A stretch of 64,000 nucleotides of DNA from Thiocapsa rosea. Lineage in GTDB: Bacteria; Pseudomonadota; Gammaproteobacteria; Chromatiales; Chromatiaceae. Where the stretch lies: NCBI RefSeq assembly GCF_003634315.1, contig NZ_RBXL01000001.1, forward strand, positions 3,514,501-3,578,500, written 5' to 3'. The notes under the pieces are model-generated. The model was given only the letters and a program-made list of their open reading frames with translations. It had not been told where the DNA came from and made no database searches. This document shows positions 1 through 64,000 of this stretch, in pieces. Every line of letters starts with the position of its first letter. Within the stretch, counting starts at the first letter, position 1. The position numbers and the translations under genes were made by a program.

Positions 1-816
1 GCGCGCTCGGCCCGCGAGGCAGGCGATGGTCTGACCCTCGGGTACGGTTGCGAACCCGTGCCTGCTCGAACCTTGGACCATGACGCCGTGTCGACGGCCA
101 TCCTGACCGAGCGGCTGCAACTGCTCTTCGAGCCCATGGTTTCCCTGACCCCGGCAACCAGTGCGCGCTACGAGGTGTCGCCGCGCTTGGCCACCCCGGA
201 CGGCGAGCTACTGCCGCCGGTTGCCTTCATGCCGATCGCACAGCGCTGCGGATTGGCCGAGCGGCTGGATGCTTGGCTCTTGGCCAAGGGTCTGGACGCC
301 ATCGTGGCCTGCCGAGACGCCGGCCAGCCGGCACAGCTTTTTGTCTACCAATCGGTCCTCGGCGCCGGGCGCGAGGATTGGGTCGATCAGATCCGTGACG
401 AGATCAACCGGCGCGATCTTTTTCGGTTGCGACCCGTCATCCAGTTTCAGGTCCAAGAAGCGGCGGCCGACCCGGCTCTCGCAGCCGACCGCGTGGCTCG
501 CTTGGCCCGGCTCGGCATCCCGGTTTGTCTGAACGGTGTCGATGCCGAGAACGCCTCGGAGCGTGTGCTCGCGAGCGTTCCGGCCGCCTTCGCGCGCCTT
601 GGGAGTACGACGGTACAGTCGCTCGACCCCGTGCCGTTGGCCGAGCTGGCCCGGCGCCTGCGTGAGCGTCGCCTGGGCGTGATCGCCGGCGGAGTCGATA
701 GCTCGGAGACCATCGCGCGCCTGTGCCGCGCCGGTATCGATCTACTCCAAGGCCCTTTCGTCCAGCCCCCGAGCGCCGTCATGGACTATGACTTCAGCGG
801 GGTGGACGCAGTTTGA
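1..816 (+). CDS. EAL-like domain protein, C-terminal part (cut by window start)
   Basis: The reading frame is open from base 1, so the GTG at 58 is probably internal and this is the end of a longer protein. About 250 residues match the fold pattern of an EAL (c-di-GMP phosphodiesterase) domain: a QLLFEPMVSL strand, a PVAFMPIAQRCG segment and a C-terminal LLQGPFVQPP. The catalytic EAL tripeptide is replaced (YEVSPRL where EALLR is expected) and the usual metal-binding acids are not evident, so it is likely a non-catalytic c-di-GMP-binding or scaffold domain, as in FimX-type proteins. The sequence just upstream resembles the end of a degenerate GGDEF domain (inference). Element copy R1 begins about 25 bases after the TGA stop. 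Confidence 0.6.
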   Translation, partial: ARSAREAGDGLTLGYGCEPVPARTLDHDAVSTAILTERLQLLFEPMVSLTPATSARYEVSPRLATPDGELLPPVAFMPIAQRCGLAERLDAWLLAKGLDAIVACRDAGQPAQLFVYQSVLGAGREDWVDQIRDEINRRDLFRLRPVIQFQVQEAAADPALAADRVARLARLGIPVCLNGVDAENASERVLASVPAAFARLGSTTVQSLDPVPLAELARRLRERRLGVIAGGVDSSETIARLCRAGIDLLQGPFVQPPSAVMDYDFSGVDAV

Positions 817-840
817 GCGCCTCCGTCGAGGTGATCCGCT

Positions 841-926
841 CTTAAACCGCGCCCGGCGCGGTATGCGATGTTTTTGGATGGGATCGGCCCCCGGCAGACT
901 TGACGAGCTCTGGACGCGGTTTAAAT
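841..926. repeat. Palindromic element, copy R1 (single unit)
   Basis: A single unit of about 85 bp starts with TTAAACCGCGCCC and ends with GGACGCGGTTTAAA. Its ends are inverted repeats. The interior GCGGTATGCG matches the outer arm of the paired copies at 1438, 26560 and 45551. It lies just after the EAL-like gene and is flanked by TA on both sides. Confidence 0.8.
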
Positions 927-929
927 GCC

Positions 930-1046
930 ATGCCGAATCGTGGGGATTCGCCGGATGACTGGGCGGAGCTGGTCGGCGCGAGCACGACGGATTGGTCGGA
1001 CGACGATAGCCCCGACGCCATGGCGCGAGATTCGGTTCGGCGTTAG
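930..1046 (+). CDS. Possible small acidic ORF of 38 codons
   Basis: ATG at 930, TAG at 1044. The peptide is rich in Asp, Ser and Trp (DDWAELVGAS, DWSDDD) and lies between element R1 and the broken nucleotidyltransferase. I recognise no family and no clear ribosome binding site. It could be the remains of an antitoxin-like gene or chance. Confidence 0.15.
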   Translation: MPNRGDSPDDWAELVGASTTDWSDDDSPDAMARDSVRR

Positions 1047-1107
1047 GCTGTCGGCAGCCGGGCGCGCGAGCCTTGCCCGGATTCGTGTTTATCGAGCGAC
1101 TTCATCC

Positions 1108-1410
1108 ATGCGACTGACATCCGATCAGGTCATCACCATCCTCGGCACGGCATGACGTCTCTCGGGAGAGAACGCGGTGGTCTATCTCTTCGGCTCGCGG
1201 CTCGACGACCGGGCCAGAGGCGGCGATTTCGACTTGCTGATCGAGACCACGCAGGGTTTGACTCTCCTCGAACGCGCCCGTCTCAAGCTGGAGCTTGAGG
1301 AAGGGCTGGGGCTGCCGGTCGATGTCATCTCCCGAGCACGCAATGCGGAGCCGACACCCTTTCAGCGCATCGCGCGAGCGAGTGCGGTCCGTCTGGAGGC
1401 TGGGCCATGA
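1108..1410 (+). pseudogene. MNT-type nucleotidyltransferase interrupted by in-frame TGA
   Basis: The frame from ATG 1108 reads MRLTSDQVITILGTA, then TGA (1153-1155), then continues without shift as RLSGENAVVYLFGSRLDD and on to a TGA at 1408. The second part holds the hallmark MNT motif: FGS followed by GGDFDLLIE (the GS and DxD of the DNA polymerase beta superfamily). Homologues of this short MntA-type family usually run through this point, often with Arg, so a CGA-to-TGA change is the simplest explanation. Restart at GTG 1177 would give 77 residues without the first helix. Such proteins are normally the antitoxin or AMPylating half of a HEPN-MNT pair. The partner overlaps at 1407 and is itself truncated. 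Confidence 0.6.
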
Positions 1411-1442
1411 CCCTCCAGGCGCTGGAGGCGGAACGCGCTTAA
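1407..1442 (+). pseudogene. Truncated partner gene of the MNT protein (11 codons)
   Basis: ATG at 1407 overlaps the TGA of the nucleotidyltransferase (ATGA), the usual coupling in MNT/HEPN-type pairs. After MTLQALEAERA the frame meets the first TAA of element R2 (TTAAACCGCG) and stops. The rest of the gene is absent. The original function is inferred only from position. Confidence 0.4.
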
Positions 1443-1634
1443 ACCGCGCCCGGTGCGGTATGCGTCATGTGTTGGAAGGGTTTCGCCGCGCCAGCTCCGA
1501 CGACTGTCGGAGCTGGCGCGGTTTAAAGTATTAAAAAGATTAAATTTTAAACCGCGTCTCGCCAAGATCAAGGAAGTCTTCGACGCTAAACACAACATGA
1601 AAATGACGCATTTCGCTCTGGACGCGGTTTAAAC
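1438..1634. repeat. Palindromic element, copy R2 (paired, full length)
   Basis: Unit 1 (about 1439-1527) carries an inner stem, CGCCAGCTCCGAC with GTCGGAGCTGGCG, close to its right end. An A+T-rich linker (about 1528-1544) follows, then unit 2 (about 1545-1633). The outer arms (TTAAACCGCG..CGGTGCGGTATGCGTCAT and the complement of ATGACGCATTTCGCTCTGGA) are imperfect inverted repeats of about 30 bp. This copy has the opposite orientation to R5, R8 and R9. It supplies the stop of the fragment at 1407 and ends about 5 bases before the hrpA start. Confidence 0.85.
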
Positions 1635-1638
1635 ATCC

Positions 1639-4600
1639 TTGACCGATACCGAGTTTCCCACCGACACCGACCTCGGCACCTGTCTGATCCAGGACCGCCA
1701 CCGGCTGCGCCAACGTCTGCGCGGCTTGCGCCGTCGCGCGCGTGCGGGCGAGCCGTTCGAGCGTGGTCTGCTTGCCGTTTGGCAGACCCTGCGAGAATCC
1801 CAAGCCCTCCTCGAACGCCGCCGCGCCGGCGTGCCGTCGGTCATCGCCTATCCGCCCGAGCTTCCCGTGAGCGAGCGCCGCGAGGAGATCGCGAAGGCGA
1901 TCTCGGCCCACCAGGTCATCGTCCTCTGCGGCGAGACCGGCTCCGGAAAATCGACCCAGTTGCCCAAGCTTTGTCTGGAGCTCGGACGTGGATTCGCCGG
2001 GCGGATCGGCCATACACAGCCGAGGCGCATCGCCGCGCGCACCCTGGCGAATCGGATCGCGCAGGAGCTCGGCGGGACAGCCGGCGGGCTGGTCGGCGAC
2101 AAGGTGCGCTTCCACGACCGGGTCCGCCCGGAGACCGCGATCAAGCTGATGACCGACGGCATCCTGCTCGCCGAGATCCAGCAGGATCGGCTGCTCAACG
2201 AGTACGACACCCTGATCATCGACGAGGCCCACGAGCGCAGCCTCAACATCGATGTCCTGCTCGGCTATCTAAAGGGTCTGCTGCCGCGCCGACCGGATCT
2301 GAAGCTCATCGTCACCTCCGCGACCATCGATCCGCAGCGCTTCGCCGCGCACTTCGCCGATGCGCAGGGCCGCCCGGCGCCGATTCTCGAAATCTCCGGA
2401 CGGACCTATCCGGTCGAGGTCCGCTATCGCCCGCCCGAGGACGAGTCGGTCGGCGAGCGCGACGAGACGATGCAGCAGGCGATCTCGGACGCGGTCGGGG
2501 AGCTGGCGCGCATCGGACGCGGCGACGTGCTGGTCTTCCTCTCAGGCGAGCGCGAGATCCGCGAGACCGCCGAGACCCTGCGCAAGCATCACCCGCCCGC
2601 GACCGAGATCCTGCCGCTCTACGCCCGCCAAGGGCCGCAGGAGCAGGCGCGGATCTTCCAGTCGCACGGCACGCGGCGCGTGGTGCTGGCGACCAATGTC
2701 GCCGAGACCTCGCTGACCGTCCCCGGCATCCATTACGTCATCGACCCCGGTTTTGCGCGGATCAGCCGCTACAGCCACCGCCGCCAGCTCCAGCGCCTGC
2801 CGGTCGAGCGCATCTCGCGCGCCTCGGCCGATCAGCGCAAAGGGCGCTGCGGGCGGGTCGCCTCGGGCGTCTGCATCCGGCTCTACAGCGAGGATAACCT
2901 CGCCGCCCGAGCGGCCTTCACCGAACCCGAGATCCAGCGCACCAACCTCGCCGCCGTGATCCTGCGCATGAAGCTGCTCGGTTTCGGCGACGTGGCCGAC
3001 TTCCCCTTCCTCGATCCACCCGACCCGCGTCTGGTCGCCGACGGCGAGCGCACCCTCGAGGAGCTGGCCGCGCTCGATGCCCGCGGCGAGCTGACCGAGC
3101 TCGGCCGTCGGCTGGCGCGTCTGCCGGTCGACCCGCGCATCGGGCGCATCCTGCTCGCCGCCGCCGAGCAGCAGTGTCTGGCGGAGGTGCTGGTGATCGC
3201 CGCTGCGCTGAGCGTTCAGGACCCGCGCGAGCGCCCGCACGAGCAACGCGCCGCCGCCGATCAGATTCACGCCACCTTCGCCCATCCGGACTCGGACTTC
3301 CTGAGCTTCCTCAACCTCTGGCGCTTCCTGGAGAAGGAGCGCAAGGCGCATTCGCGCAACCAATTTCGTCTGCTCTGCCAACGCCACTTCCTGTCCTACA
3401 ACCGGGTCCAGGAGTGGCACGACATCGAGATCCAGCTGCGCGAGCAGATCCTGGAGATGGGTTTCAAGGAGAACCAGACCGCAGGCACCGAGGAGCAGAT
3501 CCACCGCGCGCTCTTGGCCGGACTGCTGAACCACATCGGCGCACTCGACGCGAATCATGAGTATCTCGGTGCGCGCAACAGTCGCTACCGCATCCATCCG
3601 AGCTCCGAGCTCTTCAAGACGTCGCCCAAGTGGATCCTCGCGGCCGAGCGGGTCGAGACCACACGCGCTTACGGGCGCATCGTCGCGCGCGTGCAGCCGG
3701 CCTGGATCGAAGCGGCCGGGCAGCACCTGCTGCAACGCAGCTATTTCGAGCCGCACTGGCAGGCCAAGTCCGGACAGGTTTCGGCCTACGAGAAGGTGAC
3801 CCTGTTCGGCGTCACCCTGGTGGCGAAGCGTCGGGTCAACTTCGGCCCCATCCGCCCGGCCGAGGCACGCGAGATCTTCATCCGCTTCGCCCTGGTCGAA
3901 GGCGACTTCAGCACTCGCGCGCCCTTTTGGCGCCACAACCAAGAGCTGATCGCGTCGATCCATCACCTGGAAGCCAAGTCGCGCCGCCGCGATATCCTGG
4001 TCGACGAGGAGGCGCTCTATGCCTTCTACGACCAGCGCATCCCCGCCGGGATCTATTCCACGCCTCAATTCGAGCAGTGGCTGCGCAAGGCGACCCGCAC
4101 GGATCCCAAGATCCTGCATCTGCGCCCGGCCGACCTGATGCAGCACGAGGCCACGGGGATCACGCCGGAGCACTTCCCCGACCGGCTCCAGGTCGGCGCC
4201 ACCGCGCTGCCGCTCGAATATCGCTTCGAGCCCGGCGAGGCGGCCGACGGTCTGACCCTGATCGTGCCCTTGCCGCTCATCAATCAGGTGACCGCCGAGC
4301 GGCTGGATTGGCTGGTGCCGGGTCTCTTGGAGTCGCGCATCACGGCCCTGCTGCGCGGTCTACCGAAAGGGCTGCGCACGGCGCTGGTCCCGGTGCCGGA
4401 TACCGCTGCGCGCTTGGCCGGGGGGCTCAAGGCCGCGCTCGCCGAGGGCCGGGCGCCGATCGATCGGCCGCTCACACAGGTCCTCGCCGAGCGGATCGCG
4501 GCCGAGCTTGGTCTGCGCATCCCCGAGGACGCCTGGGACCGCGACGCCATCCCGGCGCATCTGCGCATGAAGATCCGGCTCGTCGACGAAGCGGGCAGGG

Positions 4601-5664
4601 CGCTTGCGCTCGATGAGGATCCGCAACGGCTCAAGCAGCGTTTCGGCCAAGCGGGGCAGGCGCGGTTTGCCCGCATCCCTGATGCCGAGCTGGAGCGCGA
4701 GGGCATCACGCGCTGGGACTTCGGCGACCTGCCCGAGCAGGTCGAGATCACCCGCGGCGGGATCCGGATGCGCGGCTTCCCGGCCTTGGTCGACGAGGAA
4801 AAGAGCGTCGCGGTGCGGGTGCTGGATTCGCCCGAAGCCGCAGCGCGCGCGCACCGTGCGGGTCTGCGCCGGCTTCTGACCCTGACGCTCGGCGCGACCC
4901 TGCGCCCGATCCGCCAATCGCTCAAGGAGCTGGACCGGCTGCGGCTGCTCTATGCCAAGGCGCCCGTGACGGAGCCGGGGCGTCCCGCCCCGGAATCCCC
5001 CGAGACCAAGCACCCCGGCGCATCGACCTCCGGCGGACAGCCGTCTCGCCCGCCGAGCGGAACCGAGCCCCGCCCCCCCGACCTCTCCGACGAGCTGCTG
5101 GCCTTGATCCTGGATCGGACCTTCCTCGACGACCGTCCGCCCATCCGAACGCAGACCGACTTCGAGGCCCGTCTCGCCGAATCCCGCAGCCGGCTCCAGC
5201 CGACGGCTACCGAGGTCACCCGCCTCGCCGCCGAGATCCTCGCCGCCTACCAGTCACTGCGCCAGCGCCTCGCCGCCATCTCCCAGGTCAACTGGCAGCC
5301 GACGGCGCAGGACCTGCGCGACCAGCTCGATGCACTGGTCTTCCGGGGCTTCTTTCAACAGATCCCCTACGTCCGCCTCAAGCAGTATCCACGCTATCTC
5401 AAGGCCGCCGAGCAGCGTCTCGACAAGCTCGCCCACGCCCCCGGACGCGACCGCGACCAGATGGCCGTCATGGCCGAGCTGCTCACCCGCTGGCGCGACC
5501 GCACCGCCGCCGCCCGCAAGGCCGGCCGCGAAGACGCGCGTCTGGAGGAGATCCGCTGGCTGCTCGAAGAGCTGCGCGTCTCGCTCTTTGCCCAGACCCT
5601 CGGCACCGCCGGCCCGGTGTCGGTCAAGCGCATCGATGCGCGTTGGCGGGAGCTGGGGTTGTAG
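1639..5664 (+). CDS. hrpA: ATP-dependent RNA helicase HrpA
   Basis: The product is 1341 residues, the usual size for HrpA (about 1300), a DEAH-box RNA helicase thought to act on mRNA and stalled ribosomes. Visible in order: Walker A GETGSGKST near residue 98, the DEAH box in IIDEAHERSLNID near 190, motif III SAT, the QRKGRCGRV motif VI near 405, then the HA2/OB-fold region and the long HrpA-specific C-terminal half (DUF3418-like). The start is TTG at 1639, the only early start in frame, with no good ribosome binding site; element R2 ends directly before it and may have replaced the native leader. A Pro/Ser-rich linker lies near residues 1110-1150. It ends in TAG. It looks intact. Confidence 0.93.
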   Translation: MTDTEFPTDTDLGTCLIQDRHRLRQRLRGLRRRARAGEPFERGLLAVWQTLRESQALLERRRAGVPSVIAYPPELPVSERREEIAKAISAHQVIVLCGETGSGKSTQLPKLCLELGRGFAGRIGHTQPRRIAARTLANRIAQELGGTAGGLVGDKVRFHDRVRPETAIKLMTDGILLAEIQQDRLLNEYDTLIIDEAHERSLNIDVLLGYLKGLLPRRPDLKLIVTSATIDPQRFAAHFADAQGRPAPILEISGRTYPVEVRYRPPEDESVGERDETMQQAISDAVGELARIGRGDVLVFLSGEREIRETAETLRKHHPPATEILPLYARQGPQEQARIFQSHGTRRVVLATNVAETSLTVPGIHYVIDPGFARISRYSHRRQLQRLPVERISRASADQRKGRCGRVASGVCIRLYSEDNLAARAAFTEPEIQRTNLAAVILRMKLLGFGDVADFPFLDPPDPRLVADGERTLEELAALDARGELTELGRRLARLPVDPRIGRILLAAAEQQCLAEVLVIAAALSVQDPRERPHEQRAAADQIHATFAHPDSDFLSFLNLWRFLEKERKAHSRNQFRLLCQRHFLSYNRVQEWHDIEIQLREQILEMGFKENQTAGTEEQIHRALLAGLLNHIGALDANHEYLGARNSRYRIHPSSELFKTSPKWILAAERVETTRAYGRIVARVQPAWIEAAGQHLLQRSYFEPHWQAKSGQVSAYEKVTLFGVTLVAKRRVNFGPIRPAEAREIFIRFALVEGDFSTRAPFWRHNQELIASIHHLEAKSRRRDILVDEEALYAFYDQRIPAGIYSTPQFEQWLRKATRTDPKILHLRPADLMQHEATGITPEHFPDRLQVGATALPLEYRFEPGEAADGLTLIVPLPLINQVTAERLDWLVPGLLESRITALLRGLPKGLRTALVPVPDTAARLAGGLKAALAEGRAPIDRPLTQVLAERIAAELGLRIPEDAWDRDAIPAHLRMKIRLVDEAGRALALDEDPQRLKQRFGQAGQARFARIPDAELEREGITRWDFGDLPEQVEITRGGIRMRGFPALVDEEKSVAVRVLDSPEAAARAHRAGLRRLLTLTLGATLRPIRQSLKELDRLRLLYAKAPVTEPGRPAPESPETKHPGASTSGGQPSRPPSGTEPRPPDLSDELLALILDRTFLDDRPPIRTQTDFEARLAESRSRLQPTATEVTRLAAEILAAYQSLRQRLAAISQVNWQPTAQDLRDQLDALVFRGFFQQIPYVRLKQYPRYLKAAEQRLDKLAHAPGRDRDQMAVMAELLTRWRDRTAAARKAGREDARLEEIRWLLEELRVSLFAQTLGTAGPVSVKRIDARWRELGL

Positions 5665-5688
5665 GGCAGGATAGCCGGGTGCTTGCAG

Positions 5689-5749
5689 GTTGGATCCGCA
5701 TGTTGAAGCCGCGTGGAGGGTAAGATTGCAGACCATCTCCGGATCCAAC
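5689..5749. other. 9-bp inverted repeat after hrpA
   Basis: GTTGGATCC (5689-5697) is repeated inverted as GGATCCAAC (5741-5749), 43 bases apart, in the gap between hrpA and the accessory genes. No T-tract follows, so a terminator is not supported. It may mark the edge of the inserted accessory segment. Confidence 0.3.
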
Positions 5750-5798
5750 ACGTGGGCGCTACGATGCCGACGACCACAAACCGAGTGAACAAGTCCCC

Positions 5799-6107
5799 AT
5801 GCACACGAAGGAAGTCATCGACCGCATCTTCAAGGAACCCGGCATGCAGTACGAGCAACTCATCGAAGTGGCCGCAAGGAGTCAATCCATGACTGATCCT
5901 CAAGCGCCGGCTGACCCGCGCGAACGCGATCCCGATCTGGTCAATGCCGAGATTGCTCTACAGCGCGCCGCCCTGCGCGCCCGCGAGAAGGCGTGGCGAC
6001 ACGGTGTCCCGGTGGTCTATTCCGAGGACGGGGTCATCAAGTACGAGTATCCGCAGCCGGACGCCGCTGATCAGAATCGGCAGACGAGCCAGTCATACAC
6101 CCCCTGA
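5799..6107 (+). CDS. Small hypothetical protein at the head of the accessory island
   Basis: The frame is 102 codons from ATG 5799; an alternative start is ATG 5889 (MTDPQAPADP), giving about 72 residues. The conserved-looking core is NAEIALQRAALRAREKA followed by PVVYSEDGVIKYE, a helix then a short beta hairpin. Small proteins of this type occur next to toxin-antitoxin genes (family-level recollection). It lies just upstream of the MntA-like gene and may be translated with it. Function unknown. Confidence 0.45.
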   Translation: MHTKEVIDRIFKEPGMQYEQLIEVAARSQSMTDPQAPADPRERDPDLVNAEIALQRAALRAREKAWRHGVPVVYSEDGVIKYEYPQPDAADQNRQTSQSYTP

Positions 6108-6154
6108 TCGCCACCCAACGCGCCGCCATCGCCGATGTCTGCCGGCGCTACCAG

Positions 6155-6403
6155 GTGCGACGACTCGAGGTCTTCGGCTCCGCCGCGTGCGGCACGGATT
6201 TCGACCTCGACCGCAGCGATGCCGACTTCCTCGTGGAGTTCGCGCCCGATGCGCAGGCCGATCTGGGCGGCTGGTTCAGCGTCCGAACCGAGCTGGAACG
6301 CCTCCTCGGGCGCGGCGTCGATTTGGTGGAATACCCAGCCGTGCGCAACCCCTACGTGCGCGCCGACATCGAACGGACGCGGGAGCTGGTCTATGCCGCG
6401 TGA
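6155..6403 (+). CDS. MntA-like nucleotidyltransferase (antitoxin of HEPN-MNT pair)
   Basis: The product is 82 residues from GTG 6155. The same frame is open upstream through a CTG at 6104 (LIATQRAAIADVCRRYQV), which looks like the expected first helix, so the true start may be a rare codon near there. Motifs: FGSAACG, then SDADFLVEF, the GS...DxD catalytic signature of the MNT fold. MntA proteins AMPylate and silence the HepT RNase toxin. The gene overlaps the hepT-like gene by 11 bases. The motif is intact, so the enzyme may still be active although its partner is not. Confidence 0.65.
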   Translation: MRRLEVFGSAACGTDFDLDRSDADFLVEFAPDAQADLGGWFSVRTELERLLGRGVDLVEYPAVRNPYVRADIERTRELVYAA

Positions 6404-6587
6404 TCCGCGCGCCTATCTGTGGGATGTCCGCGAAGCCGTCACGGACATTCAGGGCTTCGTCGCCGGTCTGGATCTGTCGGCCTATGCGACGATTTCGCAT
6501 GATCGGGTGTGGGCGACGATCCAGACGGCCCTGCCGACCTTGGCCGAGACAGTACAGGGCCTTTTAACGGAGTTGGGCGAGGAATGA
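6393..6587 (+). pseudogene. HepT-like (HEPN/DUF86) toxin with internal deletion
   Basis: The frame encodes only 64 residues; HepT proteins are usually about 110. The N-terminus (PRDPRAYLWDVREAV, GFVAGLD) and the C-terminus (ATISHDRVWATIQTALP) are both good HepT sequence, but they are joined directly at LSAY/ATIS. The missing central 45-50 residues carry the Rx4-6H catalytic motif and the helix before the GY tail. The frame is kept across the junction. The protein should lack RNase activity. The ATG overlaps the end of the MntA-like gene, and the TGA overlaps the ATG of the RhuM gene at 6584. Confidence 0.6.
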
Positions 6588-7621
6588 ACAGCGGACACCA
6601 GCCTTTCCAAGACGACGCCAGGGGCCAGTTCCTGGTCTACGCGGCCGAGGACGGGCGCATCAAGATCGACGTGCGGTTGACGGATGAGACCGTCTGGTTA
6701 ACGCAGCCTTTGATGGCCGACCTGTTCCAGACCACGCAGCAGAACATCAGCCAGCACATCCGCAACATCTACGGCGAGGGGGAGTTGGCTCCCGAGACAA
6801 CCAACAAGAAATTCTTGTCGGTTCGCCAGGAGGGGGGGCGCGAGGTCCAGCGCAACCTCGACCACTACAACCTCGACATGATTATCTCGGTCGGCTACCG
6901 GGTGAAGAGCCATGTGGCGACCCGTTTCCGGATCTGGGCTACCCAGCGGCTGAAGGAATACATCATCAAGGGTTTCGTACTGGATGACGAGCGGCTGCGG
7001 AACCCGGATCAGCCCTTCGACTACTTCGAGGAGCTGACCCGTCGCATCCAGGACATCCGTACCTCCGAGCGACGTTTCTACCAGAAGATCACGGACATCT
7101 ACGCCACCAGCATCGACTACGATCCCACGCTGGACATCAGCATCCGCTTCTTCCAGACGGTGCAGAACAAGATGCACTGGGCCATCACCGGCCAAACCGC
7201 CGGCGAGATCGTCTACAGTCGCGCTGATACCGAGCGACCTGATACGGGCCTGACCAACTATCGTGGGGCCAAGGTCCGCAAGCAGGACGTGAGCATCGCC
7301 AAGAACTATCTGACCGAAGACGAGCTGGCGGCCCTGAATAATCTGGTCGAGCAATACCTGATCTTCGCCGAGGGCCAGGCGATGCGCCGTATCCCGATGC
7401 ACATGGGCGACTGGATCACCAAGCTCGACGCCTTCCTGAATATCAACGACCGAGAGATCCTGACCCATGCGGGGAAGATCTCGCACCAGATGGCGCAGCA
7501 GCGAGCGGAAGACGAGTACGAGAAGTTCCACCAACGGCGGATCGCCGAGCAGGATCGCGCCGGAAACGACTTCGACAAACTGATCGAACGCCTGCCCGCC
7601 GGCAAACCTGATCGCAAATAG
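6584..7621 (+). CDS. RhuM-family protein
   Basis: The product is 345 residues from ATG 6584 (ATGA overlap with the preceding gene). The N-terminal third is typical of the virulence RhuM family: DVRLTDETVWLTQPLMADLF, then TTQQNISQHI (a winged-helix-like DNA-binding segment), NLDMIISVGYRVKS and FRIWATQRLKEYI. The rest is helical. RhuM genes are common in defence islands, often inside type I restriction operons; the molecular role is unknown. Here the context is toxin-antitoxin remnants before, and a small protein plus ATPase fragment after. It looks intact and full length. Confidence 0.8.
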   Translation: MNSGHQPFQDDARGQFLVYAAEDGRIKIDVRLTDETVWLTQPLMADLFQTTQQNISQHIRNIYGEGELAPETTNKKFLSVRQEGGREVQRNLDHYNLDMIISVGYRVKSHVATRFRIWATQRLKEYIIKGFVLDDERLRNPDQPFDYFEELTRRIQDIRTSERRFYQKITDIYATSIDYDPTLDISIRFFQTVQNKMHWAITGQTAGEIVYSRADTERPDTGLTNYRGAKVRKQDVSIAKNYLTEDELAALNNLVEQYLIFAEGQAMRRIPMHMGDWITKLDAFLNINDREILTHAGKISHQMAQQRAEDEYEKFHQRRIAEQDRAGNDFDKLIERLPAGKPDRK

Positions 7622-7633
7622 GGAGAAGCCTTC

Positions 7634-7784
7634 ATGACACTGGCCGATGCCGATCAACAACTGCTGCGGGATCTGTGCGAACAGCACGGGGTGAGCCTGG
7701 GCAAAGTACTCAAGCTGAAATCAGATCGGAACGTCTTTTCAATCTGCGTCAACAATGCCATACGTGGAAGGAGCTTTCACCTAG
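7634..7784 (+). pseudogene. 5' fragment of a small protein gene, broken at the IS
   Basis: ATG 7634 follows the RhuM stop by 12 bases with a GGGAG sequence upstream. The first 27 residues (MTLADADQQLLRDLCEQHGV, then SLGKVLKL) resemble small helical proteins found next to ATPases of DNA-modification or phosphorothioation-type systems (recollection, not a search). After KVLKL the sequence no longer looks like that family, so a deletion may precede the IS insertion at 7785. Confidence 0.35.
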
Positions 7785-9251
7785 GAGCCTGTCCGACTTA
7801 TGTTCCGGATTGGGTTCCGAGAGCCTGCATTGGCAAAAATGAGACAAGCAGCGGGGCGTGAAACGTCGAAATTGCGAGTATTTTCCGCCAAAACGCGCGA
7901 TCTTGCCCTCTTTTTCATCCTTTAAGCGCAAAAAGGCGCTTGAGGTTCCATCCCAGACACACCAGCGCCCACTCGCCCTGCACCGCACGCAGACCGCGCA
8001 GCAGGAATTGGCGAAAGCCCTGCACCTGCTTGATGATGCCGAAGACGGTCTCGACCGTGGCCTTGCGCTTGGCGTAGCGGGCCTTGCCGTCGCGGGTGCG
8101 TAGCCGATACGCAGTGGCCTCGGCCGTTGTCGGCTGGCCTTGGGGTTCGGGCGGGTCGTCGGCGAGCCGCTCGGCCAAGGGCGGGTTGTGGCGCTGGCGC
8201 GCCGCGGGGATGTAGGGGTCGATGCCGGCGGCCGCGCAGCGTTCGAGGTTCTCTTGGCTGTGATAGCCGGTGTCGGCCAGCATTGCGTTGACCGTGCCGA
8301 GCGCCTCGGGCAGGGCGTCGAGGCGCTCCAGCGCCGGGCCGACCTCCTGCGTGTCGTTGGTGTGATCGGTGACGTGCTGAGCGACGATCAGGTGCGTCGC
8401 GGTATCGACGTTGGCCTGCGCGTTGTAGGCCTGCTCGAAGCCGCCGCCGGCGGTGGGCATGATGCTCGCGACGGGCTTCGCGCTCGGCGAGCTTGCGTTC
8501 GTACTCGGCCTGCTCGGCCGCGAAGCGCGCGTGCGCGCGCTTGGATCTCGGCCTTGGCCGCGGCGATGACGGCGAGGCGCTGTTCGCGCCGCTTCAGCTC
8601 CGAGGGGAGGTCCAACGGCGCGGGCCGCGGCGTGTTGTCGGCCTGCTCGGCCAGACGCATCAGGTCCTCGACCTCGCCCTTGAGCTGTTCCTCCAGGCGG
8701 TTGGCGTGCGCGTAGCTCAGCGCTTTGTGCTTGCTTGCGTTGGCTTTGATCTTGGTCCCGTCGAGACTGACGGTACCGAGCTTGAGCAGCCCCATCGCCT
8801 GCGCGATGAGCAGCACCGCGGTGAACAGCCCCGCCAGCTCGTCGAGAAAGCGCTTGCGGAAATCGGCGATGGTGCGGTGGTCGGGATACGTGTTGGCGCA
8901 GATGGAGCGAAACGCGATCGAGTCGTGCGTCGCCAGTGCGAGTTTGCGGCTGGAGAATACGCCGGTGGCGTAGCCGTAGAACAACAGCGCCACCAGCATC
9001 GCCGGGTGATAGGGCCGCGAGCCGGTGCCGGCGTAAGCCGCGACCAGATGGCTCAGATCGAGTCGATCGACGATCTCCACCACGAACCGCGCCAGATGGT
9101 CTTCGGGCAGGTACTCCTGCACCGAAGCCGGGAACAGATCCGGCGTCTCCCGATCCACCGTCACGAAGTTCACCGCCATGCTGCATTCTCTCGTCGATGC
9201 GAACCCGGCCCTATTGTACTCGAAGGCTGGGCCGACAAGTCGGACAGCCTC
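7785..9251. mobile_element. IS1182-like insertion sequence, 1467 bp, defective
   Basis: The ends are inverted repeats: GAGCCTGTCCGACTT at the left and the complement of AAGTCGGACAGCCTC at the right, 14 of 15 matching. CTAG (7781-7784 and 9252-9255) flanks both ends and may be a 4-bp target duplication or part of a palindromic target. The element carries one transposase gene on the minus strand, which is broken. It sits between the small-protein fragment and the ATPase remnant. Confidence 0.8.
7915..9179 (-). pseudogene. IS1182-family transposase, frameshifted
   Basis: The N-terminal part starts at ATG 9179 (MAVNFVTVDRETPDLFP) and runs in frame to about 8520, including the first catalytic Asp region LDGTKIKANASKHKA. 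The C-terminal part, in another frame, resumes near 8465 with IMPTAGGGFEQAYNAQ, continues through MLADTGYHSQENLE (second Asp) and KATVETVFGIIKQVQGFRQF (catalytic Glu), and ends FALKG. Between them a third frame reads FAAEQAEYERKLAERE, normal family sequence, so there is one indel in a GC-alternating run near 8520 and a second change near 8465. The latter also seems to have removed the usual Arg/Pro-rich and NLTDEES stretch. No active transposase is expected from this copy. Confidence 0.75.
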
Positions 9252-9255
9252 CTAG

Positions 9256-9990
9256 GCCGAGTATCTACAGAAGGATGCGCTAACTGAGGCTATCCGAGCG
9301 GCCTATGCCAAGCGCGGTGGATCTGCTACTCCGTACCCTGACTTTCCGGATGTGCTCGAACTGGCTGCACTCGCCTATGAGGCAGACGGCAAGAAGGACG
9401 ACAGCCTCATCGAGGTGTTGCGGGATCTATCCGATTTCGAGCTGTTCTGGCGTCATGGCAGCGAAGGCGCACCCATGGACCGGGTGTCGAACCGGACGAT
9501 GCTGATCGATCTGCATGCCATGCCGGTACTGAAGGAGTTGGTCGGCTATCTCATCATCGAGCGGCTTTACAAGGAAATGGCCACACTTCCCGACAGCCCG
9601 GTGACCGAGGGTCGACGGACCATCCGGTCCATCCTGGTGATCGACGAGGCCCACAACTATCTCGGTCAGAAGAATATCTTTCTACAGCGGATCATTCGCG
9701 AAGGGCGCTCGAAGGGTGTCGTGGTCTTCTTCGCCAGCCAGTCGCCAAACGACTACCAGCAGAAGTTCTTCAACTTCCAGGAGTTGCTTGAATTCGCCTA
9801 CATCTTCCAATGCGACGGCGTGGCCGCCGGATCGGTACAGGACATTCTTGGATGTAGCAGCAAGACAGCGAAGGACCTTCAGACGGAGATTTCCCGACTG
9901 GAACCCTGGCAGGTGATTGCGCGCAGTCCCGAGAAGACTGAGGAATTTGTCAAATTTACCGCCGAGGCGTTTTACAAGAGCTATTCCTGA
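9256..9990 (+). pseudogene. C-terminal remnant of HerA-like P-loop ATPase
   Basis: The frame is open from just inside the right edge of the IS (AEYLQKDALTEAIRAAYAKR) to TGA 9990, about 244 residues with no credible native start (GTG 9352 is internal). It holds the second half of a HerA/VirB4-type ATPase: Walker B SILVIDEAHNYLGQ, then the arginine-rich IIREGRSKGVVVFFASQSP, and a C-terminal SRLEPWQVIARSP. Walker A and all N-terminal domains are missing. Such ATPases are partners in DNA-modification-linked and other anti-phage systems, which fits the neighbouring remnants. After excision of the IS the left and right frames do not join: TAG lies directly before GCC 9256. Confidence 0.6.
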
Positions 9991-10110
9991 CCGCAGTCGG
10001 AGTTCGGCCCAACGATTTGTGTGCCAGGGCGGGTCGCTGTAAGCAATCGACAGGCGCTTCCCCGGCCAGTACATTCCGGTTGGAATAAGGTCTTCATGCC
10101 TGCTAATCTG

Positions 10111-10127
10111 TACGGAAATAAACCGTA
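10111..10127. promoter_or_regulatory. Candidate TacA/TacT operator
   Basis: TACGG and CCGTA form a perfect 5-bp inverted repeat with a 7-base spacer, 13 bases before the tacA start. DUF1778/TacA ribbon-helix-helix antitoxins autorepress through short palindromes in this position (family knowledge); the site itself is inferred. Confidence 0.45.
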
Positions 10128-10139
10128 TCGAGAGCGAGT

Positions 10140-10412
10140 ATGTCCGAAGCCATCGAGCGATTCGACATCCGATTGCCGGCCAACGCCAAACAGATGCTGA
10201 TGCAGGCGGCGGATATCAGCGGCAACACACTGACCGGCCTCGTGCTGAACGCAGCTCTGGACAAGGCCCGGGAAATCCTGCGCAGCCACCAGCACTTTAT
10301 ACTGAACGCCGAGGAATGGCGTCGGTTTGCCGACACACTGGACAATCCCCCCGAGCCGAACGACGCTCTGCAAGCCGCCTGGCGCGACTACCGGGATGCC
10401 GAACCGGAATGA
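10140..10412 (+). CDS. tacA: TacA-like DUF1778 antitoxin
   Basis: The product is 90 residues. The N-terminus RFDIRLPANAKQMLMQAADISG is the ribbon-helix-helix DNA-binding domain of the DUF1778 family. The C-terminal FILNAEEWRRFADTLDNPPEPN is the toxin-neutralising tail typical of TacA. It binds the GNAT toxin encoded next and should repress the operon through the palindrome at 10111. The stop overlaps the tacT start (ATGA). Confidence 0.88.
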   Translation: MSEAIERFDIRLPANAKQMLMQAADISGNTLTGLVLNAALDKAREILRSHQHFILNAEEWRRFADTLDNPPEPNDALQAAWRDYRDAEPE

Positions 10413-10915
10413 AGATCGTCGCGTTCGACCCCCGTCGCCACAAGCGCGCGGGTTTTGCGTGCGGCCATGACGACCTTGACGAATACTTGAGACGCTACGC
10501 GAGCCAGAGTCTGCGCAATCACTTGGCGCGGGTGTATGTGGCTGAAGATGGGGACGCTCAGGTTCTGGGCTATTACACCTTGTCCGCGGCGTCCCTTGGT
10601 CGGGACGAGCTGCCCGAATCCCTCGCTCACCGCCTGCCGAAGTATCCGGTCCCGGCCGTCTTGATCGGGCGCATGGCGAGCGACCATCGGGCGCGCGAAT
10701 CCGGACTTCGCGTTGGCTCGCGCCTCTTGATCCATGCCCTCAAACAATCCTTGCACGCAGCCGGCACGATTGGCGTGCAATGCGTCATCGTGGACAGCAA
10801 GCCGGACGCTGTGGCGTTTTACCGGCGTTTCGGATTCATCCCATTGACGGGGGATGGATTGAATCTCTATCTGCCGATCAGCACGATCGAAAGATTGGAC
10901 GCACACGATGAGTGA
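10409..10915 (+). CDS. tacT: TacT-like GNAT acetyltransferase toxin
   Basis: The product is 168 residues from ATG 10409. GNAT features: LGYYTLSAASL, the acetyl-CoA loop region RESGLRVGSRLLIHAL, and DAVAFYRRFGF near the end. TacT toxins acetylate the amino group of charged tRNA and stop translation, causing growth arrest; the adjacent TacA neutralises them. The pair looks intact, unlike the rest of the island, consistent with persistence of an addiction module. An upstream in-frame ATG (10316) lies inside tacA and is unlikely to be used. Confidence 0.88.
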   Translation: MKIVAFDPRRHKRAGFACGHDDLDEYLRRYASQSLRNHLARVYVAEDGDAQVLGYYTLSAASLGRDELPESLAHRLPKYPVPAVLIGRMASDHRARESGLRVGSRLLIHALKQSLHAAGTIGVQCVIVDSKPDAVAFYRRFGFIPLTGDGLNLYLPISTIERLDAHDE

Positions 10916-11030
10916 GACGCTCGGCTCGGGTGACCCGAGATGAACGAAAGCCACCTGTTCATGGTGACCTCGGCAGGCTCAGGGTGAACGTCGTTCGCAT
11001 TGAAGTTTCTTGTTTTCCTTTGCGTCCTTT

Positions 11031-11062
11031 GCGCCTTTGCGTTTCCGAATGCCGAATTTAGG
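11031..11062. repeat. Short dispersed repeat (shared with 52386-52416)
   Basis: GCGCCTTTGCG followed by GAATGCCGAATTTAG. The same two blocks occur at 52386 with one base changed in the second (GAATGCCGGATTTAG). A short run of CCTTTGCG-type direct repeats lies immediately upstream (11018-11040). It is located after the TetR gene's stop side and before nothing coding on the plus strand. Confidence 0.4.
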
Positions 11063-11074
11063 CTGAAGGGCGTG

Positions 11075-11788
11075 TCAACCCGACCGGTCGGTCTTGCGAT
11101 CGATGCCCTCGGGTGCATAGGCCCGCAACAGCACATCCACCCCGCATTCGACCCGACGCCGGAGTTCCTCGGCGTCCGGTCGCGGACAGCCGCCGCTCAA
11201 GAGCCCCGTGGTCTGAATCCCCTGCCACATGCCGAGCAGTTGCTCGGCGGCCAGGCGACTGTCGTGCGCGCGCAGGTCCCCGCGCGCCGAAGCCTCGGCC
11301 AAGCGGGCGGCGAGGCGATCGCGCGTCGCCTCCGCACCGTCCCGGTAGACGAGCGCCCCGAGCCAGGTCTCCTCTCGGGCCAAGGTCGCGAGCATGCGTT
11401 GCAGGGCGACATAGTCGTCGCTGCTCAGGAATCCCATCAGCGCGCATCCCAGATCGATCAGCGCCTGTTTCAGCCCGCGCTGCCCCGAGGGCAGGTCGTC
11501 GAGTGCGGCCGTCATCTCGCTGCGCTGCAGCAGCACGACCGCGCGGATCAGACCCTGTAAGTCACCGAAATGGCTGTAGACCGTGACCTTCGAAACCCCG
11601 GAGGCACGGGCGACGGCCTCCATGTTGAGCGCCTGAATCGAGCCCGAGAAGAAGAGCCTTCGGGCGGCCGCGAGGATCGCTGCGTGCTTGGCGGGATCCG
11701 GCGGTCGACCGCGCCCGGCGGCTCGTGGCGTATCCGGTCCTCCCGATGCGCCGGCTTCGGGTCTCGGCATGGCTGTGTTCTCCGTCAT
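11075..11788 (-). CDS. TetR-family repressor of the adjacent RND pump
   Basis: The product is 237 residues from ATG 11788; ATG 11770 (MPRPEAG) is an alternative. The N-terminal HTH is clear: AAILAAARRLFFSG, ALNMEAVARASGVSKVTVYSHFG. The C-terminal ligand domain is of the AcrR/TetR_C type (SSDDYVALQRMLATLAREE). It is divergent from the RND operon with a 117-base gap that holds a candidate operator, so control of that pump is likely. The ligand is unknown. Confidence 0.85.
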   Translation of the reverse strand: MTENTAMPRPEAGASGGPDTPRAAGRGRPPDPAKHAAILAAARRLFFSGSIQALNMEAVARASGVSKVTVYSHFGDLQGLIRAVVLLQRSEMTAALDDLPSGQRGLKQALIDLGCALMGFLSSDDYVALQRMLATLAREETWLGALVYRDGAEATRDRLAARLAEASARGDLRAHDSRLAAEQLLGMWQGIQTTGLLSGGCPRPDAEELRRRVECGVDVLLRAYAPEGIDRKTDRSG

Positions 11789-11796
11789 CTTCTTGG

Positions 11797-11827
11797 TTAT
11801 TTACTAAACGCTATCGTACAGTAATAA
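11797..11827. promoter_or_regulatory. Candidate TetR operator/promoter region
   Basis: TTATTTACTAAACG (11797-11810) and CGTACAGTAATAA (11815-11827) form an imperfect palindrome in an unusually A+T-rich patch between the divergent tetR and RND genes. Position and symmetry fit a TetR operator; binding is inferred. Confidence 0.45.
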
Positions 11828-11905
11828 TGGTGTGGTCAACGATACCGAGCGCACGTGCGCTCGGTATCCCAACCAACGCCGGCGCTTGCGGTGCAGGAGT
11901 GACCC

Positions 11906-13021
11906 TTGTCGACCAGAATAAACAAGATCGGAGCGGTGTTCATCACGACGCTCCTCGCCTCGGGATGCGGGCCGAGTACCGACGAGGCGACCGCGCGCGA
12001 GGTGCTGCCCGATCGCGAATCGGTGCCTTGGGTATTGTCGGTCGGGGTGGAGCCCGCACCGAACAGCGTCTGGACGCTCACGGGCACGGTACGCGCACGC
12101 CATGAGATCCCGCTGTCCTTCCGTATCGGCGGCGAGATCCAGGCGCGTCTTGTCGATGCCGGGGCGCAGGTCGCGGCCGGGGACGTCCTGTTCCGGCTCG
12201 ATCCGCGCGACGTGACGCAGCAACGCCTGGCGGCGGAGGCAACGGTGGCCAGCGCCCGGGCGGAGCACGAGAACGCCGAGCGCGAGCGCGAGCGGCTCGG
12301 GGATCTTCTGACCAAGCGGCTCGCGAGCGAGCAGGACCATGACCGGGCCGTGACCGCCGCGCGCGCAGCCGAGCAGCGCTTGCTGGCCGCCGAGGCGAGC
12401 CTGGAGCAGGCGCGCAACGCGATCCTGTATGCCGATCTGGTCGCGCCCGCCACGGGCGTGATCCTGGACGTGGAGGGACAGGTCGGACAGGTCGTCTCAC
12501 CGAGTCAGGCGGTTGCGCGGCTGGCCGAGGACGGGCCGCGCGAGATCGAGGTCCAGGTGCCCGAATCACGACGTGTCGTACTGCCGAGCGAGGCGACGGC
12601 GCGGCTCGCGAACGGACCTGCGGGGGATACTGCGGGGGGCGCGGCGTCCGCACGGGTGACCCTGCGCGAGATCGCCGGCAGCGCCGATCCGCTCAGTCGG
12701 ACCTGGCGTGCGCGCTATCGTTTGCCCGAGCTACCGAGCGCGCCGGGGCTCGGCACAACCGTGACCCTGACCTTCGAGACGGCACGCGAGTCGTCCAGGC
12801 CGATTGCCCGGGTACCGCTCGGTGCGATCCTGGAGCGCGGTGCAGGACCGATGGTCTGGCGGATCGAGGAGGGGCGAGTCGAGCCCGAGCCGGTCGAGTT
12901 GCTCGGCATCGTCGGTGAGCAGGCCGAGATCCGAACCGATCTGGCGCCGGGCACGCCGGTCGTCGCACTCGGGGCGCATCTCCTGCTGCCCGGCCAGGCC
13001 GTGCGGGTGCTCGAGCGATGA
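11906..13021 (+). CDS. RND efflux periplasmic adaptor (membrane fusion protein), lipoprotein
   Basis: The product is 371 residues from TTG 11906, preceded by GCAGGAG at good spacing. The lipobox LLASGC near residue 20 suggests a lipid-anchored periplasmic protein. The HlyD/AcrA order is seen: barrel-sandwich half (FRIGGEIQARLVDAGAQVAAGDVLFRLDP), alpha-helical hairpin (RLAAEATVASARAEHENAER...), second half APATGVILDVEGQVGQVVSP, then beta-barrel. It joins the inner-membrane pump encoded next (overlap of 4 bases) to an outer-membrane channel that is not encoded here. Confidence 0.9.
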   Translation: MSTRINKIGAVFITTLLASGCGPSTDEATAREVLPDRESVPWVLSVGVEPAPNSVWTLTGTVRARHEIPLSFRIGGEIQARLVDAGAQVAAGDVLFRLDPRDVTQQRLAAEATVASARAEHENAERERERLGDLLTKRLASEQDHDRAVTAARAAEQRLLAAEASLEQARNAILYADLVAPATGVILDVEGQVGQVVSPSQAVARLAEDGPREIEVQVPESRRVVLPSEATARLANGPAGDTAGGAASARVTLREIAGSADPLSRTWRARYRLPELPSAPGLGTTVTLTFETARESSRPIARVPLGAILERGAGPMVWRIEEGRVEPEPVELLGIVGEQAEIRTDLAPGTPVVALGAHLLLPGQAVRVLER

Positions 13022-16000
13022 GCACCTCCGACGACAGGGCAGCGGGGACGCGGTTGAACCTCTCCGCGCTCGCCGTGCGCGAGCGCTCGGTCACGCTCTT
13101 TCTCATCCTGGTGACCGCGGTCGCCGGTCTGGTGGCATTCCTGCAGCTCGGCCGCGCGGAAGATCCAGCCTTCACCGTGCGCGTGATGGTGGTCTCGGCG
13201 CTCTGGCCGGGGGCAAGCGCGCAACAGATGCAGGATCTGGTCGCCGATCCGCTGGAGAAGCGCATCGGGGAGGTCGAGCTCTTCCACCGGCTGGAGACCA
13301 CGGCGCGTCCCGGACGGGTCGACATGCTGGTCGAGTTTCAGGACTTCGCGCCCTCCGAGCAGATCCCGGATCTCTTCTATCAGGTGCGCAAACGTATGTC
13401 GGATGCGGCCGCAAGTCTTCCGGCCGGGGTGCGCGGGCCTTTCGTCAACGACGACTTCTCGGATGTGTATTTCGCGCTCTATGCGCTCTCGGCGCCGGAT
13501 CTGCCGAACCGTCTGCTGGTGCGCGAGGCCGAGCGGATTCGCGATCGACTGGCCCGGGTCGAGGGGGTGCAGAAGGCGCGCATCCTCGGCGAGCGGCCGC
13601 AACGCTTCTTCGTGGAGCTCGATCAGGCGCGTCTCGCCAATCTCGGGGTGTCGCCGGCGGCGGTGCGCGAGGCACTAGATGCCCAAAATCGGCTTGCCCC
13701 GGCGGGACTGGTCGAGACAGACGGGCCGCGGCTCTATCTGCGTCCGGATGCCGAGCTGCGTGAGCTCGAGGATATTCGCCATGTCCCGCTGCGTGTCGGC
13801 GAGCATCTCATCACGCTGGGCGAGATCGCCGAGGTCAGCCGCGGCTACGAGGATCCGCCTGAGTTTCTGATCCGCGCCGGCGGGGAGGATGCGGTCCTGC
13901 TCGGCGTGGTGATGCAGCGCGGCGAGAACGGGTTGGCGCTCGGCAAGCGCCTGGCCGAGCTGCAGGAGGGGTTGGAGGCCAGCCTGCCGTTGGGCGTCGC
14001 CTTCACGCAACTCACCAATCAGGCCGACGCCATCACGCATGCCGTCGATCTGTTTCAGATCAAGTTCCTGGTCGCGGTCGCGGTAGTGATGCTGGTCAGC
14101 TTTGTCGCCATCGGCTGGCGCGCCGGGTTGGTCGTGGGCATCACCATCCCGCTGACCCTCGGGATCACCTTCCTGCTGATGCTGATCAAGGGCATCAACC
14201 TGGACCGGGTCAGCCTGGGCGCGCTCATCATCGCCCTGGGGCTGCTGGTCGACGACGCCATCATCGCCATCGAGATGATGCTGGTGAAGATGGAGGCGGG
14301 ATGGGATCGGCTGCGGGCCGCGGCGCATGCCTGGACGGTGACCGCAGCGCCTATGCTGAGCGGCACACTGGTGACCGTGATCGGCTTCGTGCCCATCGGC
14401 TTTGCGCGCTCGGGTGTGGGCGAGTATGCAGGCAACATCTTCTGGGTGCTGGCCTTCGCGCTGCTCGCCTCCTGGGTGGTGGCGGTGACCTTTACGCCCT
14501 ACCTGGGCACCTTGCTGCTGAAGGCGCCGCCAAGCCCGGGCGAGCATGCCGTGGAGAGTGCCTACGCGACGCCGCTCTACCGGACGCTGCGCGGGTTGAT
14601 TCGCGGCTGTGTGCGCTACAAGATCTGGGTCGTGGCCGCGACCTTCGGGCTCTTGGTCCTCTCGATCGTCGGCCTGGCCGGCAGCGTACAGAAACAGTTC
14701 TTCCCGACATCTGATCGCCCCGAGGTCCTGATCGACATCCGGCTCCCCGAAGGCAGCGCGATCCGCGCGACGGCGGCCGTGGTCGAGCGGGTGGAAGCCA
14801 TCCTGGCGGATGCGCCGGGCGTGCGTTCGAGCGCCGCCTATCTCGGCGCGGGCGCTCCGCGATTCTTTCTGGCCCTGAACCCCGAGTTTCCGAATCCGGC
14901 CTTTGCCAAGCTCATCGTGGTGGCACAAGGCGCGGCCGAGCGCGACGTTCTGATCGCGCAGCTCCAAGCGCATGTGGATGCCGGCGCGTTTCCCGAGGCG
15001 CGGGTGCGCGTGCACACGCTGCTCTACGGTCCGCCGGTCATCTGGCCCGTGACCTTTCGTGTGGTGGGGCCGGATCCGCTGGTGCTGCGCCGGATCGCCG
15101 AGCAGGTGCGCGAGGTGGTCGCGGCGAATCCCAATACGGTGGATCCACATCTGGACTGGGGCGAGCGTGTCCCCGTGGTGCGGCTTGCCCTCGACCCGGA
15201 GCGTCTGCGTCTGATCGGGCTCACCCCGCGCGAGCTGGCCGGTCAGCTGGAGTACCAGCTCTCCGGGCTGCCGGCGACCGAGATCCGCGAGGACATCCGC
15301 AATGTTCAGCTGATCCTTCGGGGGCTCGCCGACGAGGGCGCAGTGAGCGCGGACGGTGCCGGAGGACCCGGAGCAATCGACGCTGCGATCACGCCGACCA
15401 GCCTCGCCGGGATCAATCTCAAGACGCTCGACGGCCAAACGATCCCGCTCGAGCAGGCCGGCGAGCTGATGATCGCCTTCGAGGATCCGGTGCTCAAGCG
15501 TTACAACCGCGAGCCCTTCATTGCGGTGCAATCCGAGGTCCGGGACGCACAGCCACCGAACGTGACGGAGGCCATTTGGGGCGAGCTGCAGGGGCTGATC
15601 GCCGAGCTACCGCCCGCGTATCGGATCGACATCGGCGGTGCCGTGGAGCAATCAGGCAAGGCCGATGCCTCGATCCAACGCGTCCAGCCGATCATGCTGG
15701 TCCTGATGCTGATCGTCATCATGTTCCAGATGCGCAGTTTCTCGGGCACGCTCATGGTGGTGGCCACGGCGCCGCTCGGCGTGATCGGGGCCACGCTGGC
15801 CTTGTTGATCGCCGATCGTCCGTTCGGCTTCGTCGCTCTGCTCGGGCTGATCGGTCTGGCCGGCATCCTGATGCGCAACACCCTGATTCTGGCCAAGCAG
15901 ATCGAGGACAACCTGCACCAGGGTCTGGAGCGTTCCGCGGCGGTCGTGGAGGCCACGGTCCAGCGCGCGCGTCCGGTAGTGTTGACCGCGGCGGCGGCCG

Positions 16001-16206
16001 TCTTCGCCTTCATCCCGCTGACGACCGACACCTTTTGGGGGCCGCTCGCCTTCGTGCTCATCGGCGGGGTCTTGATCGGCACCTTGATTACGCTGCTGTT
16101 TCTGCCGGCGCTCTATGCACTGTGGTTTCGGGTGCGCTTGAACTCGGCGGACCCGCCCTCTGTCCAGCGCGCCGTCCAGAATTCGGCGGGCTCGGGTCTG
16201 CCGTAG
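13018..16206 (+). CDS. RND-family efflux permease
   Basis: The product is 1062 residues, normal for the HAE1/AcrB superfamily. The first TM follows NLSALAVRERSVTLFLILVTAVAG; the periplasmic porter region contains GRAEDPAF and GASAQQMQDLV; TM4 carries LGALIIALGLLVDDAIIAIE with the proton-relay DD; the second half repeats the plan (FGFVALLGLIGLAGILMRNTLI). The start overlaps the adaptor stop (ATGA). After the usual end LFLPALYALWFRV the protein has about 23 extra residues that lie over the 3' end of the opposing GGDEF-EAL gene, a convergent overlap of 94 bp. Substrate unknown. Confidence 0.92.
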   Translation: MSTSDDRAAGTRLNLSALAVRERSVTLFLILVTAVAGLVAFLQLGRAEDPAFTVRVMVVSALWPGASAQQMQDLVADPLEKRIGEVELFHRLETTARPGRVDMLVEFQDFAPSEQIPDLFYQVRKRMSDAAASLPAGVRGPFVNDDFSDVYFALYALSAPDLPNRLLVREAERIRDRLARVEGVQKARILGERPQRFFVELDQARLANLGVSPAAVREALDAQNRLAPAGLVETDGPRLYLRPDAELRELEDIRHVPLRVGEHLITLGEIAEVSRGYEDPPEFLIRAGGEDAVLLGVVMQRGENGLALGKRLAELQEGLEASLPLGVAFTQLTNQADAITHAVDLFQIKFLVAVAVVMLVSFVAIGWRAGLVVGITIPLTLGITFLLMLIKGINLDRVSLGALIIALGLLVDDAIIAIEMMLVKMEAGWDRLRAAAHAWTVTAAPMLSGTLVTVIGFVPIGFARSGVGEYAGNIFWVLAFALLASWVVAVTFTPYLGTLLLKAPPSPGEHAVESAYATPLYRTLRGLIRGCVRYKIWVVAATFGLLVLSIVGLAGSVQKQFFPTSDRPEVLIDIRLPEGSAIRATAAVVERVEAILADAPGVRSSAAYLGAGAPRFFLALNPEFPNPAFAKLIVVAQGAAERDVLIAQLQAHVDAGAFPEARVRVHTLLYGPPVIWPVTFRVVGPDPLVLRRIAEQVREVVAANPNTVDPHLDWGERVPVVRLALDPERLRLIGLTPRELAGQLEYQLSGLPATEIREDIRNVQLILRGLADEGAVSADGAGGPGAIDAAITPTSLAGINLKTLDGQTIPLEQAGELMIAFEDPVLKRYNREPFIAVQSEVRDAQPPNVTEAIWGELQGLIAELPPAYRIDIGGAVEQSGKADASIQRVQPIMLVLMLIVIMFQMRSFSGTLMVVATAPLGVIGATLALLIADRPFGFVALLGLIGLAGILMRNTLILAKQIEDNLHQGLERSAAVVEATVQRARPVVLTAAAAVFAFIPLTTDTFWGPLAFVLIGGVLIGTLITLLFLPALYALWFRVRLNSADPPSVQRAVQNSAGSGLP

Positions 16207-18869
16207 AAATAGCCCTGCAGGCGGTCGCAGCCGTGGGCTCGCAGGAAACGGCTCTGACCCTCCGTCTCGATGCCCTCGGCCACGACCCGCAGGCCGAGCT
16301 CGTGGGCGAGTGCGAGGGTCGCGGCACTGATCGCGGCGTCGTTCTCGTCGGTTTCGATATCGCGCACGAACTCGCGGTCGAGCTTCAGCGTTTGGATCGG
16401 CAGACGCTTGAGGTAGGCCAGCGAGGAATGGCCGGTACCGAAATCGTCGATCGCCAACGTGACCCCGAGGCCGCGCAGTGCCTGCAGCGTCTCGACCGCG
16501 CGCGCCGGATCGCGCATCGCGACCGTCTCGGTGAACTCGAACTCGAGCTCGTCCTTGTGCAGCTCGCAGCCTTGCAGCACGGCGGCGACGGTCTCGAGGA
16601 GGGCAGGGTTGCGCAGTTGGTGGGCCGAGAGGTTGACGGCGATGCGCTTGGGTCCGATGCCGGCGTGCTTCCATTGGCCGAAACGGCGGCAAGCCTCGTT
16701 CAAGACCCAGTCCCCGATCGCGTGGATGAGTCCGGATTCCTCCGCGATCGGAATGAAATGGCCTGCAGCGAGCAAGCCGCGCCCTGGATGGTGCCAACGC
16801 ACCAGGGCCTCCATGGCGTAGGGACGGCCGAGCGGATCCGCATCGGCCTCGAACTGGGGCTGATAGTGTACGGCGAGCTGACCCTCCTCGATCGCGACGC
16901 GCAACTCGCGCTCGACCGTCAGGCGTTCACCAGCCGCCAAGTTGAGCGCCTCGGTGAAGTGCTGGACGTTGTTGCGGCCCTGCTCTTTGGCGTGATACAT
17001 CGCGGTGTCGGCGTTCTTCATCAGGGTGTCGGCGTCCAGGCCGTCATCGGGATAAATGCTGATGCCGATGCTGGGGCTGGTGTGCAGCCGTTCGCCGTCG
17101 ATGGTGTAAGGCTCGCCGAGTGCGCTCAGGATCTTCGCGGCCACCGGCGCGGCGTCTTCGGCACGCTCCATGGCGGTGAGCACGACAACGAACTCGTCTC
17201 CGCCCTGGCGCGCGACGATGTCGTTCTCGCGCACGTCCCGGCGCAGCCGGCGTGCCACCTCGACCAACAGCAGATCGCCGATATGGTGGCCGAGCGTATC
17301 GTTGATGACCTTGAAGCGGTCCAGATCGATGAAGAGGACCGCGAGCCGGCGCCCTTCGCGGTGTGCCGAGTGCAGCTCCTGCTGCAACAGGATCTCGAGG
17401 TTGTGACGATTCACGAGGCCGGTCAAACCATCGTGATGGGCGAGGTGCTCGATGCGTTCGTCCGCGGCCCTGCGCGCGGTGATGTCTTTGAGGACCGAAA
17501 GGATCTCGCCTCCCTCGAGGCGGATCACGTCGCTCTCGAGCCACAGACGGGCCGAGCCCTTGTCGTACACCGCGGGGCTGATCGTTTCACGCCCGCCATG
17601 GCGATGAACGCGGCGAAAGGCGGCGTAGATGCCCGCAGCCTCCAAACCCGGGAAGACGATCCGAGACGGCAGTCCCAGCACCTCCTTGCGTCCGGCCACC
17701 CCGGCGATCCGCTGGGCGGCCGGATTGATGTCGATCAGGACAAACTCGCTCCCGTCCGGGCGCGGGCGGTACAGGGCAACCCCGTCGTTCATACTGCCGA
17801 GCATGGCGCGGTAGCGGGCCTGTTGGGCGGCGATGGTGGTTTCGTCCCTGACCAAGCGGCGACCGAGTACGAGTGCTGCGCTGGCCGAGGCGAGCACAAA
17901 AAGCGTGAACGCCCATGCCGTCGCCTGCTGCATCGCATGCAGGGGTGCCATGGCCTCGGCGGCATCGATCTTCACCACCATGCCCCACCCCAGCGCCGGT
18001 AGATAACGCCAGCCCGCTGCAACCTCGATGTCGCCGTAGTCCTTCACCAGACCGCTGCCTTGGCTACCGGCCAGCGCAAGTCGCATCGGCTCTGCCGTGC
18101 GTTCGAGCGGAACCCGATTGGTGAAGGGTGCTCCCGGCATGCGCTCGAGCGCGATGGTGTAGCGTGCCGCCTGCCCGTCCTGAACGGCGAGCACGGTTTC
18201 GCCGGTCGTCCCGAGTCCGGTGCGGTCGCTCACCACCGGCATCAGGGTGTCGAGGTTGACCTGAAGCGCCAGTGCGCCGATCGGATGCTGTCCCTGGAGG
18301 ATCGGCGCGACGACAAAGGCTGCGACCGCGTTTCCGGACGGCCGATACGGCGCGAAACGGGTCAGGTCGATGTGCATGAAGGTCATGGCCTGACGAAAGC
18401 CCGCGGCCAGCTCGGTATCGCGAAACGGGCCATGCACGAGGTTGGTGCCCAGATCGGCCTCGCCGCGAAGCGAAAAGACGACATCGCCTTCTTCGTCGAT
18501 CAAGAGCACGTCGTGGTAGTCGGCGCGCTCGCCGAGCTTGGCCAGCTCCGTGCGTTCGATTGTGCTCGGATTCGGAATCGCGGCGCGGTTTGCGCGTCGA
18601 TCGGCGGCGACGAGTGCCGACAATGCCTCGCGAACTTGCGCCTGGCTCGCGAAGGAGCGGGCGTCGGCCAGCCGTTCATTGATGTAGTCGTCGATCTGGT
18701 CGGCTTTTTTGTCGGCGATCGAGGTCATGTTCTGCAAGACGGTGGCGGTGAGTGCGCGCTCGAAGGTGTGCAGATAGAACCAGGCCAGACCCGCCAAGGG
18801 CAGCAGTGCGATGATCAGGAAGCCGACCGCCAAACGCAGGCCGAGACGGCGTGGCCTTACGGCACCCAC
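16113..18869 (-). CDS. Membrane sensor GGDEF-EAL c-di-GMP enzyme (dCACHE-PAS-GGDEF-EAL)
   Basis: The product is 918 residues from GTG 18869, chosen because it overlaps the stop of the binding-protein gene (13 bases) and leads directly into the first TM (LGLRLAVGFLIIALLPLAG). Layout: TM; periplasmic dCACHE sensor about 40-290; second TM near 300; PAS about 345-460; GGDEF about 475-630; EAL about 650-895. GGDEF is intact (RQGGDEFVVV), with an inhibitory RxxD site (REND) five residues before it. EAL is intact (MEALVRW) with downstream DDFGTGHSSLAYL. Both making and breaking c-di-GMP are possible. Coupling to the upstream periplasmic binding protein suggests a ligand-controlled switch. Confidence 0.9.
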   Translation of the reverse strand: MGAVRPRRLGLRLAVGFLIIALLPLAGLAWFYLHTFERALTATVLQNMTSIADKKADQIDDYINERLADARSFASQAQVREALSALVAADRRANRAAIPNPSTIERTELAKLGERADYHDVLLIDEEGDVVFSLRGEADLGTNLVHGPFRDTELAAGFRQAMTFMHIDLTRFAPYRPSGNAVAAFVVAPILQGQHPIGALALQVNLDTLMPVVSDRTGLGTTGETVLAVQDGQAARYTIALERMPGAPFTNRVPLERTAEPMRLALAGSQGSGLVKDYGDIEVAAGWRYLPALGWGMVVKIDAAEAMAPLHAMQQATAWAFTLFVLASASAALVLGRRLVRDETTIAAQQARYRAMLGSMNDGVALYRPRPDGSEFVLIDINPAAQRIAGVAGRKEVLGLPSRIVFPGLEAAGIYAAFRRVHRHGGRETISPAVYDKGSARLWLESDVIRLEGGEILSVLKDITARRAADERIEHLAHHDGLTGLVNRHNLEILLQQELHSAHREGRRLAVLFIDLDRFKVINDTLGHHIGDLLLVEVARRLRRDVRENDIVARQGGDEFVVVLTAMERAEDAAPVAAKILSALGEPYTIDGERLHTSPSIGISIYPDDGLDADTLMKNADTAMYHAKEQGRNNVQHFTEALNLAAGERLTVERELRVAIEEGQLAVHYQPQFEADADPLGRPYAMEALVRWHHPGRGLLAAGHFIPIAEESGLIHAIGDWVLNEACRRFGQWKHAGIGPKRIAVNLSAHQLRNPALLETVAAVLQGCELHKDELEFEFTETVAMRDPARAVETLQALRGLGVTLAIDDFGTGHSSLAYLKRLPIQTLKLDREFVRDIETDENDAAISAATLALAHELGLRVVAEGIETEGQSRFLRAHGCDRLQGYFYGRPEPAEFWTARWTEGGSAEFKRTRNHSA

Positions 18870-20197
18870 TGTGGATCCTCCGGCGGGCGCCGATTCGATT
18901 CGTCCGACAGCCGATCGACCAGCGCGCGCCATTGTGCGCGGCTGCGGTAGGCGGGAAACGGCGCCGGGCGGATCGGCGCTTCGGAGATCTCGACCGCATC
19001 GAATTGACCGTCCGCTCGGGCATGACCCACGTAGACCCTGCGCCAAAGGTGTCGCGTGGCCGCATCCAGGGCGACGATCCCGGAAGGCCCTTGCAGGCTC
19101 GCGCGTCCGATCGAGCGATTCACTTGTGCCGGATCGTCGGTACCGGCCTCGCGAACCGCCTCGGCCCACAGCCTGATCCCGTTGTAGCTCGAGACGATCG
19201 GGTCGCTGACGACGCGATCGGCGCCGAAGCGTTGTTGGAACGCGGCGACGAAACGACGGTTGACGTCATCCGGTAGGCTCTGGAAGTAACCCCACACCGC
19301 GTAATGCTCGCGATGGATCCGCCCGCTGAGCATGAAACGAAGCTCGGGTTCGGCAACGCTGAACGAGACCACCGGCATTGCATCGAGGTTTGCGGCCCTC
19401 AATGACGCGAAAAAATGCCGATTGGCATCGCCGTTGAGTGTATTGAGCACGGCGTCCGGTGCCAGCCGTCGGATCTCGGCGGCGATTGCGTCGAGATCGG
19501 TTGCATCCATCGGCACGTAGCGCTCCGCCAGAATCTCGCCGCCGGCCGCGGTCACCAGGTCCCGAATCAAGAGGTTGGCGGTGCGCGGGAAGACATAATC
19601 GGAGCCGACGAGATAGATCCGACTCCCGAATCGGTCCATCGTCCAACGCGCCCCGGGGATGATCTGCTGGTTGGGTGCGGAGCCCATGTAGATGAGGTGC
19701 GGCGATTGCTCGAGACCTTCGTACTGCAGCGCATAGAGCATCAGGTGGCGGTGCTTTTCAACCACCGGTTTGACGGCCTTGCGGCAGGCCGAGGTCCAGC
19801 AGGCGAGCACGACGCTGACGCGCTCTTCAAGAATCAGGCGCTCGACCTCGGCGGCTGCAGTGGTCCAATCCGAATCGTTTTCGGCGATGACGAGATCCAC
19901 ACGACGTCCGAGCAGTCCACCCTCGGCATTGATTTCCTCCACGGCGAGCCGCGCGGCATCGACAAGCCCTTTCTCGCTCTCGGCCATCGGGCCGGACGCA
20001 GCATGGAAAACCCCGATCCGGATCGGCTCCGTGACCGAGGTGCGAAGCGAGCCCGGGATCAGTGCCGCCGCAGCGAGTGTCGCCGAGATCAGCAGAATCG
20101 TCGGGAGTGAACGCGGAATGCGCACTAGGGTGCAGCCGAGACTGACTTCGGGAATGACGGCCGACCATTTCGCGGACGCTCGTAGCATGGAACGCAC
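18857..20197 (-). CDS. Periplasmic binding protein of the urea/amide (AmiC/UrtA-like) type
   Basis: The product is 446 residues from ATG 20197. A start at GTG 20125 (RIPRSLPTILLISATLAAAALIP) would place a signal peptide right at the N-terminus and is more likely. The mature protein begins IRIGVFHAASGPMAESEKGL and has features of the Peripla_BP_5/6 short-chain amide and urea family: EEINAEGGLLGRRVDLVI, ACWTSACRKAVKPVVE, LYALQYEGLEQSPHLIYMG, SDYVFPRTAN. No ABC permease or ATPase is nearby. The gene is instead translationally coupled to the GGDEF-EAL sensor, so it probably delivers a small-molecule signal to that sensor (inference). Confidence 0.85.
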   Translation of the reverse strand: MRSMLRASAKWSAVIPEVSLGCTLVRIPRSLPTILLISATLAAAALIPGSLRTSVTEPIRIGVFHAASGPMAESEKGLVDAARLAVEEINAEGGLLGRRVDLVIAENDSDWTTAAAEVERLILEERVSVVLACWTSACRKAVKPVVEKHRHLMLYALQYEGLEQSPHLIYMGSAPNQQIIPGARWTMDRFGSRIYLVGSDYVFPRTANLLIRDLVTAAGGEILAERYVPMDATDLDAIAAEIRRLAPDAVLNTLNGDANRHFFASLRAANLDAMPVVSFSVAEPELRFMLSGRIHREHYAVWGYFQSLPDDVNRRFVAAFQQRFGADRVVSDPIVSSYNGIRLWAEAVREAGTDDPAQVNRSIGRASLQGPSGIVALDAATRHLWRRVYVGHARADGQFDAVEISEAPIRPAPFPAYRSRAQWRALVDRLSDESNRRPPEDPQWVP

Positions 20198-20240
20198 TCG
20201 GTCATGTCGGCTTCCTCGGGGGAGCGTGAGCGCTCTGATT

Positions 20241-20352
20241 GAAATTTAATATATTTTAATGCCTTAAACCGCGCCAGCTCCGACAGCCGTCGGAGCTGGC
20301 GCGGCCAATCCAATCCAACACATGACGCATACCGCACCGGGCGCGGTTTAAC
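20241..20352. repeat. Palindromic element, copy R3 (linker plus single unit)
   Basis: An A+T-rich linker (20241-20262) is followed by one unit, from TTAAACCGCG at 20264 to CGCGGTTTAA at 20351, containing the inner stem CCAGCTCCGAC/GTCGGAGCTGG and the GCCAATCCAATCCAACACATGACGCATACCGC arm in reverse orientation to R2. The second unit is missing. Its right end provides the TAA stop of the AAA+ ATPase gene on the minus strand. Confidence 0.85.
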
Positions 20353-21580
20353 CCCAATCGAACCGATCGGCATCCGATCCGGCGGCGCCTTCGAGGATCT
20401 TGCGTTTGCCGTCGAGGAGGAAGGCGATGGCGCGTTTCAGGTCGGCGAGCATCACCACCTGCTCGGCGCCCTGTCGCATGGAGGCGTAAGAGGCGGCGAG
20501 CAGCACGGCATTCTGGATGTCGCCGCCCGCGGCACCCTCGGAATAGAGCGCCAGGCGCTCGAAATCGACATCCTGGGCCAGCGGGAGTTGGGGCGGGATG
20601 TGGCAGCGCCAGATCTTCTCGCGCTGCTCGGTGGCGGGGAGCCTGAACTCGACATGGGCAAGCATGCGCCGCAGGAAGGCGTTGTCGTAATTCCCGACCA
20701 GATTCGAGGCGAAGATGACCGCACCGTCGAAGTTGTCGAGTTCGATCAGGGTCGTGCTGCGCGCGACATTGATGCTGTTGTCGGCCGATTGGGAGACGTT
20801 GACCAGACGCTTGCCGAGGATGGAGTCGGCCTCGTCGAAGAAGAGCAGGGCGCCTGTTTCGGATGCCTTGGCGAAGGCGGCCTTGATGTTTTTGGGGGTC
20901 TCGCCGACGTACTTGGATTCAAGCTCCGCGTAGCTGATGCGCAGGATCTTTTTGGCGAGCAGGTCGGCAATGGCGTCGGCGGCCAGGGTCTTGCCGGTTC
21001 CCGGCGGGCCGTAGAAGTTGAGCGCGACCCTGCGCCCGGTGCGCGCCACCGAGCTCAGGCCCCAGGTCACGTAGATCATGTCCTGAGAGATGAGCACGTT
21101 GGTCGCCTCGCGGATGCGCTCCAAGGTGTCCTGATCGAGGATGAGCTGATTGAGGGTGTGGCGCGGCTCGACCGGCTCGATGCCCTCCAGACGCGTCTCT
21201 TCGGCCTCGTCGGGCGGCGGTGCGGCGGCGCCCGGTTGCGCCGTCGCTACAGTATTCATCGTGACGCCTTGGGTGTAGGGGTGCTCCAAGCTCGTCTTCG
21301 ACGGATTGAAATCGACCCGGATCTTCGGCTTGTTCAGCAGCCGCGGAAACTCCGAGGTCTCGAGCACCTGGACCAGCCGTTTCAGGAATGTATTGGACGC
21401 CGCCGGCTCGATCTCCACGGAGGTGTCCTGCCCCTTCTCCAAACACTGCGGGCAATACAAGAGTGGTGCGCCGACCACCTCCACGAAGTAATGCCCGAGA
21501 TTGCTCTTCTTGCCGTGGTGCGAGAGCACCAGCTCGCAGCCATGTACCGGACAGGTCGGCGTCTTACGCAGCAGCGACAT
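20348..21580 (-). CDS. AAA+ ATPase with N-terminal zinc-finger-like domain
   Basis: The product is 410 residues. The N-terminal 60 residues hold CPVHGCEL and later CPQC, a likely zinc ribbon. A linker rich in Ala/Pro follows (about 110-125). The C-terminal AAA+ module is complete: Walker A FYGPPGTGKT near 190, Walker B LLFFDEADSILG, sensor 1 VIFASN, arginine finger FLRRM, sensor 2 region GAAGGDIQNAVLLA. It resembles membrane-linked or chaperone-type AAA ATPases (FtsH/Cdc48-like core) but the N-terminal domain points to a specific, unrecognised partner. The TAA stop is formed by element R3. Confidence 0.75.
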   Translation of the reverse strand: MSLLRKTPTCPVHGCELVLSHHGKKSNLGHYFVEVVGAPLLYCPQCLEKGQDTSVEIEPAASNTFLKRLVQVLETSEFPRLLNKPKIRVDFNPSKTSLEHPYTQGVTMNTVATAQPGAAAPPPDEAEETRLEGIEPVEPRHTLNQLILDQDTLERIREATNVLISQDMIYVTWGLSSVARTGRRVALNFYGPPGTGKTLAADAIADLLAKKILRISYAELESKYVGETPKNIKAAFAKASETGALLFFDEADSILGKRLVNVSQSADNSINVARSTTLIELDNFDGAVIFASNLVGNYDNAFLRRMLAHVEFRLPATEQREKIWRCHIPPQLPLAQDVDFERLALYSEGAAGGDIQNAVLLAASYASMRQGAEQVVMLADLKRAIAFLLDGKRKILEGAAGSDADRFDWG

Positions 21581-21591
21581 CCTTATAAAAC

Positions 21592-21776
21592 CGCGTCTCG
21601 CACGACATGCACTGTCTTCATTCGGGTCTCGCCCTCGCGTGATTCCAAGCCCGTCGCAGCGGACGCGGTTTTAGAAAGAATAAAAAAATCCTGAACCGCG
21701 TCTCGCCAGCCTCGTTGTTTGGGCCGAGACCGCGTTTGACGCCGCCAATGCATGTCGCTACGGACGCGGTTCAGCG
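21592..21776. repeat. Palindromic element, copy R4 (paired, divergent)
   Basis: Two units separated by GAAAGAATAAAAAAATC. The termini have changed together: TAAAACCGCGTC pairs with GACGCGGTTTTA in the first unit, and CTGAACCGCGTC with GACGCGGTTCAG in the second. The outer arms still share CGACATGCA with the other copies. Pairing is kept although sequence has drifted, which suggests selection on structure or recent conversion between arms. It lies between the SLC13 gene stop and the AAA+ start. Confidence 0.75.
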
Positions 21777-21778
21777 GT

Positions 21779-23740
21779 TCAGCCAAAGACCAGATTGAGC
21801 ATGGTCAGCGCCACCACCAAAAAGAGGATCGTCATGATCCCGCCGGCGCGCATGAAGTCGACAACACGGTAATTGCCGGGCCCCATCAAGAGTGCGTTCA
21901 CCTGATGGGTCGGAATCAGGAAGGAGTTCGACGTGGCGATGGCGACGGTCAAGGCGAACACGGCCGGGTTGGCGTCGACACCGAGTGCCATATTCACCGC
22001 CAAGGGCACCAACAGGACCGTCGCGCCGACGTTCGACATCACCAAGGTGAAGAAGGTGGCGAGCACCGCGAGCGCGGCCTGCACAACCCAGATCGGTACG
22101 TCGCCGAGCGCGGTCAGCGTCTGCTGCGCGATCCAGGCGGCCGTACCGCTGGCCTCCACGGCGAGTCCGAGCGGGATGAGCGATGCCAAGAGGAACACCG
22201 TCTTCCAACTGACGGCCTGGTAGGCCTCGTCGATCGAGAGGACGCCCGCGAGGACCATGCCCATGGCACCGGTCAGCAGGGCGACCGAGAGCCGCAGATC
22301 GGTAAAGAGGACCAAGGCCAGCGTGATGACGAAGAAGACCAGTGCAGCGCGGACCTTATGCGGGCGCAGCTCCTCGTGCGGATACTCGGTGGTGACCACC
22401 ACGAAATTGCGGTCCTTGGTCAGGCGCGTCAGGTCCGCCCAGGTCGTGTGGACCACCAGTGCATCGCCCGCGAGAAGGGGCGTGTTGCGCACACCGCCGG
22501 TGCTGAAGGTGATCTGCGTGCCGCCGCGATTGATGGCGAGCAGCGAGAGTCCGTAGGTCTTGCGCATCCAGATATCGCGTGCGGTCTTGCCGATCAGGGT
22601 CGAGCCGGGGGGGATGACGATCTCGGCAACACCTGCCTTGGTGTTGGACATGGCCTCGGAAAAGAGCTCCAAGTCCGGTTTGACATCCACGGCGTTGTCC
22701 TCGGCAAAGCGTTCGAGCTTCTCCTCGGTGCCGAGCAGTCCAAGCGTGGTGCCGGGCTCGATGCCGAGCGAGCGGTCCACCCCGTCGGCACCCAGGCGCA
22801 GGCCGTCGCCCTTCTCGACCGCGATGACCCGCACCCGCCACGTCTGCTCCAGCTGGTCGACGCTCATGCCGATGAGCGTGCTCTCCGGGCGGAGTCTGAC
22901 CTCGCGGATCTCGAAGGAGGACAGACCGTAGGTTTCCGCGAAATAGGTGCTGGTGTCGCTGCCGGTGAGCATCTCGTTCCCGCGCGAGGGCAGCACGAAA
23001 CGTCCGGCGAGCACGAAATAGAGGATACCTGCGACCAACAAGGCGACCCCGATCGGGGTCACGTCGAAGAGCTGAAAGGTCTCCATCGGCGCCGTGCCGG
23101 CCGGGAGTGACTGGTTCGACGTGAGGATCAGATCGTTCAAGAGGATCAGCGGGCTGGAGCCGACCATGGTGATGGTGCCGCCGAGGATGGCGCAGAAGCC
23201 CATCGGCATCAGCAGGCGCGACATCGGCAGACCGGTGCGCGCGGAGATGCGGCTGACCACGGGCAGGAAGAGTGCCGCGGCCCCGACGTTCTGCATGAAG
23301 CTCGAGATGACGCCGACGGTCCCGGAGATCAGCGGGATGATGCGCGCCTCGGTGCGGCCGCCGATGCGCATGATGAAGCCGGCGACGGTCGACATGATCC
23401 CCGTCTTGTCGAGCCCGGCACCGATGATCATGACCGCGATGATGGAGATGACCGCGTTGCTCGCGAAGCCGTTGAACAGTTGCTCCACCGGCACCAGCCC
23501 CTGTTCGAGCCCCATCCAGGGCGCAACGAGCCCGGTCAACCCGAGCAGGACCATGATGCAGATCGCGGCGACATCGACGGTGACGATCTCGAAGGCGAAC
23601 AGGAAGATGGTCAGAAGAAGAAAGCCGACGACCCAGGCGATCTCCACGGACGGGACGATCCCGGCGAGGTAGAACCCAAAGACTGCGAATAAGACCGCGG
23701 TGAGCTCGGTTCTCGTCGGGGCGCGAAAGGGGGCGGGCAT
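21779..23740 (-). CDS. SLC13 (DASS)-family anion permease with two TrkA-C domains
   Basis: The product is 653 residues from ATG 23740 (MPAPFRAPTRTELTAV). Longer in-frame starts to 24001 add low-complexity sequence and are unlikely. Many hydrophobic TM segments surround a central soluble region of about 170 residues with two TrkA-C/RCK_C-like units (RPESTLIGMSVDQLEQTWRV and PPGSTLIGKTARDIWMRKTY). Family members move sulfate, phosphate or dicarboxylates with sodium or protons; sulfate or organic acids would fit a sulfur bacterium but the substrate cannot be read from sequence. It ends FG then TGA, 3-4 bases before element R4. Confidence 0.88.
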   Translation of the reverse strand: MPAPFRAPTRTELTAVLFAVFGFYLAGIVPSVEIAWVVGFLLLTIFLFAFEIVTVDVAAICIMVLLGLTGLVAPWMGLEQGLVPVEQLFNGFASNAVISIIAVMIIGAGLDKTGIMSTVAGFIMRIGGRTEARIIPLISGTVGVISSFMQNVGAAALFLPVVSRISARTGLPMSRLLMPMGFCAILGGTITMVGSSPLILLNDLILTSNQSLPAGTAPMETFQLFDVTPIGVALLVAGILYFVLAGRFVLPSRGNEMLTGSDTSTYFAETYGLSSFEIREVRLRPESTLIGMSVDQLEQTWRVRVIAVEKGDGLRLGADGVDRSLGIEPGTTLGLLGTEEKLERFAEDNAVDVKPDLELFSEAMSNTKAGVAEIVIPPGSTLIGKTARDIWMRKTYGLSLLAINRGGTQITFSTGGVRNTPLLAGDALVVHTTWADLTRLTKDRNFVVVTTEYPHEELRPHKVRAALVFFVITLALVLFTDLRLSVALLTGAMGMVLAGVLSIDEAYQAVSWKTVFLLASLIPLGLAVEASGTAAWIAQQTLTALGDVPIWVVQAALAVLATFFTLVMSNVGATVLLVPLAVNMALGVDANPAVFALTVAIATSNSFLIPTHQVNALLMGPGNYRVVDFMRAGGIMTILFLVVALTMLNLVFG

Positions 23741-24144
23741 GCTTGAGTGTCCTCTCCGGAATTCGGGTCCATGTATCGGCTTCGGCGCCGAGCCGTCTGC
23801 GCGGTGCCGGTCGGACCAGTTGTTTTGGTCTGCTGTCTCGCGGGAGGTCGCCTCATTCATCGGGTGCGGCCCCGGCTCGACGCGTGAACCGCTCCGATCT
23901 CTGTGCCGTGAGGTGACCTCCGAAAGACCGCTGATCATAAAGAAACGGGTCCTATTTTTCCCGGTTTTCTTCCCGGCCTTGTGCGCCTGCGCGATCCGCA
24001 AGCCTTGAGTCGGCGTCTCCGAGCTCTGCGTCGGAGGAACCCCGGCGGTAGCCCTAAACCCGGCGCGCTGCTAGTCTCTATGCTGTTTAAGGCGCTTTTG
24101 CACGTTCCCATCCATCGCACCGATCGCGTCCGGAGTCCGGAGTC
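23741..24144. other. Intergenic region between divergent genes
   Basis: 404 bases between the SLC13 permease (minus) and the aspartic protease (plus). I see no convincing gene, element copy or repeat. It should hold the promoters of both genes. A weak hairpin (CTCCGA at 24017 with TCGGAG at 24031) is present; no clear -35/-10 pair stands out. Confidence 0.4.
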
Positions 24145-24918
24145 ATGAATCACCTCGTTCGTCGGAGCCTGGTCAACCTCTGTTGGATCTCCGCCATTCT
24201 TGCTCGGACCGCCGTTGCGGCGCCGCTGGTGAACGTCGAGGACGAGCTGGAGCGGCTGATGGCTCAGCACGGGTTCGAGGTGCGCGGCATCGAGCAAACC
24301 GCCGAGATGGAGGGACGTGCGGAGGGTGCTGAATTGGTGCCGCGCCTGCGCGTCCTGCTGGATGGTTTCGACCATGTGATCGTGCAGACCGACAACGGCG
24401 GGGTCGATCGTGTCATTATCCTCGGCGAGAAGGTGGCCGTGGTTGCGCCGCCGCTGATCATCCAAGGCGAGGGATCGGGTTTTCCGTCGGACGCCTCGCC
24501 GGATGCCGATGATGCTCAACCGGGCGATTCGATCGTCTTGCCGACACAGCGGCAGGGGACCTCGCACGCCGTGAATCTGACCCTCGAGGGGCCGAACGGC
24601 CAACGCGTCCAGCGGGTCTTGCTCATCGACACGGGTTCGGATCATGTGGTCCTGCCGGCCTCCTTGATCGGCCCGCTCGGGATCTCGCCGAACGATCTGC
24701 GCATGCAGACCGTGCAGACCGCCAACGGGACAGTAGACGCGCGGATCGGCACCTTGAGCGGCGTCTGGCTCGGGGAGACCCGGGTCGAAGGGGTCTCAAC
24801 GGCCTTTATCGACGACACGCGGCTCGGCGGGAATGCCCTTTTGGGGATGAGCCTGCTCGGGCGCTTCCGCGTCACGATCGACGACGAGCAGAATCAGCTG
24901 ACCTTGGCGGCGAGGTAG
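24145..24918 (+). CDS. Secreted retropepsin-like aspartic protease
   Basis: The product is 257 residues. The N-terminus has a signal peptide (SLVNLCWISAILARTAVAA). The second half is a clan AA single-domain aspartic protease: active site LLIDTGSDHVVLP near residue 157, flap region TVQTANGTVDARIG, and ALLGMSLLGRF near the end. Such TIGR02281-like proteins act in the periplasm, presumably as homodimers; the substrate is unknown. The N-terminal 120 residues match nothing I recognise. Confidence 0.8.
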   Translation: MNHLVRRSLVNLCWISAILARTAVAAPLVNVEDELERLMAQHGFEVRGIEQTAEMEGRAEGAELVPRLRVLLDGFDHVIVQTDNGGVDRVIILGEKVAVVAPPLIIQGEGSGFPSDASPDADDAQPGDSIVLPTQRQGTSHAVNLTLEGPNGQRVQRVLLIDTGSDHVVLPASLIGPLGISPNDLRMQTVQTANGTVDARIGTLSGVWLGETRVEGVSTAFIDDTRLGGNALLGMSLLGRFRVTIDDEQNQLTLAAR

Positions 24919-24947
24919 GCGGGCGAGAGCGGTCAGCGATCAGCAGC

Positions 24948-25022
24948 GTAGGTTGTACCGAGCCGTGCGAGGCACAGCAACCCTCGGCGCAGGTTGTGCC
25001 TCCGATCGTCAGCACAACCTAC
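24948..25022. repeat. Small inverted repeat, GTAGGTTGT type
   Basis: GTAGGTTGT (24948-24956), a second related GCAGGTTGT (24989-24997) and an inverted ACAACCTAC (25014-25022). Sequences of this kind are scattered in many gammaproteobacterial genomes. This is the only set I see here. Confidence 0.5.
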
Positions 25023-25086
25023 GAGGCGAATCCTTTCCGGGCATCACCTAACGCTCGGCCGACACACATCGAGCGCCCTTTCGGTG

Positions 25087-25100
25087 GCTCCTGCAGGAGC
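25087..25100. promoter_or_regulatory. 14-bp perfect palindrome upstream of cls
   Basis: GCTCCTGCAGGAGC is perfectly self-complementary and ends 24 bases before the cardiolipin synthase start. It could be a dimeric regulator site or chance. Confidence 0.25.
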
Positions 25101-25124
25101 ATCGGCATTGCGTGATTCTCCCCG

Positions 25125-26564
25125 ATGACTGACCACACCATCTGGATGGCGGCCCTTCTGGCGGTGGAACTCGCCGCACAAGTCGCCACCGTGGCACACC
25201 TGCTGCTCAGCCGTCGCGACGTTCCTTCCACCGTCGGTTGGGCAGGTCTTGTCATTCTGGCACCGATGGCCGGGCTGGTGCTCTACTGGCTCTTCGGGAT
25301 CAACCGCATCACCCGCAAGGCCCATCGGTTGCGTCCGCAGACCTCCGAGGCCAGCGATCGGGCCGAGCTGGCCGGGGAGCGGCGCGCCCATCGTTTGCTT
25401 CAGTCCGAGTATCCGGATTTGGTGCGGCTCGGACATCTCGGCGACGCCCTGACCGGTCTGCCGTTGGAGGCCGGCAACCGGATCGAGGCCCTGATCGACG
25501 GCGATCAGGCGTACCCGCGGATGCTCGAGGCGATCGATCGAGCCGAAGAGACGGTCGGCCTCTCCACCTACATCTTCGACACGGATGCAGTCGGCCTCCT
25601 CTTCGCCGACGCACTGGAGCGGGCACATCGCCGGGGCGTCTCCGTGCGCATCCTCGTCGACGGGGTCGGCCAGCGTTACAGCCATCCACCGATGCCGATG
25701 CTGCTGCGCCGTCGCGGGATCCCGACCGCGGTCTTTCTCGCCTCCGTGCTGCCGGTGAGAAGTCAGTACCTGAATCTGCGCAACCATCGCAAGATCCTGG
25801 TGGTCGACGGACGCATCGGTTTTACCGGCGGGCTGAACATTCGCGCCGGATGTCAGATGGCGTCTTGTCCGCGCCATCCGATCCAAGACTTGCACCTGTG
25901 TGTCGAAGGCCCGGTTGTGCGTTTTCTGGTCGAGGCATTCGCCTTGGACTGGACCTTCACCACCGGCGAGCGGCTTGGCGGGGATGCCTGGTTTCCGGTG
26001 CTGTCCACCGTCGGCCAGACCCTCGCGCGCGGCGTACCGGACGGCCCGGACGAGGACTTCGACATCATCCGACGGATGATCCTGGGTGCCTTGACGACCG
26101 CGCGCGCCCGAGTCCGGATCGTTTCGCCCTACTTCCTTCCCGATCAGACCTTGACGACCGCACTCAACGTGACGGCCTTGCGCGGCGTCGAGGTCGAGAT
26201 CCTGATGCCCGAGAAGAACAATCTGAAGCTGGTGCAATGGGCCGCGCAGGCTCAGGTCGACCAGCTTCTGGAGGGGCACTGTCGCATCCGGCTCTCCCCT
26301 CCGCCCTTCGATCACACCAAGCTGATGCTGATCGACGACGCCTGGTCGTTTCTCGGCTCGGCAAACTGGGATGTCCGTAGCCTGCGCCTGAATTTCGAGT
26401 ACAACCTCGAATGCTACGATCGCGATCTGTCCCGCCGGCTCCATCATCTGGTCGATGCCAAGACCGCCGCGAGCCGGGAGTTGACACTCGGCGAGCTTGC
26501 CGACCGCTCGATTCCGGTGAAGCTGCGCGACGGATTCGCACGGTTGTTTTCGCCTTATCTTTAA
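25125..26564 (+). CDS. cls: Cardiolipin synthase (ClsA-type)
   Basis: The product is 479 residues, the usual ClsA length. Two N-terminal TM segments (IWMAALLAVELAAQVATVAH and GWAGLVILAPMAGLVLYWLF) precede two phospholipase D domains with HKD motifs: NHRKILVVDGRIGFTGG near residue 225 and FDHTKLMLIDDAWSFLGSAN near 400. It joins phosphatidylglycerol molecules into cardiolipin at the inner membrane. The ATG at 25125 lacks a strong ribosome binding site. The stop TAA (26562-26564) is the first TAA of element R5; removing R5 would leave TAG at the same place. Confidence 0.92.
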   Translation: MTDHTIWMAALLAVELAAQVATVAHLLLSRRDVPSTVGWAGLVILAPMAGLVLYWLFGINRITRKAHRLRPQTSEASDRAELAGERRAHRLLQSEYPDLVRLGHLGDALTGLPLEAGNRIEALIDGDQAYPRMLEAIDRAEETVGLSTYIFDTDAVGLLFADALERAHRRGVSVRILVDGVGQRYSHPPMPMLLRRRGIPTAVFLASVLPVRSQYLNLRNHRKILVVDGRIGFTGGLNIRAGCQMASCPRHPIQDLHLCVEGPVVRFLVEAFALDWTFTTGERLGGDAWFPVLSTVGQTLARGVPDGPDEDFDIIRRMILGALTTARARVRIVSPYFLPDQTLTTALNVTALRGVEVEILMPEKNNLKLVQWAAQAQVDQLLEGHCRIRLSPPPFDHTKLMLIDDAWSFLGSANWDVRSLRLNFEYNLECYDRDLSRRLHHLVDAKTAASRELTLGELADRSIPVKLRDGFARLFSPYL

Positions 26565-26756
26565 ACCGCGTCCAGAGCGACATGCGTCATTTTCATGTTG
26601 CGTTTGGCTTTGGAGATGTCCTCGATCTCGGTGAGGCGCGGTTTAAAATTTAATATTTTTCAGAATCTTAAACCCCGCTGGCTCCGGCGCTCGTCGGAGC
26701 CGGCGCGGCCAAGCCAATCCAACACACTACGCATACCGCACTGGGCGCGGTTTAGA
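26560..26756. repeat. Palindromic element, copy R5 (paired, full length)
   Basis: Unit 2 comes first (26560-26648; TTTAAACCGCGTCCAGAGCG to GAGGCGCGGTTTAAA), then the linker AATTTAATATTTTTCAGAATC, then unit 1 with the inner stem GGCTCCGGCG/CGTCGGAGCC and the CCAAGCCAATCCAACACA arm. The outer arms share GCG..ATGCGT. It provides the cls stop codon and lies downstream of it as a hairpin followed by an A/T run. Confidence 0.88.
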
Positions 26757-26948
26757 TGTGTTGCATTGATTGACTCGCCCATTGATTACAAAAAGTAAAT
26801 TCGTGTTATCCATCCGTATCGAGATCAATCGAGTCGATTGGAAACTTGGCGATTTGGAAACGCTGCGTTAATCTGAGAAGGAGAGGAAGGTACGCTGGCG
26901 ATCGTATGATGTCATCGCATCGCGGCGTGCAGGGAGGTACGTTATTAC

Positions 26949-27587
26949 ATGACAATCAATATTGTCGCAGCCGATAGCCACCCAATTGTTCTGATGGCGC
27001 TGGAGAACCTTCTCTCAAGCGAACCTGATCTGCATTTATCCGCATTATGCACGAATGGTGCTCAGTGTTTGGATGCCGTCCGAGAGCATACGCCCGACAT
27101 CCTGATTATCGACATCGCGATGAGCGAGATGGATGGCTTTGAGGTGTTGCGCCGATTGGCCGACCAAAATCCATCTATTCGCGTCGTGCTCTTTACCGCG
27201 TCGGTGGATGAGCATCAATTGAAGCAGGCCATGCGTCTCGGGGTTGCCGGGATCGTCCTGAAATGTATGGCGCCGTCGTTTTTGGTCCAGTGCCTGCGCA
27301 AAGTCGTTGCCGGAGGGCAATGGTTCGAGAAGGTGTCTTCCGGTCGCGCCCTCGCCTCTATGCTTAAACGCGAGGACGGGTTGCGTCAGGTCTCCGGGAT
27401 CCTGACGAGTCGCGAGATTGAGTTAACGCGACTCGTGTCCGACGGGCTCGGAAATCGGGATATCGCAGACCGACTCCACATCTCTGAAGGCACCGTCAAG
27501 GTGCACCTGCATCGCATCTACAGAAAGCTGGGATTGAAGAATCGTATCGCTCTCGGCTGCTTCGCAAGAGAAATCGGGCTGGTGTGA
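26949..27587 (+). CDS. Orphan NarL/LuxR-family response regulator
   Basis: The product is 212 residues. The receiver domain has the acidic pair (AADSHP), the phospho-Asp in ILIIDIAMSEMDGFEV and the conserved Lys in VLKCMAP. The C-terminal LuxR HTH reads LTSREIELTRLVSDGLGNRDIADRLHIS then EGTVKVHLHRIYRKL. No histidine kinase is adjacent. GGGAGG precedes the ATG by 11 bases. The upstream 190 bases and the gene itself are lower in GC than their neighbours, hinting at recent acquisition. Targets might include the secreted-protein genes that follow (inference only). Confidence 0.88.
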   Translation: MTINIVAADSHPIVLMALENLLSSEPDLHLSALCTNGAQCLDAVREHTPDILIIDIAMSEMDGFEVLRRLADQNPSIRVVLFTASVDEHQLKQAMRLGVAGIVLKCMAPSFLVQCLRKVVAGGQWFEKVSSGRALASMLKREDGLRQVSGILTSREIELTRLVSDGLGNRDIADRLHISEGTVKVHLHRIYRKLGLKNRIALGCFAREIGLV

Positions 27588-27902
27588 ACGGGTTAACACC
27601 CGCTTCTGCATCAAGACCCTATCATCGCCGTAACGCATTGCACCGGTGAACCTGGAGCGATGACGGATCCCGAAACCGGGCGCCGCAACGTTCGACCGCG
27701 GAGAAACAGACATCCGCCTGCCGACGGTGTTCGATTCGATCGATTTTCAGTTGCTTGAAAAGGGCAAACCACTCCGAAAGGGTGGGACGCAAAACCACTG
27801 GCCTACGTCTCGATCGGTCGAGATAGGGTCGCAGGGTTGCCAAGCGAACGCGACCCCTCCTGGAGTCATGCCGTTCGCACGGCACGACCTCAGGAGATTC
27901 GC
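27588..27902. other. Intergenic region before the subtilase gene
   Basis: 315 bases with no ORF I can support and no copy of the element. It should contain the subtilase promoter. AGGAG at 27890-27894 is the ribosome binding site for the ATG at 27903. Confidence 0.4.
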
Positions 27903-30065
27903 ATGTCCCGTACCGATTACAAGCCGGCTTCTCAAGCCCGGCACCAACGCCGCTCCGCACACCTCGGACTCGCCGCATCGTCCAGCCTTGCCCTCTGCCT
28001 TGCCCTCGCGGCTGGCAATCTAAGCGCAGCTCCACCTTCGGAGATCGGAAGCAACGGCCGGCAAGAGTTGCCGCTCGGACAAGCTTCGCGGACACATCTG
28101 CACGGCGCCAAATGGCTGGAGGGCCAAATTCTGGTTCGTCCGGTGCCGGGTTTGAGCTCGGAGCGCATGGGTTCGATCCTGTCGCGTGCAGGTGGTCGGG
28201 CGGAGGCTCGCATCGGCAGCCTCGATGTTTGGAAGGTCCGTGTTCCGCCCGGTGCTGAAAGCAGCGTCGTCGCCGCACTCGCATCCAATCCGAACATCGA
28301 GTTTGCAGAGAAGGATCTGGTCGTCGAGACGGCAGAAACGATTCCGAACGACCCCTATTGGAACGACCCCTACTTTTGGCACCTTCAGCATATCGATGCA
28401 CCCGTGGCTTGGGATTACGCAAGGGGCGCCGGGATTACGGTCGGCGTCTGCGACACGGGCGTCGATTCCGCCCATCCGGATCTGGCTGGGAAGCTGGTCC
28501 CCGGCTGGAATGTGGCGAGCAACACCGCCGACACCTCTCCGATCGCAGCGCACGGGACACGTGTCGCCGGCGTGATCGGCGCCGTCAGCAATAATGGCCA
28601 GGGCATTGCCTCAGCGGCTTGGGACGCGGCGATCATGCCGATCCGGGTAACCAATCGAACGGACGGTGCCGCCTCCCTCTCCGCGATTGCGGCCTGTGTC
28701 GATTGGGCCAGGCAGAACGGTGCGCGGATCGTCAACGCCAGCTATTACGGTCTTTGGGACAGCGGCGCGGTCACGACGGCGGCCGATCGGCTGCGCGCCG
28801 CCGGTGGCCTTCTGTTCGTGTCCGCGGGCAACTATGGCACCGACCCCGGCTCGGCACCCAACGCATCGATGATCGTGGTCGCTTCCATCGACGAGAACGA
28901 CGGCAAATCGTCCTTCTCCAATCATGGCGCCTACGTGGACCTCGCGGCCCCCGGCAACCGCATTTGGAGTACGGAGCCCAACCCGGACCGCTTGTATCGG
29001 CTGGTTTCCGGAACATCCTTCGCTTCGCCGCTGGCCGCCGGTGTCGCGGCTCTTCTGATGTCCGCCGACCACCGACTGAGCCCGAGTCAGGTGGAAGACC
29101 TCATCCTGCAGACCGCCGTACCCGCCGGGTGGGGCTACGACATCGGCGAGGGTCGCATCGATGCCGGCGCCGCCATGCTGAGTCTGGTGGGCACCTCGCC
29201 GGACACCACGCCGCCGAGTGTCGTGCTGACGGCGCCGTCGGCCGGGGCTAAGGTCTCCGGTGAGGTCCAGGTGACCGCGAACGCGAGCGACAACATCGGG
29301 GTCGCGCTCGTCGAGCTTCACGCCGCCGGTCAATTTGTAGCGACCGACAACGACGCGCCTTACGCCTTTGTGCTGGATACTACGGCCTATGCCGACGGGT
29401 CGCTCCAGATCCAGGTCGTCGCCTACGATTCGAACGGAAACCAGGCCGCTGCGGCACGGACGGTCACCGTCGACAATCGCATCGCAGACACCACTGCACC
29501 CATCGTGAGTATCGGGTCGCCGGCCGCGGGCGCCGAGGTCAGCGGATCAGTCACCTTCACGGCGAACGCGTCCGACAACGAAGCGGTAGCCTCGCTGCAA
29601 CTCTATGTCGCCGAGAGCCTCGCCGCCTATTGCAGCGCCACGACCTGCAGCACGACGCTCGACACGACGCGTTATCCGAACGGATCGCTTGACCTGCGCG
29701 CCGAGGCGCGTGACCCGAGCGGGAACGCTGCATCCGACGGCCGTCGTGTCGAGGTCCGCAACGTCGTTGCAGCGATCGACACGACCCCGCCGACGGTCGA
29801 CTTTGTCGGATTGCGCGACGGAGGCACGGTCCCGCAGGGCAACGTGAGGGTCTCGGTCAACGCCGCCGACGACCGCGGCGTCACCTCGCTGCGGCTCTAT
29901 ATCGCGGACGTCTTGGTGGCGAGCTCAAGCAACGGTAGCCTCAGTTACCAATGGCAGACGCGTAAGCTGCCAGTTGGGAGTACCCAGACACTGCGGGCGG
30001 TCGCATCCGACGCGGCAGGCAACAGCACGGAGCGTCGGATCGCGGTGACCATCACCAAGAAGTGA
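27903..30065 (+). CDS. Secreted subtilisin-like (S8) protease with Ig-like repeats
   Basis: The product is 720 residues from ATG 27903 (AGGAG upstream). Signal peptide near residues 20-45 (LGLAASSSLALCLALAAGNLSA). An inhibitor-like propeptide region (ILVRPVPGLSSERMGSILSR) precedes the catalytic domain. Triad: Asp in VGVCDTGVDSAHPD, His in AAHGTRVAGVIG, Ser in VSGTSFASPLAAGVAALL. Then three Ig-like repeats of about 90-95 residues, each with DTTPP or DTTAP, ANASDN and a YDSNGN/RDPSGN-type motif (about 440-720). It is of the thermitase/fervidolysin type and likely acts outside the cell or on its surface. A strong terminator follows at 30099. Confidence 0.9.
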   Translation: MSRTDYKPASQARHQRRSAHLGLAASSSLALCLALAAGNLSAAPPSEIGSNGRQELPLGQASRTHLHGAKWLEGQILVRPVPGLSSERMGSILSRAGGRAEARIGSLDVWKVRVPPGAESSVVAALASNPNIEFAEKDLVVETAETIPNDPYWNDPYFWHLQHIDAPVAWDYARGAGITVGVCDTGVDSAHPDLAGKLVPGWNVASNTADTSPIAAHGTRVAGVIGAVSNNGQGIASAAWDAAIMPIRVTNRTDGAASLSAIAACVDWARQNGARIVNASYYGLWDSGAVTTAADRLRAAGGLLFVSAGNYGTDPGSAPNASMIVVASIDENDGKSSFSNHGAYVDLAAPGNRIWSTEPNPDRLYRLVSGTSFASPLAAGVAALLMSADHRLSPSQVEDLILQTAVPAGWGYDIGEGRIDAGAAMLSLVGTSPDTTPPSVVLTAPSAGAKVSGEVQVTANASDNIGVALVELHAAGQFVATDNDAPYAFVLDTTAYADGSLQIQVVAYDSNGNQAAAARTVTVDNRIADTTAPIVSIGSPAAGAEVSGSVTFTANASDNEAVASLQLYVAESLAAYCSATTCSTTLDTTRYPNGSLDLRAEARDPSGNAASDGRRVEVRNVVAAIDTTPPTVDFVGLRDGGTVPQGNVRVSVNAADDRGVTSLRLYIADVLVASSSNGSLSYQWQTRKLPVGSTQTLRAVASDAAGNSTERRIAVTITKK

Positions 30066-30098
30066 GCCGATGGCGCATCGGCCGGTGCGGCCAAAAAA

Positions 30099-30125
30099 AA
30101 ACCCCGCCGGAATACGGCGGGGTTT
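30099..30125. terminator. Bidirectional intrinsic terminator
   Basis: AAACCCCGCCG (30099-30109) pairs perfectly with CGGCGGGGTTT (30115-30125) around a GAATA loop. A-run upstream and T-rich sequence downstream let it work for both the subtilase gene (plus) and the secreted protein gene ending at 30176 (minus). Confidence 0.85.
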
Positions 30126-30175
30126 GGTTGGGCCTCGCTTGTCAGCAAGTCCCTAAGCGCGGGTCAGCCCCGTGA

Positions 30176-31732
30176 TTACTCGGACGAGCTGTCCTCCGAG
30201 CAGTGTCCCGGTCCGGTCCGGCCGTTGTTGTAACCGTCCAGCACAGAGGCGATGCCTTGCCATTTGGACTTGACCGCACCTTTCAGCCCGGCGGCTTGAG
30301 CGGGTGTGTAGACCTTGAAGAAGTTTTTCTTCGCATCTTTCCAGGCCGCCAGGACGTCGTCCGGGATCGAGGCGCCGTTGAGCACGTTCAACTCGGCGGC
30401 GATCCACTGATGGGCAAGGCTATAGTAGACATTGCCACCCGCGGGCGGGGTCCAAAACACCTGGTAGTAGGTCTGGCCACTTAAGAAGAAGGGCGTGCTC
30501 GCGCCGCTCGGAAGGTTCGCCCAGTTGTCGTCGTAGGGCGCTTTCCCGAACTCGGAGTGGGTCTTCCAGTAGCCTTGGGTCAAGGTGCAGCCGAACTCGC
30601 ACTCTACATTTGCCGTCACGGTCCAATCGGCCGAGCCGGTCGTCTCCGTGTCGTTGGTCAGGAAGGCCGCAGTGTTGATATGGATCGTCTCGCCACACTC
30701 CAGCACCACGTCGGCGCCTTCCGTTCCGAAGGTCAGTGAATACAAGAAGGTTTTGGGCGCTTCGTCCGCGCAAACCGTTCCGAGCGGCGGAACGTTGGTG
30801 TCGGTCACGTCGATACACTCGTCCGATTCGTTGGTCGGTGTCTCGCTGAATAGGACGTCGGCCGTGGCCGTAAAGGGCTCCGTCGCGTTGGTTGCCGTGA
30901 CTGTCGCGGTGTTGACTCGGTCCGATGCATCGGGAAGGCCCGTCGAGTAGGTGCACTCGAGGCTATCGTCGGCCGGCAACGAATAGGGGAAGGTCACGCC
31001 GCAATCGACGTCCGCCGCGATGCCGTCCGAGACAACGTCCGTCACCGAAGCGATGTTGGCCGGGATGGTTCCGATGTTGTCGATCGTGATCAGGCCCGAG
31101 ACGGCCCATTCTCCGTCGGTCGGGGTCGCATCGACGTCGACGCTGTAGTTGACAGTGAATGGCGCCTGACCTGGCATCAGGGTCAGCTCGGTCTGATCGG
31201 CGCTTTTATCGATCTCCCAAGTCCATGCACGGTCAAACGTCGTGTCGGCCGTTTTGATGACCGTCAGGCTGGCCTGCGGCGGAACCAGGTCGGTGTAGCA
31301 GAACTCGATGTGACTGATGGCGTATGGCTGTCCGGTATTCGGGTTGATGGGAGAACTCAGGCCTGTATCGCCCATTGCGGCCGGTACATACTTATATTCG
31401 TTCGCGTTGGGGCCGCCTTTGACGATCACGGCATCGACATCGATCTCCGAGGTCCAGTCGAAAAAAAACCCGTCGCTGTCGATCGTTACCGTGTAGCTGC
31501 TTCCGGGATAGGTATATGTATCGGATGGTGGCGGCTCGGGCTGCGGCTTATAGCCGTTGGTATAGCCGAGGCTCGTACAGGTCGGATTTCCGTCCACAAC
31601 GGTCGGCGTAACGCTCGCAGCGGCGCTTATCTGCGGCATCATGGCTGCGCAGAGAAGCGCGATCGCGCTCAGCGCGAGGGTCGCGCTCGTGACGACTCGT
31701 GGCATCTGTTGAGACACCGATACTTGTTTCAT
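30176..31732 (-). CDS. Large secreted protein with CTLTQGYWKTH motif
   Basis: The product is 518 residues from ATG 31732, chosen for the GAGG before it and the signal peptide that follows directly (TLALSAIALLCAAMMPQISAAA). The middle part is beta-rich, with DUF11-like stretches (SLTVIKTADTTFDRAWTWEIDKSAD; VNYSVDVDATPTDGEWAVSG). Near residue 400 is GCTLTQGYWKTHSEFG, a motif seen in secreted proteins of many environmental bacteria, followed by a helical C-terminal region (HQWIAAELNVLNGASIP). Several Cys pairs suggest disulfides. Function unknown; the setting with the subtilase suggests a surface or matrix role. Confidence 0.7.
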   Translation of the reverse strand: MKQVSVSQQMPRVVTSATLALSAIALLCAAMMPQISAAASVTPTVVDGNPTCTSLGYTNGYKPQPEPPPSDTYTYPGSSYTVTIDSDGFFFDWTSEIDVDAVIVKGGPNANEYKYVPAAMGDTGLSSPINPNTGQPYAISHIEFCYTDLVPPQASLTVIKTADTTFDRAWTWEIDKSADQTELTLMPGQAPFTVNYSVDVDATPTDGEWAVSGLITIDNIGTIPANIASVTDVVSDGIAADVDCGVTFPYSLPADDSLECTYSTGLPDASDRVNTATVTATNATEPFTATADVLFSETPTNESDECIDVTDTNVPPLGTVCADEAPKTFLYSLTFGTEGADVVLECGETIHINTAAFLTNDTETTGSADWTVTANVECEFGCTLTQGYWKTHSEFGKAPYDDNWANLPSGASTPFFLSGQTYYQVFWTPPAGGNVYYSLAHQWIAAELNVLNGASIPDDVLAAWKDAKKNFFKVYTPAQAAGLKGAVKSKWQGIASVLDGYNNGRTGPGHCSEDSSSE

Positions 31733-31992
31733 GGTCTTAACCTCGTTTCTCATGGTTGGGGCGTTCTGTGTCACGATTTTCCTTTCGGCGTCTGAATTGC
31801 TGATTCACAATTGGACGCGTCGAAATCCTCCTAACTCTGATTCTCTACGCGCCTTGTTCTAGGCCCTATCGGGCCCGTTCATCCGCTGCTGTCACCTCCT
31901 CGTCATTCGTCTCATATTGCGATCTACCGATGGCTGGTGTTGCTCGACGCCTTCGGCCCCGCACTTTGCCGTGGCCTTGGTCTGTCGTCGCG

Positions 31993-33765
31993 TCAGCGAC
32001 TCAATTGAACATGGATCTCCGGCGGGTCGAAGCCGACCTCATGCTGAATTTGAGCCGTCCTTAATCCAGACGCCGCAGCGGCGAGGCGATGGACGCCCGG
32101 GCCGACTCGATCGAATCCGAACCAACCTTCCGCATCGGACGTGACGAGCCGCCGCGACCGGCTCGTCACCCCGCCTTGATCCATCTGCCACGTCAATTCC
32201 AAGCGTGAACCGGCGACAGGGGCGCCCCGGTCATCCAGGACCTGTCCGATCAGGGCATGGTCTCCCCAGTCCACCGAGATCTGCATCCGTCGGCGCTCAC
32301 CGGCACGCAATTGGATCCCGCTCGCGCTCAACTCCGGCTGCGAGCGCGTCTTGAAGTAAACCTCTCCTGCCGGAATCCGACCGAGCGTGAAGAAGCCGCT
32401 TCCGTCCGTCACGACGCGACCGGTCCAACCACTGTTCTCGGCGCTGCGCAGCTCCATCGCGAAGCCGGGGATCGGCGCGCGGTTGCCGTCGATCACAAAT
32501 GCCTCAAGTGACGCAAAGGGCTGCGGCTCGAGCGCGATCTCGAGGATCGTGGTGCCGGCCGGATCGCCGATCGCCAAGCCGCTTCGCTCGTAGGGCAGGT
32601 AGGGTCCTTCGGGCAAAACGCTCAGCCTGTATCCGCCGCCGGACGGCACGGACTCGAATGTGAAATAACCGGCCGCATCGGCGCGTGTGCCGAAGTGCTT
32701 GTTTCGGCCTCCGGAGCTGAGTCGAACAAGTTCGCCGCCGACCGGGGTGCGCTCGAGATCGGTCATCCATCCGGTGACGCGTACGGGCAGATCCTCCGGT
32801 GTCAGGACGGCGTCGAGCCGGCTTTTCGCCCCTGACCTCGCCGGTGGCGGGCTCAGAAATGCCGTCTGGTAATCCTGTGCATCGAAGCGCAGGGTCGGAT
32901 GGTCTGCCGCGGTGCCCCGTAAGGTCAGCTCGTAGCTCCCGTCGGACCGCGTAACGGATTGCCCACCCGAGCCGGTAACGCGGGCACCGCCGATCGGCTT
33001 TCCCTCGGTCGCGGAGACGATGCCGAAGACGATGACCTCTTGGGTCTTGCTCAGAACCAAGTTCGCCGAGAAGATCCCTGTCCGCACGACACTCGAGGCA
33101 TCTCGATAGTCTTTCCCCGCCTTCGTCGTGAGCCGATATTCTCCGGGCGGAAGATCCGAGAACTCGAAAAAGCCACCGCCGGAGGTCGTGCTGGATTGTG
33201 TGCCGCCGCCACGGGAGCTGCTCTTTCCGAAGAGTCGCACCCGTGTAAGCATCACCTGGATGCCGTCCAGCGCGACGCCTTCCTGGTCGAGGACCGAGCC
33301 TGCGATGGCCTCCGGAGGCATCTCTTCATCGTCGTCCGTCCCCTCGTCGTCGACTGTCCCCGGATCGCCCGGGGCGGATGTCTCATTTTGGCGGAGCGAT
33401 GCGTTGTCGCGTGCCGCAGTGCGAGAACCCGGGGCCGAGGGCGCCGGGTTGTGACCTGGATCGGAAGGGCGCCCCGCGCCCGTGCGGCTCGATGCCCCTG
33501 GCCACGCCTCGTTGTTCTTCTCCCCGGACGGCAGCGGTTCTGCGCCTGGGCCGTCGAAGGTCGTTTTCACTGCGGCCTGATGGAGACTCGAGCCTCCTTG
33601 CGTACCCTCGATCTCTTGTTGATTCGAAGGGCCGGGGACATCCGAAGTTGGCCAGGACTGACCTTCGGTTCGATCGAAACCCGCGAGGGCGATAGCAACC
33701 ACCACCGCAACAGCCAGGGTCAGCCACACACCTCGATGGACTACGGTGTTCGATTGTTTGCCCAT
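31993..33765 (-). CDS. Secreted/anchored protein with carboxypeptidase-regulatory-like repeats
   Basis: The product is 590 residues from ATG 33765 (MGKQSNTVV). One N-terminal TM (GVWLTLAVAVVVAIALAGF) is followed by about 110 residues of low-complexity, Pro/Ser/Gly/Asp-rich sequence ending in an acidic run (DDEGTDDDEEMP). The rest is about five CarboxypepD_reg-like beta-sandwich repeats, each with a pattern like IAGSVLDQEGVALDGIQV...GGFFEFSDLPPGEYRL. It is probably held in the inner membrane or exported, with the repeats in the periplasm or outside. Similar domains act in adhesion or as structural stalks. Function unknown. Confidence 0.7.
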   Translation of the reverse strand: MGKQSNTVVHRGVWLTLAVAVVVAIALAGFDRTEGQSWPTSDVPGPSNQQEIEGTQGGSSLHQAAVKTTFDGPGAEPLPSGEKNNEAWPGASSRTGAGRPSDPGHNPAPSAPGSRTAARDNASLRQNETSAPGDPGTVDDEGTDDDEEMPPEAIAGSVLDQEGVALDGIQVMLTRVRLFGKSSSRGGGTQSSTTSGGGFFEFSDLPPGEYRLTTKAGKDYRDASSVVRTGIFSANLVLSKTQEVIVFGIVSATEGKPIGGARVTGSGGQSVTRSDGSYELTLRGTAADHPTLRFDAQDYQTAFLSPPPARSGAKSRLDAVLTPEDLPVRVTGWMTDLERTPVGGELVRLSSGGRNKHFGTRADAAGYFTFESVPSGGGYRLSVLPEGPYLPYERSGLAIGDPAGTTILEIALEPQPFASLEAFVIDGNRAPIPGFAMELRSAENSGWTGRVVTDGSGFFTLGRIPAGEVYFKTRSQPELSASGIQLRAGERRRMQISVDWGDHALIGQVLDDRGAPVAGSRLELTWQMDQGGVTSRSRRLVTSDAEGWFGFDRVGPGVHRLAAAASGLRTAQIQHEVGFDPPEIHVQLSR

Positions 33766-34120
33766 AACCCACCTGCTACCTGTGGCGATCAAACTCCATC
33801 AGTGCCCTTTTTTCTTCTGAACAAAAGCTTAAATGCAGGGAGGTCGATTGAAAATATGCCCGAGTTCGTATCTTTGTATCCTTCAAAAGTGTACAAAAAT
33901 ATATCTGAAGATATATCGAGATTCGCGCTGTTCTGTAGGCTTTGGACCGGCGGATTCCGCCTTGCCATGCGCATGGCCAAGGCGGGATTGCAGGAAGGTG
34001 AGCGCGGTCTTAGGCGGGGGAGATTGAGGCGAGGGTGGTTTCTCTGGGTGGTCCGGCAAGGATGGCCGGATCCACTAAGGCGTGGTGTTACATGCCGACA
34101 CTGGATCGGCAACCGCCACG
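33766..34120. other. A+T-rich intergenic region with inverted repeat
   Basis: 355 bases upstream of the repeat-domain gene and downstream of the SHOCT gene. 33800-33920 is strikingly A+T-rich for this genome. ATATATC (33899-33905) and GATATAT (33910-33916) form a perfect 7-bp inverted repeat. Likely promoter/regulator region of the minus-strand gene at 33765. No gene seen. Confidence 0.4.
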
Positions 34121-34939
34121 CTACAGCCGCGCCAGCAGCTCGGCCTTCTTGGTGTTGAACTCATCGTCCGTGAGGATGCCCTTTGCTCTGAGATCGCCGA
34201 GGCGTTCGATGGCGGCGAAGATATCGCCCTCGTTCGCGCGTGGGTTGGACGCGGGCTGATTCTGCATGGAGCGATCCGGCGCATGGGCCGGCGGCGCCTC
34301 CACGGGTTGACCGTTGCGCAGGACGACCGGAAGGCGTCCGAGATCGATGGTGCCGTATTGGCTGCCGAAGCTGATCGAGCCGCCCATGCCTTGCTGTTGG
34401 GAAAAGCCGCCGATCTGGTGATCCAAGGTGTCGTAGACCCAGACATCGCCGCCGGTGTTCACGGCCAGGCGCCGTGCTTCGGCGAAATAGGCGTACTTGA
34501 CGTTGTTTTGACTTCCGGTCGCGTTCGGTACACCGAGCTCTTGCGGCCACCAGTGATCGGAGGGGTCAGGCACGAAGAGGTCGGATTGGCCGCGAACGCC
34601 GCCGCTGGTCTGGTTCTGAAAGGATCCACCACCTTGGCTTTGGGACTGAAAGCTCCCGCTCTGAAGCAGGCCGGGCTGGTTGGCGAGCAGGTTGGCAAGC
34701 TCGTAGCAGAGGGCGTCCACCCGGCCCTTCAGCGAGGAGTTGAACATGTCGCCGAGCATCAGCATGCCGCCCTGCATCCATTGGCCCGAGCCTCCGAATT
34801 CCGGGTGACTGAACTGGGCCATGCCGCCGTTGCCGTTGAGCACGGCGACCAGCATGTGGGTGACGGCATCCTGGCTGAATCCATGGCGCCGGGCGATATC
34901 GTCGACGATCTGTTGGCCTTGGGGTGTAAGGTGTTGCAT
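34121..34939 (-). CDS. SHOCT-domain protein
   Basis: The product is 272 residues from ATG 34939 (MQHLTPQGQQIVDDIARRHG). The N-terminal 60 residues form a helical segment ending with GGSGQWMQGGMLMLGDMF. The middle is Gln/Ser/Gly-rich. The C-terminal 35 residues are a SHOCT motif (AIERLGDLRAKGILTDDEFNTKK), a short oligomerisation helix pair. Proteins with this N-terminus and a SHOCT tail are widespread, often annotated as hypothetical; a membrane or protein-assembly role is possible. Confidence 0.65.
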   Translation of the reverse strand: MQHLTPQGQQIVDDIARRHGFSQDAVTHMLVAVLNGNGGMAQFSHPEFGGSGQWMQGGMLMLGDMFNSSLKGRVDALCYELANLLANQPGLLQSGSFQSQSQGGGSFQNQTSGGVRGQSDLFVPDPSDHWWPQELGVPNATGSQNNVKYAYFAEARRLAVNTGGDVWVYDTLDHQIGGFSQQQGMGGSISFGSQYGTIDLGRLPVVLRNGQPVEAPPAHAPDRSMQNQPASNPRANEGDIFAAIERLGDLRAKGILTDDEFNTKKAELLARL

Positions 34940-34999
34940 CTTTGGATTTCCGGGATGGGTGTTTGATGCCCGGTACGCTAACACAAGGCGGTCCTGGGT

Positions 35000-35094
35000 G
35001 TCGGTTTGGCCGCCGGTCGGTCGTCGCGGCGTCGAGCGGCGCGGCCAAGCCATTCCAACAAATGGCGCATGCCGCACTCTGGACGCGGTTTAAG
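35000..35094. repeat. Palindromic element, copy R6 (right part only)
   Basis: The right half is clear: GCGCGGCCAAGCCATTCCAACAAATGGCGCATGCCGC to GGACGCGGTTTAA. The left terminal TTAAACC is not recognisable; the sequence there is a scrambled GCCGCCGG/CGGCG region. The end provides the TAA stop of the large gene at 35090 (minus strand). Confidence 0.7.
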
Positions 35095-38000
35095 CGGCCA
35101 ATCGCTCGGCATCGACCATGATCTCCCGAGCCGGTCCGAGTGGATCCGCGCCGATGGTGCCGATCAAGGCATCTAGGTAGGCGGGTTCCTGTACCCGAGC
35201 CAGATCGGCCTTGGCGCGGGCCAGGCGCGCGGCGGCATCGAGACGGTCGGCCTCGTCGGCGTAGTGGCGTAGTTCCATGAATTGCTGCAGATTCAGCACC
35301 ATCCTCCGTGCGAGTTGGATGTCGCGCTGTTGCTTGATCTGCAGACGTTCGCGATACCAATCCGAGCCCAGCAGGGACTCGCGAGTAAAGAGGTTGCGGA
35401 TCGCGGGGTCGTGGACCTTTCGTCCCTGATAGTGGCCCTCCGCCATGATGTGGAGCAGGGCCGCGAGCGGCGGACAGGCATCCTCGATGCTGCCGTCCTC
35501 GAGATAGCGTCGGGCGACGCGCTCTTGTGCCTCGCAGATGTTCTCGATGCCGTCGACGAAGACATCCAGGCTCTGCGACTCCGGTCGCAGGATGGCCGAG
35601 GTGAAGACCGCCCGCGGATTGTCGAAGATCTTGCCCATAAAGTGGGCCACGAAGCGCTCGGTGATACGGTAGCCGAGCCGGCTCGCCAGCACGGTGCGGC
35701 CCTGGTACTCGAAGTCTTCGAGGGGCTCCAGATAGTCGTTTGCAATCAGGTATCGCGGATCGCGCTCCTGCTCGGTGAGACGCGCCCAGATCTCCGGGAT
35801 CAACAGGGACACGTCGTGCGAGACCTTGACGTCCGGGCCGATGTGTCCGGCGGAGCTGGAGAACCCGGCATAGCCGGTGAGGATGTAGGAGACCAGGGCG
35901 TTGTTCAGGTCCACGGTCGGGCGCACGGCGTTGAACGGCGCTTTGGTGAGCGCCCCTTCGCTGCCGGCCCCGGTGGTCGATGGAGACTTGCCGGTAAGCG
36001 AGCAGATGAAGTCCATGAAGAGCTCGGGCAGCTCCTGGTAGTGGATCGGGTTGTAGACCGCGAGCGCCCGGATGCCGGGCTCCGGCGGGTTGTTGCGCCG
36101 TCCGGTCAGGACCGCGTCCACCGGGTGGCAGACCGCGATGTCCAGGGGTAGCTTGCGATGGAGGCGCGCGCCCATCTCGGCGACGTACTTGCGCACCGGG
36201 TTGACCAGATCAGGGCGGATCTGAAGGTAGCGCGGGTTTTTCGACGGCTTGCCGTCGACCAGCCGCGGGTGGGCGGAGGAGACGACGGCGAGGCCGTCAT
36301 GCGCCGCCTGCTCGAGACGCTGGCGCATGGGTGCGGTGAAGGTCGAGAGGGTTAGAACATCGCCGATGACCGCGTCCAGCGTCGGTCCCGCCAGCGGCTC
36401 GAAGTTGGCCATGAAGTTGCCGTTCTGCGCCATCTCGAGCTCGGTCTGCTTGTCGAAGCCGGGGATGATGGCGTCGTCCGGGCGCTGGAACAGACGGTAC
36501 TCGCAGTTTCGGGCGAGCTTGAGGCTGTGCTCGCCTTCGCGAGCCGAGGCTCTGCATCCGCTGACCGCACTCGGCGGTATCACGACGGAGGCGGTAATGT
36601 CGTCCTCCATCTGGATCTTCTCGGCAGCGATAAAGTCTTGGCGCAGCTTGAAGGTTCGCCACTTGCCGTCGAGATCGAACCCGACCCGAAGATAGGTCGC
36701 CACGATGCGCCGCCCGAAGGCCTTGAGCTCGTGCCCGGGCGCCCCGTCGACCTCGTCGACCGAGAAGCGGTCGCGCCACGCCTCGCCCCAGCTCGGACGG
36801 TAGAGACGCTTGATCATGAAGGTCAGGGCCAGCAACCGCGGGGGGATCATCGTGAGCCAGGTGTTGTACTCGCGCGTATGGCTTGGCGAGGGGGTCAGCA
36901 GCTTGATGAGCGAGCCCAGACTGCGCTCCGGCGACAAGGGCTTGCGCCCGGCGTCGTGGTCCTCGTGCTCGAAACCGGGGCGGAAGCGATCGCGGTAATC
37001 GCGGTCGAAGATCTCCTGCACCCGGTCCAGATCCTGATGCAGATCATCGACGAAGATAGGGCCGTAGAGCACGGCGTCCTCGAGCGACTTGGAGATCTCG
37101 GACTTGCCGCCGCCCGAGACTGTACAGGGCTTGTGACAGAAGGTGCCTTCGGCCTTGGTGCCGATGAGACGCCAGGAGGGTGCGCCCGGGTGCTTCTGCA
37201 TCTCGATCTTGTAGCCGTTGGGCTGGATGTAGATCTTGCCCGGCTGCAGCCGGATGGTACGGGTCGCGCCCTCGAAATCCCAGGAGATGCGCTGGGCGAG
37301 AAGGTCCATGCGCAGTTTTTGCGGGACGTAGACGACCTGCGGGAAGCGTTTGTCGATCCCGTAGCCCTCCGGCTGCAGATCTATAATCGCGCCGTAACGT
37401 GCGGCGACATCGGTGAATGAATAGCCGGGCTCGCGCGTGGCCTGATCCACGCCGAACTCCTCGCCGTGGTTGAAGCGCGGGAACGCGAGTGCACCGCCCG
37501 AGTGCTCCTCTTCGGCCAGGCCGAAGAGATTGGCGGCGAAGCTGATCTGGGTCTTGACCTCTTTTTTGCAGTAGCCGAAGTAGTTGTCCGCCAGAATGGT
37601 GACGATCACCCCGGAGGCGTCGCGCGCGGTGATCTTGAAGGGATTGCCGTTGTTGTAGCGTTCATCCGGTTCGCTCCAGCACATGCCATCGGCACGCTGG
37701 CGATCGGTCGCGTGGTCACGGTGGGGCAGACCCAGCGCCTGCTTGGTGAGCCGGGTCAGATGCGGGGCGAGCAGCACGCAGCCGGTGTGACCGGTCCAGT
37801 GATCCACGTCCAGGGCGGCATCGAAGTCGGCAAGATAGGGGTTGCCGCCGTTGCCGAAGATGCTCTCGACGAAATCCAGGTTGGAGACCAGATTGCCGGG
37901 CGCGAAGAAACGGACCTCCATGTTCTTCTCGGGCTGGAAACCCGGAACCTCCGGGCAGACCAAGGGGCGCAGCAGGAGCGAGACGAACATCCGTGCCGGT

Positions 38001-38617
38001 TCGCTGTGATTGGCTGTGAAGGGGATGGTCAGCAGGTCTTCGGGCGGATCGAGCGCGGCCGCGAGCAGCTTTGCGAAGACCGCCTTGGGCACTGCCTTCT
38101 TGTCGCCCGGGATGGGCAGCCCGCCCTCGGCGACGTGAAAAGACCCCTCGGTGGTGCGCCGGTCGCTCGCCGGGTTGTGCAGGACGCCTTGCGCCACGCG
38201 GTAGCTTGAGATGATGTCCGAGGTGAAGACATCGCTGTCGACGGGGACGGAGAGTTCGCGGGCCAGTCCGTGACGGTCCAGGATGAAGGATTGGAAGGGC
38301 AGGGTCGGGATTCGATCCAGCTCCAGATCCTCGAAATAGCGTCCCAGGAAATCCTGGATGCGTCGGTCCACCGGGCAATGGTAGGTCGACAGGAGCCGGT
38401 TCTTCTCGCGATAGCTCAGCAGCAGATCGTGGGCGATCTCGATGAAACCTGCCGTCGCCGCTGTGCCGCAGGAGGGTTGACCCGAGGAGATGAGCTTGAA
38501 GTTGATGTAGAGATGGAGCTTCTGACGGTCTTCGGCCGACAGCGATGCGTAAGGACCGTCGTGAAGATCGGCGGACGATTCGGTGTGGAGGCCAAGCTCG
38601 CGAATGGGATCGATCAT
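35090..38617 (-). CDS. Probable PPi-type phosphoenolpyruvate carboxykinase
   Basis: The product is 1175 residues from ATG 38617 (MIDPIRELGLHTE). It resembles the large proteins shown to be pyrophosphate-dependent PEP carboxykinases in Entamoeba and propionibacteria, which interconvert oxaloacetate + PPi and PEP + CO2 + Pi (recognition from memory, about the right length). Visible: a phosphate-loop-like TVSGGGKSEISKS near residue 500, LARNCEYRLFQRPDDAIIPGFDKQTE near 720, a RDYRDRFRPG segment, and a C-terminal helical region. No signal or TM segment. It would save ATP in gluconeogenic or anaplerotic flux. The TAA stop is formed by element R6. If the family call is wrong, it is a giant conserved cytosolic protein of unknown function. 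Confidence 0.6.
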   Translation of the reverse strand: MIDPIRELGLHTESSADLHDGPYASLSAEDRQKLHLYINFKLISSGQPSCGTAATAGFIEIAHDLLLSYREKNRLLSTYHCPVDRRIQDFLGRYFEDLELDRIPTLPFQSFILDRHGLARELSVPVDSDVFTSDIISSYRVAQGVLHNPASDRRTTEGSFHVAEGGLPIPGDKKAVPKAVFAKLLAAALDPPEDLLTIPFTANHSEPARMFVSLLLRPLVCPEVPGFQPEKNMEVRFFAPGNLVSNLDFVESIFGNGGNPYLADFDAALDVDHWTGHTGCVLLAPHLTRLTKQALGLPHRDHATDRQRADGMCWSEPDERYNNGNPFKITARDASGVIVTILADNYFGYCKKEVKTQISFAANLFGLAEEEHSGGALAFPRFNHGEEFGVDQATREPGYSFTDVAARYGAIIDLQPEGYGIDKRFPQVVYVPQKLRMDLLAQRISWDFEGATRTIRLQPGKIYIQPNGYKIEMQKHPGAPSWRLIGTKAEGTFCHKPCTVSGGGKSEISKSLEDAVLYGPIFVDDLHQDLDRVQEIFDRDYRDRFRPGFEHEDHDAGRKPLSPERSLGSLIKLLTPSPSHTREYNTWLTMIPPRLLALTFMIKRLYRPSWGEAWRDRFSVDEVDGAPGHELKAFGRRIVATYLRVGFDLDGKWRTFKLRQDFIAAEKIQMEDDITASVVIPPSAVSGCRASAREGEHSLKLARNCEYRLFQRPDDAIIPGFDKQTELEMAQNGNFMANFEPLAGPTLDAVIGDVLTLSTFTAPMRQRLEQAAHDGLAVVSSAHPRLVDGKPSKNPRYLQIRPDLVNPVRKYVAEMGARLHRKLPLDIAVCHPVDAVLTGRRNNPPEPGIRALAVYNPIHYQELPELFMDFICSLTGKSPSTTGAGSEGALTKAPFNAVRPTVDLNNALVSYILTGYAGFSSSAGHIGPDVKVSHDVSLLIPEIWARLTEQERDPRYLIANDYLEPLEDFEYQGRTVLASRLGYRITERFVAHFMGKIFDNPRAVFTSAILRPESQSLDVFVDGIENICEAQERVARRYLEDGSIEDACPPLAALLHIMAEGHYQGRKVHDPAIRNLFTRESLLGSDWYRERLQIKQQRDIQLARRMVLNLQQFMELRHYADEADRLDAAARLARAKADLARVQEPAYLDALIGTIGADPLGPAREIMVDAERLAA

Positions 38618-39048
38618 GTCGGTGACCTGCTGTGTTGGGCGGGGCCTGCCGCGGGGACGCGGCGCTCGTCGTTTCGAAAGGCGGTGGAGGCGGAACGTTC
38701 CGTGAGAGTTAAGCACAAACGACGCCACGTGGCGCGCTCCTCGTCCGATCGCATTTCCATGTTTGCTGTATCGGATTTCAGAACCGTCCCCGTCGATGTC
38801 GAAGCGCTGGGGTCTGACCTCGGCCAACATCCACCGAGCGAGGGGCCAGGGATCGTCGCGCCGGACTCGACCCGCCTGCCGTCAGGCCGGGGGAAGATGT
38901 CGACTGCAAGTCGACGATCCCGGGGTGCTCGCCGTTCGGCGATGGGGGCCGGTGTGGTTGAGGGCCGGAGTGACGATCGGCACCGAGCGGAAAACCCGGG
39001 CTACGACCCGCGACCGGAACGCCCGCCGCATTGATCATGGACTAAGAT
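38618..39048. other. Long intergenic region upstream of the PEPCK-like gene
   Basis: About 430 bases without a supportable gene. It includes a short repeat (38892-38924) shared with 53026-53059 and must contain the promoter of the minus-strand gene at 38617. On the minus strand, weak coding character around the repeat (HPGIVDLQS) suggests an eroded gene fragment. Confidence 0.35.
38892..38924. repeat. Short dispersed repeat (shared with 53026-53059)
   Basis: On the complement: CCGGGATCGTCGACTTGCAG then TCGACATCTTCC. The copy at 53026 differs at only a few positions. It contains the near-palindrome GTCGACTTGCAGTCGAC. On one frame both copies encode PGI-DLQS, so it could be a fragment of a once-coding sequence. 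Confidence 0.5.
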
Positions 39049-39085
39049 CGATCGCTCGCGCACCGACCTGGTGCGCGAGCGATCG
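39049..39085. terminator. Perfect 16-bp hairpin after the response regulator gene
   Basis: CGATCGCTCGCGCACC (39049-39064) and its exact complement (39070-39085) around a GACCT loop. It lies 15 bases past the stop of the response regulator gene (minus strand). T content after the stem is low (ATCTTAGT), so termination may be weak; a cruciform or mRNA 3'-end stabiliser is also possible. Confidence 0.6.
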
Positions 39086-39100
39086 GCACGGCACCCGGGA

Positions 39101-39790
39101 TCAACCGGGGCCATTCTCGGCATAACGGTAGCCGGCCCCGCGCACGGTCTCGATCGGCTCGCCGCAGGGGCCGAGCTTCTTTCGAAGCCGACCGATGTAG
39201 ACATCGACAACATTGGTTTGGGGGTCTTCATTGATGCCCCACAAGGTGCTGAGGATGCGCTCGCGCGAGAAGATCTTGCGCGGGTTTCCGAGAAAGAGCT
39301 TCACCAGGTCGCGTTCTTTGGGGGTCAGATTGATCGGCGTATCGCCGCATCGGACCTCCAGTGATCGGGTGTCGAAGCTCAGCGCGCCCGATGTCAGCAC
39401 ATGAGGTGCCGATGCGCTCTCCTCGAACCCGACGGAGCGTCGCGCGAGGGCCTCGATACGAGCCATCAACTCGTCGAAGTCGAAGGGTTTAGGCAGATAG
39501 TCGTCCGCCCCCATCCGCAAACCCGCGACGCGATCCTCGACATCGGCCAGTGCGCTCAGCATCAGGATCGGGGTCCGGTTCTTCTTCGCGCGCAGTCGTC
39601 GGCAGACATCCTGCCCGCTGATCCCGGGCAACATCAGATCCAGCACGATCACGTCGAAATAGGCATCGGCGATCATGACCAGGGCCAACTCGCCCGTCGG
39701 GGCAACGCTGACCGACCAACCCTCGGCCTTTAGGCCGCGCTGGACGAAATCGGCGACCCGGGCCTCGTCCTCGACCAACAAGATATTCAC
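39101..39790 (-). CDS. OmpR-family response regulator
   Basis: The product is 229 residues. Receiver: LLVEDEARV, phospho-Asp in IVLDLMLPGISG, Lys in YLPKPFDF. C-terminal winged helix: INLTPKERDLVKLFL, TNVVDVYIGRLRKKLG, ETVRGAGYRY. It is the partner of the kinase encoded directly downstream in the transcript order (kinase upstream on the minus strand, 4-base ATGA overlap at 39787-39790). The hairpin at 39049 follows. Target genes unknown. Confidence 0.9.
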   Translation of the reverse strand: MNILLVEDEARVADFVQRGLKAEGWSVSVAPTGELALVMIADAYFDVIVLDLMLPGISGQDVCRRLRAKKNRTPILMLSALADVEDRVAGLRMGADDYLPKPFDFDELMARIEALARRSVGFEESASAPHVLTSGALSFDTRSLEVRCGDTPINLTPKERDLVKLFLGNPRKIFSRERILSTLWGINEDPQTNVVDVYIGRLRKKLGPCGEPIETVRGAGYRYAENGPG

Positions 39791-41367
39791 GGCGCCACAC
39801 TCAACGGTATCTCCGCCGGCAGATCCACCCGTACCGTCATGCCCTCCCCGGGCCGGCTCTCGACGCCGATCCTGCCCTCGTGCGCCTCGACGATGGCCTT
39901 CGCCACCGGCAGGCCCAGTCCGACTCCGGATTCGTACCCCCGAGCGGCATTGCTGCCCCTGAAGAAGCGCTGGAAGACCTGTGCAAGATCCTCCGGGCCG
40001 AGTCCCGGCCCTGTGTCGGTGAAGGAGATCCGATACCCGTCCGGGATCCGCTCCAGGCGGATGGCAACCTGCCCGTCGCCGTATCGCATGGCGTTGTCGA
40101 GGAGGATCAGGATCACCTGACGCAGTCGATCCGGGTCTGCACGCAGCAGGGCTTGATCGACCTCGCTCAGCAGCATGGCGGACCCGCCGTGATTCTCCAG
40201 CAGACTGCGGCAGTCCGCGAGCACGGCGGGCAGGAAGGTCGTCAAGTCGAGCACGCGTGCGATGAGGCGAGTCTCCCGGGATTCGCGTCGTGCGATGAAT
40301 AGGAGATCATCGACCAAGCGCGCCGTATGGGTGGCTGCGTCGCGGCATCGCGTCAATGCCTCGCGGTATTCGGTGGAGGGTCGATCGACCCCGCGCAAGG
40401 CGATGTCGGCCTCGCCGCGGATGATGGTCAGCGGGGTGCGCAGCTCATGACTGACATCGGCCAGGAGGCGCCGCCGACTCGCCTCGGCATCCTTGAGCGT
40501 CGCCAAGAGCCGCTCCAGATCAGCGGTGCGCTCGACCACGGCCTTCTCGAGCCGCTTATTGGATGTCTCGAGACCCTGCTCGCGGGCCGCGATCTCGTCG
40601 GCCATCCGGTTGAGTGCGTCGGCGACACCCTCGAGCTCGCCGCCGCCGCCCGAGACGATGCGATGCTCGCGATCCCCGCGGGCCAGTGCTTCAGCGCCTG
40701 CGATCAGATTCCCGACCGGTCTCTTGAAGTCGCGCACCAGCCACCAGAATACAGCGGCACCGGCCAAGGCGCCGAAGGCCGTGACCAGGGCGGCCAAGAG
40801 CTGGTTCAGGCGTGATCGCGCGTCCAGGATTGCGCGCTGCTCGGTCAGCTCTCGGACCTGGACATCGAGCGCTTCCTGGATGAGCCGGGCAAAATCCCGG
40901 TCGACACGCTCGTCGAGAATCTTGGAGAGGCGTCCCCACTCCTCGACCAAGGGGATCGGGTAATCGCTGTCGAGCACGGTTTGGTACTCGGCGAGGAGGT
41001 TCTGGATCTTGGTTTCGATGCCGACAAGTCGATCAAGAGCCGTCACCATCTCGTCTGAATCGAGGTGGATCTCTTCGGCGATGATCTCTCGGATGGTCGT
41101 AATGTCATGTCGGATCGCGGCCAGCAGCGTGGTCTCCAGCTCGCCTTTGTCGCGGTCGCCGATCGTCATCGCGTCGCCGAACTGCTTGAACAGTTGGTAG
41201 GTGTGGTTCGACAGCGAGAGATACCCCTCGTACGATCGATGTGCGAGATCGATGCGTGCGAGGTTTTGGCGGGCCTCGTGCGTGCCCCAGAGTGCCAGGG
41301 AGGCGGCGACCATGGCCAGGCCCAGGAGTCCGGCAAACAATAGGAATAGCTTCGTCCCGAATCGCAT
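39787..41367 (-). CDS. Membrane sensor histidine kinase with HAMP domain
   Basis: The product is 526 residues from ATG 41367 (MRFGTKLFLLFAGLLGLAMV). An upstream in-frame ATG at 41454 lies inside a decayed element copy (R7) and gives an implausible N-terminus. Layout: TM1 about 5-30; periplasmic helical sensor about 31-200; TM2 (LLAALVTAFGALAGAAVFWWLV); HAMP about 230-285; HisKA with phospho-His in LLADVSHELRTPLTIIRGEA; HATPase with NAMRYGD, DTGPGLG and GVGLGLPVAKAI. It phosphorylates the OmpR-type regulator encoded next. The signal is unknown. Confidence 0.9.
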   Translation of the reverse strand: MRFGTKLFLLFAGLLGLAMVAASLALWGTHEARQNLARIDLAHRSYEGYLSLSNHTYQLFKQFGDAMTIGDRDKGELETTLLAAIRHDITTIREIIAEEIHLDSDEMVTALDRLVGIETKIQNLLAEYQTVLDSDYPIPLVEEWGRLSKILDERVDRDFARLIQEALDVQVRELTEQRAILDARSRLNQLLAALVTAFGALAGAAVFWWLVRDFKRPVGNLIAGAEALARGDREHRIVSGGGGELEGVADALNRMADEIAAREQGLETSNKRLEKAVVERTADLERLLATLKDAEASRRRLLADVSHELRTPLTIIRGEADIALRGVDRPSTEYREALTRCRDAATHTARLVDDLLFIARRESRETRLIARVLDLTTFLPAVLADCRSLLENHGGSAMLLSEVDQALLRADPDRLRQVILILLDNAMRYGDGQVAIRLERIPDGYRISFTDTGPGLGPEDLAQVFQRFFRGSNAARGYESGVGLGLPVAKAIVEAHEGRIGVESRPGEGMTVRVDLPAEIPLSVAP

Positions 41368-41394
41368 CAATGAGGCCGAGCCGTTGCTGCTTCT

Positions 41395-41494
41395 CGTGAA
41401 ACCGCGTTCACGAAGCCGCTGGGTTGTCTTCGCCAAGGATGCGTCATGGTACACGCTGCTTGGCGACGCCGTCCCTGGCGATGACGACGTTTAG
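41395..41494. repeat. Palindromic element, copy R7 (decayed)
   Basis: GTGAAACCGCGTTCACG at the left and GATGACGACGTTTAGAG at the right with interior GGATGCGTCATG, matching the outer arm motif (ATGCGTCAT) of the family. The length of about 100 bp fits one unit. The end pairing is poor, so this is an old copy. Its right end gives the TAA stop of the gene at 41491. Confidence 0.5.
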
Positions 41495-42057
41495 AGTCGC
41501 CGGCACTGGTCTTCCTTGTTGCCGGACACCCGGTTGTTGCCGCCGGTCGGTGCCGGTGTATTGCTCTTGCACTGGAGATTACCGTCGATCGTGTTGCGCG
41601 CGATGATCAGGCCGCCGGTGTTGCTGAATGCCTGCACGTCGCCGTCCACGACATTGTCGCGCACCGCAACCGTTCTGCGGTTGCTCTTTAACTGGATGTT
41701 GCCGTCGACCCTATTTTTCTCGATATAGCTGGGGGATCCCCGCAGGTTTTCCGCCTGTACATCCCCTTTAACATAGCTGCTCCTGAGCGTCACGGCATTG
41801 GCGTCTTTGGCTTGGACGTTGCCGTCGATCAAGGCGCCCGTCGCTGTCAGGGTGCCGCCGGAATAGACGAGCACATTACCCTTGACCTTGGTACCGTTGA
41901 GATTGCAGATGCCTTTGACAACGACGTTGCCGTCGATTGTCACCGCCCCTCGGTTGGGCGGGCAGGGGTAATCTCCGGCGAAGGCGGCGGGCGAAAGCCC
42001 GATACAGCCGAGGGCAAGTAGAGCGGCCAGGGGGCGGAATGCTGTGTTGAAGTGCAT
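41491..42057 (-). CDS. Secreted beta-helix-like repeat protein
   Basis: The product is 188 residues from ATG 42057 (MHFNTAFRPLAALLALGCIG), with a signal peptide to about residue 27 (PAAFA). The mature part is a run of short strand repeats of about 20-22 residues: GNVVVKGICNLNGTKVKGNV, LIDGNVQAKD, YVKGDVQAENLRG, RVDGNIQLKS, VVDGDVQAFS, TIDGNLQCKS. This regular (V/I)(D/K)G(N/D)(V/I)Q spacing points to a right-handed beta-helix or bactofilin-like solenoid. Cys at both ends may form a disulfide. Function unknown; a surface or matrix role is likely. The stop TAA comes from decayed element R7. Confidence 0.65.
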   Translation of the reverse strand: MHFNTAFRPLAALLALGCIGLSPAAFAGDYPCPPNRGAVTIDGNVVVKGICNLNGTKVKGNVLVYSGGTLTATGALIDGNVQAKDANAVTLRSSYVKGDVQAENLRGSPSYIEKNRVDGNIQLKSNRRTVAVRDNVVDGDVQAFSNTGGLIIARNTIDGNLQCKSNTPAPTGGNNRVSGNKEDQCRRL

Positions 42058-42289
42058 GTTGAATCTCCGATTTAACTGTTTCGGTGGCTTGAACCAAACC
42101 CGAACGGCGTGTGCCCATCTCGGCTCGCGGACGGGTGCTGCAGTCGAGGTCGTGCTGGCTCCCTCCGCTTTCGGGCTCTCCCTGATGCCGCCAGGATGGG
42201 GTATGCCTCCTGAACGCAGGCTGTCGGATGCATGAACGTCGCTTGATAAAAACATGAAGTATTTCTAAACACAGACAGGGGGTGACGCG

Positions 42290-43303
42290 ATGCGTGTTCT
42301 GGTCACAGGCGGGGCGGGGTACATCGGCAGCCACACCTGCGTGGAGATGCTGAGCGCGGGGATGGACGTGGTGGTGGTGGACAACCTGAGCAACAGCAAG
42401 GAGGAGTCGCTGCGGCGGGTCGGCGAGATCACGGCACGCACGCTGACCTTCATCAAGGCGGATCTGCGTGATCGCGCGTCACTCGATGCGATCTTTCGCG
42501 ACGGCGCCTTCGATGCCGTCGTCCATTTCGCCGGGCTCAAGGCGGTCGGTGAGTCGGTCGAGATCCCGCTTGCCTACTACGACAACAACCTCGGCGGGAC
42601 CATTACGCTCTGCCGGGCGATGGCCGATGCCGGGGTCAAGAACCTGGTCTTCAGCTCCTCGGCCACCGTCTACGGAGACCCGGCGACGGTGCCGATCCGG
42701 GAAGGGTTTCCGCTCTCGGCGACGAATCCCTACGGCCGCTCCAAGCTCTTCATCGAGGAGATCCTGCGCGATCTTCACGTCTCGGACGCGGCCTGGAACA
42801 TCGCCCTGCTGCGCTACTTCAATCCGGTCGGTGCGCATCCGAGCGGGCGGATCGGCGAGGACCCCAACGGCATTCCGAACAACCTGATGCCCTATGTCGC
42901 CCAAGTCGCCGTCGGCAAGCTGCCGCGGCTGCGCGTCTTCGGCGACGACTATCCGACCCCGGACGGCACCGGCGTGCGCGATTACATCCATGTCGTCGAC
43001 CTGGCGCGCGGACATCTCGCGGCGCTGCGTCGGCTCGAGCAGGCACCGGGCGTGGTGACCTACAACCTCGGGACCGGGCAAGGCTATAGCGTGCTCGACA
43101 TGGTCGACGCCTTCGCGCGTGCGAGCGGTCGCCCGGTGCCCTTCGAGATCGTCGCGCGTCGGCCCGGAGATATCGCCGTCTGCTATGCCGATCCGGCGCT
43201 CGCCAAGGCGGAGCTCGGTTGGGAGGCGCAGCTCGGGATCGACGAGATGGTTCGCGACAGTTGGCGGTGGCAATCCGAGAATCCGCAGGGATTCGGAGAT
43301 TGA
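42290..43303 (+). CDS. galE: UDP-glucose 4-epimerase
   Basis: The product is 337 residues, the standard GalE size. N-terminal NAD-binding motif [17 protein letters not shown]; catalytic Ser in [10 protein letters not shown]; YxxxK in [46 protein letters not shown]. It interconverts UDP-glucose and UDP-galactose for envelope or exopolysaccharide sugars. AGGGGG sits upstream of the ATG at good spacing. No other sugar genes are adjacent. Convergent with the PhoQ-like kinase gene, with element R8 between them. Confidence 0.95.
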
Positions 43304-43312
43304 TGCGCGGCG

Positions 43313-43508
43313 GTTAAACCGCGTCCGGTGTGAGATGCCGGATCTTCGAGAGAGTTCGAGGTTTGGTGCGTCCACGGCCCTAAGCGGGGACGGGGTCTAA
43401 ATAATAGATTTTTTAATCTCTTAAACCGCGCCAGCTCCAGCGGTCGTGAAGTCTGCCGGGGCCGATCCCACCTACAGACATCGCCTATCGCGCCGGGCGC
43501 GGTTTAAG
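43313..43508. repeat. Palindromic element, copy R8 (paired)
   Basis: Unit 2 (43313-43400) is diverged but keeps TTAAACCGCGTCCGG; the linker AATAATAGATTTTTTAATCTC follows; unit 1 (43421-43507) has a diverged inner stem and ends CGCCGGGCGCGGTTTAA. It lies between the 3' ends of galE and the PhoQ-like gene and forms the TAA stop of the latter. Deleting the element would leave TAA there. Confidence 0.82.
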
Positions 43509-44841
43509 TCGGGAGCTTCAGACAGATCCTCGCCCCGCCGAGCACCGACGCCTCCACGACGAGTCGTCCCCCGTAGGCCTCGCAGATCTCCCGGGCGACG
43601 GCAAGACCGATGCCGTGGCCCGGTACGGCCTCGTCGGCACGCGCCCCGCGCGCGAGGAGGCGTTGCGCATCCTGCGGCCGGATGCCGGGTCCGTCGTCCT
43701 CGATGGCGAGCACCAGCATCCGCTTCTCATGGGTGGCGATGAGGTGGACGCGGCGGCGACACCACTTGAAGGCATTGTCGAGCAGATTGCCGAGCATCTC
43801 CATCAGATCCCCTTCAACGCCGTTGATCTGCAGCTCTTGCGGGACCGCTAGCGTGACCTCGACACCCTTGTCGCGATAGACCTTTTCCAGCGAGGCCAGG
43901 AGGCGTTCCGCGACGCGCCCGATCGGCACCGGCGGCGCGAGTATGGATGCCGGGGCGGCACCCGTGCGGGCGCGGTGCAGTTGATGGGCAACGATGTTGT
44001 CCATCCGCCCGAGCTGCTCTTCCATGAGCGCGCGCGTGTCCTGTCCGGAGCCGGCATCGCCGACGGCGCCCCGCATCACCGCGAGCGGCGTCTTGAGGCT
44101 GTGCGCGAGGTCGCCGAGCGCGTTGTCGAGCCGCATCTGGCGTGCCTGCGCATGGGCCAGCAGTCCGTTCAGATTGTCGGTCAGGGTGCTGATCTCGGTC
44201 GGATAGCGGCCGAGGATCTTGTCTTGTTGGCCGGACTCGATTGCGGCGACCTCGGCGCTGACCCGCCTCAAGGGTGCCAATCCCCAGGCGAGGATCAGGA
44301 CCAGCGCCGTCAACATGAGCGCGGCCATTGCACCGAGCCAGACAGCGAGGCTTGCGCGAAAGCGTCCGACCTCTTCGTCGAAGGCAACCGTGTCTTCCGC
44401 CACCAGGAAGACATAGTTGCGCGGCACCGCCCCCGTCGCCCAAGACACGCCGAAGCCTTCTACCAGATAGTCCTGTCCGTTGCTGTCGGTCCGAAATTCG
44501 AGGCGGCGCTCGCCGGGCACGAGCGCCATGGGGCCGGGCTCGGGGGTGCCGATTGCGGAGTCGGATTCCCAAATCAGACGGTCGGCGGTGTCGAAAACGC
44601 GGGCGTAGAGGCCCGATGCAGGCAGGCTGAAGCGGGCCTCGGCGAGCGCCTCGGGAAAGACCAGGCCGTCGTTCTCCGCCTCCGCTGCCGCCATGAGCAG
44701 GAAGATCTGGGCGAGCAGACGCTCCTCGCGCGAGGATTCGGCGGTCTCGCGGAAGGCCCGTTCCAGGGCAAGGCTGGTGAGCAGGATGAAGAGCGCGAGC
44801 ACCGCGGCGGCGGAGGCGACGACGCGTGCACGCAGCGACAT
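43504..44841 (-). CDS. PhoQ-like sensor histidine kinase
   Basis: The product is 445 residues from ATG 44841 (MSLRARVVASAAAVLALFIL), which shares a base with the TGA of the regulator gene. TM1, a periplasmic domain of about 130 residues, TM2 (AVWLGAMAALMLTALVLILAWGL), HAMP, then a HisKA with GDLAHSLKTPLAVMRGA, the PhoQ-type H-box, and an HATPase with DNAFKWCRRRV, EDDGPGI and GHGIGLAVAREICEAYGG. It probably senses envelope stress or cations like PhoQ. The periplasmic domain does not show the acidic patch clearly, so the signal is uncertain. Stop formed by element R8. Confidence 0.88.
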   Translation of the reverse strand: MSLRARVVASAAAVLALFILLTSLALERAFRETAESSREERLLAQIFLLMAAAEAENDGLVFPEALAEARFSLPASGLYARVFDTADRLIWESDSAIGTPEPGPMALVPGERRLEFRTDSNGQDYLVEGFGVSWATGAVPRNYVFLVAEDTVAFDEEVGRFRASLAVWLGAMAALMLTALVLILAWGLAPLRRVSAEVAAIESGQQDKILGRYPTEISTLTDNLNGLLAHAQARQMRLDNALGDLAHSLKTPLAVMRGAVGDAGSGQDTRALMEEQLGRMDNIVAHQLHRARTGAAPASILAPPVPIGRVAERLLASLEKVYRDKGVEVTLAVPQELQINGVEGDLMEMLGNLLDNAFKWCRRRVHLIATHEKRMLVLAIEDDGPGIRPQDAQRLLARGARADEAVPGHGIGLAVAREICEAYGGRLVVEASVLGGARICLKLPT

Positions 44842-45539
44842 CAGGCGGAACCCGGGTGTGCGTCCTCGCTTGCGAGCGCCAGGCGATAGCCGCGACCGCG
44901 CAAGGTCTCGATCGGCGCGAGCGAGCCGTCCGGGTCGAGCTTGCGCCGCAGGCGGCCCAGAAGCACCTCGATCACGTTGCTGTCGCGATCCTCGTCGTGT
45001 GGATAGAGGCGATCCGCCAAGGCTTGCTTGGAGAGCACACCGCCGCGGGCGCTCGCCAGTTGCTCCAAGAGCCGGTATTCGAACGCCGTCAGCTCGGTCG
45101 GGCGCTCGTGGATCCACACCGATTGGGCCACCAGATCCATGCGCAAGGGTCCGATGCGCAGCTCCCGAGACGCCGCTCCGTTGGATCGGCGGATCAGGGC
45201 GCGCAATCGGGCCAACAGCTCCTCGGCTTGGAACGGCTTGGCGAGATAGTCGTCGGCGCCGGCCTCGAGACCTTCCACCTTGTCCTGCCAGCGATCGCGC
45301 GCGGTGAGGATGAGGATCGGCAGGAGACTATCGGCGGCTCGCAGGCTGCGGATGATCTCCAGCCCGCTCATCCCAGGCAAGCCGAGATCGATCACCGCCG
45401 CGTCGAAGGGGTATTCGGTCGCCAGATACAAGCCTTCGCGACCCTCGCCGGTGCCCTGCGCAATCGCGCCCTCGCGAGCGAGACGCTCGATGATTTGGCG
45501 CCGCAGCTCGGTCTCGTCCTCGATCACCAGGATATGCAT
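44841..45539 (-). CDS. PhoP-like response regulator
   Basis: The product is 232 residues. Receiver: ILVIEDETELRR, phospho-Asp in AAVIDLGLPGMSG, Lys in YLAKPFQAEE. Winged-helix C-terminus: ELTAFEYRLLEQLA, SNVIEVLLGRLRRKLDP, IETLRGRGYRLA. The AGGGTG ribosome binding site lies just beyond the inner end of element R9. The gene heads the phoPQ-like pair, but by reconstruction it was the next gene after pepSY in one transcript before R9 inserted. Confidence 0.9.
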   Translation of the reverse strand: MHILVIEDETELRRQIIERLAREGAIAQGTGEGREGLYLATEYPFDAAVIDLGLPGMSGLEIIRSLRAADSLLPILILTARDRWQDKVEGLEAGADDYLAKPFQAEELLARLRALIRRSNGAASRELRIGPLRMDLVAQSVWIHERPTELTAFEYRLLEQLASARGGVLSKQALADRLYPHDEDRDSNVIEVLLGRLRRKLDPDGSLAPIETLRGRGYRLALASEDAHPGSA

Positions 45540-45550
45540 AGGTTCACCCT

Positions 45551-45746
45551 CTAAACCGCGCTCAGAACGAGATGCGCCATTTTCATGTTGCGTTTGGCTT
45601 CGGAGAAGTCCTCGATCTCAGTGGGATGCGGCTTAAAAGCTAATATTTTTTAATACCTTAAACCGCGCCGGCTCCGGCAGTCGTCGGAGCCGGCGTGGCC
45701 AAGCAATCCAACAAACGACGCATATCGTGCTGAGCGCGGTTTAGCG
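45551..45746. repeat. Palindromic element, copy R9 (paired, splits an operon)
   Basis: The full ~195-bp form. The outer arms match at 28 of 32 positions as inverted repeats (CTAAACCGCGCTCAGAACGA versus the complement CTAAACCGCGCTCAGCACGA, then ATGCG). The linker TAATATTTTTTAATACC lies between the units; the inner stem is CCGGCTCCGGCAG/CGTCGGAGCCGG. If the element is removed with one TA, pepSY ends CGC TAG and phoP follows 11 bases later. Confidence 0.9.
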
Positions 45747-45986
45747 ACCCGAGACGAAGACGTACTTGACCTCGCCCGACGGTGTCAGAACCTTGACCTG
45801 GTAACCACCGTCCGACGGCTTGACGGAGAGCACGCGCCCGCCGCCGGTCTGGCGTCGCGCCTCCTGTTCTGCTTGGGAAGGGCTCATTCCTTGGCCCGAC
45901 TTCTCGCTACGGCCCCACGCCACCCCGGTCGTCGCGGTGACGGCGACGAGAAGCAAGACGGCGAGGGTGACTCTGGTGAGACGCAT
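45741..45986 (-). CDS. Small secreted PepSY-like protein
   Basis: The product is 81 residues from ATG 45986 (MRLTRVTLAVLLLVAVTATT). Signal peptide to about residue 26. The mature part MSPSQAEQEARRQTGGGRVLSVKPSDGGYQV matches a single PepSY domain. Such small periplasmic PepSY proteins are frequently encoded next to PhoP/PhoQ-type systems and may tune the sensor. Its TAA stop is the first codon within element R9. Confidence 0.75.
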   Translation of the reverse strand: MRLTRVTLAVLLLVAVTATTGVAWGRSEKSGQGMSPSQAEQEARRQTGGGRVLSVKPSDGGYQVKVLTPSGEVKYVFVSGR

Positions 45987-46076
45987 GGTGTTCTTGGCTC
46001 CGGGATCCGTTCCAGGTGCGGGTGAATCTAGCACAGCCGATCCGTCGAGCCGAAGGCATCTGCGGACCGCAACCCA

Positions 46077-46379
46077 TTATCGCGGATCTCGGTCGCTCCT
46101 GTATCGAGGCCCGGGCGGATTCAGGATGACCGAGCGGGGAGGGACATAACCGCGAATGGCATGACCGCCGTATTCCGGGGCCGTGATGGTGGTGGTGCCG
46201 CGCTCGGGGCGATAACGGCGGGGGTAAGGGTCGCAAGGACGGCCGCGATCACAGCGCCATTCCCGACCGTCGCGTCCCTCCCACATGGGGGGCTCCCGCG
46301 CCTGCGAGGTCGCAGGCGCGAGGGCAAAGGTCGCAAGACCGACAGCGGATAGGATCAACAGCGTCCGGCTGATGTTCAT
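46077..46379 (-). CDS. Small secreted Arg/Pro-rich protein
   Basis: The product is 100 residues with a signal peptide (MNISRTLLILSAVGLATFAL...TSQA). The mature part is basic and proline-rich (RDGREWRCDRGRPCDPYPRRYRPERG) with two Cys. No family recognised. It lies 90 bases upstream of pepSY on the same strand and may be part of the PhoPQ-linked transcript. Confidence 0.55.
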   Translation of the reverse strand: MNISRTLLILSAVGLATFALAPATSQAREPPMWEGRDGREWRCDRGRPCDPYPRRYRPERGTTTITAPEYGGHAIRGYVPPRSVILNPPGPRYRSDRDPR

Positions 46380-46490
46380 GGATCATCTCCAGCGAAGCGG
46401 CGGGGAAACGGATACCCCGTCATAACCCTAATCATAGAGCCTCCACGCTGAACCGCACCTGAACCGCAGTGCCGTCGAAATCCCTTATCA

Positions 46491-46577
46491 CTTAAACCGC
46501 GCCCGCTGCGACGCCTGCAGATGGATTCGACATCAACCCCGGGGAGACAGCGCATGTCCCCCCGGGGCGCGGTTTAA
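46491..46577. repeat. Palindromic element, copy R10 (single unit)
   Basis: CTTAAACCGCGCCCGCTGCG at the left, CCCGGGGCGCGGTTTAA at the right, about 85 bp. An inner stem CCCCGGGG-type is possible. The right end forms the TAA stop of glcB. On the far side the flank reads TTAAGTG on the glcB strand, so the pre-insertion stop would also have been TAA. Confidence 0.78.
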
Positions 46578-48745
46578 TGCCCTTTGAGCCGCCTGCGCAT
46601 CACGTGCAGGGTCGGCTCGGTATAGCCGTTCGGCGCCTCGCGACCCTTGAAGATCAAATCCGAGGCGGCCTCGAAGGCGATGCCGTCGAATCCGGGTGCC
46701 ATCGGGCGATGCAGAGGATCATCGGCGTTCTGCGCGTCGACCACGGCGGCCATCCGCTTGAGCGTCTCCATGACCTGCTCCCGCGACACGATCCCGTGAT
46801 GCAGCCAGTTGGCGACATGCTGGCTCGAGATCCGCAGGGTCGCGCGATCCTCCATCAGGCCGACGTTGGCGATATCCGGCACCTTCGAGCAGCCGACACC
46901 CTGATCGACCCAGCGCACCACGTAGCCCAGGATGCCCTGGCAGTTGTTGTCGAGCTCCTGCTGGATTTCCTCGGCACTCCAGGCGCAATCGGGATCGAGC
47001 GGAATCTGCAGGATGGTGTCCAGGCTCGCCCGCGGTCCGCCGGCGGCCAGCTCGGCTTGGACGGCGGCCACATCGACTTGGTGGTAGTGCATCGCATGCA
47101 GGGTCGCGGCGGTCGGGGAGGGCACCCAGGCGCAGTTGGCGCCGGCCTTGGGGTGACCGGCTTTGGTGGCCACCATGGCGCGCATCTCGTCGGGCATGGT
47201 CCACATGCCCTTGCCGATCTGGGCATGGCCGCGCAGACCGCAGGCGAGACCGACATCGACGTTCCAGTTCTCGTAGGCGAGCAGCCAAGGCGCGGTCTTC
47301 ATGTCGCCTTTGCGCAGCACCGCACCGGCCTCCATGTCGGTGTGGATCTCGTCGCCGGTGCGGTCCAGGAAGCCGGTGTTGATGAAGATGACCCGCTCGG
47401 ATGCGACCCGAATGCACTCCTTGAGATTCAGCGTGGTGCGGCGCTCCTCGTCCATGATGCCGATCTTGATGGTGTTGCGGGCGAGCCCGAGTGCGTCCTC
47501 GACACCGGCGAAGATGTCGACCGCGAGCTGAACCTCCTCGGGTCCGTGCATCTTCGGCTTGACGATATAGACGCTGCCGGCGCGCGAGTTGCGACGAGCG
47601 CCGTAAGTCGGATGGATGTCGTGCAGGGCGCAGGCCACCGTGACCAGCGCATCGAGCATGCCTTCCGGGATCTCGTTGCCGTCGGCATCGAGCACGGCAT
47701 CCGTCGTCATGAGATGGCCGACGTTGCGCACCAGCATGAGCGAGCGGCCGGGCAGGGTGAGTGTGCCGCCGAGCGGGGTGCGGTAGATCCGGTCCTCGTC
47801 CAGGGCGCGATCGACAGGCTTTCCGCCCTTCTGGAAACGGGCCGTGAGGTCGCCTTTCATCAGGCCCAGCCAGTTGCGATAGACCCCGACCTTGTCCTCG
47901 GTATCGACCGCGGCGACCGAGTCCTCGCAGTCCTGGATACTGGTCATGGCCGATTCCAACAGCAGATCGGCCACCCCGGCGGGGCTGTCGCGACCGACCT
48001 GATGCTCGCGATCGATCCGGATCTCGATGTGCAGGCCATGGTTGATCAGCAGGATGGCATCCGGCTTCTCCGGCGTGCCGAGATAGCCGACGAACTGCCC
48101 CGGCTCCGCCAGCATGGTCTGGCTATTGTCCGGCAGGCAGACGACCAGCTTGCCGTCATCGACCCGATAGCCGCAGGACTCGCCGTGCGAGCCGCGGTTC
48201 AAGGGTGCCGCCTCGTCGAGGAAGGCGGCGGCGCGGGCGATGACCTCCGCCCCGCGTTTGGGGTTGTAGGCCGAGCCGCGCTCCAAGCCATCCGTGTCCG
48301 GGATCACGTCTGTCCCGTAGAGCGCGTCGTAGAGGCTGCCCCACCGGGCGTTGGCGGCGTTGAGCGCGTAACGTGCGTTGCTCACCGGCACCACGAGCTG
48401 TGGGCCGGCGATCTCGGCGATTTCCGCGTCGACGTTCGCCGTGGTGACGCCGAAATCGAGGCCTTCGGGGACGAGATAACCGATGTCCGACAGGAAGGCG
48501 CGGTAGGCGCCCTGATCCAGTGTTCGGCCGCGATGCTCCAGATGCCAGGCGTCGATCCGGGCCTGCAAGGCGTCGCGCTTCGCCAGAAGGGTGCGATGAC
48601 GTGGCGCGAGCTCCTGCACCAGGTTCCCGAAGGATTGCCAGAATGCGTCGGGCGCGATGCCGGTACCGGGCAAGACATCGTCGCTAACCAGATCGAACAA
48701 AGGCTGCGCGACCTTCAAGCCGCTTACATCCATACGCTTCATCAT
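46574..48745 (-). CDS. glcB: Malate synthase G
   Basis: The product is 723 residues from ATG 48745, the same length as E. coli GlcB. It condenses glyoxylate and acetyl-CoA to malate. Recognisable: [120 protein letters not shown] and [21 protein letters not shown]. No isocitrate lyase or glycolate oxidase genes are next to it. The upstream in-frame ATG at 48853 gives an unrelated N-terminus. Stop codon supplied by element R10. Confidence 0.96.
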
Positions 48746-49046
48746 GATCTCGATCTCCAACCCTCGGGTCGCGAGGGCCATCTCAGTGGTATCGGAGTGC
48801 CGTGCATTGTTGTCTTCAGCCCCCCAAAAAGCGAATCGGCACGCGTCTCGCAACGATCGTCGAAGGGACGATGATCCGGGCGCGCCCGATTGTACAACTG
48901 AACTAAAATGGAGGCTTTGGCCGACCGGGGCAATCTTTGACCGATGAATTCCGTCAAGTTAGAGGATTCGTTGGTCCAATGCTTCGGGAGTGATGCGCCG
49001 GCTTGCCGGCGGGTCCTCGGGAACGACGGAGGAAGCGCCGAAATCA
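48746..49046. other. Intergenic region between divergent glcB and GGDEF-EAL genes
   Basis: 301 bases; the promoters of both genes should be here. A less GC-rich patch (48890-48915) includes TTGTACAAC and TAAAAT but their spacing is too short for a sigma-70 pair. No repeat or gene seen. Confidence 0.35.
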
Positions 49047-52000
49047 ATGAAATACCTCTTGCGACGGTCGCCAGCCCTGCGCGTAGCCCTGATTTACTTC
49101 GTCTTCGGGCTCGTTTGGATCTTGGCTTCGGACGTGCTGCTGTCGCTCGCGACAGGCGAGCTGGGAATCCTGCTGGGCATGAGCCTGACAAAGGGCCTGT
49201 TGTTCGTCGCGGTGACCGCGATCCTGCTCTTTTGGCTGCTCAATACCTCGATCGGTCGCGCCCTGGAGGCAGAACCCTCGGCGCTCGAGGGGCCGATCAA
49301 GCCCGTCACGCCGCTTCGGATGATCCTGGGTTTTTTGGCCCTCTTGATTCTGGTCCCGATGTTGAGTCTCGGGGTCGTCTTGATTCATGGTCCCCAACTG
49401 GAGCGTGACGCCTATTCGAATCTGAACGCGGTTGCCGCGCTCAAGGCCGGTCAACTCGAGCAATGGATGGCGGAACGGCACGGCGACGCTGTACTGCTCG
49501 CCTCCGATGTACCCTTCTCACGTCGAATCGACCAGTTACTCGGTGACTTGCCTCCGGATCCGACCCTCGCCGCAGACATCTCCGACCGGCTTGCCGCACT
49601 TGTGAACGCCTACGGCTACGAGGGCGTTCTCCTCGTCGCGCTTGACGGCGACGTTGTGCTGAGTATCGGCGAGCATTCCGAGCTGCTGGCGCCGCTCGAC
49701 GCCTTGGCCTTGCGCGCACGGGTCGAGAATCGTGTCCTGCAGAGCGGACTCCATCGGGACGAGGGAGGCGGCATTCACCTCGATTGGGTGATCCCGATCT
49801 CGGTCGAGGAGGGCGGAGCCCGGCGGGCGGTCGCCACCGTCGTGCTGCGTGCGGGTACCGAGGGCTTTTTGTATCCGTCCCTGCGCGCTTGGCCGACCGC
49901 GAGCCCGAGCGCCGAGACCCACTTGGTGGAGCGGGTGGGCGATTTCGGGGTCTTTCTGAGCGCCGCTCGCCATCGCGACTGGGTACCGCTTGTTCGAAAG
50001 GTGCCCTTGGGCGATCGGCTGCCGGCAACGGCTGCGTTGCTGCACGACAGCGACGTGGGGCAGGTTCCGGGGGAGGACTATCGCGGGGTCGAGGTGCTTG
50101 CCGTCTTTCGCCAGATCGCAGGGACCAACTGGCGCCTGATCGCCAAGGTGGACCGTGCCGAGGTCATGGCGCCACTGCGGGTGTTGGTCTATTGGGTCAG
50201 CCTGGTCGCCTTGGCCGCGCTGTCGGTGCTCGCGACGTCCGGTTACTTCTTCTGGCGTCTTCAACGTCGTGCCCACCGTCTCGAGATGGCGGCGCAGGCC
50301 GCCGAGAAGGACCGGCTGTTGATGAAGTTCTATGAGCTCCCCTTCGTGGGCATGGCGATCACCTCGCCTCGGATCAAACGCTGGATTCGTTTCAACGATC
50401 GGCTCTGCGAGATCTTCGGTTACGCGCGCGACGAGCTGGCCGAGACGACGTGGGTCGAGTTGACCTATCCGCCGGATCTCGACGCGGATCTGGCCGAGTT
50501 CGAGCGGGTATTGGCCGGAAAGTCGGACGGCTACGCGATGGAGAAGCGCTACCTGCGCAAGGACGGGCGGATTGTCCACACCGAGATCGATGTCCGTGTC
50601 GTGCGGCACGAGGACGGGAGCATTGACTATTTCGTCGCGACCATCGACGACATTAGCGAGCGCAAGCGTCAGGAAGAACGGCTTCGGCTGGCCGCGGCGC
50701 TGTTCGACAACACGCGCGAGGGTGTCGTGGTGACGGATCGCGATTCGCGTATCCTGCAGGTCAACACGGCCTTCGTCGAGCTGACGGGCTATGGCGAGGA
50801 TGAGGTGGTTGGACGAACACCGAGTCTTCTGCGATCGGATCGTCACGACGCCGCCTTCTTCGATGCGATGTGGCGGAGCATCGACGAAACCGGCCATTGG
50901 CAGGGCGAACTCTGGAACCAGCGCAAGAACGGCGAGCTCTATCCGGTGTTGCTCAACATCAGCGCGGTCAGGGACGATGCGGGGCAGGTGATCCAGTATG
51001 TCGGCGCCTTCTCGGATCTGTCTCGGATCAAGGCGTCCGAGTCACGGGTCGATTTTCTGGCCCATCACGATCCCTTGACCGAGCTGCCCAATCGTTTTCT
51101 GCTCGTCTCGCGCCTGGATCACGCGATCGATGTGGCGGCCCGCGAAGGCCAGCTCGTGGCGCTGCTGCTGCTGGATCTGGACCGCTTCAAGGACGTCAAC
51201 GACAGTTTCGGTCATCCCGCAGGCGATGTCCTGCTCCGACAGACGGCGCGACGTCTCGGCGGTTGTCTGGTTGCGGCCGATACCTTGGCACGCCTCGGCG
51301 GAGACGAGTTTGCGATCTTGCTCGAAGATATCGTCGATCCGCAGGACGCCGCCCGTGTCGCCGAGCGGCTGATCGCGGCGTTGGGCGAGACCACCAGGCT
51401 GCCCGACGGCACCGAGGTACGCATCGGCGCCAGTATCGGCATCAGCGTCTACGCCGGGCAAGACGAGGATGCCGGGGAGATGCTGCGGCAAGCCGACGCC
51501 GCCCTCTATCGGGCGAAGGAGGGGGGCCGCAGTCGATTCGATTTCTATACCGAGGATCTGACCCACAGCGCTCGCCATCGCGTCGAGACCGAGCGACGGC
51601 TGCGCGACGCCTTGGCCGAGGGGCAATTGGTCGCGCATTACCAACCCCAGGTCGAGATCGCCACCGGACGGGTGATCGGCGTGGAGGCGTTGGTGCGCTG
51701 GCGCGATCCCGAGCATGGGTTGATCCCGCCCGGCGAGTTCATCCCGCTCGCCGAAGAGACCGGCTTGATCGGGGCGCTCGGCGAGTGGGTGCTGCACGAG
51801 GCATGCCGCCAAGGCGTACTCTGGATGGAGATCGGCATCGCCCCCTTGGTCGTTGCGGTGAACCTTTCGGGGTATCAGCTGCGTCAAGGCGACATCGTCG
51901 AGTCCGTTGCGCGCGTGCTTCGTCAGACCGGTTTCCCGGCCGAGCGGCTCGAACTCGAACTCACCGAAAGCGCCCTGATGGAGCGCGAGGGCGATACCGC

Positions 52001-52349
52001 AGGCGTCCTCGATCGGCTGCGTGCACATGGTATCCGCATGGCGGTCGACGACTTCGGAACCGGCTATTCCTCCTTCGCCTATCTGCGCCGGTTCCGACTG
52101 GACGTGCTGAAGATCGACAAGCGTTTCATCGACGAGATCGACCAACAGCAGGATGCGCGCACCATCGTCGACGCCATCATCGCCATGGGTCACGCCCTCG
52201 GATTGCAGGTCTTGGCCGAGGGCGTCGAGACCCAATCCCAGCTCGACATCCTGCGCGACCAAGGTTGCGATCTCTTCCAAGGTTACTTGAAGAGTCGGCC
52301 CTTGGATGCCGATGCCGTCACCGCGCTGCTGCGCAACGATGCGGGCTGA
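49047..52349 (+). CDS. Membrane-bound multi-sensor GGDEF-EAL protein
   Basis: The product is 1100 residues from ATG 49047 (MKYLLRRSPALRVALIYFVF). Layout: three N-terminal TM helices (about 10-120), a periplasmic CACHE-like domain (about 125-370), TM (VYWVSLVALAALSVLATSGY), two PAS domains with PAC (about 425-545 and 550-670), GGDEF (about 680-840), EAL (about 850-1095). GGDEF is intact (RLGGDEFAILLED) but the I-site position reads VAAD, so product inhibition is probably lost. EAL is intact (VEALVRWRDP, DDFGTGYSSFAYL). It may respond to redox or ligand cues through its PAS domains to set c-di-GMP. Monocistronic by spacing. Confidence 0.92.
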   Translation: MKYLLRRSPALRVALIYFVFGLVWILASDVLLSLATGELGILLGMSLTKGLLFVAVTAILLFWLLNTSIGRALEAEPSALEGPIKPVTPLRMILGFLALLILVPMLSLGVVLIHGPQLERDAYSNLNAVAALKAGQLEQWMAERHGDAVLLASDVPFSRRIDQLLGDLPPDPTLAADISDRLAALVNAYGYEGVLLVALDGDVVLSIGEHSELLAPLDALALRARVENRVLQSGLHRDEGGGIHLDWVIPISVEEGGARRAVATVVLRAGTEGFLYPSLRAWPTASPSAETHLVERVGDFGVFLSAARHRDWVPLVRKVPLGDRLPATAALLHDSDVGQVPGEDYRGVEVLAVFRQIAGTNWRLIAKVDRAEVMAPLRVLVYWVSLVALAALSVLATSGYFFWRLQRRAHRLEMAAQAAEKDRLLMKFYELPFVGMAITSPRIKRWIRFNDRLCEIFGYARDELAETTWVELTYPPDLDADLAEFERVLAGKSDGYAMEKRYLRKDGRIVHTEIDVRVVRHEDGSIDYFVATIDDISERKRQEERLRLAAALFDNTREGVVVTDRDSRILQVNTAFVELTGYGEDEVVGRTPSLLRSDRHDAAFFDAMWRSIDETGHWQGELWNQRKNGELYPVLLNISAVRDDAGQVIQYVGAFSDLSRIKASESRVDFLAHHDPLTELPNRFLLVSRLDHAIDVAAREGQLVALLLLDLDRFKDVNDSFGHPAGDVLLRQTARRLGGCLVAADTLARLGGDEFAILLEDIVDPQDAARVAERLIAALGETTRLPDGTEVRIGASIGISVYAGQDEDAGEMLRQADAALYRAKEGGRSRFDFYTEDLTHSARHRVETERRLRDALAEGQLVAHYQPQVEIATGRVIGVEALVRWRDPEHGLIPPGEFIPLAEETGLIGALGEWVLHEACRQGVLWMEIGIAPLVVAVNLSGYQLRQGDIVESVARVLRQTGFPAERLELELTESALMEREGDTAGVLDRLRAHGIRMAVDDFGTGYSSFAYLRRFRLDVLKIDKRFIDEIDQQQDARTIVDAIIAMGHALGLQVLAEGVETQSQLDILRDQGCDLFQGYLKSRPLDADAVTALLRNDAG

Positions 52350-52385
52350 TCCCCCGGTCCGCCCGCGGGCTGCAAACCGGAGTGG

Positions 52386-52416
52386 GCGCCTTTGCGATAC
52401 TGAATGCCGGATTTAG
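52386..52416. repeat. Short dispersed repeat (shared with 11031-11062)
   Basis: GCGCCTTTGCG followed by GAATGCCGGATTTAG; see 11031. It ends exactly where the vsr start codon begins and may have contributed its upstream region. Confidence 0.4.
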
Positions 52417-52965
52417 ATGATGGATAAGCTGAACCCGCGCCAGCGCTCGCGCCTCATGGCTCGGGTCGTCGGCAAGGACACCAAGCCCGAGTGGATCCTG
52501 CGCTCCGCACTGCACCGGCTCGGGTTTCGCTATCGTCTGGGCGGGGGCGGATTGCCCGGTCGGCCGGATCTGGTCCTGCCCAAGTACCGCGCCGTCGTTT
52601 TCGTTCACGGCTGCTTCTGGCATCACCATGCCGACTGCAAACGCGCGACCTTGCCGCGGACCAACGCCGCCTTCTGGAAGGAGAAGCTGGAGCGCAACGT
52701 CGCACGCGACGGCGAGGCCGCAGCCGCGCTCGATGCCTTGGGCTGGAAGGTCATCGTGGTGTGGGAATGCGAGCTGTACCGCGATCCGGTCGCGGTCGCG
52801 TCTCGTGTGGTTGCGGCATTGACCGAGGGGGACGCCGCGCAGGAGGACGGCGGCTGCGATCTCGGAACACTCGATCCCCGTCGGTTACTCCGAGTCGCCG
52901 AGGAGAAGCGACGCTATCGGATCGGCCCCAAACCACTCGACGAGTATCCGGATCAAGACGGGTGA
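52417..52965 (+). CDS. vsr: Very short patch repair (Vsr) endonuclease
   Basis: The product is 182 residues from ATG 52417 (ATG 52420 is equally possible). Vsr nicks DNA 5' of T in T:G mismatches formed by deamination of 5-methylcytosine. Core motifs: NPRQRSRLMARVVGKDTKPE, GRPDLVLPKYRAVVFVHGCFWHHH with catalytic Asp and the metal-site His, TRTE-like TNAAFWKEKLERNVARD, and LGWKVIVVWECEL. It has about 30 extra C-terminal residues (LDPRRLLRVAEEKRRYRIG) compared with E. coli Vsr. No cytosine methyltransferase is next to it, which is unusual. Confidence 0.93.
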   Translation: MMDKLNPRQRSRLMARVVGKDTKPEWILRSALHRLGFRYRLGGGGLPGRPDLVLPKYRAVVFVHGCFWHHHADCKRATLPRTNAAFWKEKLERNVARDGEAAAALDALGWKVIVVWECELYRDPVAVASRVVAALTEGDAAQEDGGCDLGTLDPRRLLRVAEEKRRYRIGPKPLDEYPDQDG

Positions 52966-53025
52966 GTGCATGAGCCAAGCGACCGCCCCGACGCGACGCC
53001 GGCGATCGTCGCGAAGCGCCAATAT

Positions 53026-53059
53026 CCCGGGATCGACGACTTGCAGTCGTCCTCTTCCG
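53026..53059. repeat. Short dispersed repeat (shared with 38892-38924)
   Basis: CCGGGATCGACGACTTGCAG then TCGTCCTCTTCC. See 38892. Here too one frame reads PGIDDLQS. Confidence 0.5.
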
Positions 53060-53102
53060 CTGTCCCGACGGCCAGCGGCATCGAGTCCAACTCCACGATC
53101 TC

Positions 53103-53275
53103 ATAAACCGCGCCGAACACGCGTTGGCCGGGCTATGAACCAGGCCGCGCCGTGACTCGTTCGAAATCTCGGCCATGGAGGCACGTGGCGCGGAGCGCCG
53201 CGAGGGATGCGTGACACCGCGGAGCGGGTGTCACGCGTCCGAAAACATCGCATACCGCGCTGGGTGCGGTTTAGA
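53103..53275. repeat. Palindromic element, copy R11 (rearranged)
   Basis: Starts ATAAACCGCGCC and ends CATACCGCGCTGGGTGCGGTTTAG, so the outer arms are family-typical, but the interior is unlike other copies and carries its own hairpins (GTGACACC with GGTGTCAC at about 53210-53233). It forms the TAA stop of the coiled-coil gene at 53271. Reconstructing the site here leaves TAT rather than a stop, so either the copy has drifted or the gene was shortened. Confidence 0.6.
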
Positions 53276-53531
53276 TGTCGTCGACTAGCTCCAAGCGGCG
53301 TTCGATTCGGTCCAAGCGATCCTTGAGCCGGTCTATGGCTGCCTGCTGGCGCGCGATATCCTCGGCGGTTCCGGCCTCGTCGCGGCGAATCCCGGCGATC
53401 GCGGATTCGACCCGATTAATGCGATGCTTGACGTCGTTGAATTCGTTGTGCATGTTGGTTTGCAGCGCCGTGATCTGGTTCCGTAGAGCACGGAACTGCT
53501 CGAGAATGAGGTGCTCGATGTTCTCGGTCAT
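53271..53531 (-). CDS. Small coiled-coil protein
   Basis: The product is 86 residues from ATG 53531 (MTENIEHLILEQFRALRNQI); ATG 53546 is possible. Nearly all of it is heptad-patterned helix (ALQTNMHNEFNDVKHRINRVE; DIARQQAAIDRLKDRLDRIERRLEL). Such proteins are common next to toxin or helicase genes and often form dimers or trimers. Function unknown. The stop TAA lies in element R11. Confidence 0.6.
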   Translation of the reverse strand: MTENIEHLILEQFRALRNQITALQTNMHNEFNDVKHRINRVESAIAGIRRDEAGTAEDIARQQAAIDRLKDRLDRIERRLELVDDI

Positions 53532-53659
53532 GGCGATCATCTCCACCGGATTACGTTTTTCCGGAATTCAGAGTGCCGGCTTGCTCGCGTCATCCGACGT
53601 TCGAACGATGCGGTCGATGTCGCAATGATAGGTCAAGGCTAACACGACCGCTTTGGATC

Positions 53660-53673
53660 TCTAAACCGCGGTT
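53660..53673. repeat. Palindromic element, copy R12 (minimal remnant)
   Basis: CTAAACCGCGGTTG: only the two terminal arms, joined. It is probably the scar of an element that collapsed to its ends. Located about 5 bases past the WD40 gene stop. Confidence 0.4.
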
Positions 53674-53674
53674 G

Positions 53675-54727
53675 TCAGCGCTTGCCGCCGAACAGCCGTC
53701 CGAAGAGCCCCGATGCATGTGCCTTCGCCGGCGTTTGCTCGGCCAGCGCGATCGCAGCCGCGGCGGCGGTTTTTGCATCCTCGGCCTCCGCGGTCTGCCA
53801 GGCTGTGCTGAGCGTCTCCCAGCGTGGGTCGCTGCTGTCCAGGCTCCAAGCCCGGATGTGCTTGTCGACGCTGCCGGAGTAGAGCCATTTGCCGTCGGGG
53901 CTGAAGGCGACGCAGTAGACGTCTTTTTCGTGGCCGGTCAGGCGCGACATCTCCGCGCCGGTGACGGCGTCCCATAGGACGATCGTCTTGTCCGCGCTGC
54001 CCGAGGCGATGGTCTTGCCGTCAGGGCTGAAGACGGCACTCCACACCGGATAAGTGTGCTCCTCCATCTCCATGATCAGCCCGCCCTTCTCGAGGTCCCA
54101 CAGACCGATCGAGCCGTCGACGTTGCTCAGCAGAAGTCGCGTTCCGTCCGGGCTGAACTGGGTGCTGTTGATGCCGTTGTTGATGACGTCGAGCCGCAGC
54201 AGCTCTTCCCCGGAGTCGACATCCCAGACCGCCATGGTGCAGTCGCGGCTACCCGAGACCAGGCGCGTGCCGTCGATCGAGAAGACCACGCCCTGCACGT
54301 ATTGCGGATGTCCCTCGATGGTGCGCACCAGGGTGCCGTCGGCGGATGTCCAGATGCAGATGGTGCCGTCTTCGCTTCCGGAGGCCAGCAGCTCGCCGCC
54401 GGGCTGGAAGTCGACGCTGTAGACGAGGCTGCTGTGGCCGCTCTGGCTCCAGAGCGCGGCTCCGGTGGCGGTGTCCCACAGGCGCACGGTGGTGTCGGTG
54501 CCGCCCGAGGCGACCCATTGGCCGGCGGGGTGGAAGCGCACGGTGTAGACGCGACCGTCGTGACCCTGCATTTCATGCTCGACGCGCCCCGCGGCGACGT
54601 CCCAGATCTTGACCAGGCTGTCCCAGCTCGCGGTGGCCAGGCGCTGGCCGTCGGGGCTCAGAGCAAGCCCGTAGATGGTGTCCGTTGCGGCCGTGCGTGG
54701 CACGGAACGCCAATGTGGGGTAGGCAT
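53675..54727 (-). CDS. WD40-repeat protein
   Basis: The product is 350 residues. Seven WD40 units of about 40 residues can be counted (SPDGQRLATASWDSLVKIWD, HPAGQWVASGGTDTTVRLWD, QPGGELLASGSEDGTICIW, IDGTRLVSGSRDCTMAVWD, PDGTRLLLSNVDGSIGLWD, PDGKTIASGSADKTIVLWD, PDGKWLYSGSVDKHIRAWS), enough to close one beta-propeller. A C-terminal tail of about 45 residues is Ala-rich and ends GLFGRLFGGKR. No signal peptide, so cytosolic; it probably serves as a protein-interaction platform. Partners unknown. Confidence 0.85.
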   Translation of the reverse strand: MPTPHWRSVPRTAATDTIYGLALSPDGQRLATASWDSLVKIWDVAAGRVEHEMQGHDGRVYTVRFHPAGQWVASGGTDTTVRLWDTATGAALWSQSGHSSLVYSVDFQPGGELLASGSEDGTICIWTSADGTLVRTIEGHPQYVQGVVFSIDGTRLVSGSRDCTMAVWDVDSGEELLRLDVINNGINSTQFSPDGTRLLLSNVDGSIGLWDLEKGGLIMEMEEHTYPVWSAVFSPDGKTIASGSADKTIVLWDAVTGAEMSRLTGHEKDVYCVAFSPDGKWLYSGSVDKHIRAWSLDSSDPRWETLSTAWQTAEAEDAKTAAAAAIALAEQTPAKAHASGLFGRLFGGKR

Positions 54728-54785
54728 CGCGGTCTCCTTTTGACTGATGCGAAGTGATGCTGGAGGCTAGTAGGGCGACGCCGGC

Positions 54786-56531
54786 TCAGGACTCGATCAT
54801 CTGGTCGAGCCGATGGCCGGGGCGCACCATGGGGATGACGTTCTCGGCCTTGTCGACCCAGACATCGACCAGGACTGGGCCGGGCTCGGCCAACGCTTGG
54901 GCGACGCCCTCGCGCAGATCCTTCGGATGCTTGATGCGCTGGGTCTTGAGGCGCGGGTAGACATATTTGAGGCCGGTCAGGTTCGGGATCTGGCGCCGGC
55001 AGGTCTGGTCCAGGTCCATGCAGTCCGGGTCGCAGCTTGCGTCGCGGGCGAGACAGGTCTCGTAATGATGGCCCTCGTCCATCATGTCTTCCCACTGGCG
55101 GACCATCCCGAGAAAGCTGTTGTTCAGGACGAAGATCTTCAGCGGGATCCGGTTGGCGACCAGGGTGCCGAGCTCCTGGATGTTCATCTGAAAGCTGCCG
55201 TCGCCGTCGATCAGGACGAGTGGGTGGACCGGGTCGGCGAACCAGGCCCCGATGGCTGCGGGCAGACCGAAGCCCATGGTCCCGAGTCCGCCCGAGCTGA
55301 TCCACTGGCGCGGCCGGCGGAAGCGATAATACTGCGCCGACCACATCTGATGCTGGCCGACACCCGTCACCAGGGTCGCGTCGCCCGCGGTCAGCTCGGA
55401 GATGATCTCGACGACGGCCTGCGGCTTGATGTACTCGGACCGGCCGTAGGGCTTGGGCATCTGCTCACGCCAGTGCGCGATTCGGGCGAGCCAGTCGGCA
55501 TGGTCGGCGGCCTGACCGGTGGTCAAGGCATGTTCGAAGAAGTCCCCGAGCTCCGCGACCAGGTGCAGATCGGTCGCGATGGTCTTGTCGATCTCCGAGG
55601 GGTCGATGTCGACATGGGCGATACGCTTGCCCGTGGCGAAACCCTTGACCGCGACTCGGTCGTCGAACCGCCCGCCCAGCGAGAGGATCAGATCGGCATC
55701 GCGCAGGGCATAGTTGGCCGGGATGGTCCCGTGCATGCCCGGCATGCCGAGGTTGTGGGGCAGCTCGAAGGGCAGGGCGCCGAGCGCGTTGAAGGTCGTG
55801 GTGACCGGGACGGAGAAGCGCTCGGCGAAGGCCCGCAGTGCCGCTGCCGCGTTGGCATGGATGACCCCGCCGCCGGCCTTTACGACCGGCCGCTCGGCGG
55901 CGGCAAGCGCGGCGAGGATGGCATCGGCCTTCACCGGGTCGAATGCAATCGGCTCGCGATGACGGATCCGGGGCGGGTTCTGCCCGCTCGGATCTCTGCT
56001 CGTTTGGGCCAGTTGCACGTCCTTGCAGATGTCGACCACGACCGGCCCCGGCCGACCGCGGGTCGCCAGCGCATAGGCCTCGCGCAGCACCCACTCCAGA
56101 TCACGGACGTCCTTGATCAGATAGTTGTGTTTGGAGATCGGCCGCGTAAAACCGACGGTATCCACCTCCTGGAAAGCATCGGTGCCGATCGCCGCACTCG
56201 GTACCTGGCCTGTGATGAAGAGCGTCGGGATCGAGTCCTTGTAGGCGTCCGCGATGGGCGTGGCCAGATTGGTCGCGCCCGGTCCGGAGGTCGCGATCGC
56301 AACCCCGACCCGGCCGCTCGTGCGGGCATAGCCTTCCGCGGCATGACCCGCACCGCCCTCCTGACGACAGAGGATGAACTTGGGTGCCGGGTCGCGGCGA
56401 CGCATCCGTCGATTCAACTCGACATGCAACGGAATCACGGCACCGCCTGTATGGCCGAACAGATACTCGACCCCGAGGTCGGTCAGGACATCGAAGAAGA
56501 TGGCGGCTCCGGATCGGGGGGCATGGCTCAT
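54786..56531 (-). CDS. Acetolactate synthase large subunit-like ThDP enzyme
   Basis: The product is 581 residues. Typical AHAS motifs: FGHTGGAVIPLHVEL, catalytic Glu in CRQEGGAGHAAEGYA, TSGPGATNLATPIADAY, GDGSFQMNIQELGTL for ThDP/Mg binding and VDKAENVIPMVRPGHRLD at the end. It should condense pyruvate to acetolactate (branched-chain amino acid synthesis). Oddities: between HHYETC and LTGLKYVYPRL there is a Cys-rich stretch (C-x6-C-x3-C-x6-C) instead of the usual sequence, and no regulatory subunit (ilvN) follows. It may be a specialised member of the family. Confidence 0.82.
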   Translation of the reverse strand: MSHAPRSGAAIFFDVLTDLGVEYLFGHTGGAVIPLHVELNRRMRRRDPAPKFILCRQEGGAGHAAEGYARTSGRVGVAIATSGPGATNLATPIADAYKDSIPTLFITGQVPSAAIGTDAFQEVDTVGFTRPISKHNYLIKDVRDLEWVLREAYALATRGRPGPVVVDICKDVQLAQTSRDPSGQNPPRIRHREPIAFDPVKADAILAALAAAERPVVKAGGGVIHANAAAALRAFAERFSVPVTTTFNALGALPFELPHNLGMPGMHGTIPANYALRDADLILSLGGRFDDRVAVKGFATGKRIAHVDIDPSEIDKTIATDLHLVAELGDFFEHALTTGQAADHADWLARIAHWREQMPKPYGRSEYIKPQAVVEIISELTAGDATLVTGVGQHQMWSAQYYRFRRPRQWISSGGLGTMGFGLPAAIGAWFADPVHPLVLIDGDGSFQMNIQELGTLVANRIPLKIFVLNNSFLGMVRQWEDMMDEGHHYETCLARDASCDPDCMDLDQTCRRQIPNLTGLKYVYPRLKTQRIKHPKDLREGVAQALAEPGPVLVDVWVDKAENVIPMVRPGHRLDQMIES

Positions 56532-56707
56532 GGGGCGAATGACCAGGGCTCAACGTCTAACAAGCCGGTAATCATACCCTCACATGACGCAAAGGGCAGG
56601 ATGGATCGCCAACCGGGCGGGGCTTTCGGTTATCCTCCAAGGCTCGTCGGTCCCCGTGCGCCTCAAGGGCGGCGGGGCATCAAGAATCGCGATTGAGGAC
56701 GTTGTCG

Positions 56708-57724
56708 ATGCAAGCGATCGTTGGGCGGCTTAGAGGACTGTTTGAAAGATTGGGGCGGGTGAATTACGAACGGCTCTTCGTCGTATCGGTCGTGGTTGCG
56801 ACACTGACGGGGTCGGTCTATGTCTACCTCGTAGACTTTTATTTCGCGGGCTCGCCGGATCAGGCTGTTGCGGTCGATCCCCTGGTTGCGGACCGGGTTG
56901 CGCCGATCGGACGGGTGACCCTCGCCGAGGCTGTTGTTGCGGAGCCTGTTGCTGCGGAGTCCGCTGTTGCCGAGCCCGTTGCTGCCGAGCCGGTTGCTGC
57001 CGAGGCTGCTGTTGCTGAGACCGCTGTTGCTGAGACCGCTGTTGCCGAGCCCGCTGTTGCGGAGTCCGCTGTTGCCGAGCCCGTTGCTGCTGAGCCCGTT
57101 GCTGCTGAGCCCGCTGTTGCCGAGCCCGTTGCTGCTGAGCCCGCCGTAGCCGAACCCGTGGCAGAGACCGCCGACGCTGCGACTGACGAGTCGATGCCGG
57201 TTGAAACGTCTGCCGAGGGCAGCGTCGCCGAAGCGGCTGCATCCGAGGCGGGGTCGCCTGATGTGGCCGCGGCCTCGGATGCGTCGCCCGAACCCTCGCC
57301 CGAACCCTCGCCCGAGCTCTCGACGCTTCAGGCCGAAGGGCATGCCGCTATGTCCGCGGATCCGATCGAGGCATTGTCCGCATCGACCGAGGCCGATGAG
57401 GTGATTGCGGCCGAATCCGAGCCTTCGGTCCGGCCCGAAGAGAGTCAGACGACCGGCCCCGCCGCAGCGGCCGAGCAGCCGCGGCCTGCGCCGACCTACC
57501 CACCGGTTCCGCCGGGCTTCATGCCGATGCCCGCGCAGGGTTACGCCCCGGGTTACGCCCCGGCCTATCCGCACTATCCGGCGCCGCCCGAGGTGACTCG
57601 GCAGGCACCCGGCGCGCCGTTTTGGTACGGTCCCGGCCCCTATCAAGCCTATCCGCCTTCCCTCTACGATCGCTCCGTGGCGCCTCCGCCCGGTTATCGG
57701 CCGCCGCAGGGCTGGATGCGCTGA
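56708..57724 (+). CDS. Membrane-anchored Ala/Val/Glu/Pro-repeat protein
   Basis: The product is 338 residues from ATG 56708 with GAGG upstream; a TTG at 56693 is possible. One TM near residues 20-45 (RLFVVSVVVATLTGSVYVYLV). Then about 80 residues of AVAEPVAAEP-type repeats, an acidic Ala/Ser/Glu region, and a C-terminal Pro/Tyr-rich tail (GYAPGYAPAYPHYPAPP; GYRPPQGWMR). It looks like a periplasm-spanning spacer, similar in style to TonB or PopZ-like linkers, with no catalytic domain. Function unknown. Confidence 0.6.
   Translation: MQAIVGRLRGLFERLGRVNYERLFVVSVVVATLTGSVYVYLVDFYFAGSPDQAVAVDPLVADRVAPIGRVTLAEAVVAEPVAAESAVAEPVAAEPVAAEAAVAETAVAETAVAEPAVAESAVAEPVAAEPVAAEPAVAEPVAAEPAVAEPVAETADAATDESMPVETSAEGSVAEAAASEAGSPDVAAASDASPEPSPEPSPELSTLQAEGHAAMSADPIEALSASTEADEVIAAESEPSVRPEESQTTGPAAAAEQPRPAPTYPPVPPGFMPMPAQGYAPGYAPAYPHYPAPPEVTRQAPGAPFWYGPGPYQAYPPSLYDRSVAPPPGYRPPQGWMR
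56929..57163 (+). repeat. Coding tandem repeat, GTTGCTGCTGAGCCC type
   Basis: About 15 imperfect 15-bp units alternate GCTGTTGCCGAGCCC and GTTGCTGCTGAGCCC and encode AVAEP/VAAEP. The high identity at DNA level implies recent expansion or contraction. Units are multiples of 3, so the frame is kept. Confidence 0.8.
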
Positions 57725-57832
57725 GGTGGCGCGTGCCGGGGTCGGGATCGGCACGAGGCGCGGGTCCTTCGCCGCGGCGGGTTACCCCGCGACCGGGCGT
57801 CCCGCCCCGCGGGAGGATCCTCCGAGGTTCTC

Positions 57833-58054
57833 ATGAGCGCCGCTCCCGTCGAGCTGAGTCTCAACGGCGTCTACTATCCGCCCTGGCTGCTGGCGGCACT
57901 GCTGGGTCTGGTCTTGGCGATCGTCTTGGCCGAGCTCGCCAACCGCACCGGGCTGAGTCGCTTCGTGTGGCATCCGCCGCTGTTCTTCGCCGCCCTGGTC
58001 GTCGCATGCACGGTCCTGGTGGGCACGACCCTGGTGCCGTCGTTTTTCGGCTGA
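57833..58054 (+). CDS. AaeX-like DUF1656 membrane protein
   Basis: The product is 73 residues with two TM helices (PPWLLAALLGLVLAIVLAEL and PPLFFAALVVACTVLVGTTLV). The N-terminal LSLNGVYYPPW matches DUF1656, the small first gene of aaeXAB-type operons. GAGG precedes the ATG by 6 bases; a perfect GGAGGATCCTCC palindrome (57812-57823) lies just before it. Likely co-transcribed with the two following genes. Confidence 0.85.
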   Translation: MSAAPVELSLNGVYYPPWLLAALLGLVLAIVLAELANRTGLSRFVWHPPLFFAALVVACTVLVGTTLVPSFFG

Positions 58055-58083
58055 TTCACTGACATCCATCCGGGCAAAGACAC

Positions 58084-59004
58084 ATGAGCAACGCGAACGC
58101 CGAGCAATGGATCCTGGGCAGCGTACGCGTGCTGGTGACCCTGTCGATGGTCGGCATCGCCGGCGGTGCTGCCTATTGGGCCTGGCAGCAGGGCAAGGCG
58201 CATCCCTGGACCCGCGACGGGCAGGTTTTGGCCGATGTCGTCCATGTGGCGCCCCGGGTCGGCGGTCAGGTGATCGCACTCCATGTTGTCGACAATCAGC
58301 GGGTCGCCACGGGTGACCTGCTGTTCGAGCTTGATCGGCTGCCGTATCGACAGGCGTTGGAGCAGGCCGAGGCCGACCTCGCCTTGCGTCGCGCCGAGGC
58401 GGCACAGGCTCGGCAAGGCGCGGAGCCTCCGTCGGGCAACGCTCTCTCCGCGGAGGACGAGGGCACCGAGCAAGCGCGTGAGGCGGTAAAGGATGCCGCG
58501 GTTCTCGCGGCCGAGATCGCCTTGACGACTGCGCGGATGCACCTCGACGACACGCGGGTGACGGCGCCTGTCGACGGCTATGTCACGAACCTGCAGCTCG
58601 GGGAGGGCACCTACGCGGAGGCCGGCGTACCGCAAGTGGCGCTGGTGGCCGCGGACTCCTTCCGCGTCGAAGCCTATTTCAAGGAGACCGATCTGCCCAA
58701 CATCCGCATCGGTGCGCCGGCTGCGGTGACGCTGATGGGCTATCCGGACCGGCCGCTGGCCGGTCGTGTCGAGGGCATCGCGTTCGGGATCGAGCGCCCT
58801 AGCTCGGCATCCGGTCCGGGCGCTTTGGCGCAGGTGGAGCCCATGTTCGAATGGATCCGTCTTGCTCAGCGGATTCCGGTCCGGATTCGTCTCGACGCGC
58901 CTGCGGAGGACATCGTGTTGCGTGCGGGCTTGACCGCGAGCGTCGCCGTCAATCCGACTGCAGCGAGCGGGGACGCACCGAACCCCGTTCTCGAATCCGA
59001 CTGA
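58084..59004 (+). CDS. AaeA/EmrA-like membrane fusion protein
   Basis: The product is 306 residues. N-terminal TM (RVLVTLSMVGIAGGAAYWAW), then the HlyD-type barrel-sandwich PRVGGQVIALHVVDNQRVATGDLLFELD, a short helical hairpin, VTAPVDGYVTNLQLGEGTYA and a beta-barrel end. It links the FUSC permease encoded next to the periplasm or an outer-membrane channel. 29 bases after the DUF1656 gene and 44 bases before the permease. Confidence 0.88.
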   Translation: MSNANAEQWILGSVRVLVTLSMVGIAGGAAYWAWQQGKAHPWTRDGQVLADVVHVAPRVGGQVIALHVVDNQRVATGDLLFELDRLPYRQALEQAEADLALRRAEAAQARQGAEPPSGNALSAEDEGTEQAREAVKDAAVLAAEIALTTARMHLDDTRVTAPVDGYVTNLQLGEGTYAEAGVPQVALVAADSFRVEAYFKETDLPNIRIGAPAAVTLMGYPDRPLAGRVEGIAFGIERPSSASGPGALAQVEPMFEWIRLAQRIPVRIRLDAPAEDIVLRAGLTASVAVNPTAASGDAPNPVLESD

Positions 59005-59048
59005 CAGGTCGAGCGGCGCACGCCTGTTCACGGCGGAATCCGTCCACC

Positions 59049-61277
59049 ATGCCGCCGATCGCGCGCACCTGGAATCCTGCAGCAGCGCTCAATGCGCTGA
59101 AAACGACGCTCGGCGTCATCGTCGCCTGGGGCATCGTGCTCTGGCAGCAACTACCGGATCCCTTCCTCGCGCCGATCGCTGTCTTGTTCCTGCAAACACC
59201 TTACCTCGGCGCATCCCTGCACAAAGGGCTCATGCGCGTGCTCGGCACCTTGGCCGGCGCACTGCTGGTGCTTGTGCTCCTGGCGTTCCTGATCCAGGAC
59301 CGCTGGGCCTTGATCGGCGCGCTCTCCGCGGTGGTGGCGGTCTCGATCTACATGATCCGCAACAGCCGTTACGGCTACGCCTGGTTCATGCTCGCCATCA
59401 CCGCAGTGATCATCGCCGGGGACGCGTCGCTGGAGCCGAGCATGGCGTTTGCCAAGGCGGTCTCGCGCAGCACGGAGGCGGTGGTCGGCATCCTGGTCGT
59501 GCTGGTGATCAACGGGCTGCTCTGGCCGCGTACCGGCGGCGCTGTCTATGACCGTGCCTATCGCGAAGCGCTTGCCGGGCTCGCCGAGCAGATGCGCCGG
59601 CTCGGCGAGGCGGTGTCGGCCGGTGCGGACGAACGCTTGCCGCAGCCGCCGAAGACACTGCGCGGGGCACCCGTGCGGCTGCGCGAGATCCTTGCGGCCG
59701 CGGCACTCGACAGCGGCGGCTTCCGGCGTCTGCGACGCACCTATGAGGCACAGATCGACGGGCTCGCCGCCGTGCTCGGCTCGCTCATGGCCTTCGGCGA
59801 GAACCTGCGCTTGGCCGCCGAGGGCGAGCGGGCCTTTCTGAGTACCCCGCACCGGATGGCCTTAAGCAGTGCGCTTCTCGAGCTCGCGGCCGCCGTCGAG
59901 GCGATCGAGCAGGACCCCGGCGCCCTCGCCGAGCAGCCTCCGGCAGACGCCTTGTCCGCTGCGCGACAGTACCTCGGTCGTCTGAGTGCGGATCCCGGTC
60001 AGGAGCCGGAAGCGGTCGCCGAGAGCGCCCTGCTGCACGCGACCTCTTTTGCCTTGAACGGATTGATCGCGCGTGTGGAGGGCCTTGCGGATGGGGCCGT
60101 CGCCTTGGCCGCCGGGCGCTCGCTTCCGGCCTCCGCGTTGGCCGTGGAGGTGCGCGGGCCGCTTGGCGAGCGGCTGGCCCGCGGCCTGCCCAATGCCCTG
60201 GTCGCCGCTGCCGGGTTCTGGTTGATGGCCTTGCTGTGGATCGAGCTTCAATGGCCTCCGTTCGGCGTCATCGGGTTGACCATGGTCATCGTGGTCATCG
60301 GTGTCGAGACCTTGGCGAATGTCCCCGTTCATAGGCGGGCGCGCCGGCTCGCGATCGGCGGGGTGGCGGGGACATTGCTGACGGCGCCCGTCTACTTCGC
60401 GGTGATGCCGCAGTTGGACGGCTTTCTCACGCTCTCGCTCGTGCTCTTCGTCTTCTACTACCCGATCCTCTATTTCTTCCACGCCTTGCCGCCGCCGCAC
60501 AATCTCTTTTTCTTGGGCGCGGGTCTCATGGCGATCCTGATGGTCCAGCTCGAGCCGACGCAGACCTACAGCGTCGTCGGCTACCTTGGACTCTCGCTCA
60601 GTATCCTGACAGGCTTCATCGTCGGCATCACCCTGCTCGGCATCGTCGGGGGCAGATCGCCTCGAGAGCATTTGCGCCTGACGCTGAAGGATCTGCTCGC
60701 GACGCTCGACCGCACACTCGGCGATCTGGCCGATCGCAATCGCCCCGATTTCGCCGCAGCGCTCGCGCGCCACGAGCAGCGTCTGCGCGCCCAGCTCCAG
60801 TCACTGGCCGAGATCGTCCCGATGGCCTACGCGGCGCATACGCTGGCCAACGACCGGGAGCGGATCGATGCGCTGCTGGAGGCGGTGGAGACATTGCTGA
60901 TCCGTATGGGTGCGCTCCAGCGGGCGCGTGCCCGATGGCGCGAGGAGTGCGGTGCCGACCGAGAGAACAACTGCCCGCGAACGGACTTCGGTCGGCACTG
61001 GCGGGAGGCATTCCAGGTCACCCTGCGCGAACTCCTGCGCAAGCTCGATCAACCGCGTCACTCGGTCAGTCTCGCCGCGCTCGATGCCAATCGCGACCTC
61101 GCCTTGTCCGAGGTCGCGCGCGTCGACGCCCTGCGCCGGGGCGGCGATCCGCCGCCGGGCGCCGTCTATATCCTCGGGATCGCGGGTCACTACATCGGGG
61201 TTGCGCGTGGGCTACGGACGTTCGCCGAGGCGCTCCAAGCGATCGACTGGGCGGCTTGGCGGTTACCTCGCTTCTAA
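59049..61277 (+). CDS. AaeB-like FUSC-family efflux permease
   Basis: The product is 742 residues from ATG 59049 (MPPIARTWNPAAALNALKTT). Earlier in-frame starts overlap the adaptor gene and are unlikely. Two sets of about five to six TM helices (59-180 and 385-530 approx.) each followed by a soluble domain, the FUSC/AaeB plan. AaeAB exports aromatic carboxylic acids such as p-hydroxybenzoate in E. coli; the real substrate here is unknown. No LysR-type regulator (AaeR) is adjacent. Confidence 0.87.
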   Translation: MPPIARTWNPAAALNALKTTLGVIVAWGIVLWQQLPDPFLAPIAVLFLQTPYLGASLHKGLMRVLGTLAGALLVLVLLAFLIQDRWALIGALSAVVAVSIYMIRNSRYGYAWFMLAITAVIIAGDASLEPSMAFAKAVSRSTEAVVGILVVLVINGLLWPRTGGAVYDRAYREALAGLAEQMRRLGEAVSAGADERLPQPPKTLRGAPVRLREILAAAALDSGGFRRLRRTYEAQIDGLAAVLGSLMAFGENLRLAAEGERAFLSTPHRMALSSALLELAAAVEAIEQDPGALAEQPPADALSAARQYLGRLSADPGQEPEAVAESALLHATSFALNGLIARVEGLADGAVALAAGRSLPASALAVEVRGPLGERLARGLPNALVAAAGFWLMALLWIELQWPPFGVIGLTMVIVVIGVETLANVPVHRRARRLAIGGVAGTLLTAPVYFAVMPQLDGFLTLSLVLFVFYYPILYFFHALPPPHNLFFLGAGLMAILMVQLEPTQTYSVVGYLGLSLSILTGFIVGITLLGIVGGRSPREHLRLTLKDLLATLDRTLGDLADRNRPDFAAALARHEQRLRAQLQSLAEIVPMAYAAHTLANDRERIDALLEAVETLLIRMGALQRARARWREECGADRENNCPRTDFGRHWREAFQVTLRELLRKLDQPRHSVSLAALDANRDLALSEVARVDALRRGGDPPPGAVYILGIAGHYIGVARGLRTFAEALQAIDWAAWRLPRF

Positions 61278-61308
61278 GGAACGATTCAAAAACAACCGAA
61301 GCACGTAG

Positions 61309-61890
61309 TCAGCGGGCGATCTGGCCGGCACGACGTGCGGCAAGCGCAACGAACAGATAGGCCCATCCGTTGAAAATCAGCTCGATGGCGACGAAGAGGC
61401 CGATGACCCACATGCCGGACATCGGCCACTTGGCGATGATCATGGCGCCGAGCGCAATCGAGATCAGGCCGGACAACACGAGCCAGCCCCATCCACTCTG
61501 CCCTCGATGTTGCAAGGACATGATGACGCGCGATACGCCGACGGCGATCAGCACGGCAGCGAGCGCCAGGGTCAAGGTTCCGGAAGCGAGAATGGGGTCG
61601 ACGACGATGAGCAGTCCGCCGGCGATGTAGAGCAGTGCAATCAAGATGTGCCAGAGTGCGCCCTTCCAACCTTGGCACTTGAAGGCGTCGACCAGCTGAA
61701 AGGTGCCGCCGACGATCAGCAGTGCCCCGAAGAAGACGACGCTCACGAGCGTGAGTCCGAACGTCATCCCCAGTCCCACGGTGCCGAGGATGATGGAGAG
61801 GATACCGAATGCGAGAAGCCATCCCCAGTTGCGGCTCAAATCGCCGAACACGGGGTGCTGCGCGACGGGTGTATTCTGGTCGTTCGCCAT
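61309..61890 (-). CDS. HdeD-family membrane protein
   Basis: The product is 193 residues from ATG 61890 (MANDQNTPVAQHP). Six TM helices in pairs (GWLLAFGILSIILGTVGLGM; LVSVVFFGALLIVGGTFQLV; LWHILIALLYIAGGLLIVV and so on) form the HdeD/DUF308 pattern. HdeD is linked to acid resistance in enterics; here it stands beside UspA and baeRF genes, suggesting a stress role. Convergent with the FUSC gene, without an obvious terminator between them. Confidence 0.85.
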   Translation of the reverse strand: MANDQNTPVAQHPVFGDLSRNWGWLLAFGILSIILGTVGLGMTFGLTLVSVVFFGALLIVGGTFQLVDAFKCQGWKGALWHILIALLYIAGGLLIVVDPILASGTLTLALAAVLIAVGVSRVIMSLQHRGQSGWGWLVLSGLISIALGAMIIAKWPMSGMWVIGLFVAIELIFNGWAYLFVALAARRAGQIAR

Positions 61891-62094
61891 GCGTGATCTC
61901 CTATAATGGCACTTGGCTCGGTCGGCTGTGTCCAAACCGGTGAAGGCGTCGGATCGCGGTCATGGCCGGTCCGGGGCCGCCGTAAAAGCATACGCCGGTT
62001 CGGCCTATCGGCCTATGACGATGACACGTACGCATGTCCGATCCGGACCTTGCAGCCCAGCTCGATTTTCAAGTGCACAGGAGGTTCTTCCCGC

Positions 62095-62532
62095 ATGGTT
62101 TCTCACTACAACATCATCATCGTCCCGGTGGACGGTTCTGAAGGCGCCGCGCGCGCTGCCTTGTTCGCCGCCGATTTGGCGCGTGCCACGGGATCCCCGA
62201 TCCAGCTGCTGCATGTGTTCTCCCCGACCAGCAACGAGCTGATGGGGATGGCGCATCTGCCGCGCACGCAGATCGAATCGATCAGTCACGAAGCGGCCAG
62301 TATCGCCTTTGCCAAGGCGCGGGAGGCGATCGGCAAAGCCGACGATCTGACGATCGAAGAGAAGGGTGTCTGGGGTGAGCCGCGCGAGGAGATCGTTGCC
62401 GCTGCGGAGGCCGCCGACGCCATGATCGTGATGGGCCGCCGGGGTCTCGGCAAGATGCAGAAATTGATCATCGGCAGCGTCTCGGATGCGGTGATCCGCA
62501 CGGCGCATCGGCCGGTCACCGTCGTGAGCTGA
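62095..62532 (+). CDS. Universal stress protein (UspA family)
   Basis: The product is 145 residues from ATG 62095, with AGGAGG 10 bases upstream. N-terminal IIIVPVDGSEGAARAALFAADLA and C-terminal MIVMGRRGLGKMQKLIIGSVSDAVIRTAHRPVTVV contain the ATP-binding GxxGx9GS(V)S pattern of the ATP-binding class. It aids survival under stress; the precise target is not known. The tandem repeat at 62548 follows. Confidence 0.92.
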   Translation: MVSHYNIIIVPVDGSEGAARAALFAADLARATGSPIQLLHVFSPTSNELMGMAHLPRTQIESISHEAASIAFAKAREAIGKADDLTIEEKGVWGEPREEIVAAAEAADAMIVMGRRGLGKMQKLIIGSVSDAVIRTAHRPVTVVS

Positions 62533-62547
62533 GCCTTCGGCCTTCGG

Positions 62548-62603
62548 CCTCCTGCCTCCAGCCTCCTGCCTCCAGCCTCCTGCCTCCAGCCTCCAGCCTC
62601 CAG
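62548..62603. repeat. Heptanucleotide tandem repeat CCTCC(T/A)G x8
   Basis: Eight perfect 7-base units alternate CCTCCTG and CCTCCAG. About 20 bases later an inverted GGCTGGAGG..GGCAGGAGG stretch (62625-62648) can pair with the repeat to form a large hairpin between the convergent UspA and baeRF genes, possibly acting as a terminator. Unit number may vary between strains. Confidence 0.75.
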
Positions 62604-62670
62604 CGAAGCCTAATCGAAGCCGGTGGCTGGAGGCCGGCGGCAGGAGGCAGCACGCTGCCGCGCGACGCGC

Positions 62671-63792
62671 TCAGACAGCGTAACGCAATACCGCCGCCAG
62701 CGCCTTGCCATCCGGGATGTCCTGCGCGCGCACGCTCAGGACTTCGCCGCCGGACACGAGGACCCGGCGCGCGATCTCGTCGATGACCCCATAGGTGTCG
62801 GCGCTCGCGGCGTCCGCGAAGGTAACGGCGCCGTCCGTGTCGTCGACCGTGCCGTTCACCACCTGATCCATGTCCACCAGCAGGCTCTGGACGGCGCCGA
62901 AGGTTGCCGCGCGTGCGGTGCGGGCGATGTCGGTCGTGGCGCGATCCTCGTTGACGCGCTGTTGGTAGAGCGCGTTCCAGTCGGCGATTTGCTTGGCGTA
63001 CAGCGCGTCCAGGATGGGGCGCGCCGCGGTGGCCAGCTCTGCTTCGGAGAGGCGCTCCGGATTGCCTTCGATGCCTTCTGCGACTAGGTGCGGATAGGTG
63101 TTGACCGAGCGATAGATGGCGCCGAGGCTCTCGACCGAGGCCAGGATCAAGGGGGCCGAGCTGCCGGCCAGGAGTCCGCGCAGCGCACTGTCGACCTTGC
63201 GTGCGTACTGCCGCAGCCGAACCTTTTTGCCCTCCGATCCGCCGATGCGCCCGCTATAGGAGCGGGTGGCGATGCTCGCCTCGCCGACCGACGAGGCGGC
63301 GTCCGTCGGCAGATCCGCGACCTTCACCTCGCTCGCGGGCAGGTCCGCCGAGACCTCGATCAAACGCACGCCCCCGTCGGCCAGAGCCAGGACGTAGCCG
63401 GCGTTGCAGAAGTTCACCGAGCGTAGCAGCGGTTTCATATGAAAGCGGTCGGAGACCTTGACCAATGGCGCCAGCGCATTGGGAACGCGGAAGGTGCGCA
63501 GATTGTCCGGGGTAGCGAAGACCACCAGGCCGTGGGCCTGGAAACGCCAAAACTCGTCGTCCTCGACGAGATCGTCCAATTCCTCGATCAGATCCTTGAC
63601 GCGCCGCTTGTCCGCGCCTACCGCCTCCAACTGTGTTTGTGCCTCCTTGGTCAGATTCTTGAGTAGGATGCGATCCGCGTCCGACTCGGTGCTGATCGGC
63701 GTGGTGGGCAGGATGATGGACACCGCGATGTCGTTGCGCTGGGTCGCGAGGTCGGCGAGCTCGTCGGCGGTGGGAAGATCGAGATAGAGCAT
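62671..63792 (-). CDS. baeRF-type protein (bacterial release-factor-like)
   Basis: The product is 373 residues. It resembles the bacterial archaeo-eukaryotic release factor (baeRF) families, which share the eRF1/Pelota middle and C-terminal folds: an N-terminal ADELADLATQRNDIAVSIILPT, LVVFATPDNLRTFRVP, a central YVLALADGGVRLIEVSADLP, and a C-terminal TVDDTDGAVTFADAASADTYGVIDEIARRVL. Predicted to act on stalled ribosomes or RNA under stress (family-level prediction). It neighbours UspA and HdeD. Recognition is from memory. Confidence 0.6.
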   Translation of the reverse strand: MLYLDLPTADELADLATQRNDIAVSIILPTTPISTESDADRILLKNLTKEAQTQLEAVGADKRRVKDLIEELDDLVEDDEFWRFQAHGLVVFATPDNLRTFRVPNALAPLVKVSDRFHMKPLLRSVNFCNAGYVLALADGGVRLIEVSADLPASEVKVADLPTDAASSVGEASIATRSYSGRIGGSEGKKVRLRQYARKVDSALRGLLAGSSAPLILASVESLGAIYRSVNTYPHLVAEGIEGNPERLSEAELATAARPILDALYAKQIADWNALYQQRVNEDRATTDIARTARAATFGAVQSLLVDMDQVVNGTVDDTDGAVTFADAASADTYGVIDEIARRVLVSGGEVLSVRAQDIPDGKALAAVLRYAV

Positions 63793-63894
63793 GCGTGGTC
63801 TCTCCAGTGGTGATGGCCGGCGGCGGTGTCGACGCCGGTCCAGTATACGAATGCGTAAGGACGGAAAGAGCGGTCGCTTCGGCGGACCGCCCGG

Positions 63895-64000
63895 TCAGGC
63901 GTCGTCGACCAGATGTTCGGGGCGCGGCAGGTCGACCTGCGTCGCGGGCTCGGCACCGGAGCGGCGGTTCAGCGCAAAGTCCCGCATGGCCGCAGCACCC
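63895..64000 (-). CDS. C-terminal end of an unidentified gene (cut by window end)
   Basis: The minus-strand frame is open from the window edge to TGA at 63895, giving about 34 residues ending PRPEHLVDDA. Too short to identify. Confidence 0.35.
   Translation of the reverse strand, partial: GAAAMRDFALNRRSGAEPATQVDLPRPEHLVDDA

What the first reader, a model, noticed from the sequence alone, without database searches (positions are those of the whole stretch)
841..53673. A dispersed ~195-bp palindromic element family (TTAAACCGCG ends), about 12 copies in 64 kb
Copies at 841, 1438, 20241, 21592, 26560, 35000, 41395, 43313, 45551, 46491, 53103 and 53660. The full form is two hairpin units of about 85-90 bp joined by an A+T-rich linker, with outer inverted repeats of about 30 bp ending ATGCGTCAT-like. 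Single-unit and remnant forms also occur. No transposase for it is in the window, so it behaves like a MITE or a new REP-like class. I know of no named family with these ends.
Basis: partly seen in the sequence, partly recalled or inferred. Interest (0 to 1): 0.85.

Follow-up and report, generated by a model that had tools for sequence, protein, structure and literature searches.

The report
Compound two-hairpin MITE of purple bacteria
Hundreds of copies of a small non-coding jumping element, made of two joined hairpin halves, lie between genes of this purple sulfur bacterium; it inserts at TA dinucleotides and shares its ends with broken copies of an IS630-type transposon in related bacteria.

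Summary
TTAAACCGCG (at most one mismatch) occurs 28 times in the window (2.1 expected) and 956 times exactly in the 6.1-Mb genome (reversed control 6). A profile built without the window supports 10 of the 12 listed places, one of them only at its right end; 41395 and 53660 are unsupported. The complete element, 193-195 bp in most copies, is unit A (~87 bp), a 20-21-bp A+T-rich linker and unit B (~86 bp), in one relative orientation, with ~33-bp outer inverted repeats. Clean empty sites in relatives show TA duplicated in YTAR; 142 of 146 intact doubles have Y before and R after. Singles arise from doubles by deletion between internal repeats. It is a MITE. None was seen in this genome's seven IS630-type loci. 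REP/RAYT filing fails; selection on RNA structure is not shown. Exact units: 20 of 210 family genomes. New family, known kind.

The parts
842..925 (+). single A unit
   Evidence: 67 bits
1439..1632 (+). complete double: A 1439-1526, linker, B 1547-1632
   Evidence: 189 bits; folds as a long outer stem plus inner hairpins, z -10.2
20235..20351 (-). A unit 20264-20351 with linker remnant; B half lost
   Evidence: 110 bits
21586..21783 (+). old diverged double, site shared by 7 species; one half deleted in G008
   Evidence: 55 bits
26561..26755 (-). complete double
   Evidence: 184 bits
35020..35093 (-). fragment: outer end of an A unit
   Evidence: 31 bits
43314..43507 (-). complete double
   Evidence: 161 bits
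45551..45744 (-). complete double, absent from 6 of 6 relatives compared (empty sites TCAG in five, CAG in one)
   Evidence: 166 bits; fold z -8.5 as DNA
46492..46577 (-). old single unit, also at the orthologous place in G008, G002 and G004
   Evidence: 19 bits
53237..53273 (-). fragment: outer end of an A unit
   Evidence: 26 bits

Best explanation
A family of non-autonomous DNA transposons (MITEs) of the IS630/Tc1-mariner superfamily. SHOWN: the complete element is A-linker-B, about 194 bp, with imperfect outer inverted repeats of about 33 bp; it has inserted into YTAR sites with the central TA on both sides; copies are mostly intergenic; each half also has about 12-bp inverted ends, which form direct repeats inside the element, and deletion between these turns doubles into single 87-bp units. 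IS630-family transposase genes in relatives end in the same outer repeat, and one copy carries it at both ends. INFERRED: an IS630-type transposase of this group, supplied in trans, cut the element at its outer repeats and joined it to staggered cuts at TA (cut and paste). The element may stem from such an IS by loss of its middle, A from the right end and B from the left end. In this genome the driver was not seen, and among 62 sampled doubles no two are more than 95.4% alike, so no very recent burst shows there.
For: Copy number, control, distribution. Fixed anatomy: (150 of the 152 doubles with both halves classified are A-B in one orientation; 16 of 168 have an unclassified half). Empty sites: one search gives 21 rows, about 19 independent loci; in 6 the base before, the TA and the base after all match the relative (CTAA, CTAG, TTAG, CTAA, CTAG, TTAG); one search adds one (TTAA, G008). 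Target rule: 146 doubles, base before is C/T in 142, base after is A/G in 142, combinations TA 49, CA 38, TG 35, CG 16, near independence, which fits target bases and not a paired stem. Repeats kept by sequence: A-outer versus B-outer, positions 13-33, 0.615 identical within a copy, 0.627 between copies, 0.257 shuffled. Singles from doubles. Intergenic: 111 of 115 elements, against 430 of 2000 random segments (400 of the 864 kb were chosen because they held copies). Driver: L388, L395 and L412 (G061, G171) are IS630-family transposases (NF033545, 167 bits for L388, cut-off 100); their genes end inside the outer repeat; L412 has left and right ends about 1034 bp apart (30.5 and 12.4 bits with a profile made from the small element alone); end identity 29 of 34 (left, to B) and 24-26 of 34 (three right ends); over positions 10-33 at most 0.0002 of 20000 shuffles reach the best score. 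A Microvirga plasmid IS630 (59% identical protein) has TAAACTGCATC and TAAACCGCGTC ends. IS630-type transposition duplicates TA (PMC2170065, passages).
Against: No intact copy of the driver was seen: L388 lacks its 5' part, L395 lies at a contig start, L412 has an internal deletion; none is in the 7 IS630-type places of this genome. The right IS ends are no closer to A than to B overall (24/24, 23/25, 24/26 of 34), so the A-from-right reading rests on one position. 7 of about 19 empty sites lack TA at the centre (TCGT, TGAA, TCAG, TTCAA, CAAA, TCAG, and CGAC inside another copy); TCAG at window 45551 is shared by five relatives. Five more have TA but differ at a neighbour, one is ambiguous. 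Own-genome singles are as close to their nearest copy (0.931, 0.919) as units in doubles (0.932, 0.930) (sample leans to copies picked by similarity), so singles are not visibly older. 14 of 847 end-pair comparisons changed on both sides, 9 of them keeping a pair, against 94 one-sided (rows not independent).
Confidence: 0.92

Rival explanations
1. REP/REPIN-type element mobilised by a RAYT (Y1 tyrosine transposase): doublets mobile, singlets dead remnants.
For: Two palindromic halves; singles derived from doubles, as described for REPINs (PMC3116915 passages); 9 Y1_Tnp places in this genome and some in all 11 further genomes searched.
Against: TA duplication. Motif density at own Y1 loci 2.02 per 10 kb, at 30 others 1.71, against 2.76 in 464 kb of own genome not chosen for copies (the 4.38 included chosen stretches; G001 3.39, G004 1.23, G009 0.93). 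G006, G007 and G010, without exact units, also have Y1 genes. Only 39 of 103 Y1 places could be examined. Four loci (L320, L325, L332, L333) carry a profile match at similar places more than 1 kb from the gene.
Confidence: 0.02
2. Moved by another TA-duplicating DDE family, for instance the IS427 branch of IS5.
For: TA duplication and YTAR do not by themselves single out one family (recalled).
Against: IS630 genes with the same ends exist. PF13340: no match in 8 of 9 genomes, one in G001 whose locus lacks the ends. 30 of 36 DDE_Tnp_1 places in G000, G001 and G143 examined: copies of the element lie near three, none as the IS's own ends by my reading.
Confidence: 0.03
3. A structured RNA element (terminator, processing site) kept by selection on its hairpins.
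For: Strong folding (z -10.2 RNA; -8.5 DNA); intergenic position; 31 of 111 placed copies lie between convergent genes, which hold 36.6 of 181 kb of intergenic DNA.
Against: In-situ identity of the ends (0.917) equals what neutrality predicts (about 0.915, my estimate) once the demand for good ends in one partner is allowed for (interior 0.83); no within-copy coupling of outer arms; no Rfam match at gathering score, two sub-threshold plant-microRNA matches. Single copies may still act on transcripts.
Confidence: 0.05
4. Single units are themselves mobile and doubles are pairs of neighbouring insertions.
For: Each half has its own matched ends; three singles have short empty sites (rows 1, 8, 21).
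Against: One A-B orientation and a conserved 20-21-bp linker; singles with orthologous doubles and exact deletion end points; none of the three singles' empty sites matches its flanking bases.
Confidence: 0.08

Closest known systems
IS630-family IS with TAAACCGCG ends (L412, L388, L395 of Chromatiaceae; Microvirga ossetica plasmids)
   Same: outer repeat and TA at the ends; IS630-family transposase
   Different: codes for a transposase; held Chromatiaceae copies are broken; no such copy among the 7 DDE_3 places of this genome
RUP (Streptococcus pneumoniae) with IS630-Spn1
   Same: small non-coding element with TIR, TA targets, moved in trans by an IS630 element, intergenic (PMC2229807 section 4 and first part of section 5)
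   Different: one unit of 107 bp; 108 copies reported; compared from the text only
Correia/NEMIS and ERIC
   Same: TIR, TA at the ends, target duplication (Table 1)
   Different: not described there as two palindromic halves; no IHF consensus seen in the linker here (by eye, consensus recalled)
CIR (Caulobacter/Brucella)
   Same: two hairpin arms joined by a linker, TA at termini
   Different: no TIR and unknown duplication in that table; GANTC motif; other bacteria
REPIN (Pseudomonas)
   Same: doublet taken as the mobile form, singlet as remnant
   Different: here a TA duplication, IS630-type ends, no link to RAYT genes

Membership tests
MITE | short, non-coding, many copies | tested here: met
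MITE | terminal inverted repeats | tested here: met
MITE | empty sites with target duplication | tested here: met
   exact in 6 of about 19 loci and one more; 7 of 19 not TA
MITE of the IS630 family | ends shared with an IS630-family transposon | tested here: met
   three of 85 examined DDE_3 places (of 108 listed): L388, L395, L412; both ends in L412 only
MITE of the IS630 family | driver in the same genome | tested here: not met
   7 of 7 DDE_3 places in G000 examined, ends of the repeated one TATACCTCATATAGG
MITE of the IS630 family | movement by that transposase | not testable with these tools
   needs an experiment
REP/REPIN | association with a RAYT gene | tested here: not met
   39 of 103 places examined
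REP/REPIN | no target duplication (recalled) | tested here: not met
CIR | sequence similarity to CIR | not tested
   no CIR sequence was held

The most novel reading that the evidence does not exclude
The two-hairpin double is the preferred substrate: the IS630-type enzyme acts on outer repeats held together by the palindromic halves, as REPINs are thought to need a doublet. The 12-bp ends kept matched within A and within B would then be functional and not relics, which would explain why this compact form outnumbers its IS so far, and the non-TA empty sites would reflect a looser target or repair step.
Probability: 0.1. Interest if true: 0.6.

Novelty: new member of a known kind. Interest (0 to 1): 0.4.

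Why it matters
The element makes up 1.55% of 464 kb of this chromosome that was not chosen for copies (49 loci, reversed control 0). It gives a set of ordered insertions and half-deletions across Thiocapsa and relatives, and a MITE/IS pair in which the small form is abundant where the IS was not seen. It brings A+T-rich landing sites that other elements have used. Annotating it keeps its halves from being taken for terminators or small RNAs.

Tried and rejected
On checking I saw that one search had listed end-repeat hits in L388 and L395 that I had passed over; followed them. That raised the odds of the IS630 reading and lowered its rivals.

Driver searches that gave nothing: Y1_Tnp; DUF4096; DDE_Tnp_1; other DDE_3 loci. 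Inward-facing outer repeats 300-4500 bp apart: 18 pairs, 9 stretches opened (its output was cut in the middle) and some again; 16 pairs with an orphan end, of which L106, L168, L357/L368 and one L209 pair were opened. They hold host genes or passengers: an IS1595-family IS in the linker with 8-bp duplication AAATATTA, a 1929-bp IS in an A unit, shorter inserts. L403 has an end-repeat hit (17.6 bits) about 790 bp before a DDE_3 gene and was not followed. L372 has a whole single unit beyond its DDE_3 gene, which gave no match to the L388 protein.

109 units outside types A and B (95 alone) were not resolved. I first took symmetric end variation for covariation; one-sided changes dominate and bases -1/+1 are target sequence. 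A supposed fourth single/double pair (G004/L025) is another copy at the place and was dropped; G001 171546 against G009 is a larger deletion. Alignments A1 and A2 (50 of 62 and 40 of 59 chosen rows) were not used for a covariation count.

Full report
What is there. The end motif is far above chance in the window and in the genome. A profile of 147 complete copies, none from the window, finds 49 loci (1.55% of the DNA) in 464 kb of contiguous own sequence and none in the reversed sequence; in the window it supports 10 of the 12 listed places. Scaled to the genome that is very roughly 600-700 loci (inference).

Anatomy. Among 373 distinct elements in 2.75 Mb of held sequence, 204 are single units, 168 doubles, 1 larger. 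The detector demands both ends with at most three mismatches, and much of that sequence was fetched because it held copies. Units are 86-88 bp in 504 of 543. Types A (240) and B (194) leave 109 others, 95 of them alone. Doubles with both halves classified are A-linker-B in 150 of 152, with a linker close to GATATTAAAAAATATAAAATT. The outer ends of A and B agree at 25 of 33 consensus positions; the inner ends share only about the first 10-12. As a single strand a copy folds into a long outer stem with inner hairpins.

Mobility. Using regions of six relatives and other held loci, 21 occupied/empty comparisons (about 19 independent loci) were found. Six match the empty site exactly with TA duplicated between Y and R; one search adds one. 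Five have TA with a changed neighbour (ATAA, CTAG, CTAA, TTAG, ATAG), one is ambiguous, seven have another centre. The copies themselves give the firmest support: in 146 intact doubles the outside bases are Y and R in 142 each and combine almost independently. Copy 45551-45744 is present only in this genome among the seven compared. Three relatives are 87.5-91% alike in aligned parts of this region, so mutation explains some mismatches, but TCAG shared by five relatives is left open.

Singles. Window 21586 is a double in six species and has lost one half in G008 between copies of CGCGGTT. Three further pairs show a double against a single ending exactly at the repeat: G009/L113, L163/L162 and G001/G000, the last with CTAG in G009.

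Fate of old copies. In 59 orthologous pairs (of 65; 6 outside 0.45-0.97 identity dropped) the ends are 0.917 identical, interior 0.83, linker 0.742, flanks 0.896. Because good ends were demanded in one partner, neutrality predicts about 0.915, so selection on the ends is not shown. Two-sided changes are few (14 of 847, 9 keeping a pair; 94 one-sided, 16 with gaps; rows not independent) and may come from template switching in palindromes (recalled). The 30 like-length pairs that could be oriented (of 67) have the same orientation. At window 1439, G004 has a double of the other orientation with the same right flank (by eye), and the G004 site is empty (CTAA) in G001 (row 11); the left flanks next to the element do not align.

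Context. A crude codon-usage gene call on 864 kb of own sequence, 400 kb of it chosen because it held copies, places 111 of 115 elements between genes, 3 overlapping, 1 inside; of 111 with neighbours, 62 tandem, 31 convergent, 18 divergent, intergenic DNA being 100, 37 and 44 kb.

Distribution. Exact units: 9 of 56 genomes, this one included; 20 of 210 genomes and 8 of 61 genera of the family, with 286 here, 202 in G143 and none in G006, G007, G010 of the same genus; reversed controls 0. Hosts named in the listed rows are Thiocapsa, Thiobaca, Thiocystis, Lamprocystis and Chromatiaceae MAGs (scan cut at its limit). No match in plasmid or phage records.

Driver. DDE_3 (IS630-type) places: 7 in this genome, 35 in 8 relatives, 66 in 11 other genomes; 85 of these 108 were examined through loci. 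Three carry the element's outer repeat at the gene's 3' end: L388 (same as L400) and L395 (same as L401) in G061, and L412 in G171. The L388 protein piece is an IS630-family transposase (167 bits, cut-off 100) and L395 passes too (110.7); the N-terminal piece of L412 matches the same family weakly (24.4, below cut-off) and a helix-turn-helix domain. L412 has both ends, CTAAACCGCGTCCAGAGTGAGATGTGTAGTTTTTG on the left, about 1034 bp apart, with the gene internally deleted against L388. A 103-bp remnant of the right end lies in Thiocystis minor (L098). Ends and scores are in the evidence field. The Microvirga relative has similar ends (20 of 26 bases matching between its own two ends); in Aulosira only the 3' side looks alike, GACGAGGTTTA. 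The left end is TC-type like B and the right ends CC-type like A at one position; overall the right ends are no closer to A.

Literature. Seen: PMC2229807 outline with abstract, section 4 and the first part of section 5; PMC3116915 passages; PMC2170065 passages, with a reference title on IS630 and CTAG; PMC6374484 passages (nothing on this element). Listings only. None showed this element; nine papers hold the string TTAAACCGCG, judged unrelated from titles and abstract starts. The library is open-access only.

Verdict. A well-supported IS630-type MITE family with a compound two-hairpin body, new as far as these searches go, ordinary in kind, notable for abundance and for its half-deletion life cycle.

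Noticed in passing
L090:3043-3155, L189:16072-16174, L221:3724-3823, L225:12705-12807, L227:14672-14774: A second small inverted-repeat element with ends GGYGATTTCCGGGAA, about 100-113 bp; 21 of 54 distinct end contexts abut a CGCGGTTTA end of the present element (a few loosely), as if it used the terminal TTAA as a target. None in the window.
   Followed up: partly
L173:397-1698: IS1595-family insertion sequence in the linker of a double, with 8-bp duplication AAATATTA.
   Followed up: yes
L368:2112-4243: 1929-bp IS with a 608-aa DDE_Tnp_1 gene inside an A unit; further copies in G000 and G001.
   Followed up: partly
L420, L422 (Microvirga ossetica plasmids): IS630-family IS, 59% identical transposase, with TAAACYGCRTC-type ends: a wider IS630 group may share this end.
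   Followed up: partly
L403:1151-1182: End-repeat hit of 17.6 bits about 790 bp before a DDE_3 gene in G061.
   Followed up: no
window 7942-8448: DDE_Tnp_1 transposase gene on the minus strand with 16-bp inverted repeats (one mismatch) CCTAGGAGNCTGTCCG around it; unrelated to the element.
   Followed up: no
window 27753-27844: c-di-GMP-I riboswitch, 74.2 bits.
   Followed up: no
window 56879-57188: Direct-repeat family with 15-bp spacing, 13 registers.
   Followed up: no
window 62533-62609: Direct repeats with 14-bp spacing, GCCTCCTGCCTCCA-like.
   Followed up: no
window 1439-1632: G004 has a double of the opposite orientation with the same right flank, and that site is empty in G001: independent insertion, replacement or inversion in place.
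   Followed up: partly
L320, L325, L332, L333, about positions 50-180: A Y1-transposase locus has element-like sequence more than 1 kb away at similar places in four loci from several genomes; L316 has paired end motifs there too.
   Followed up: no
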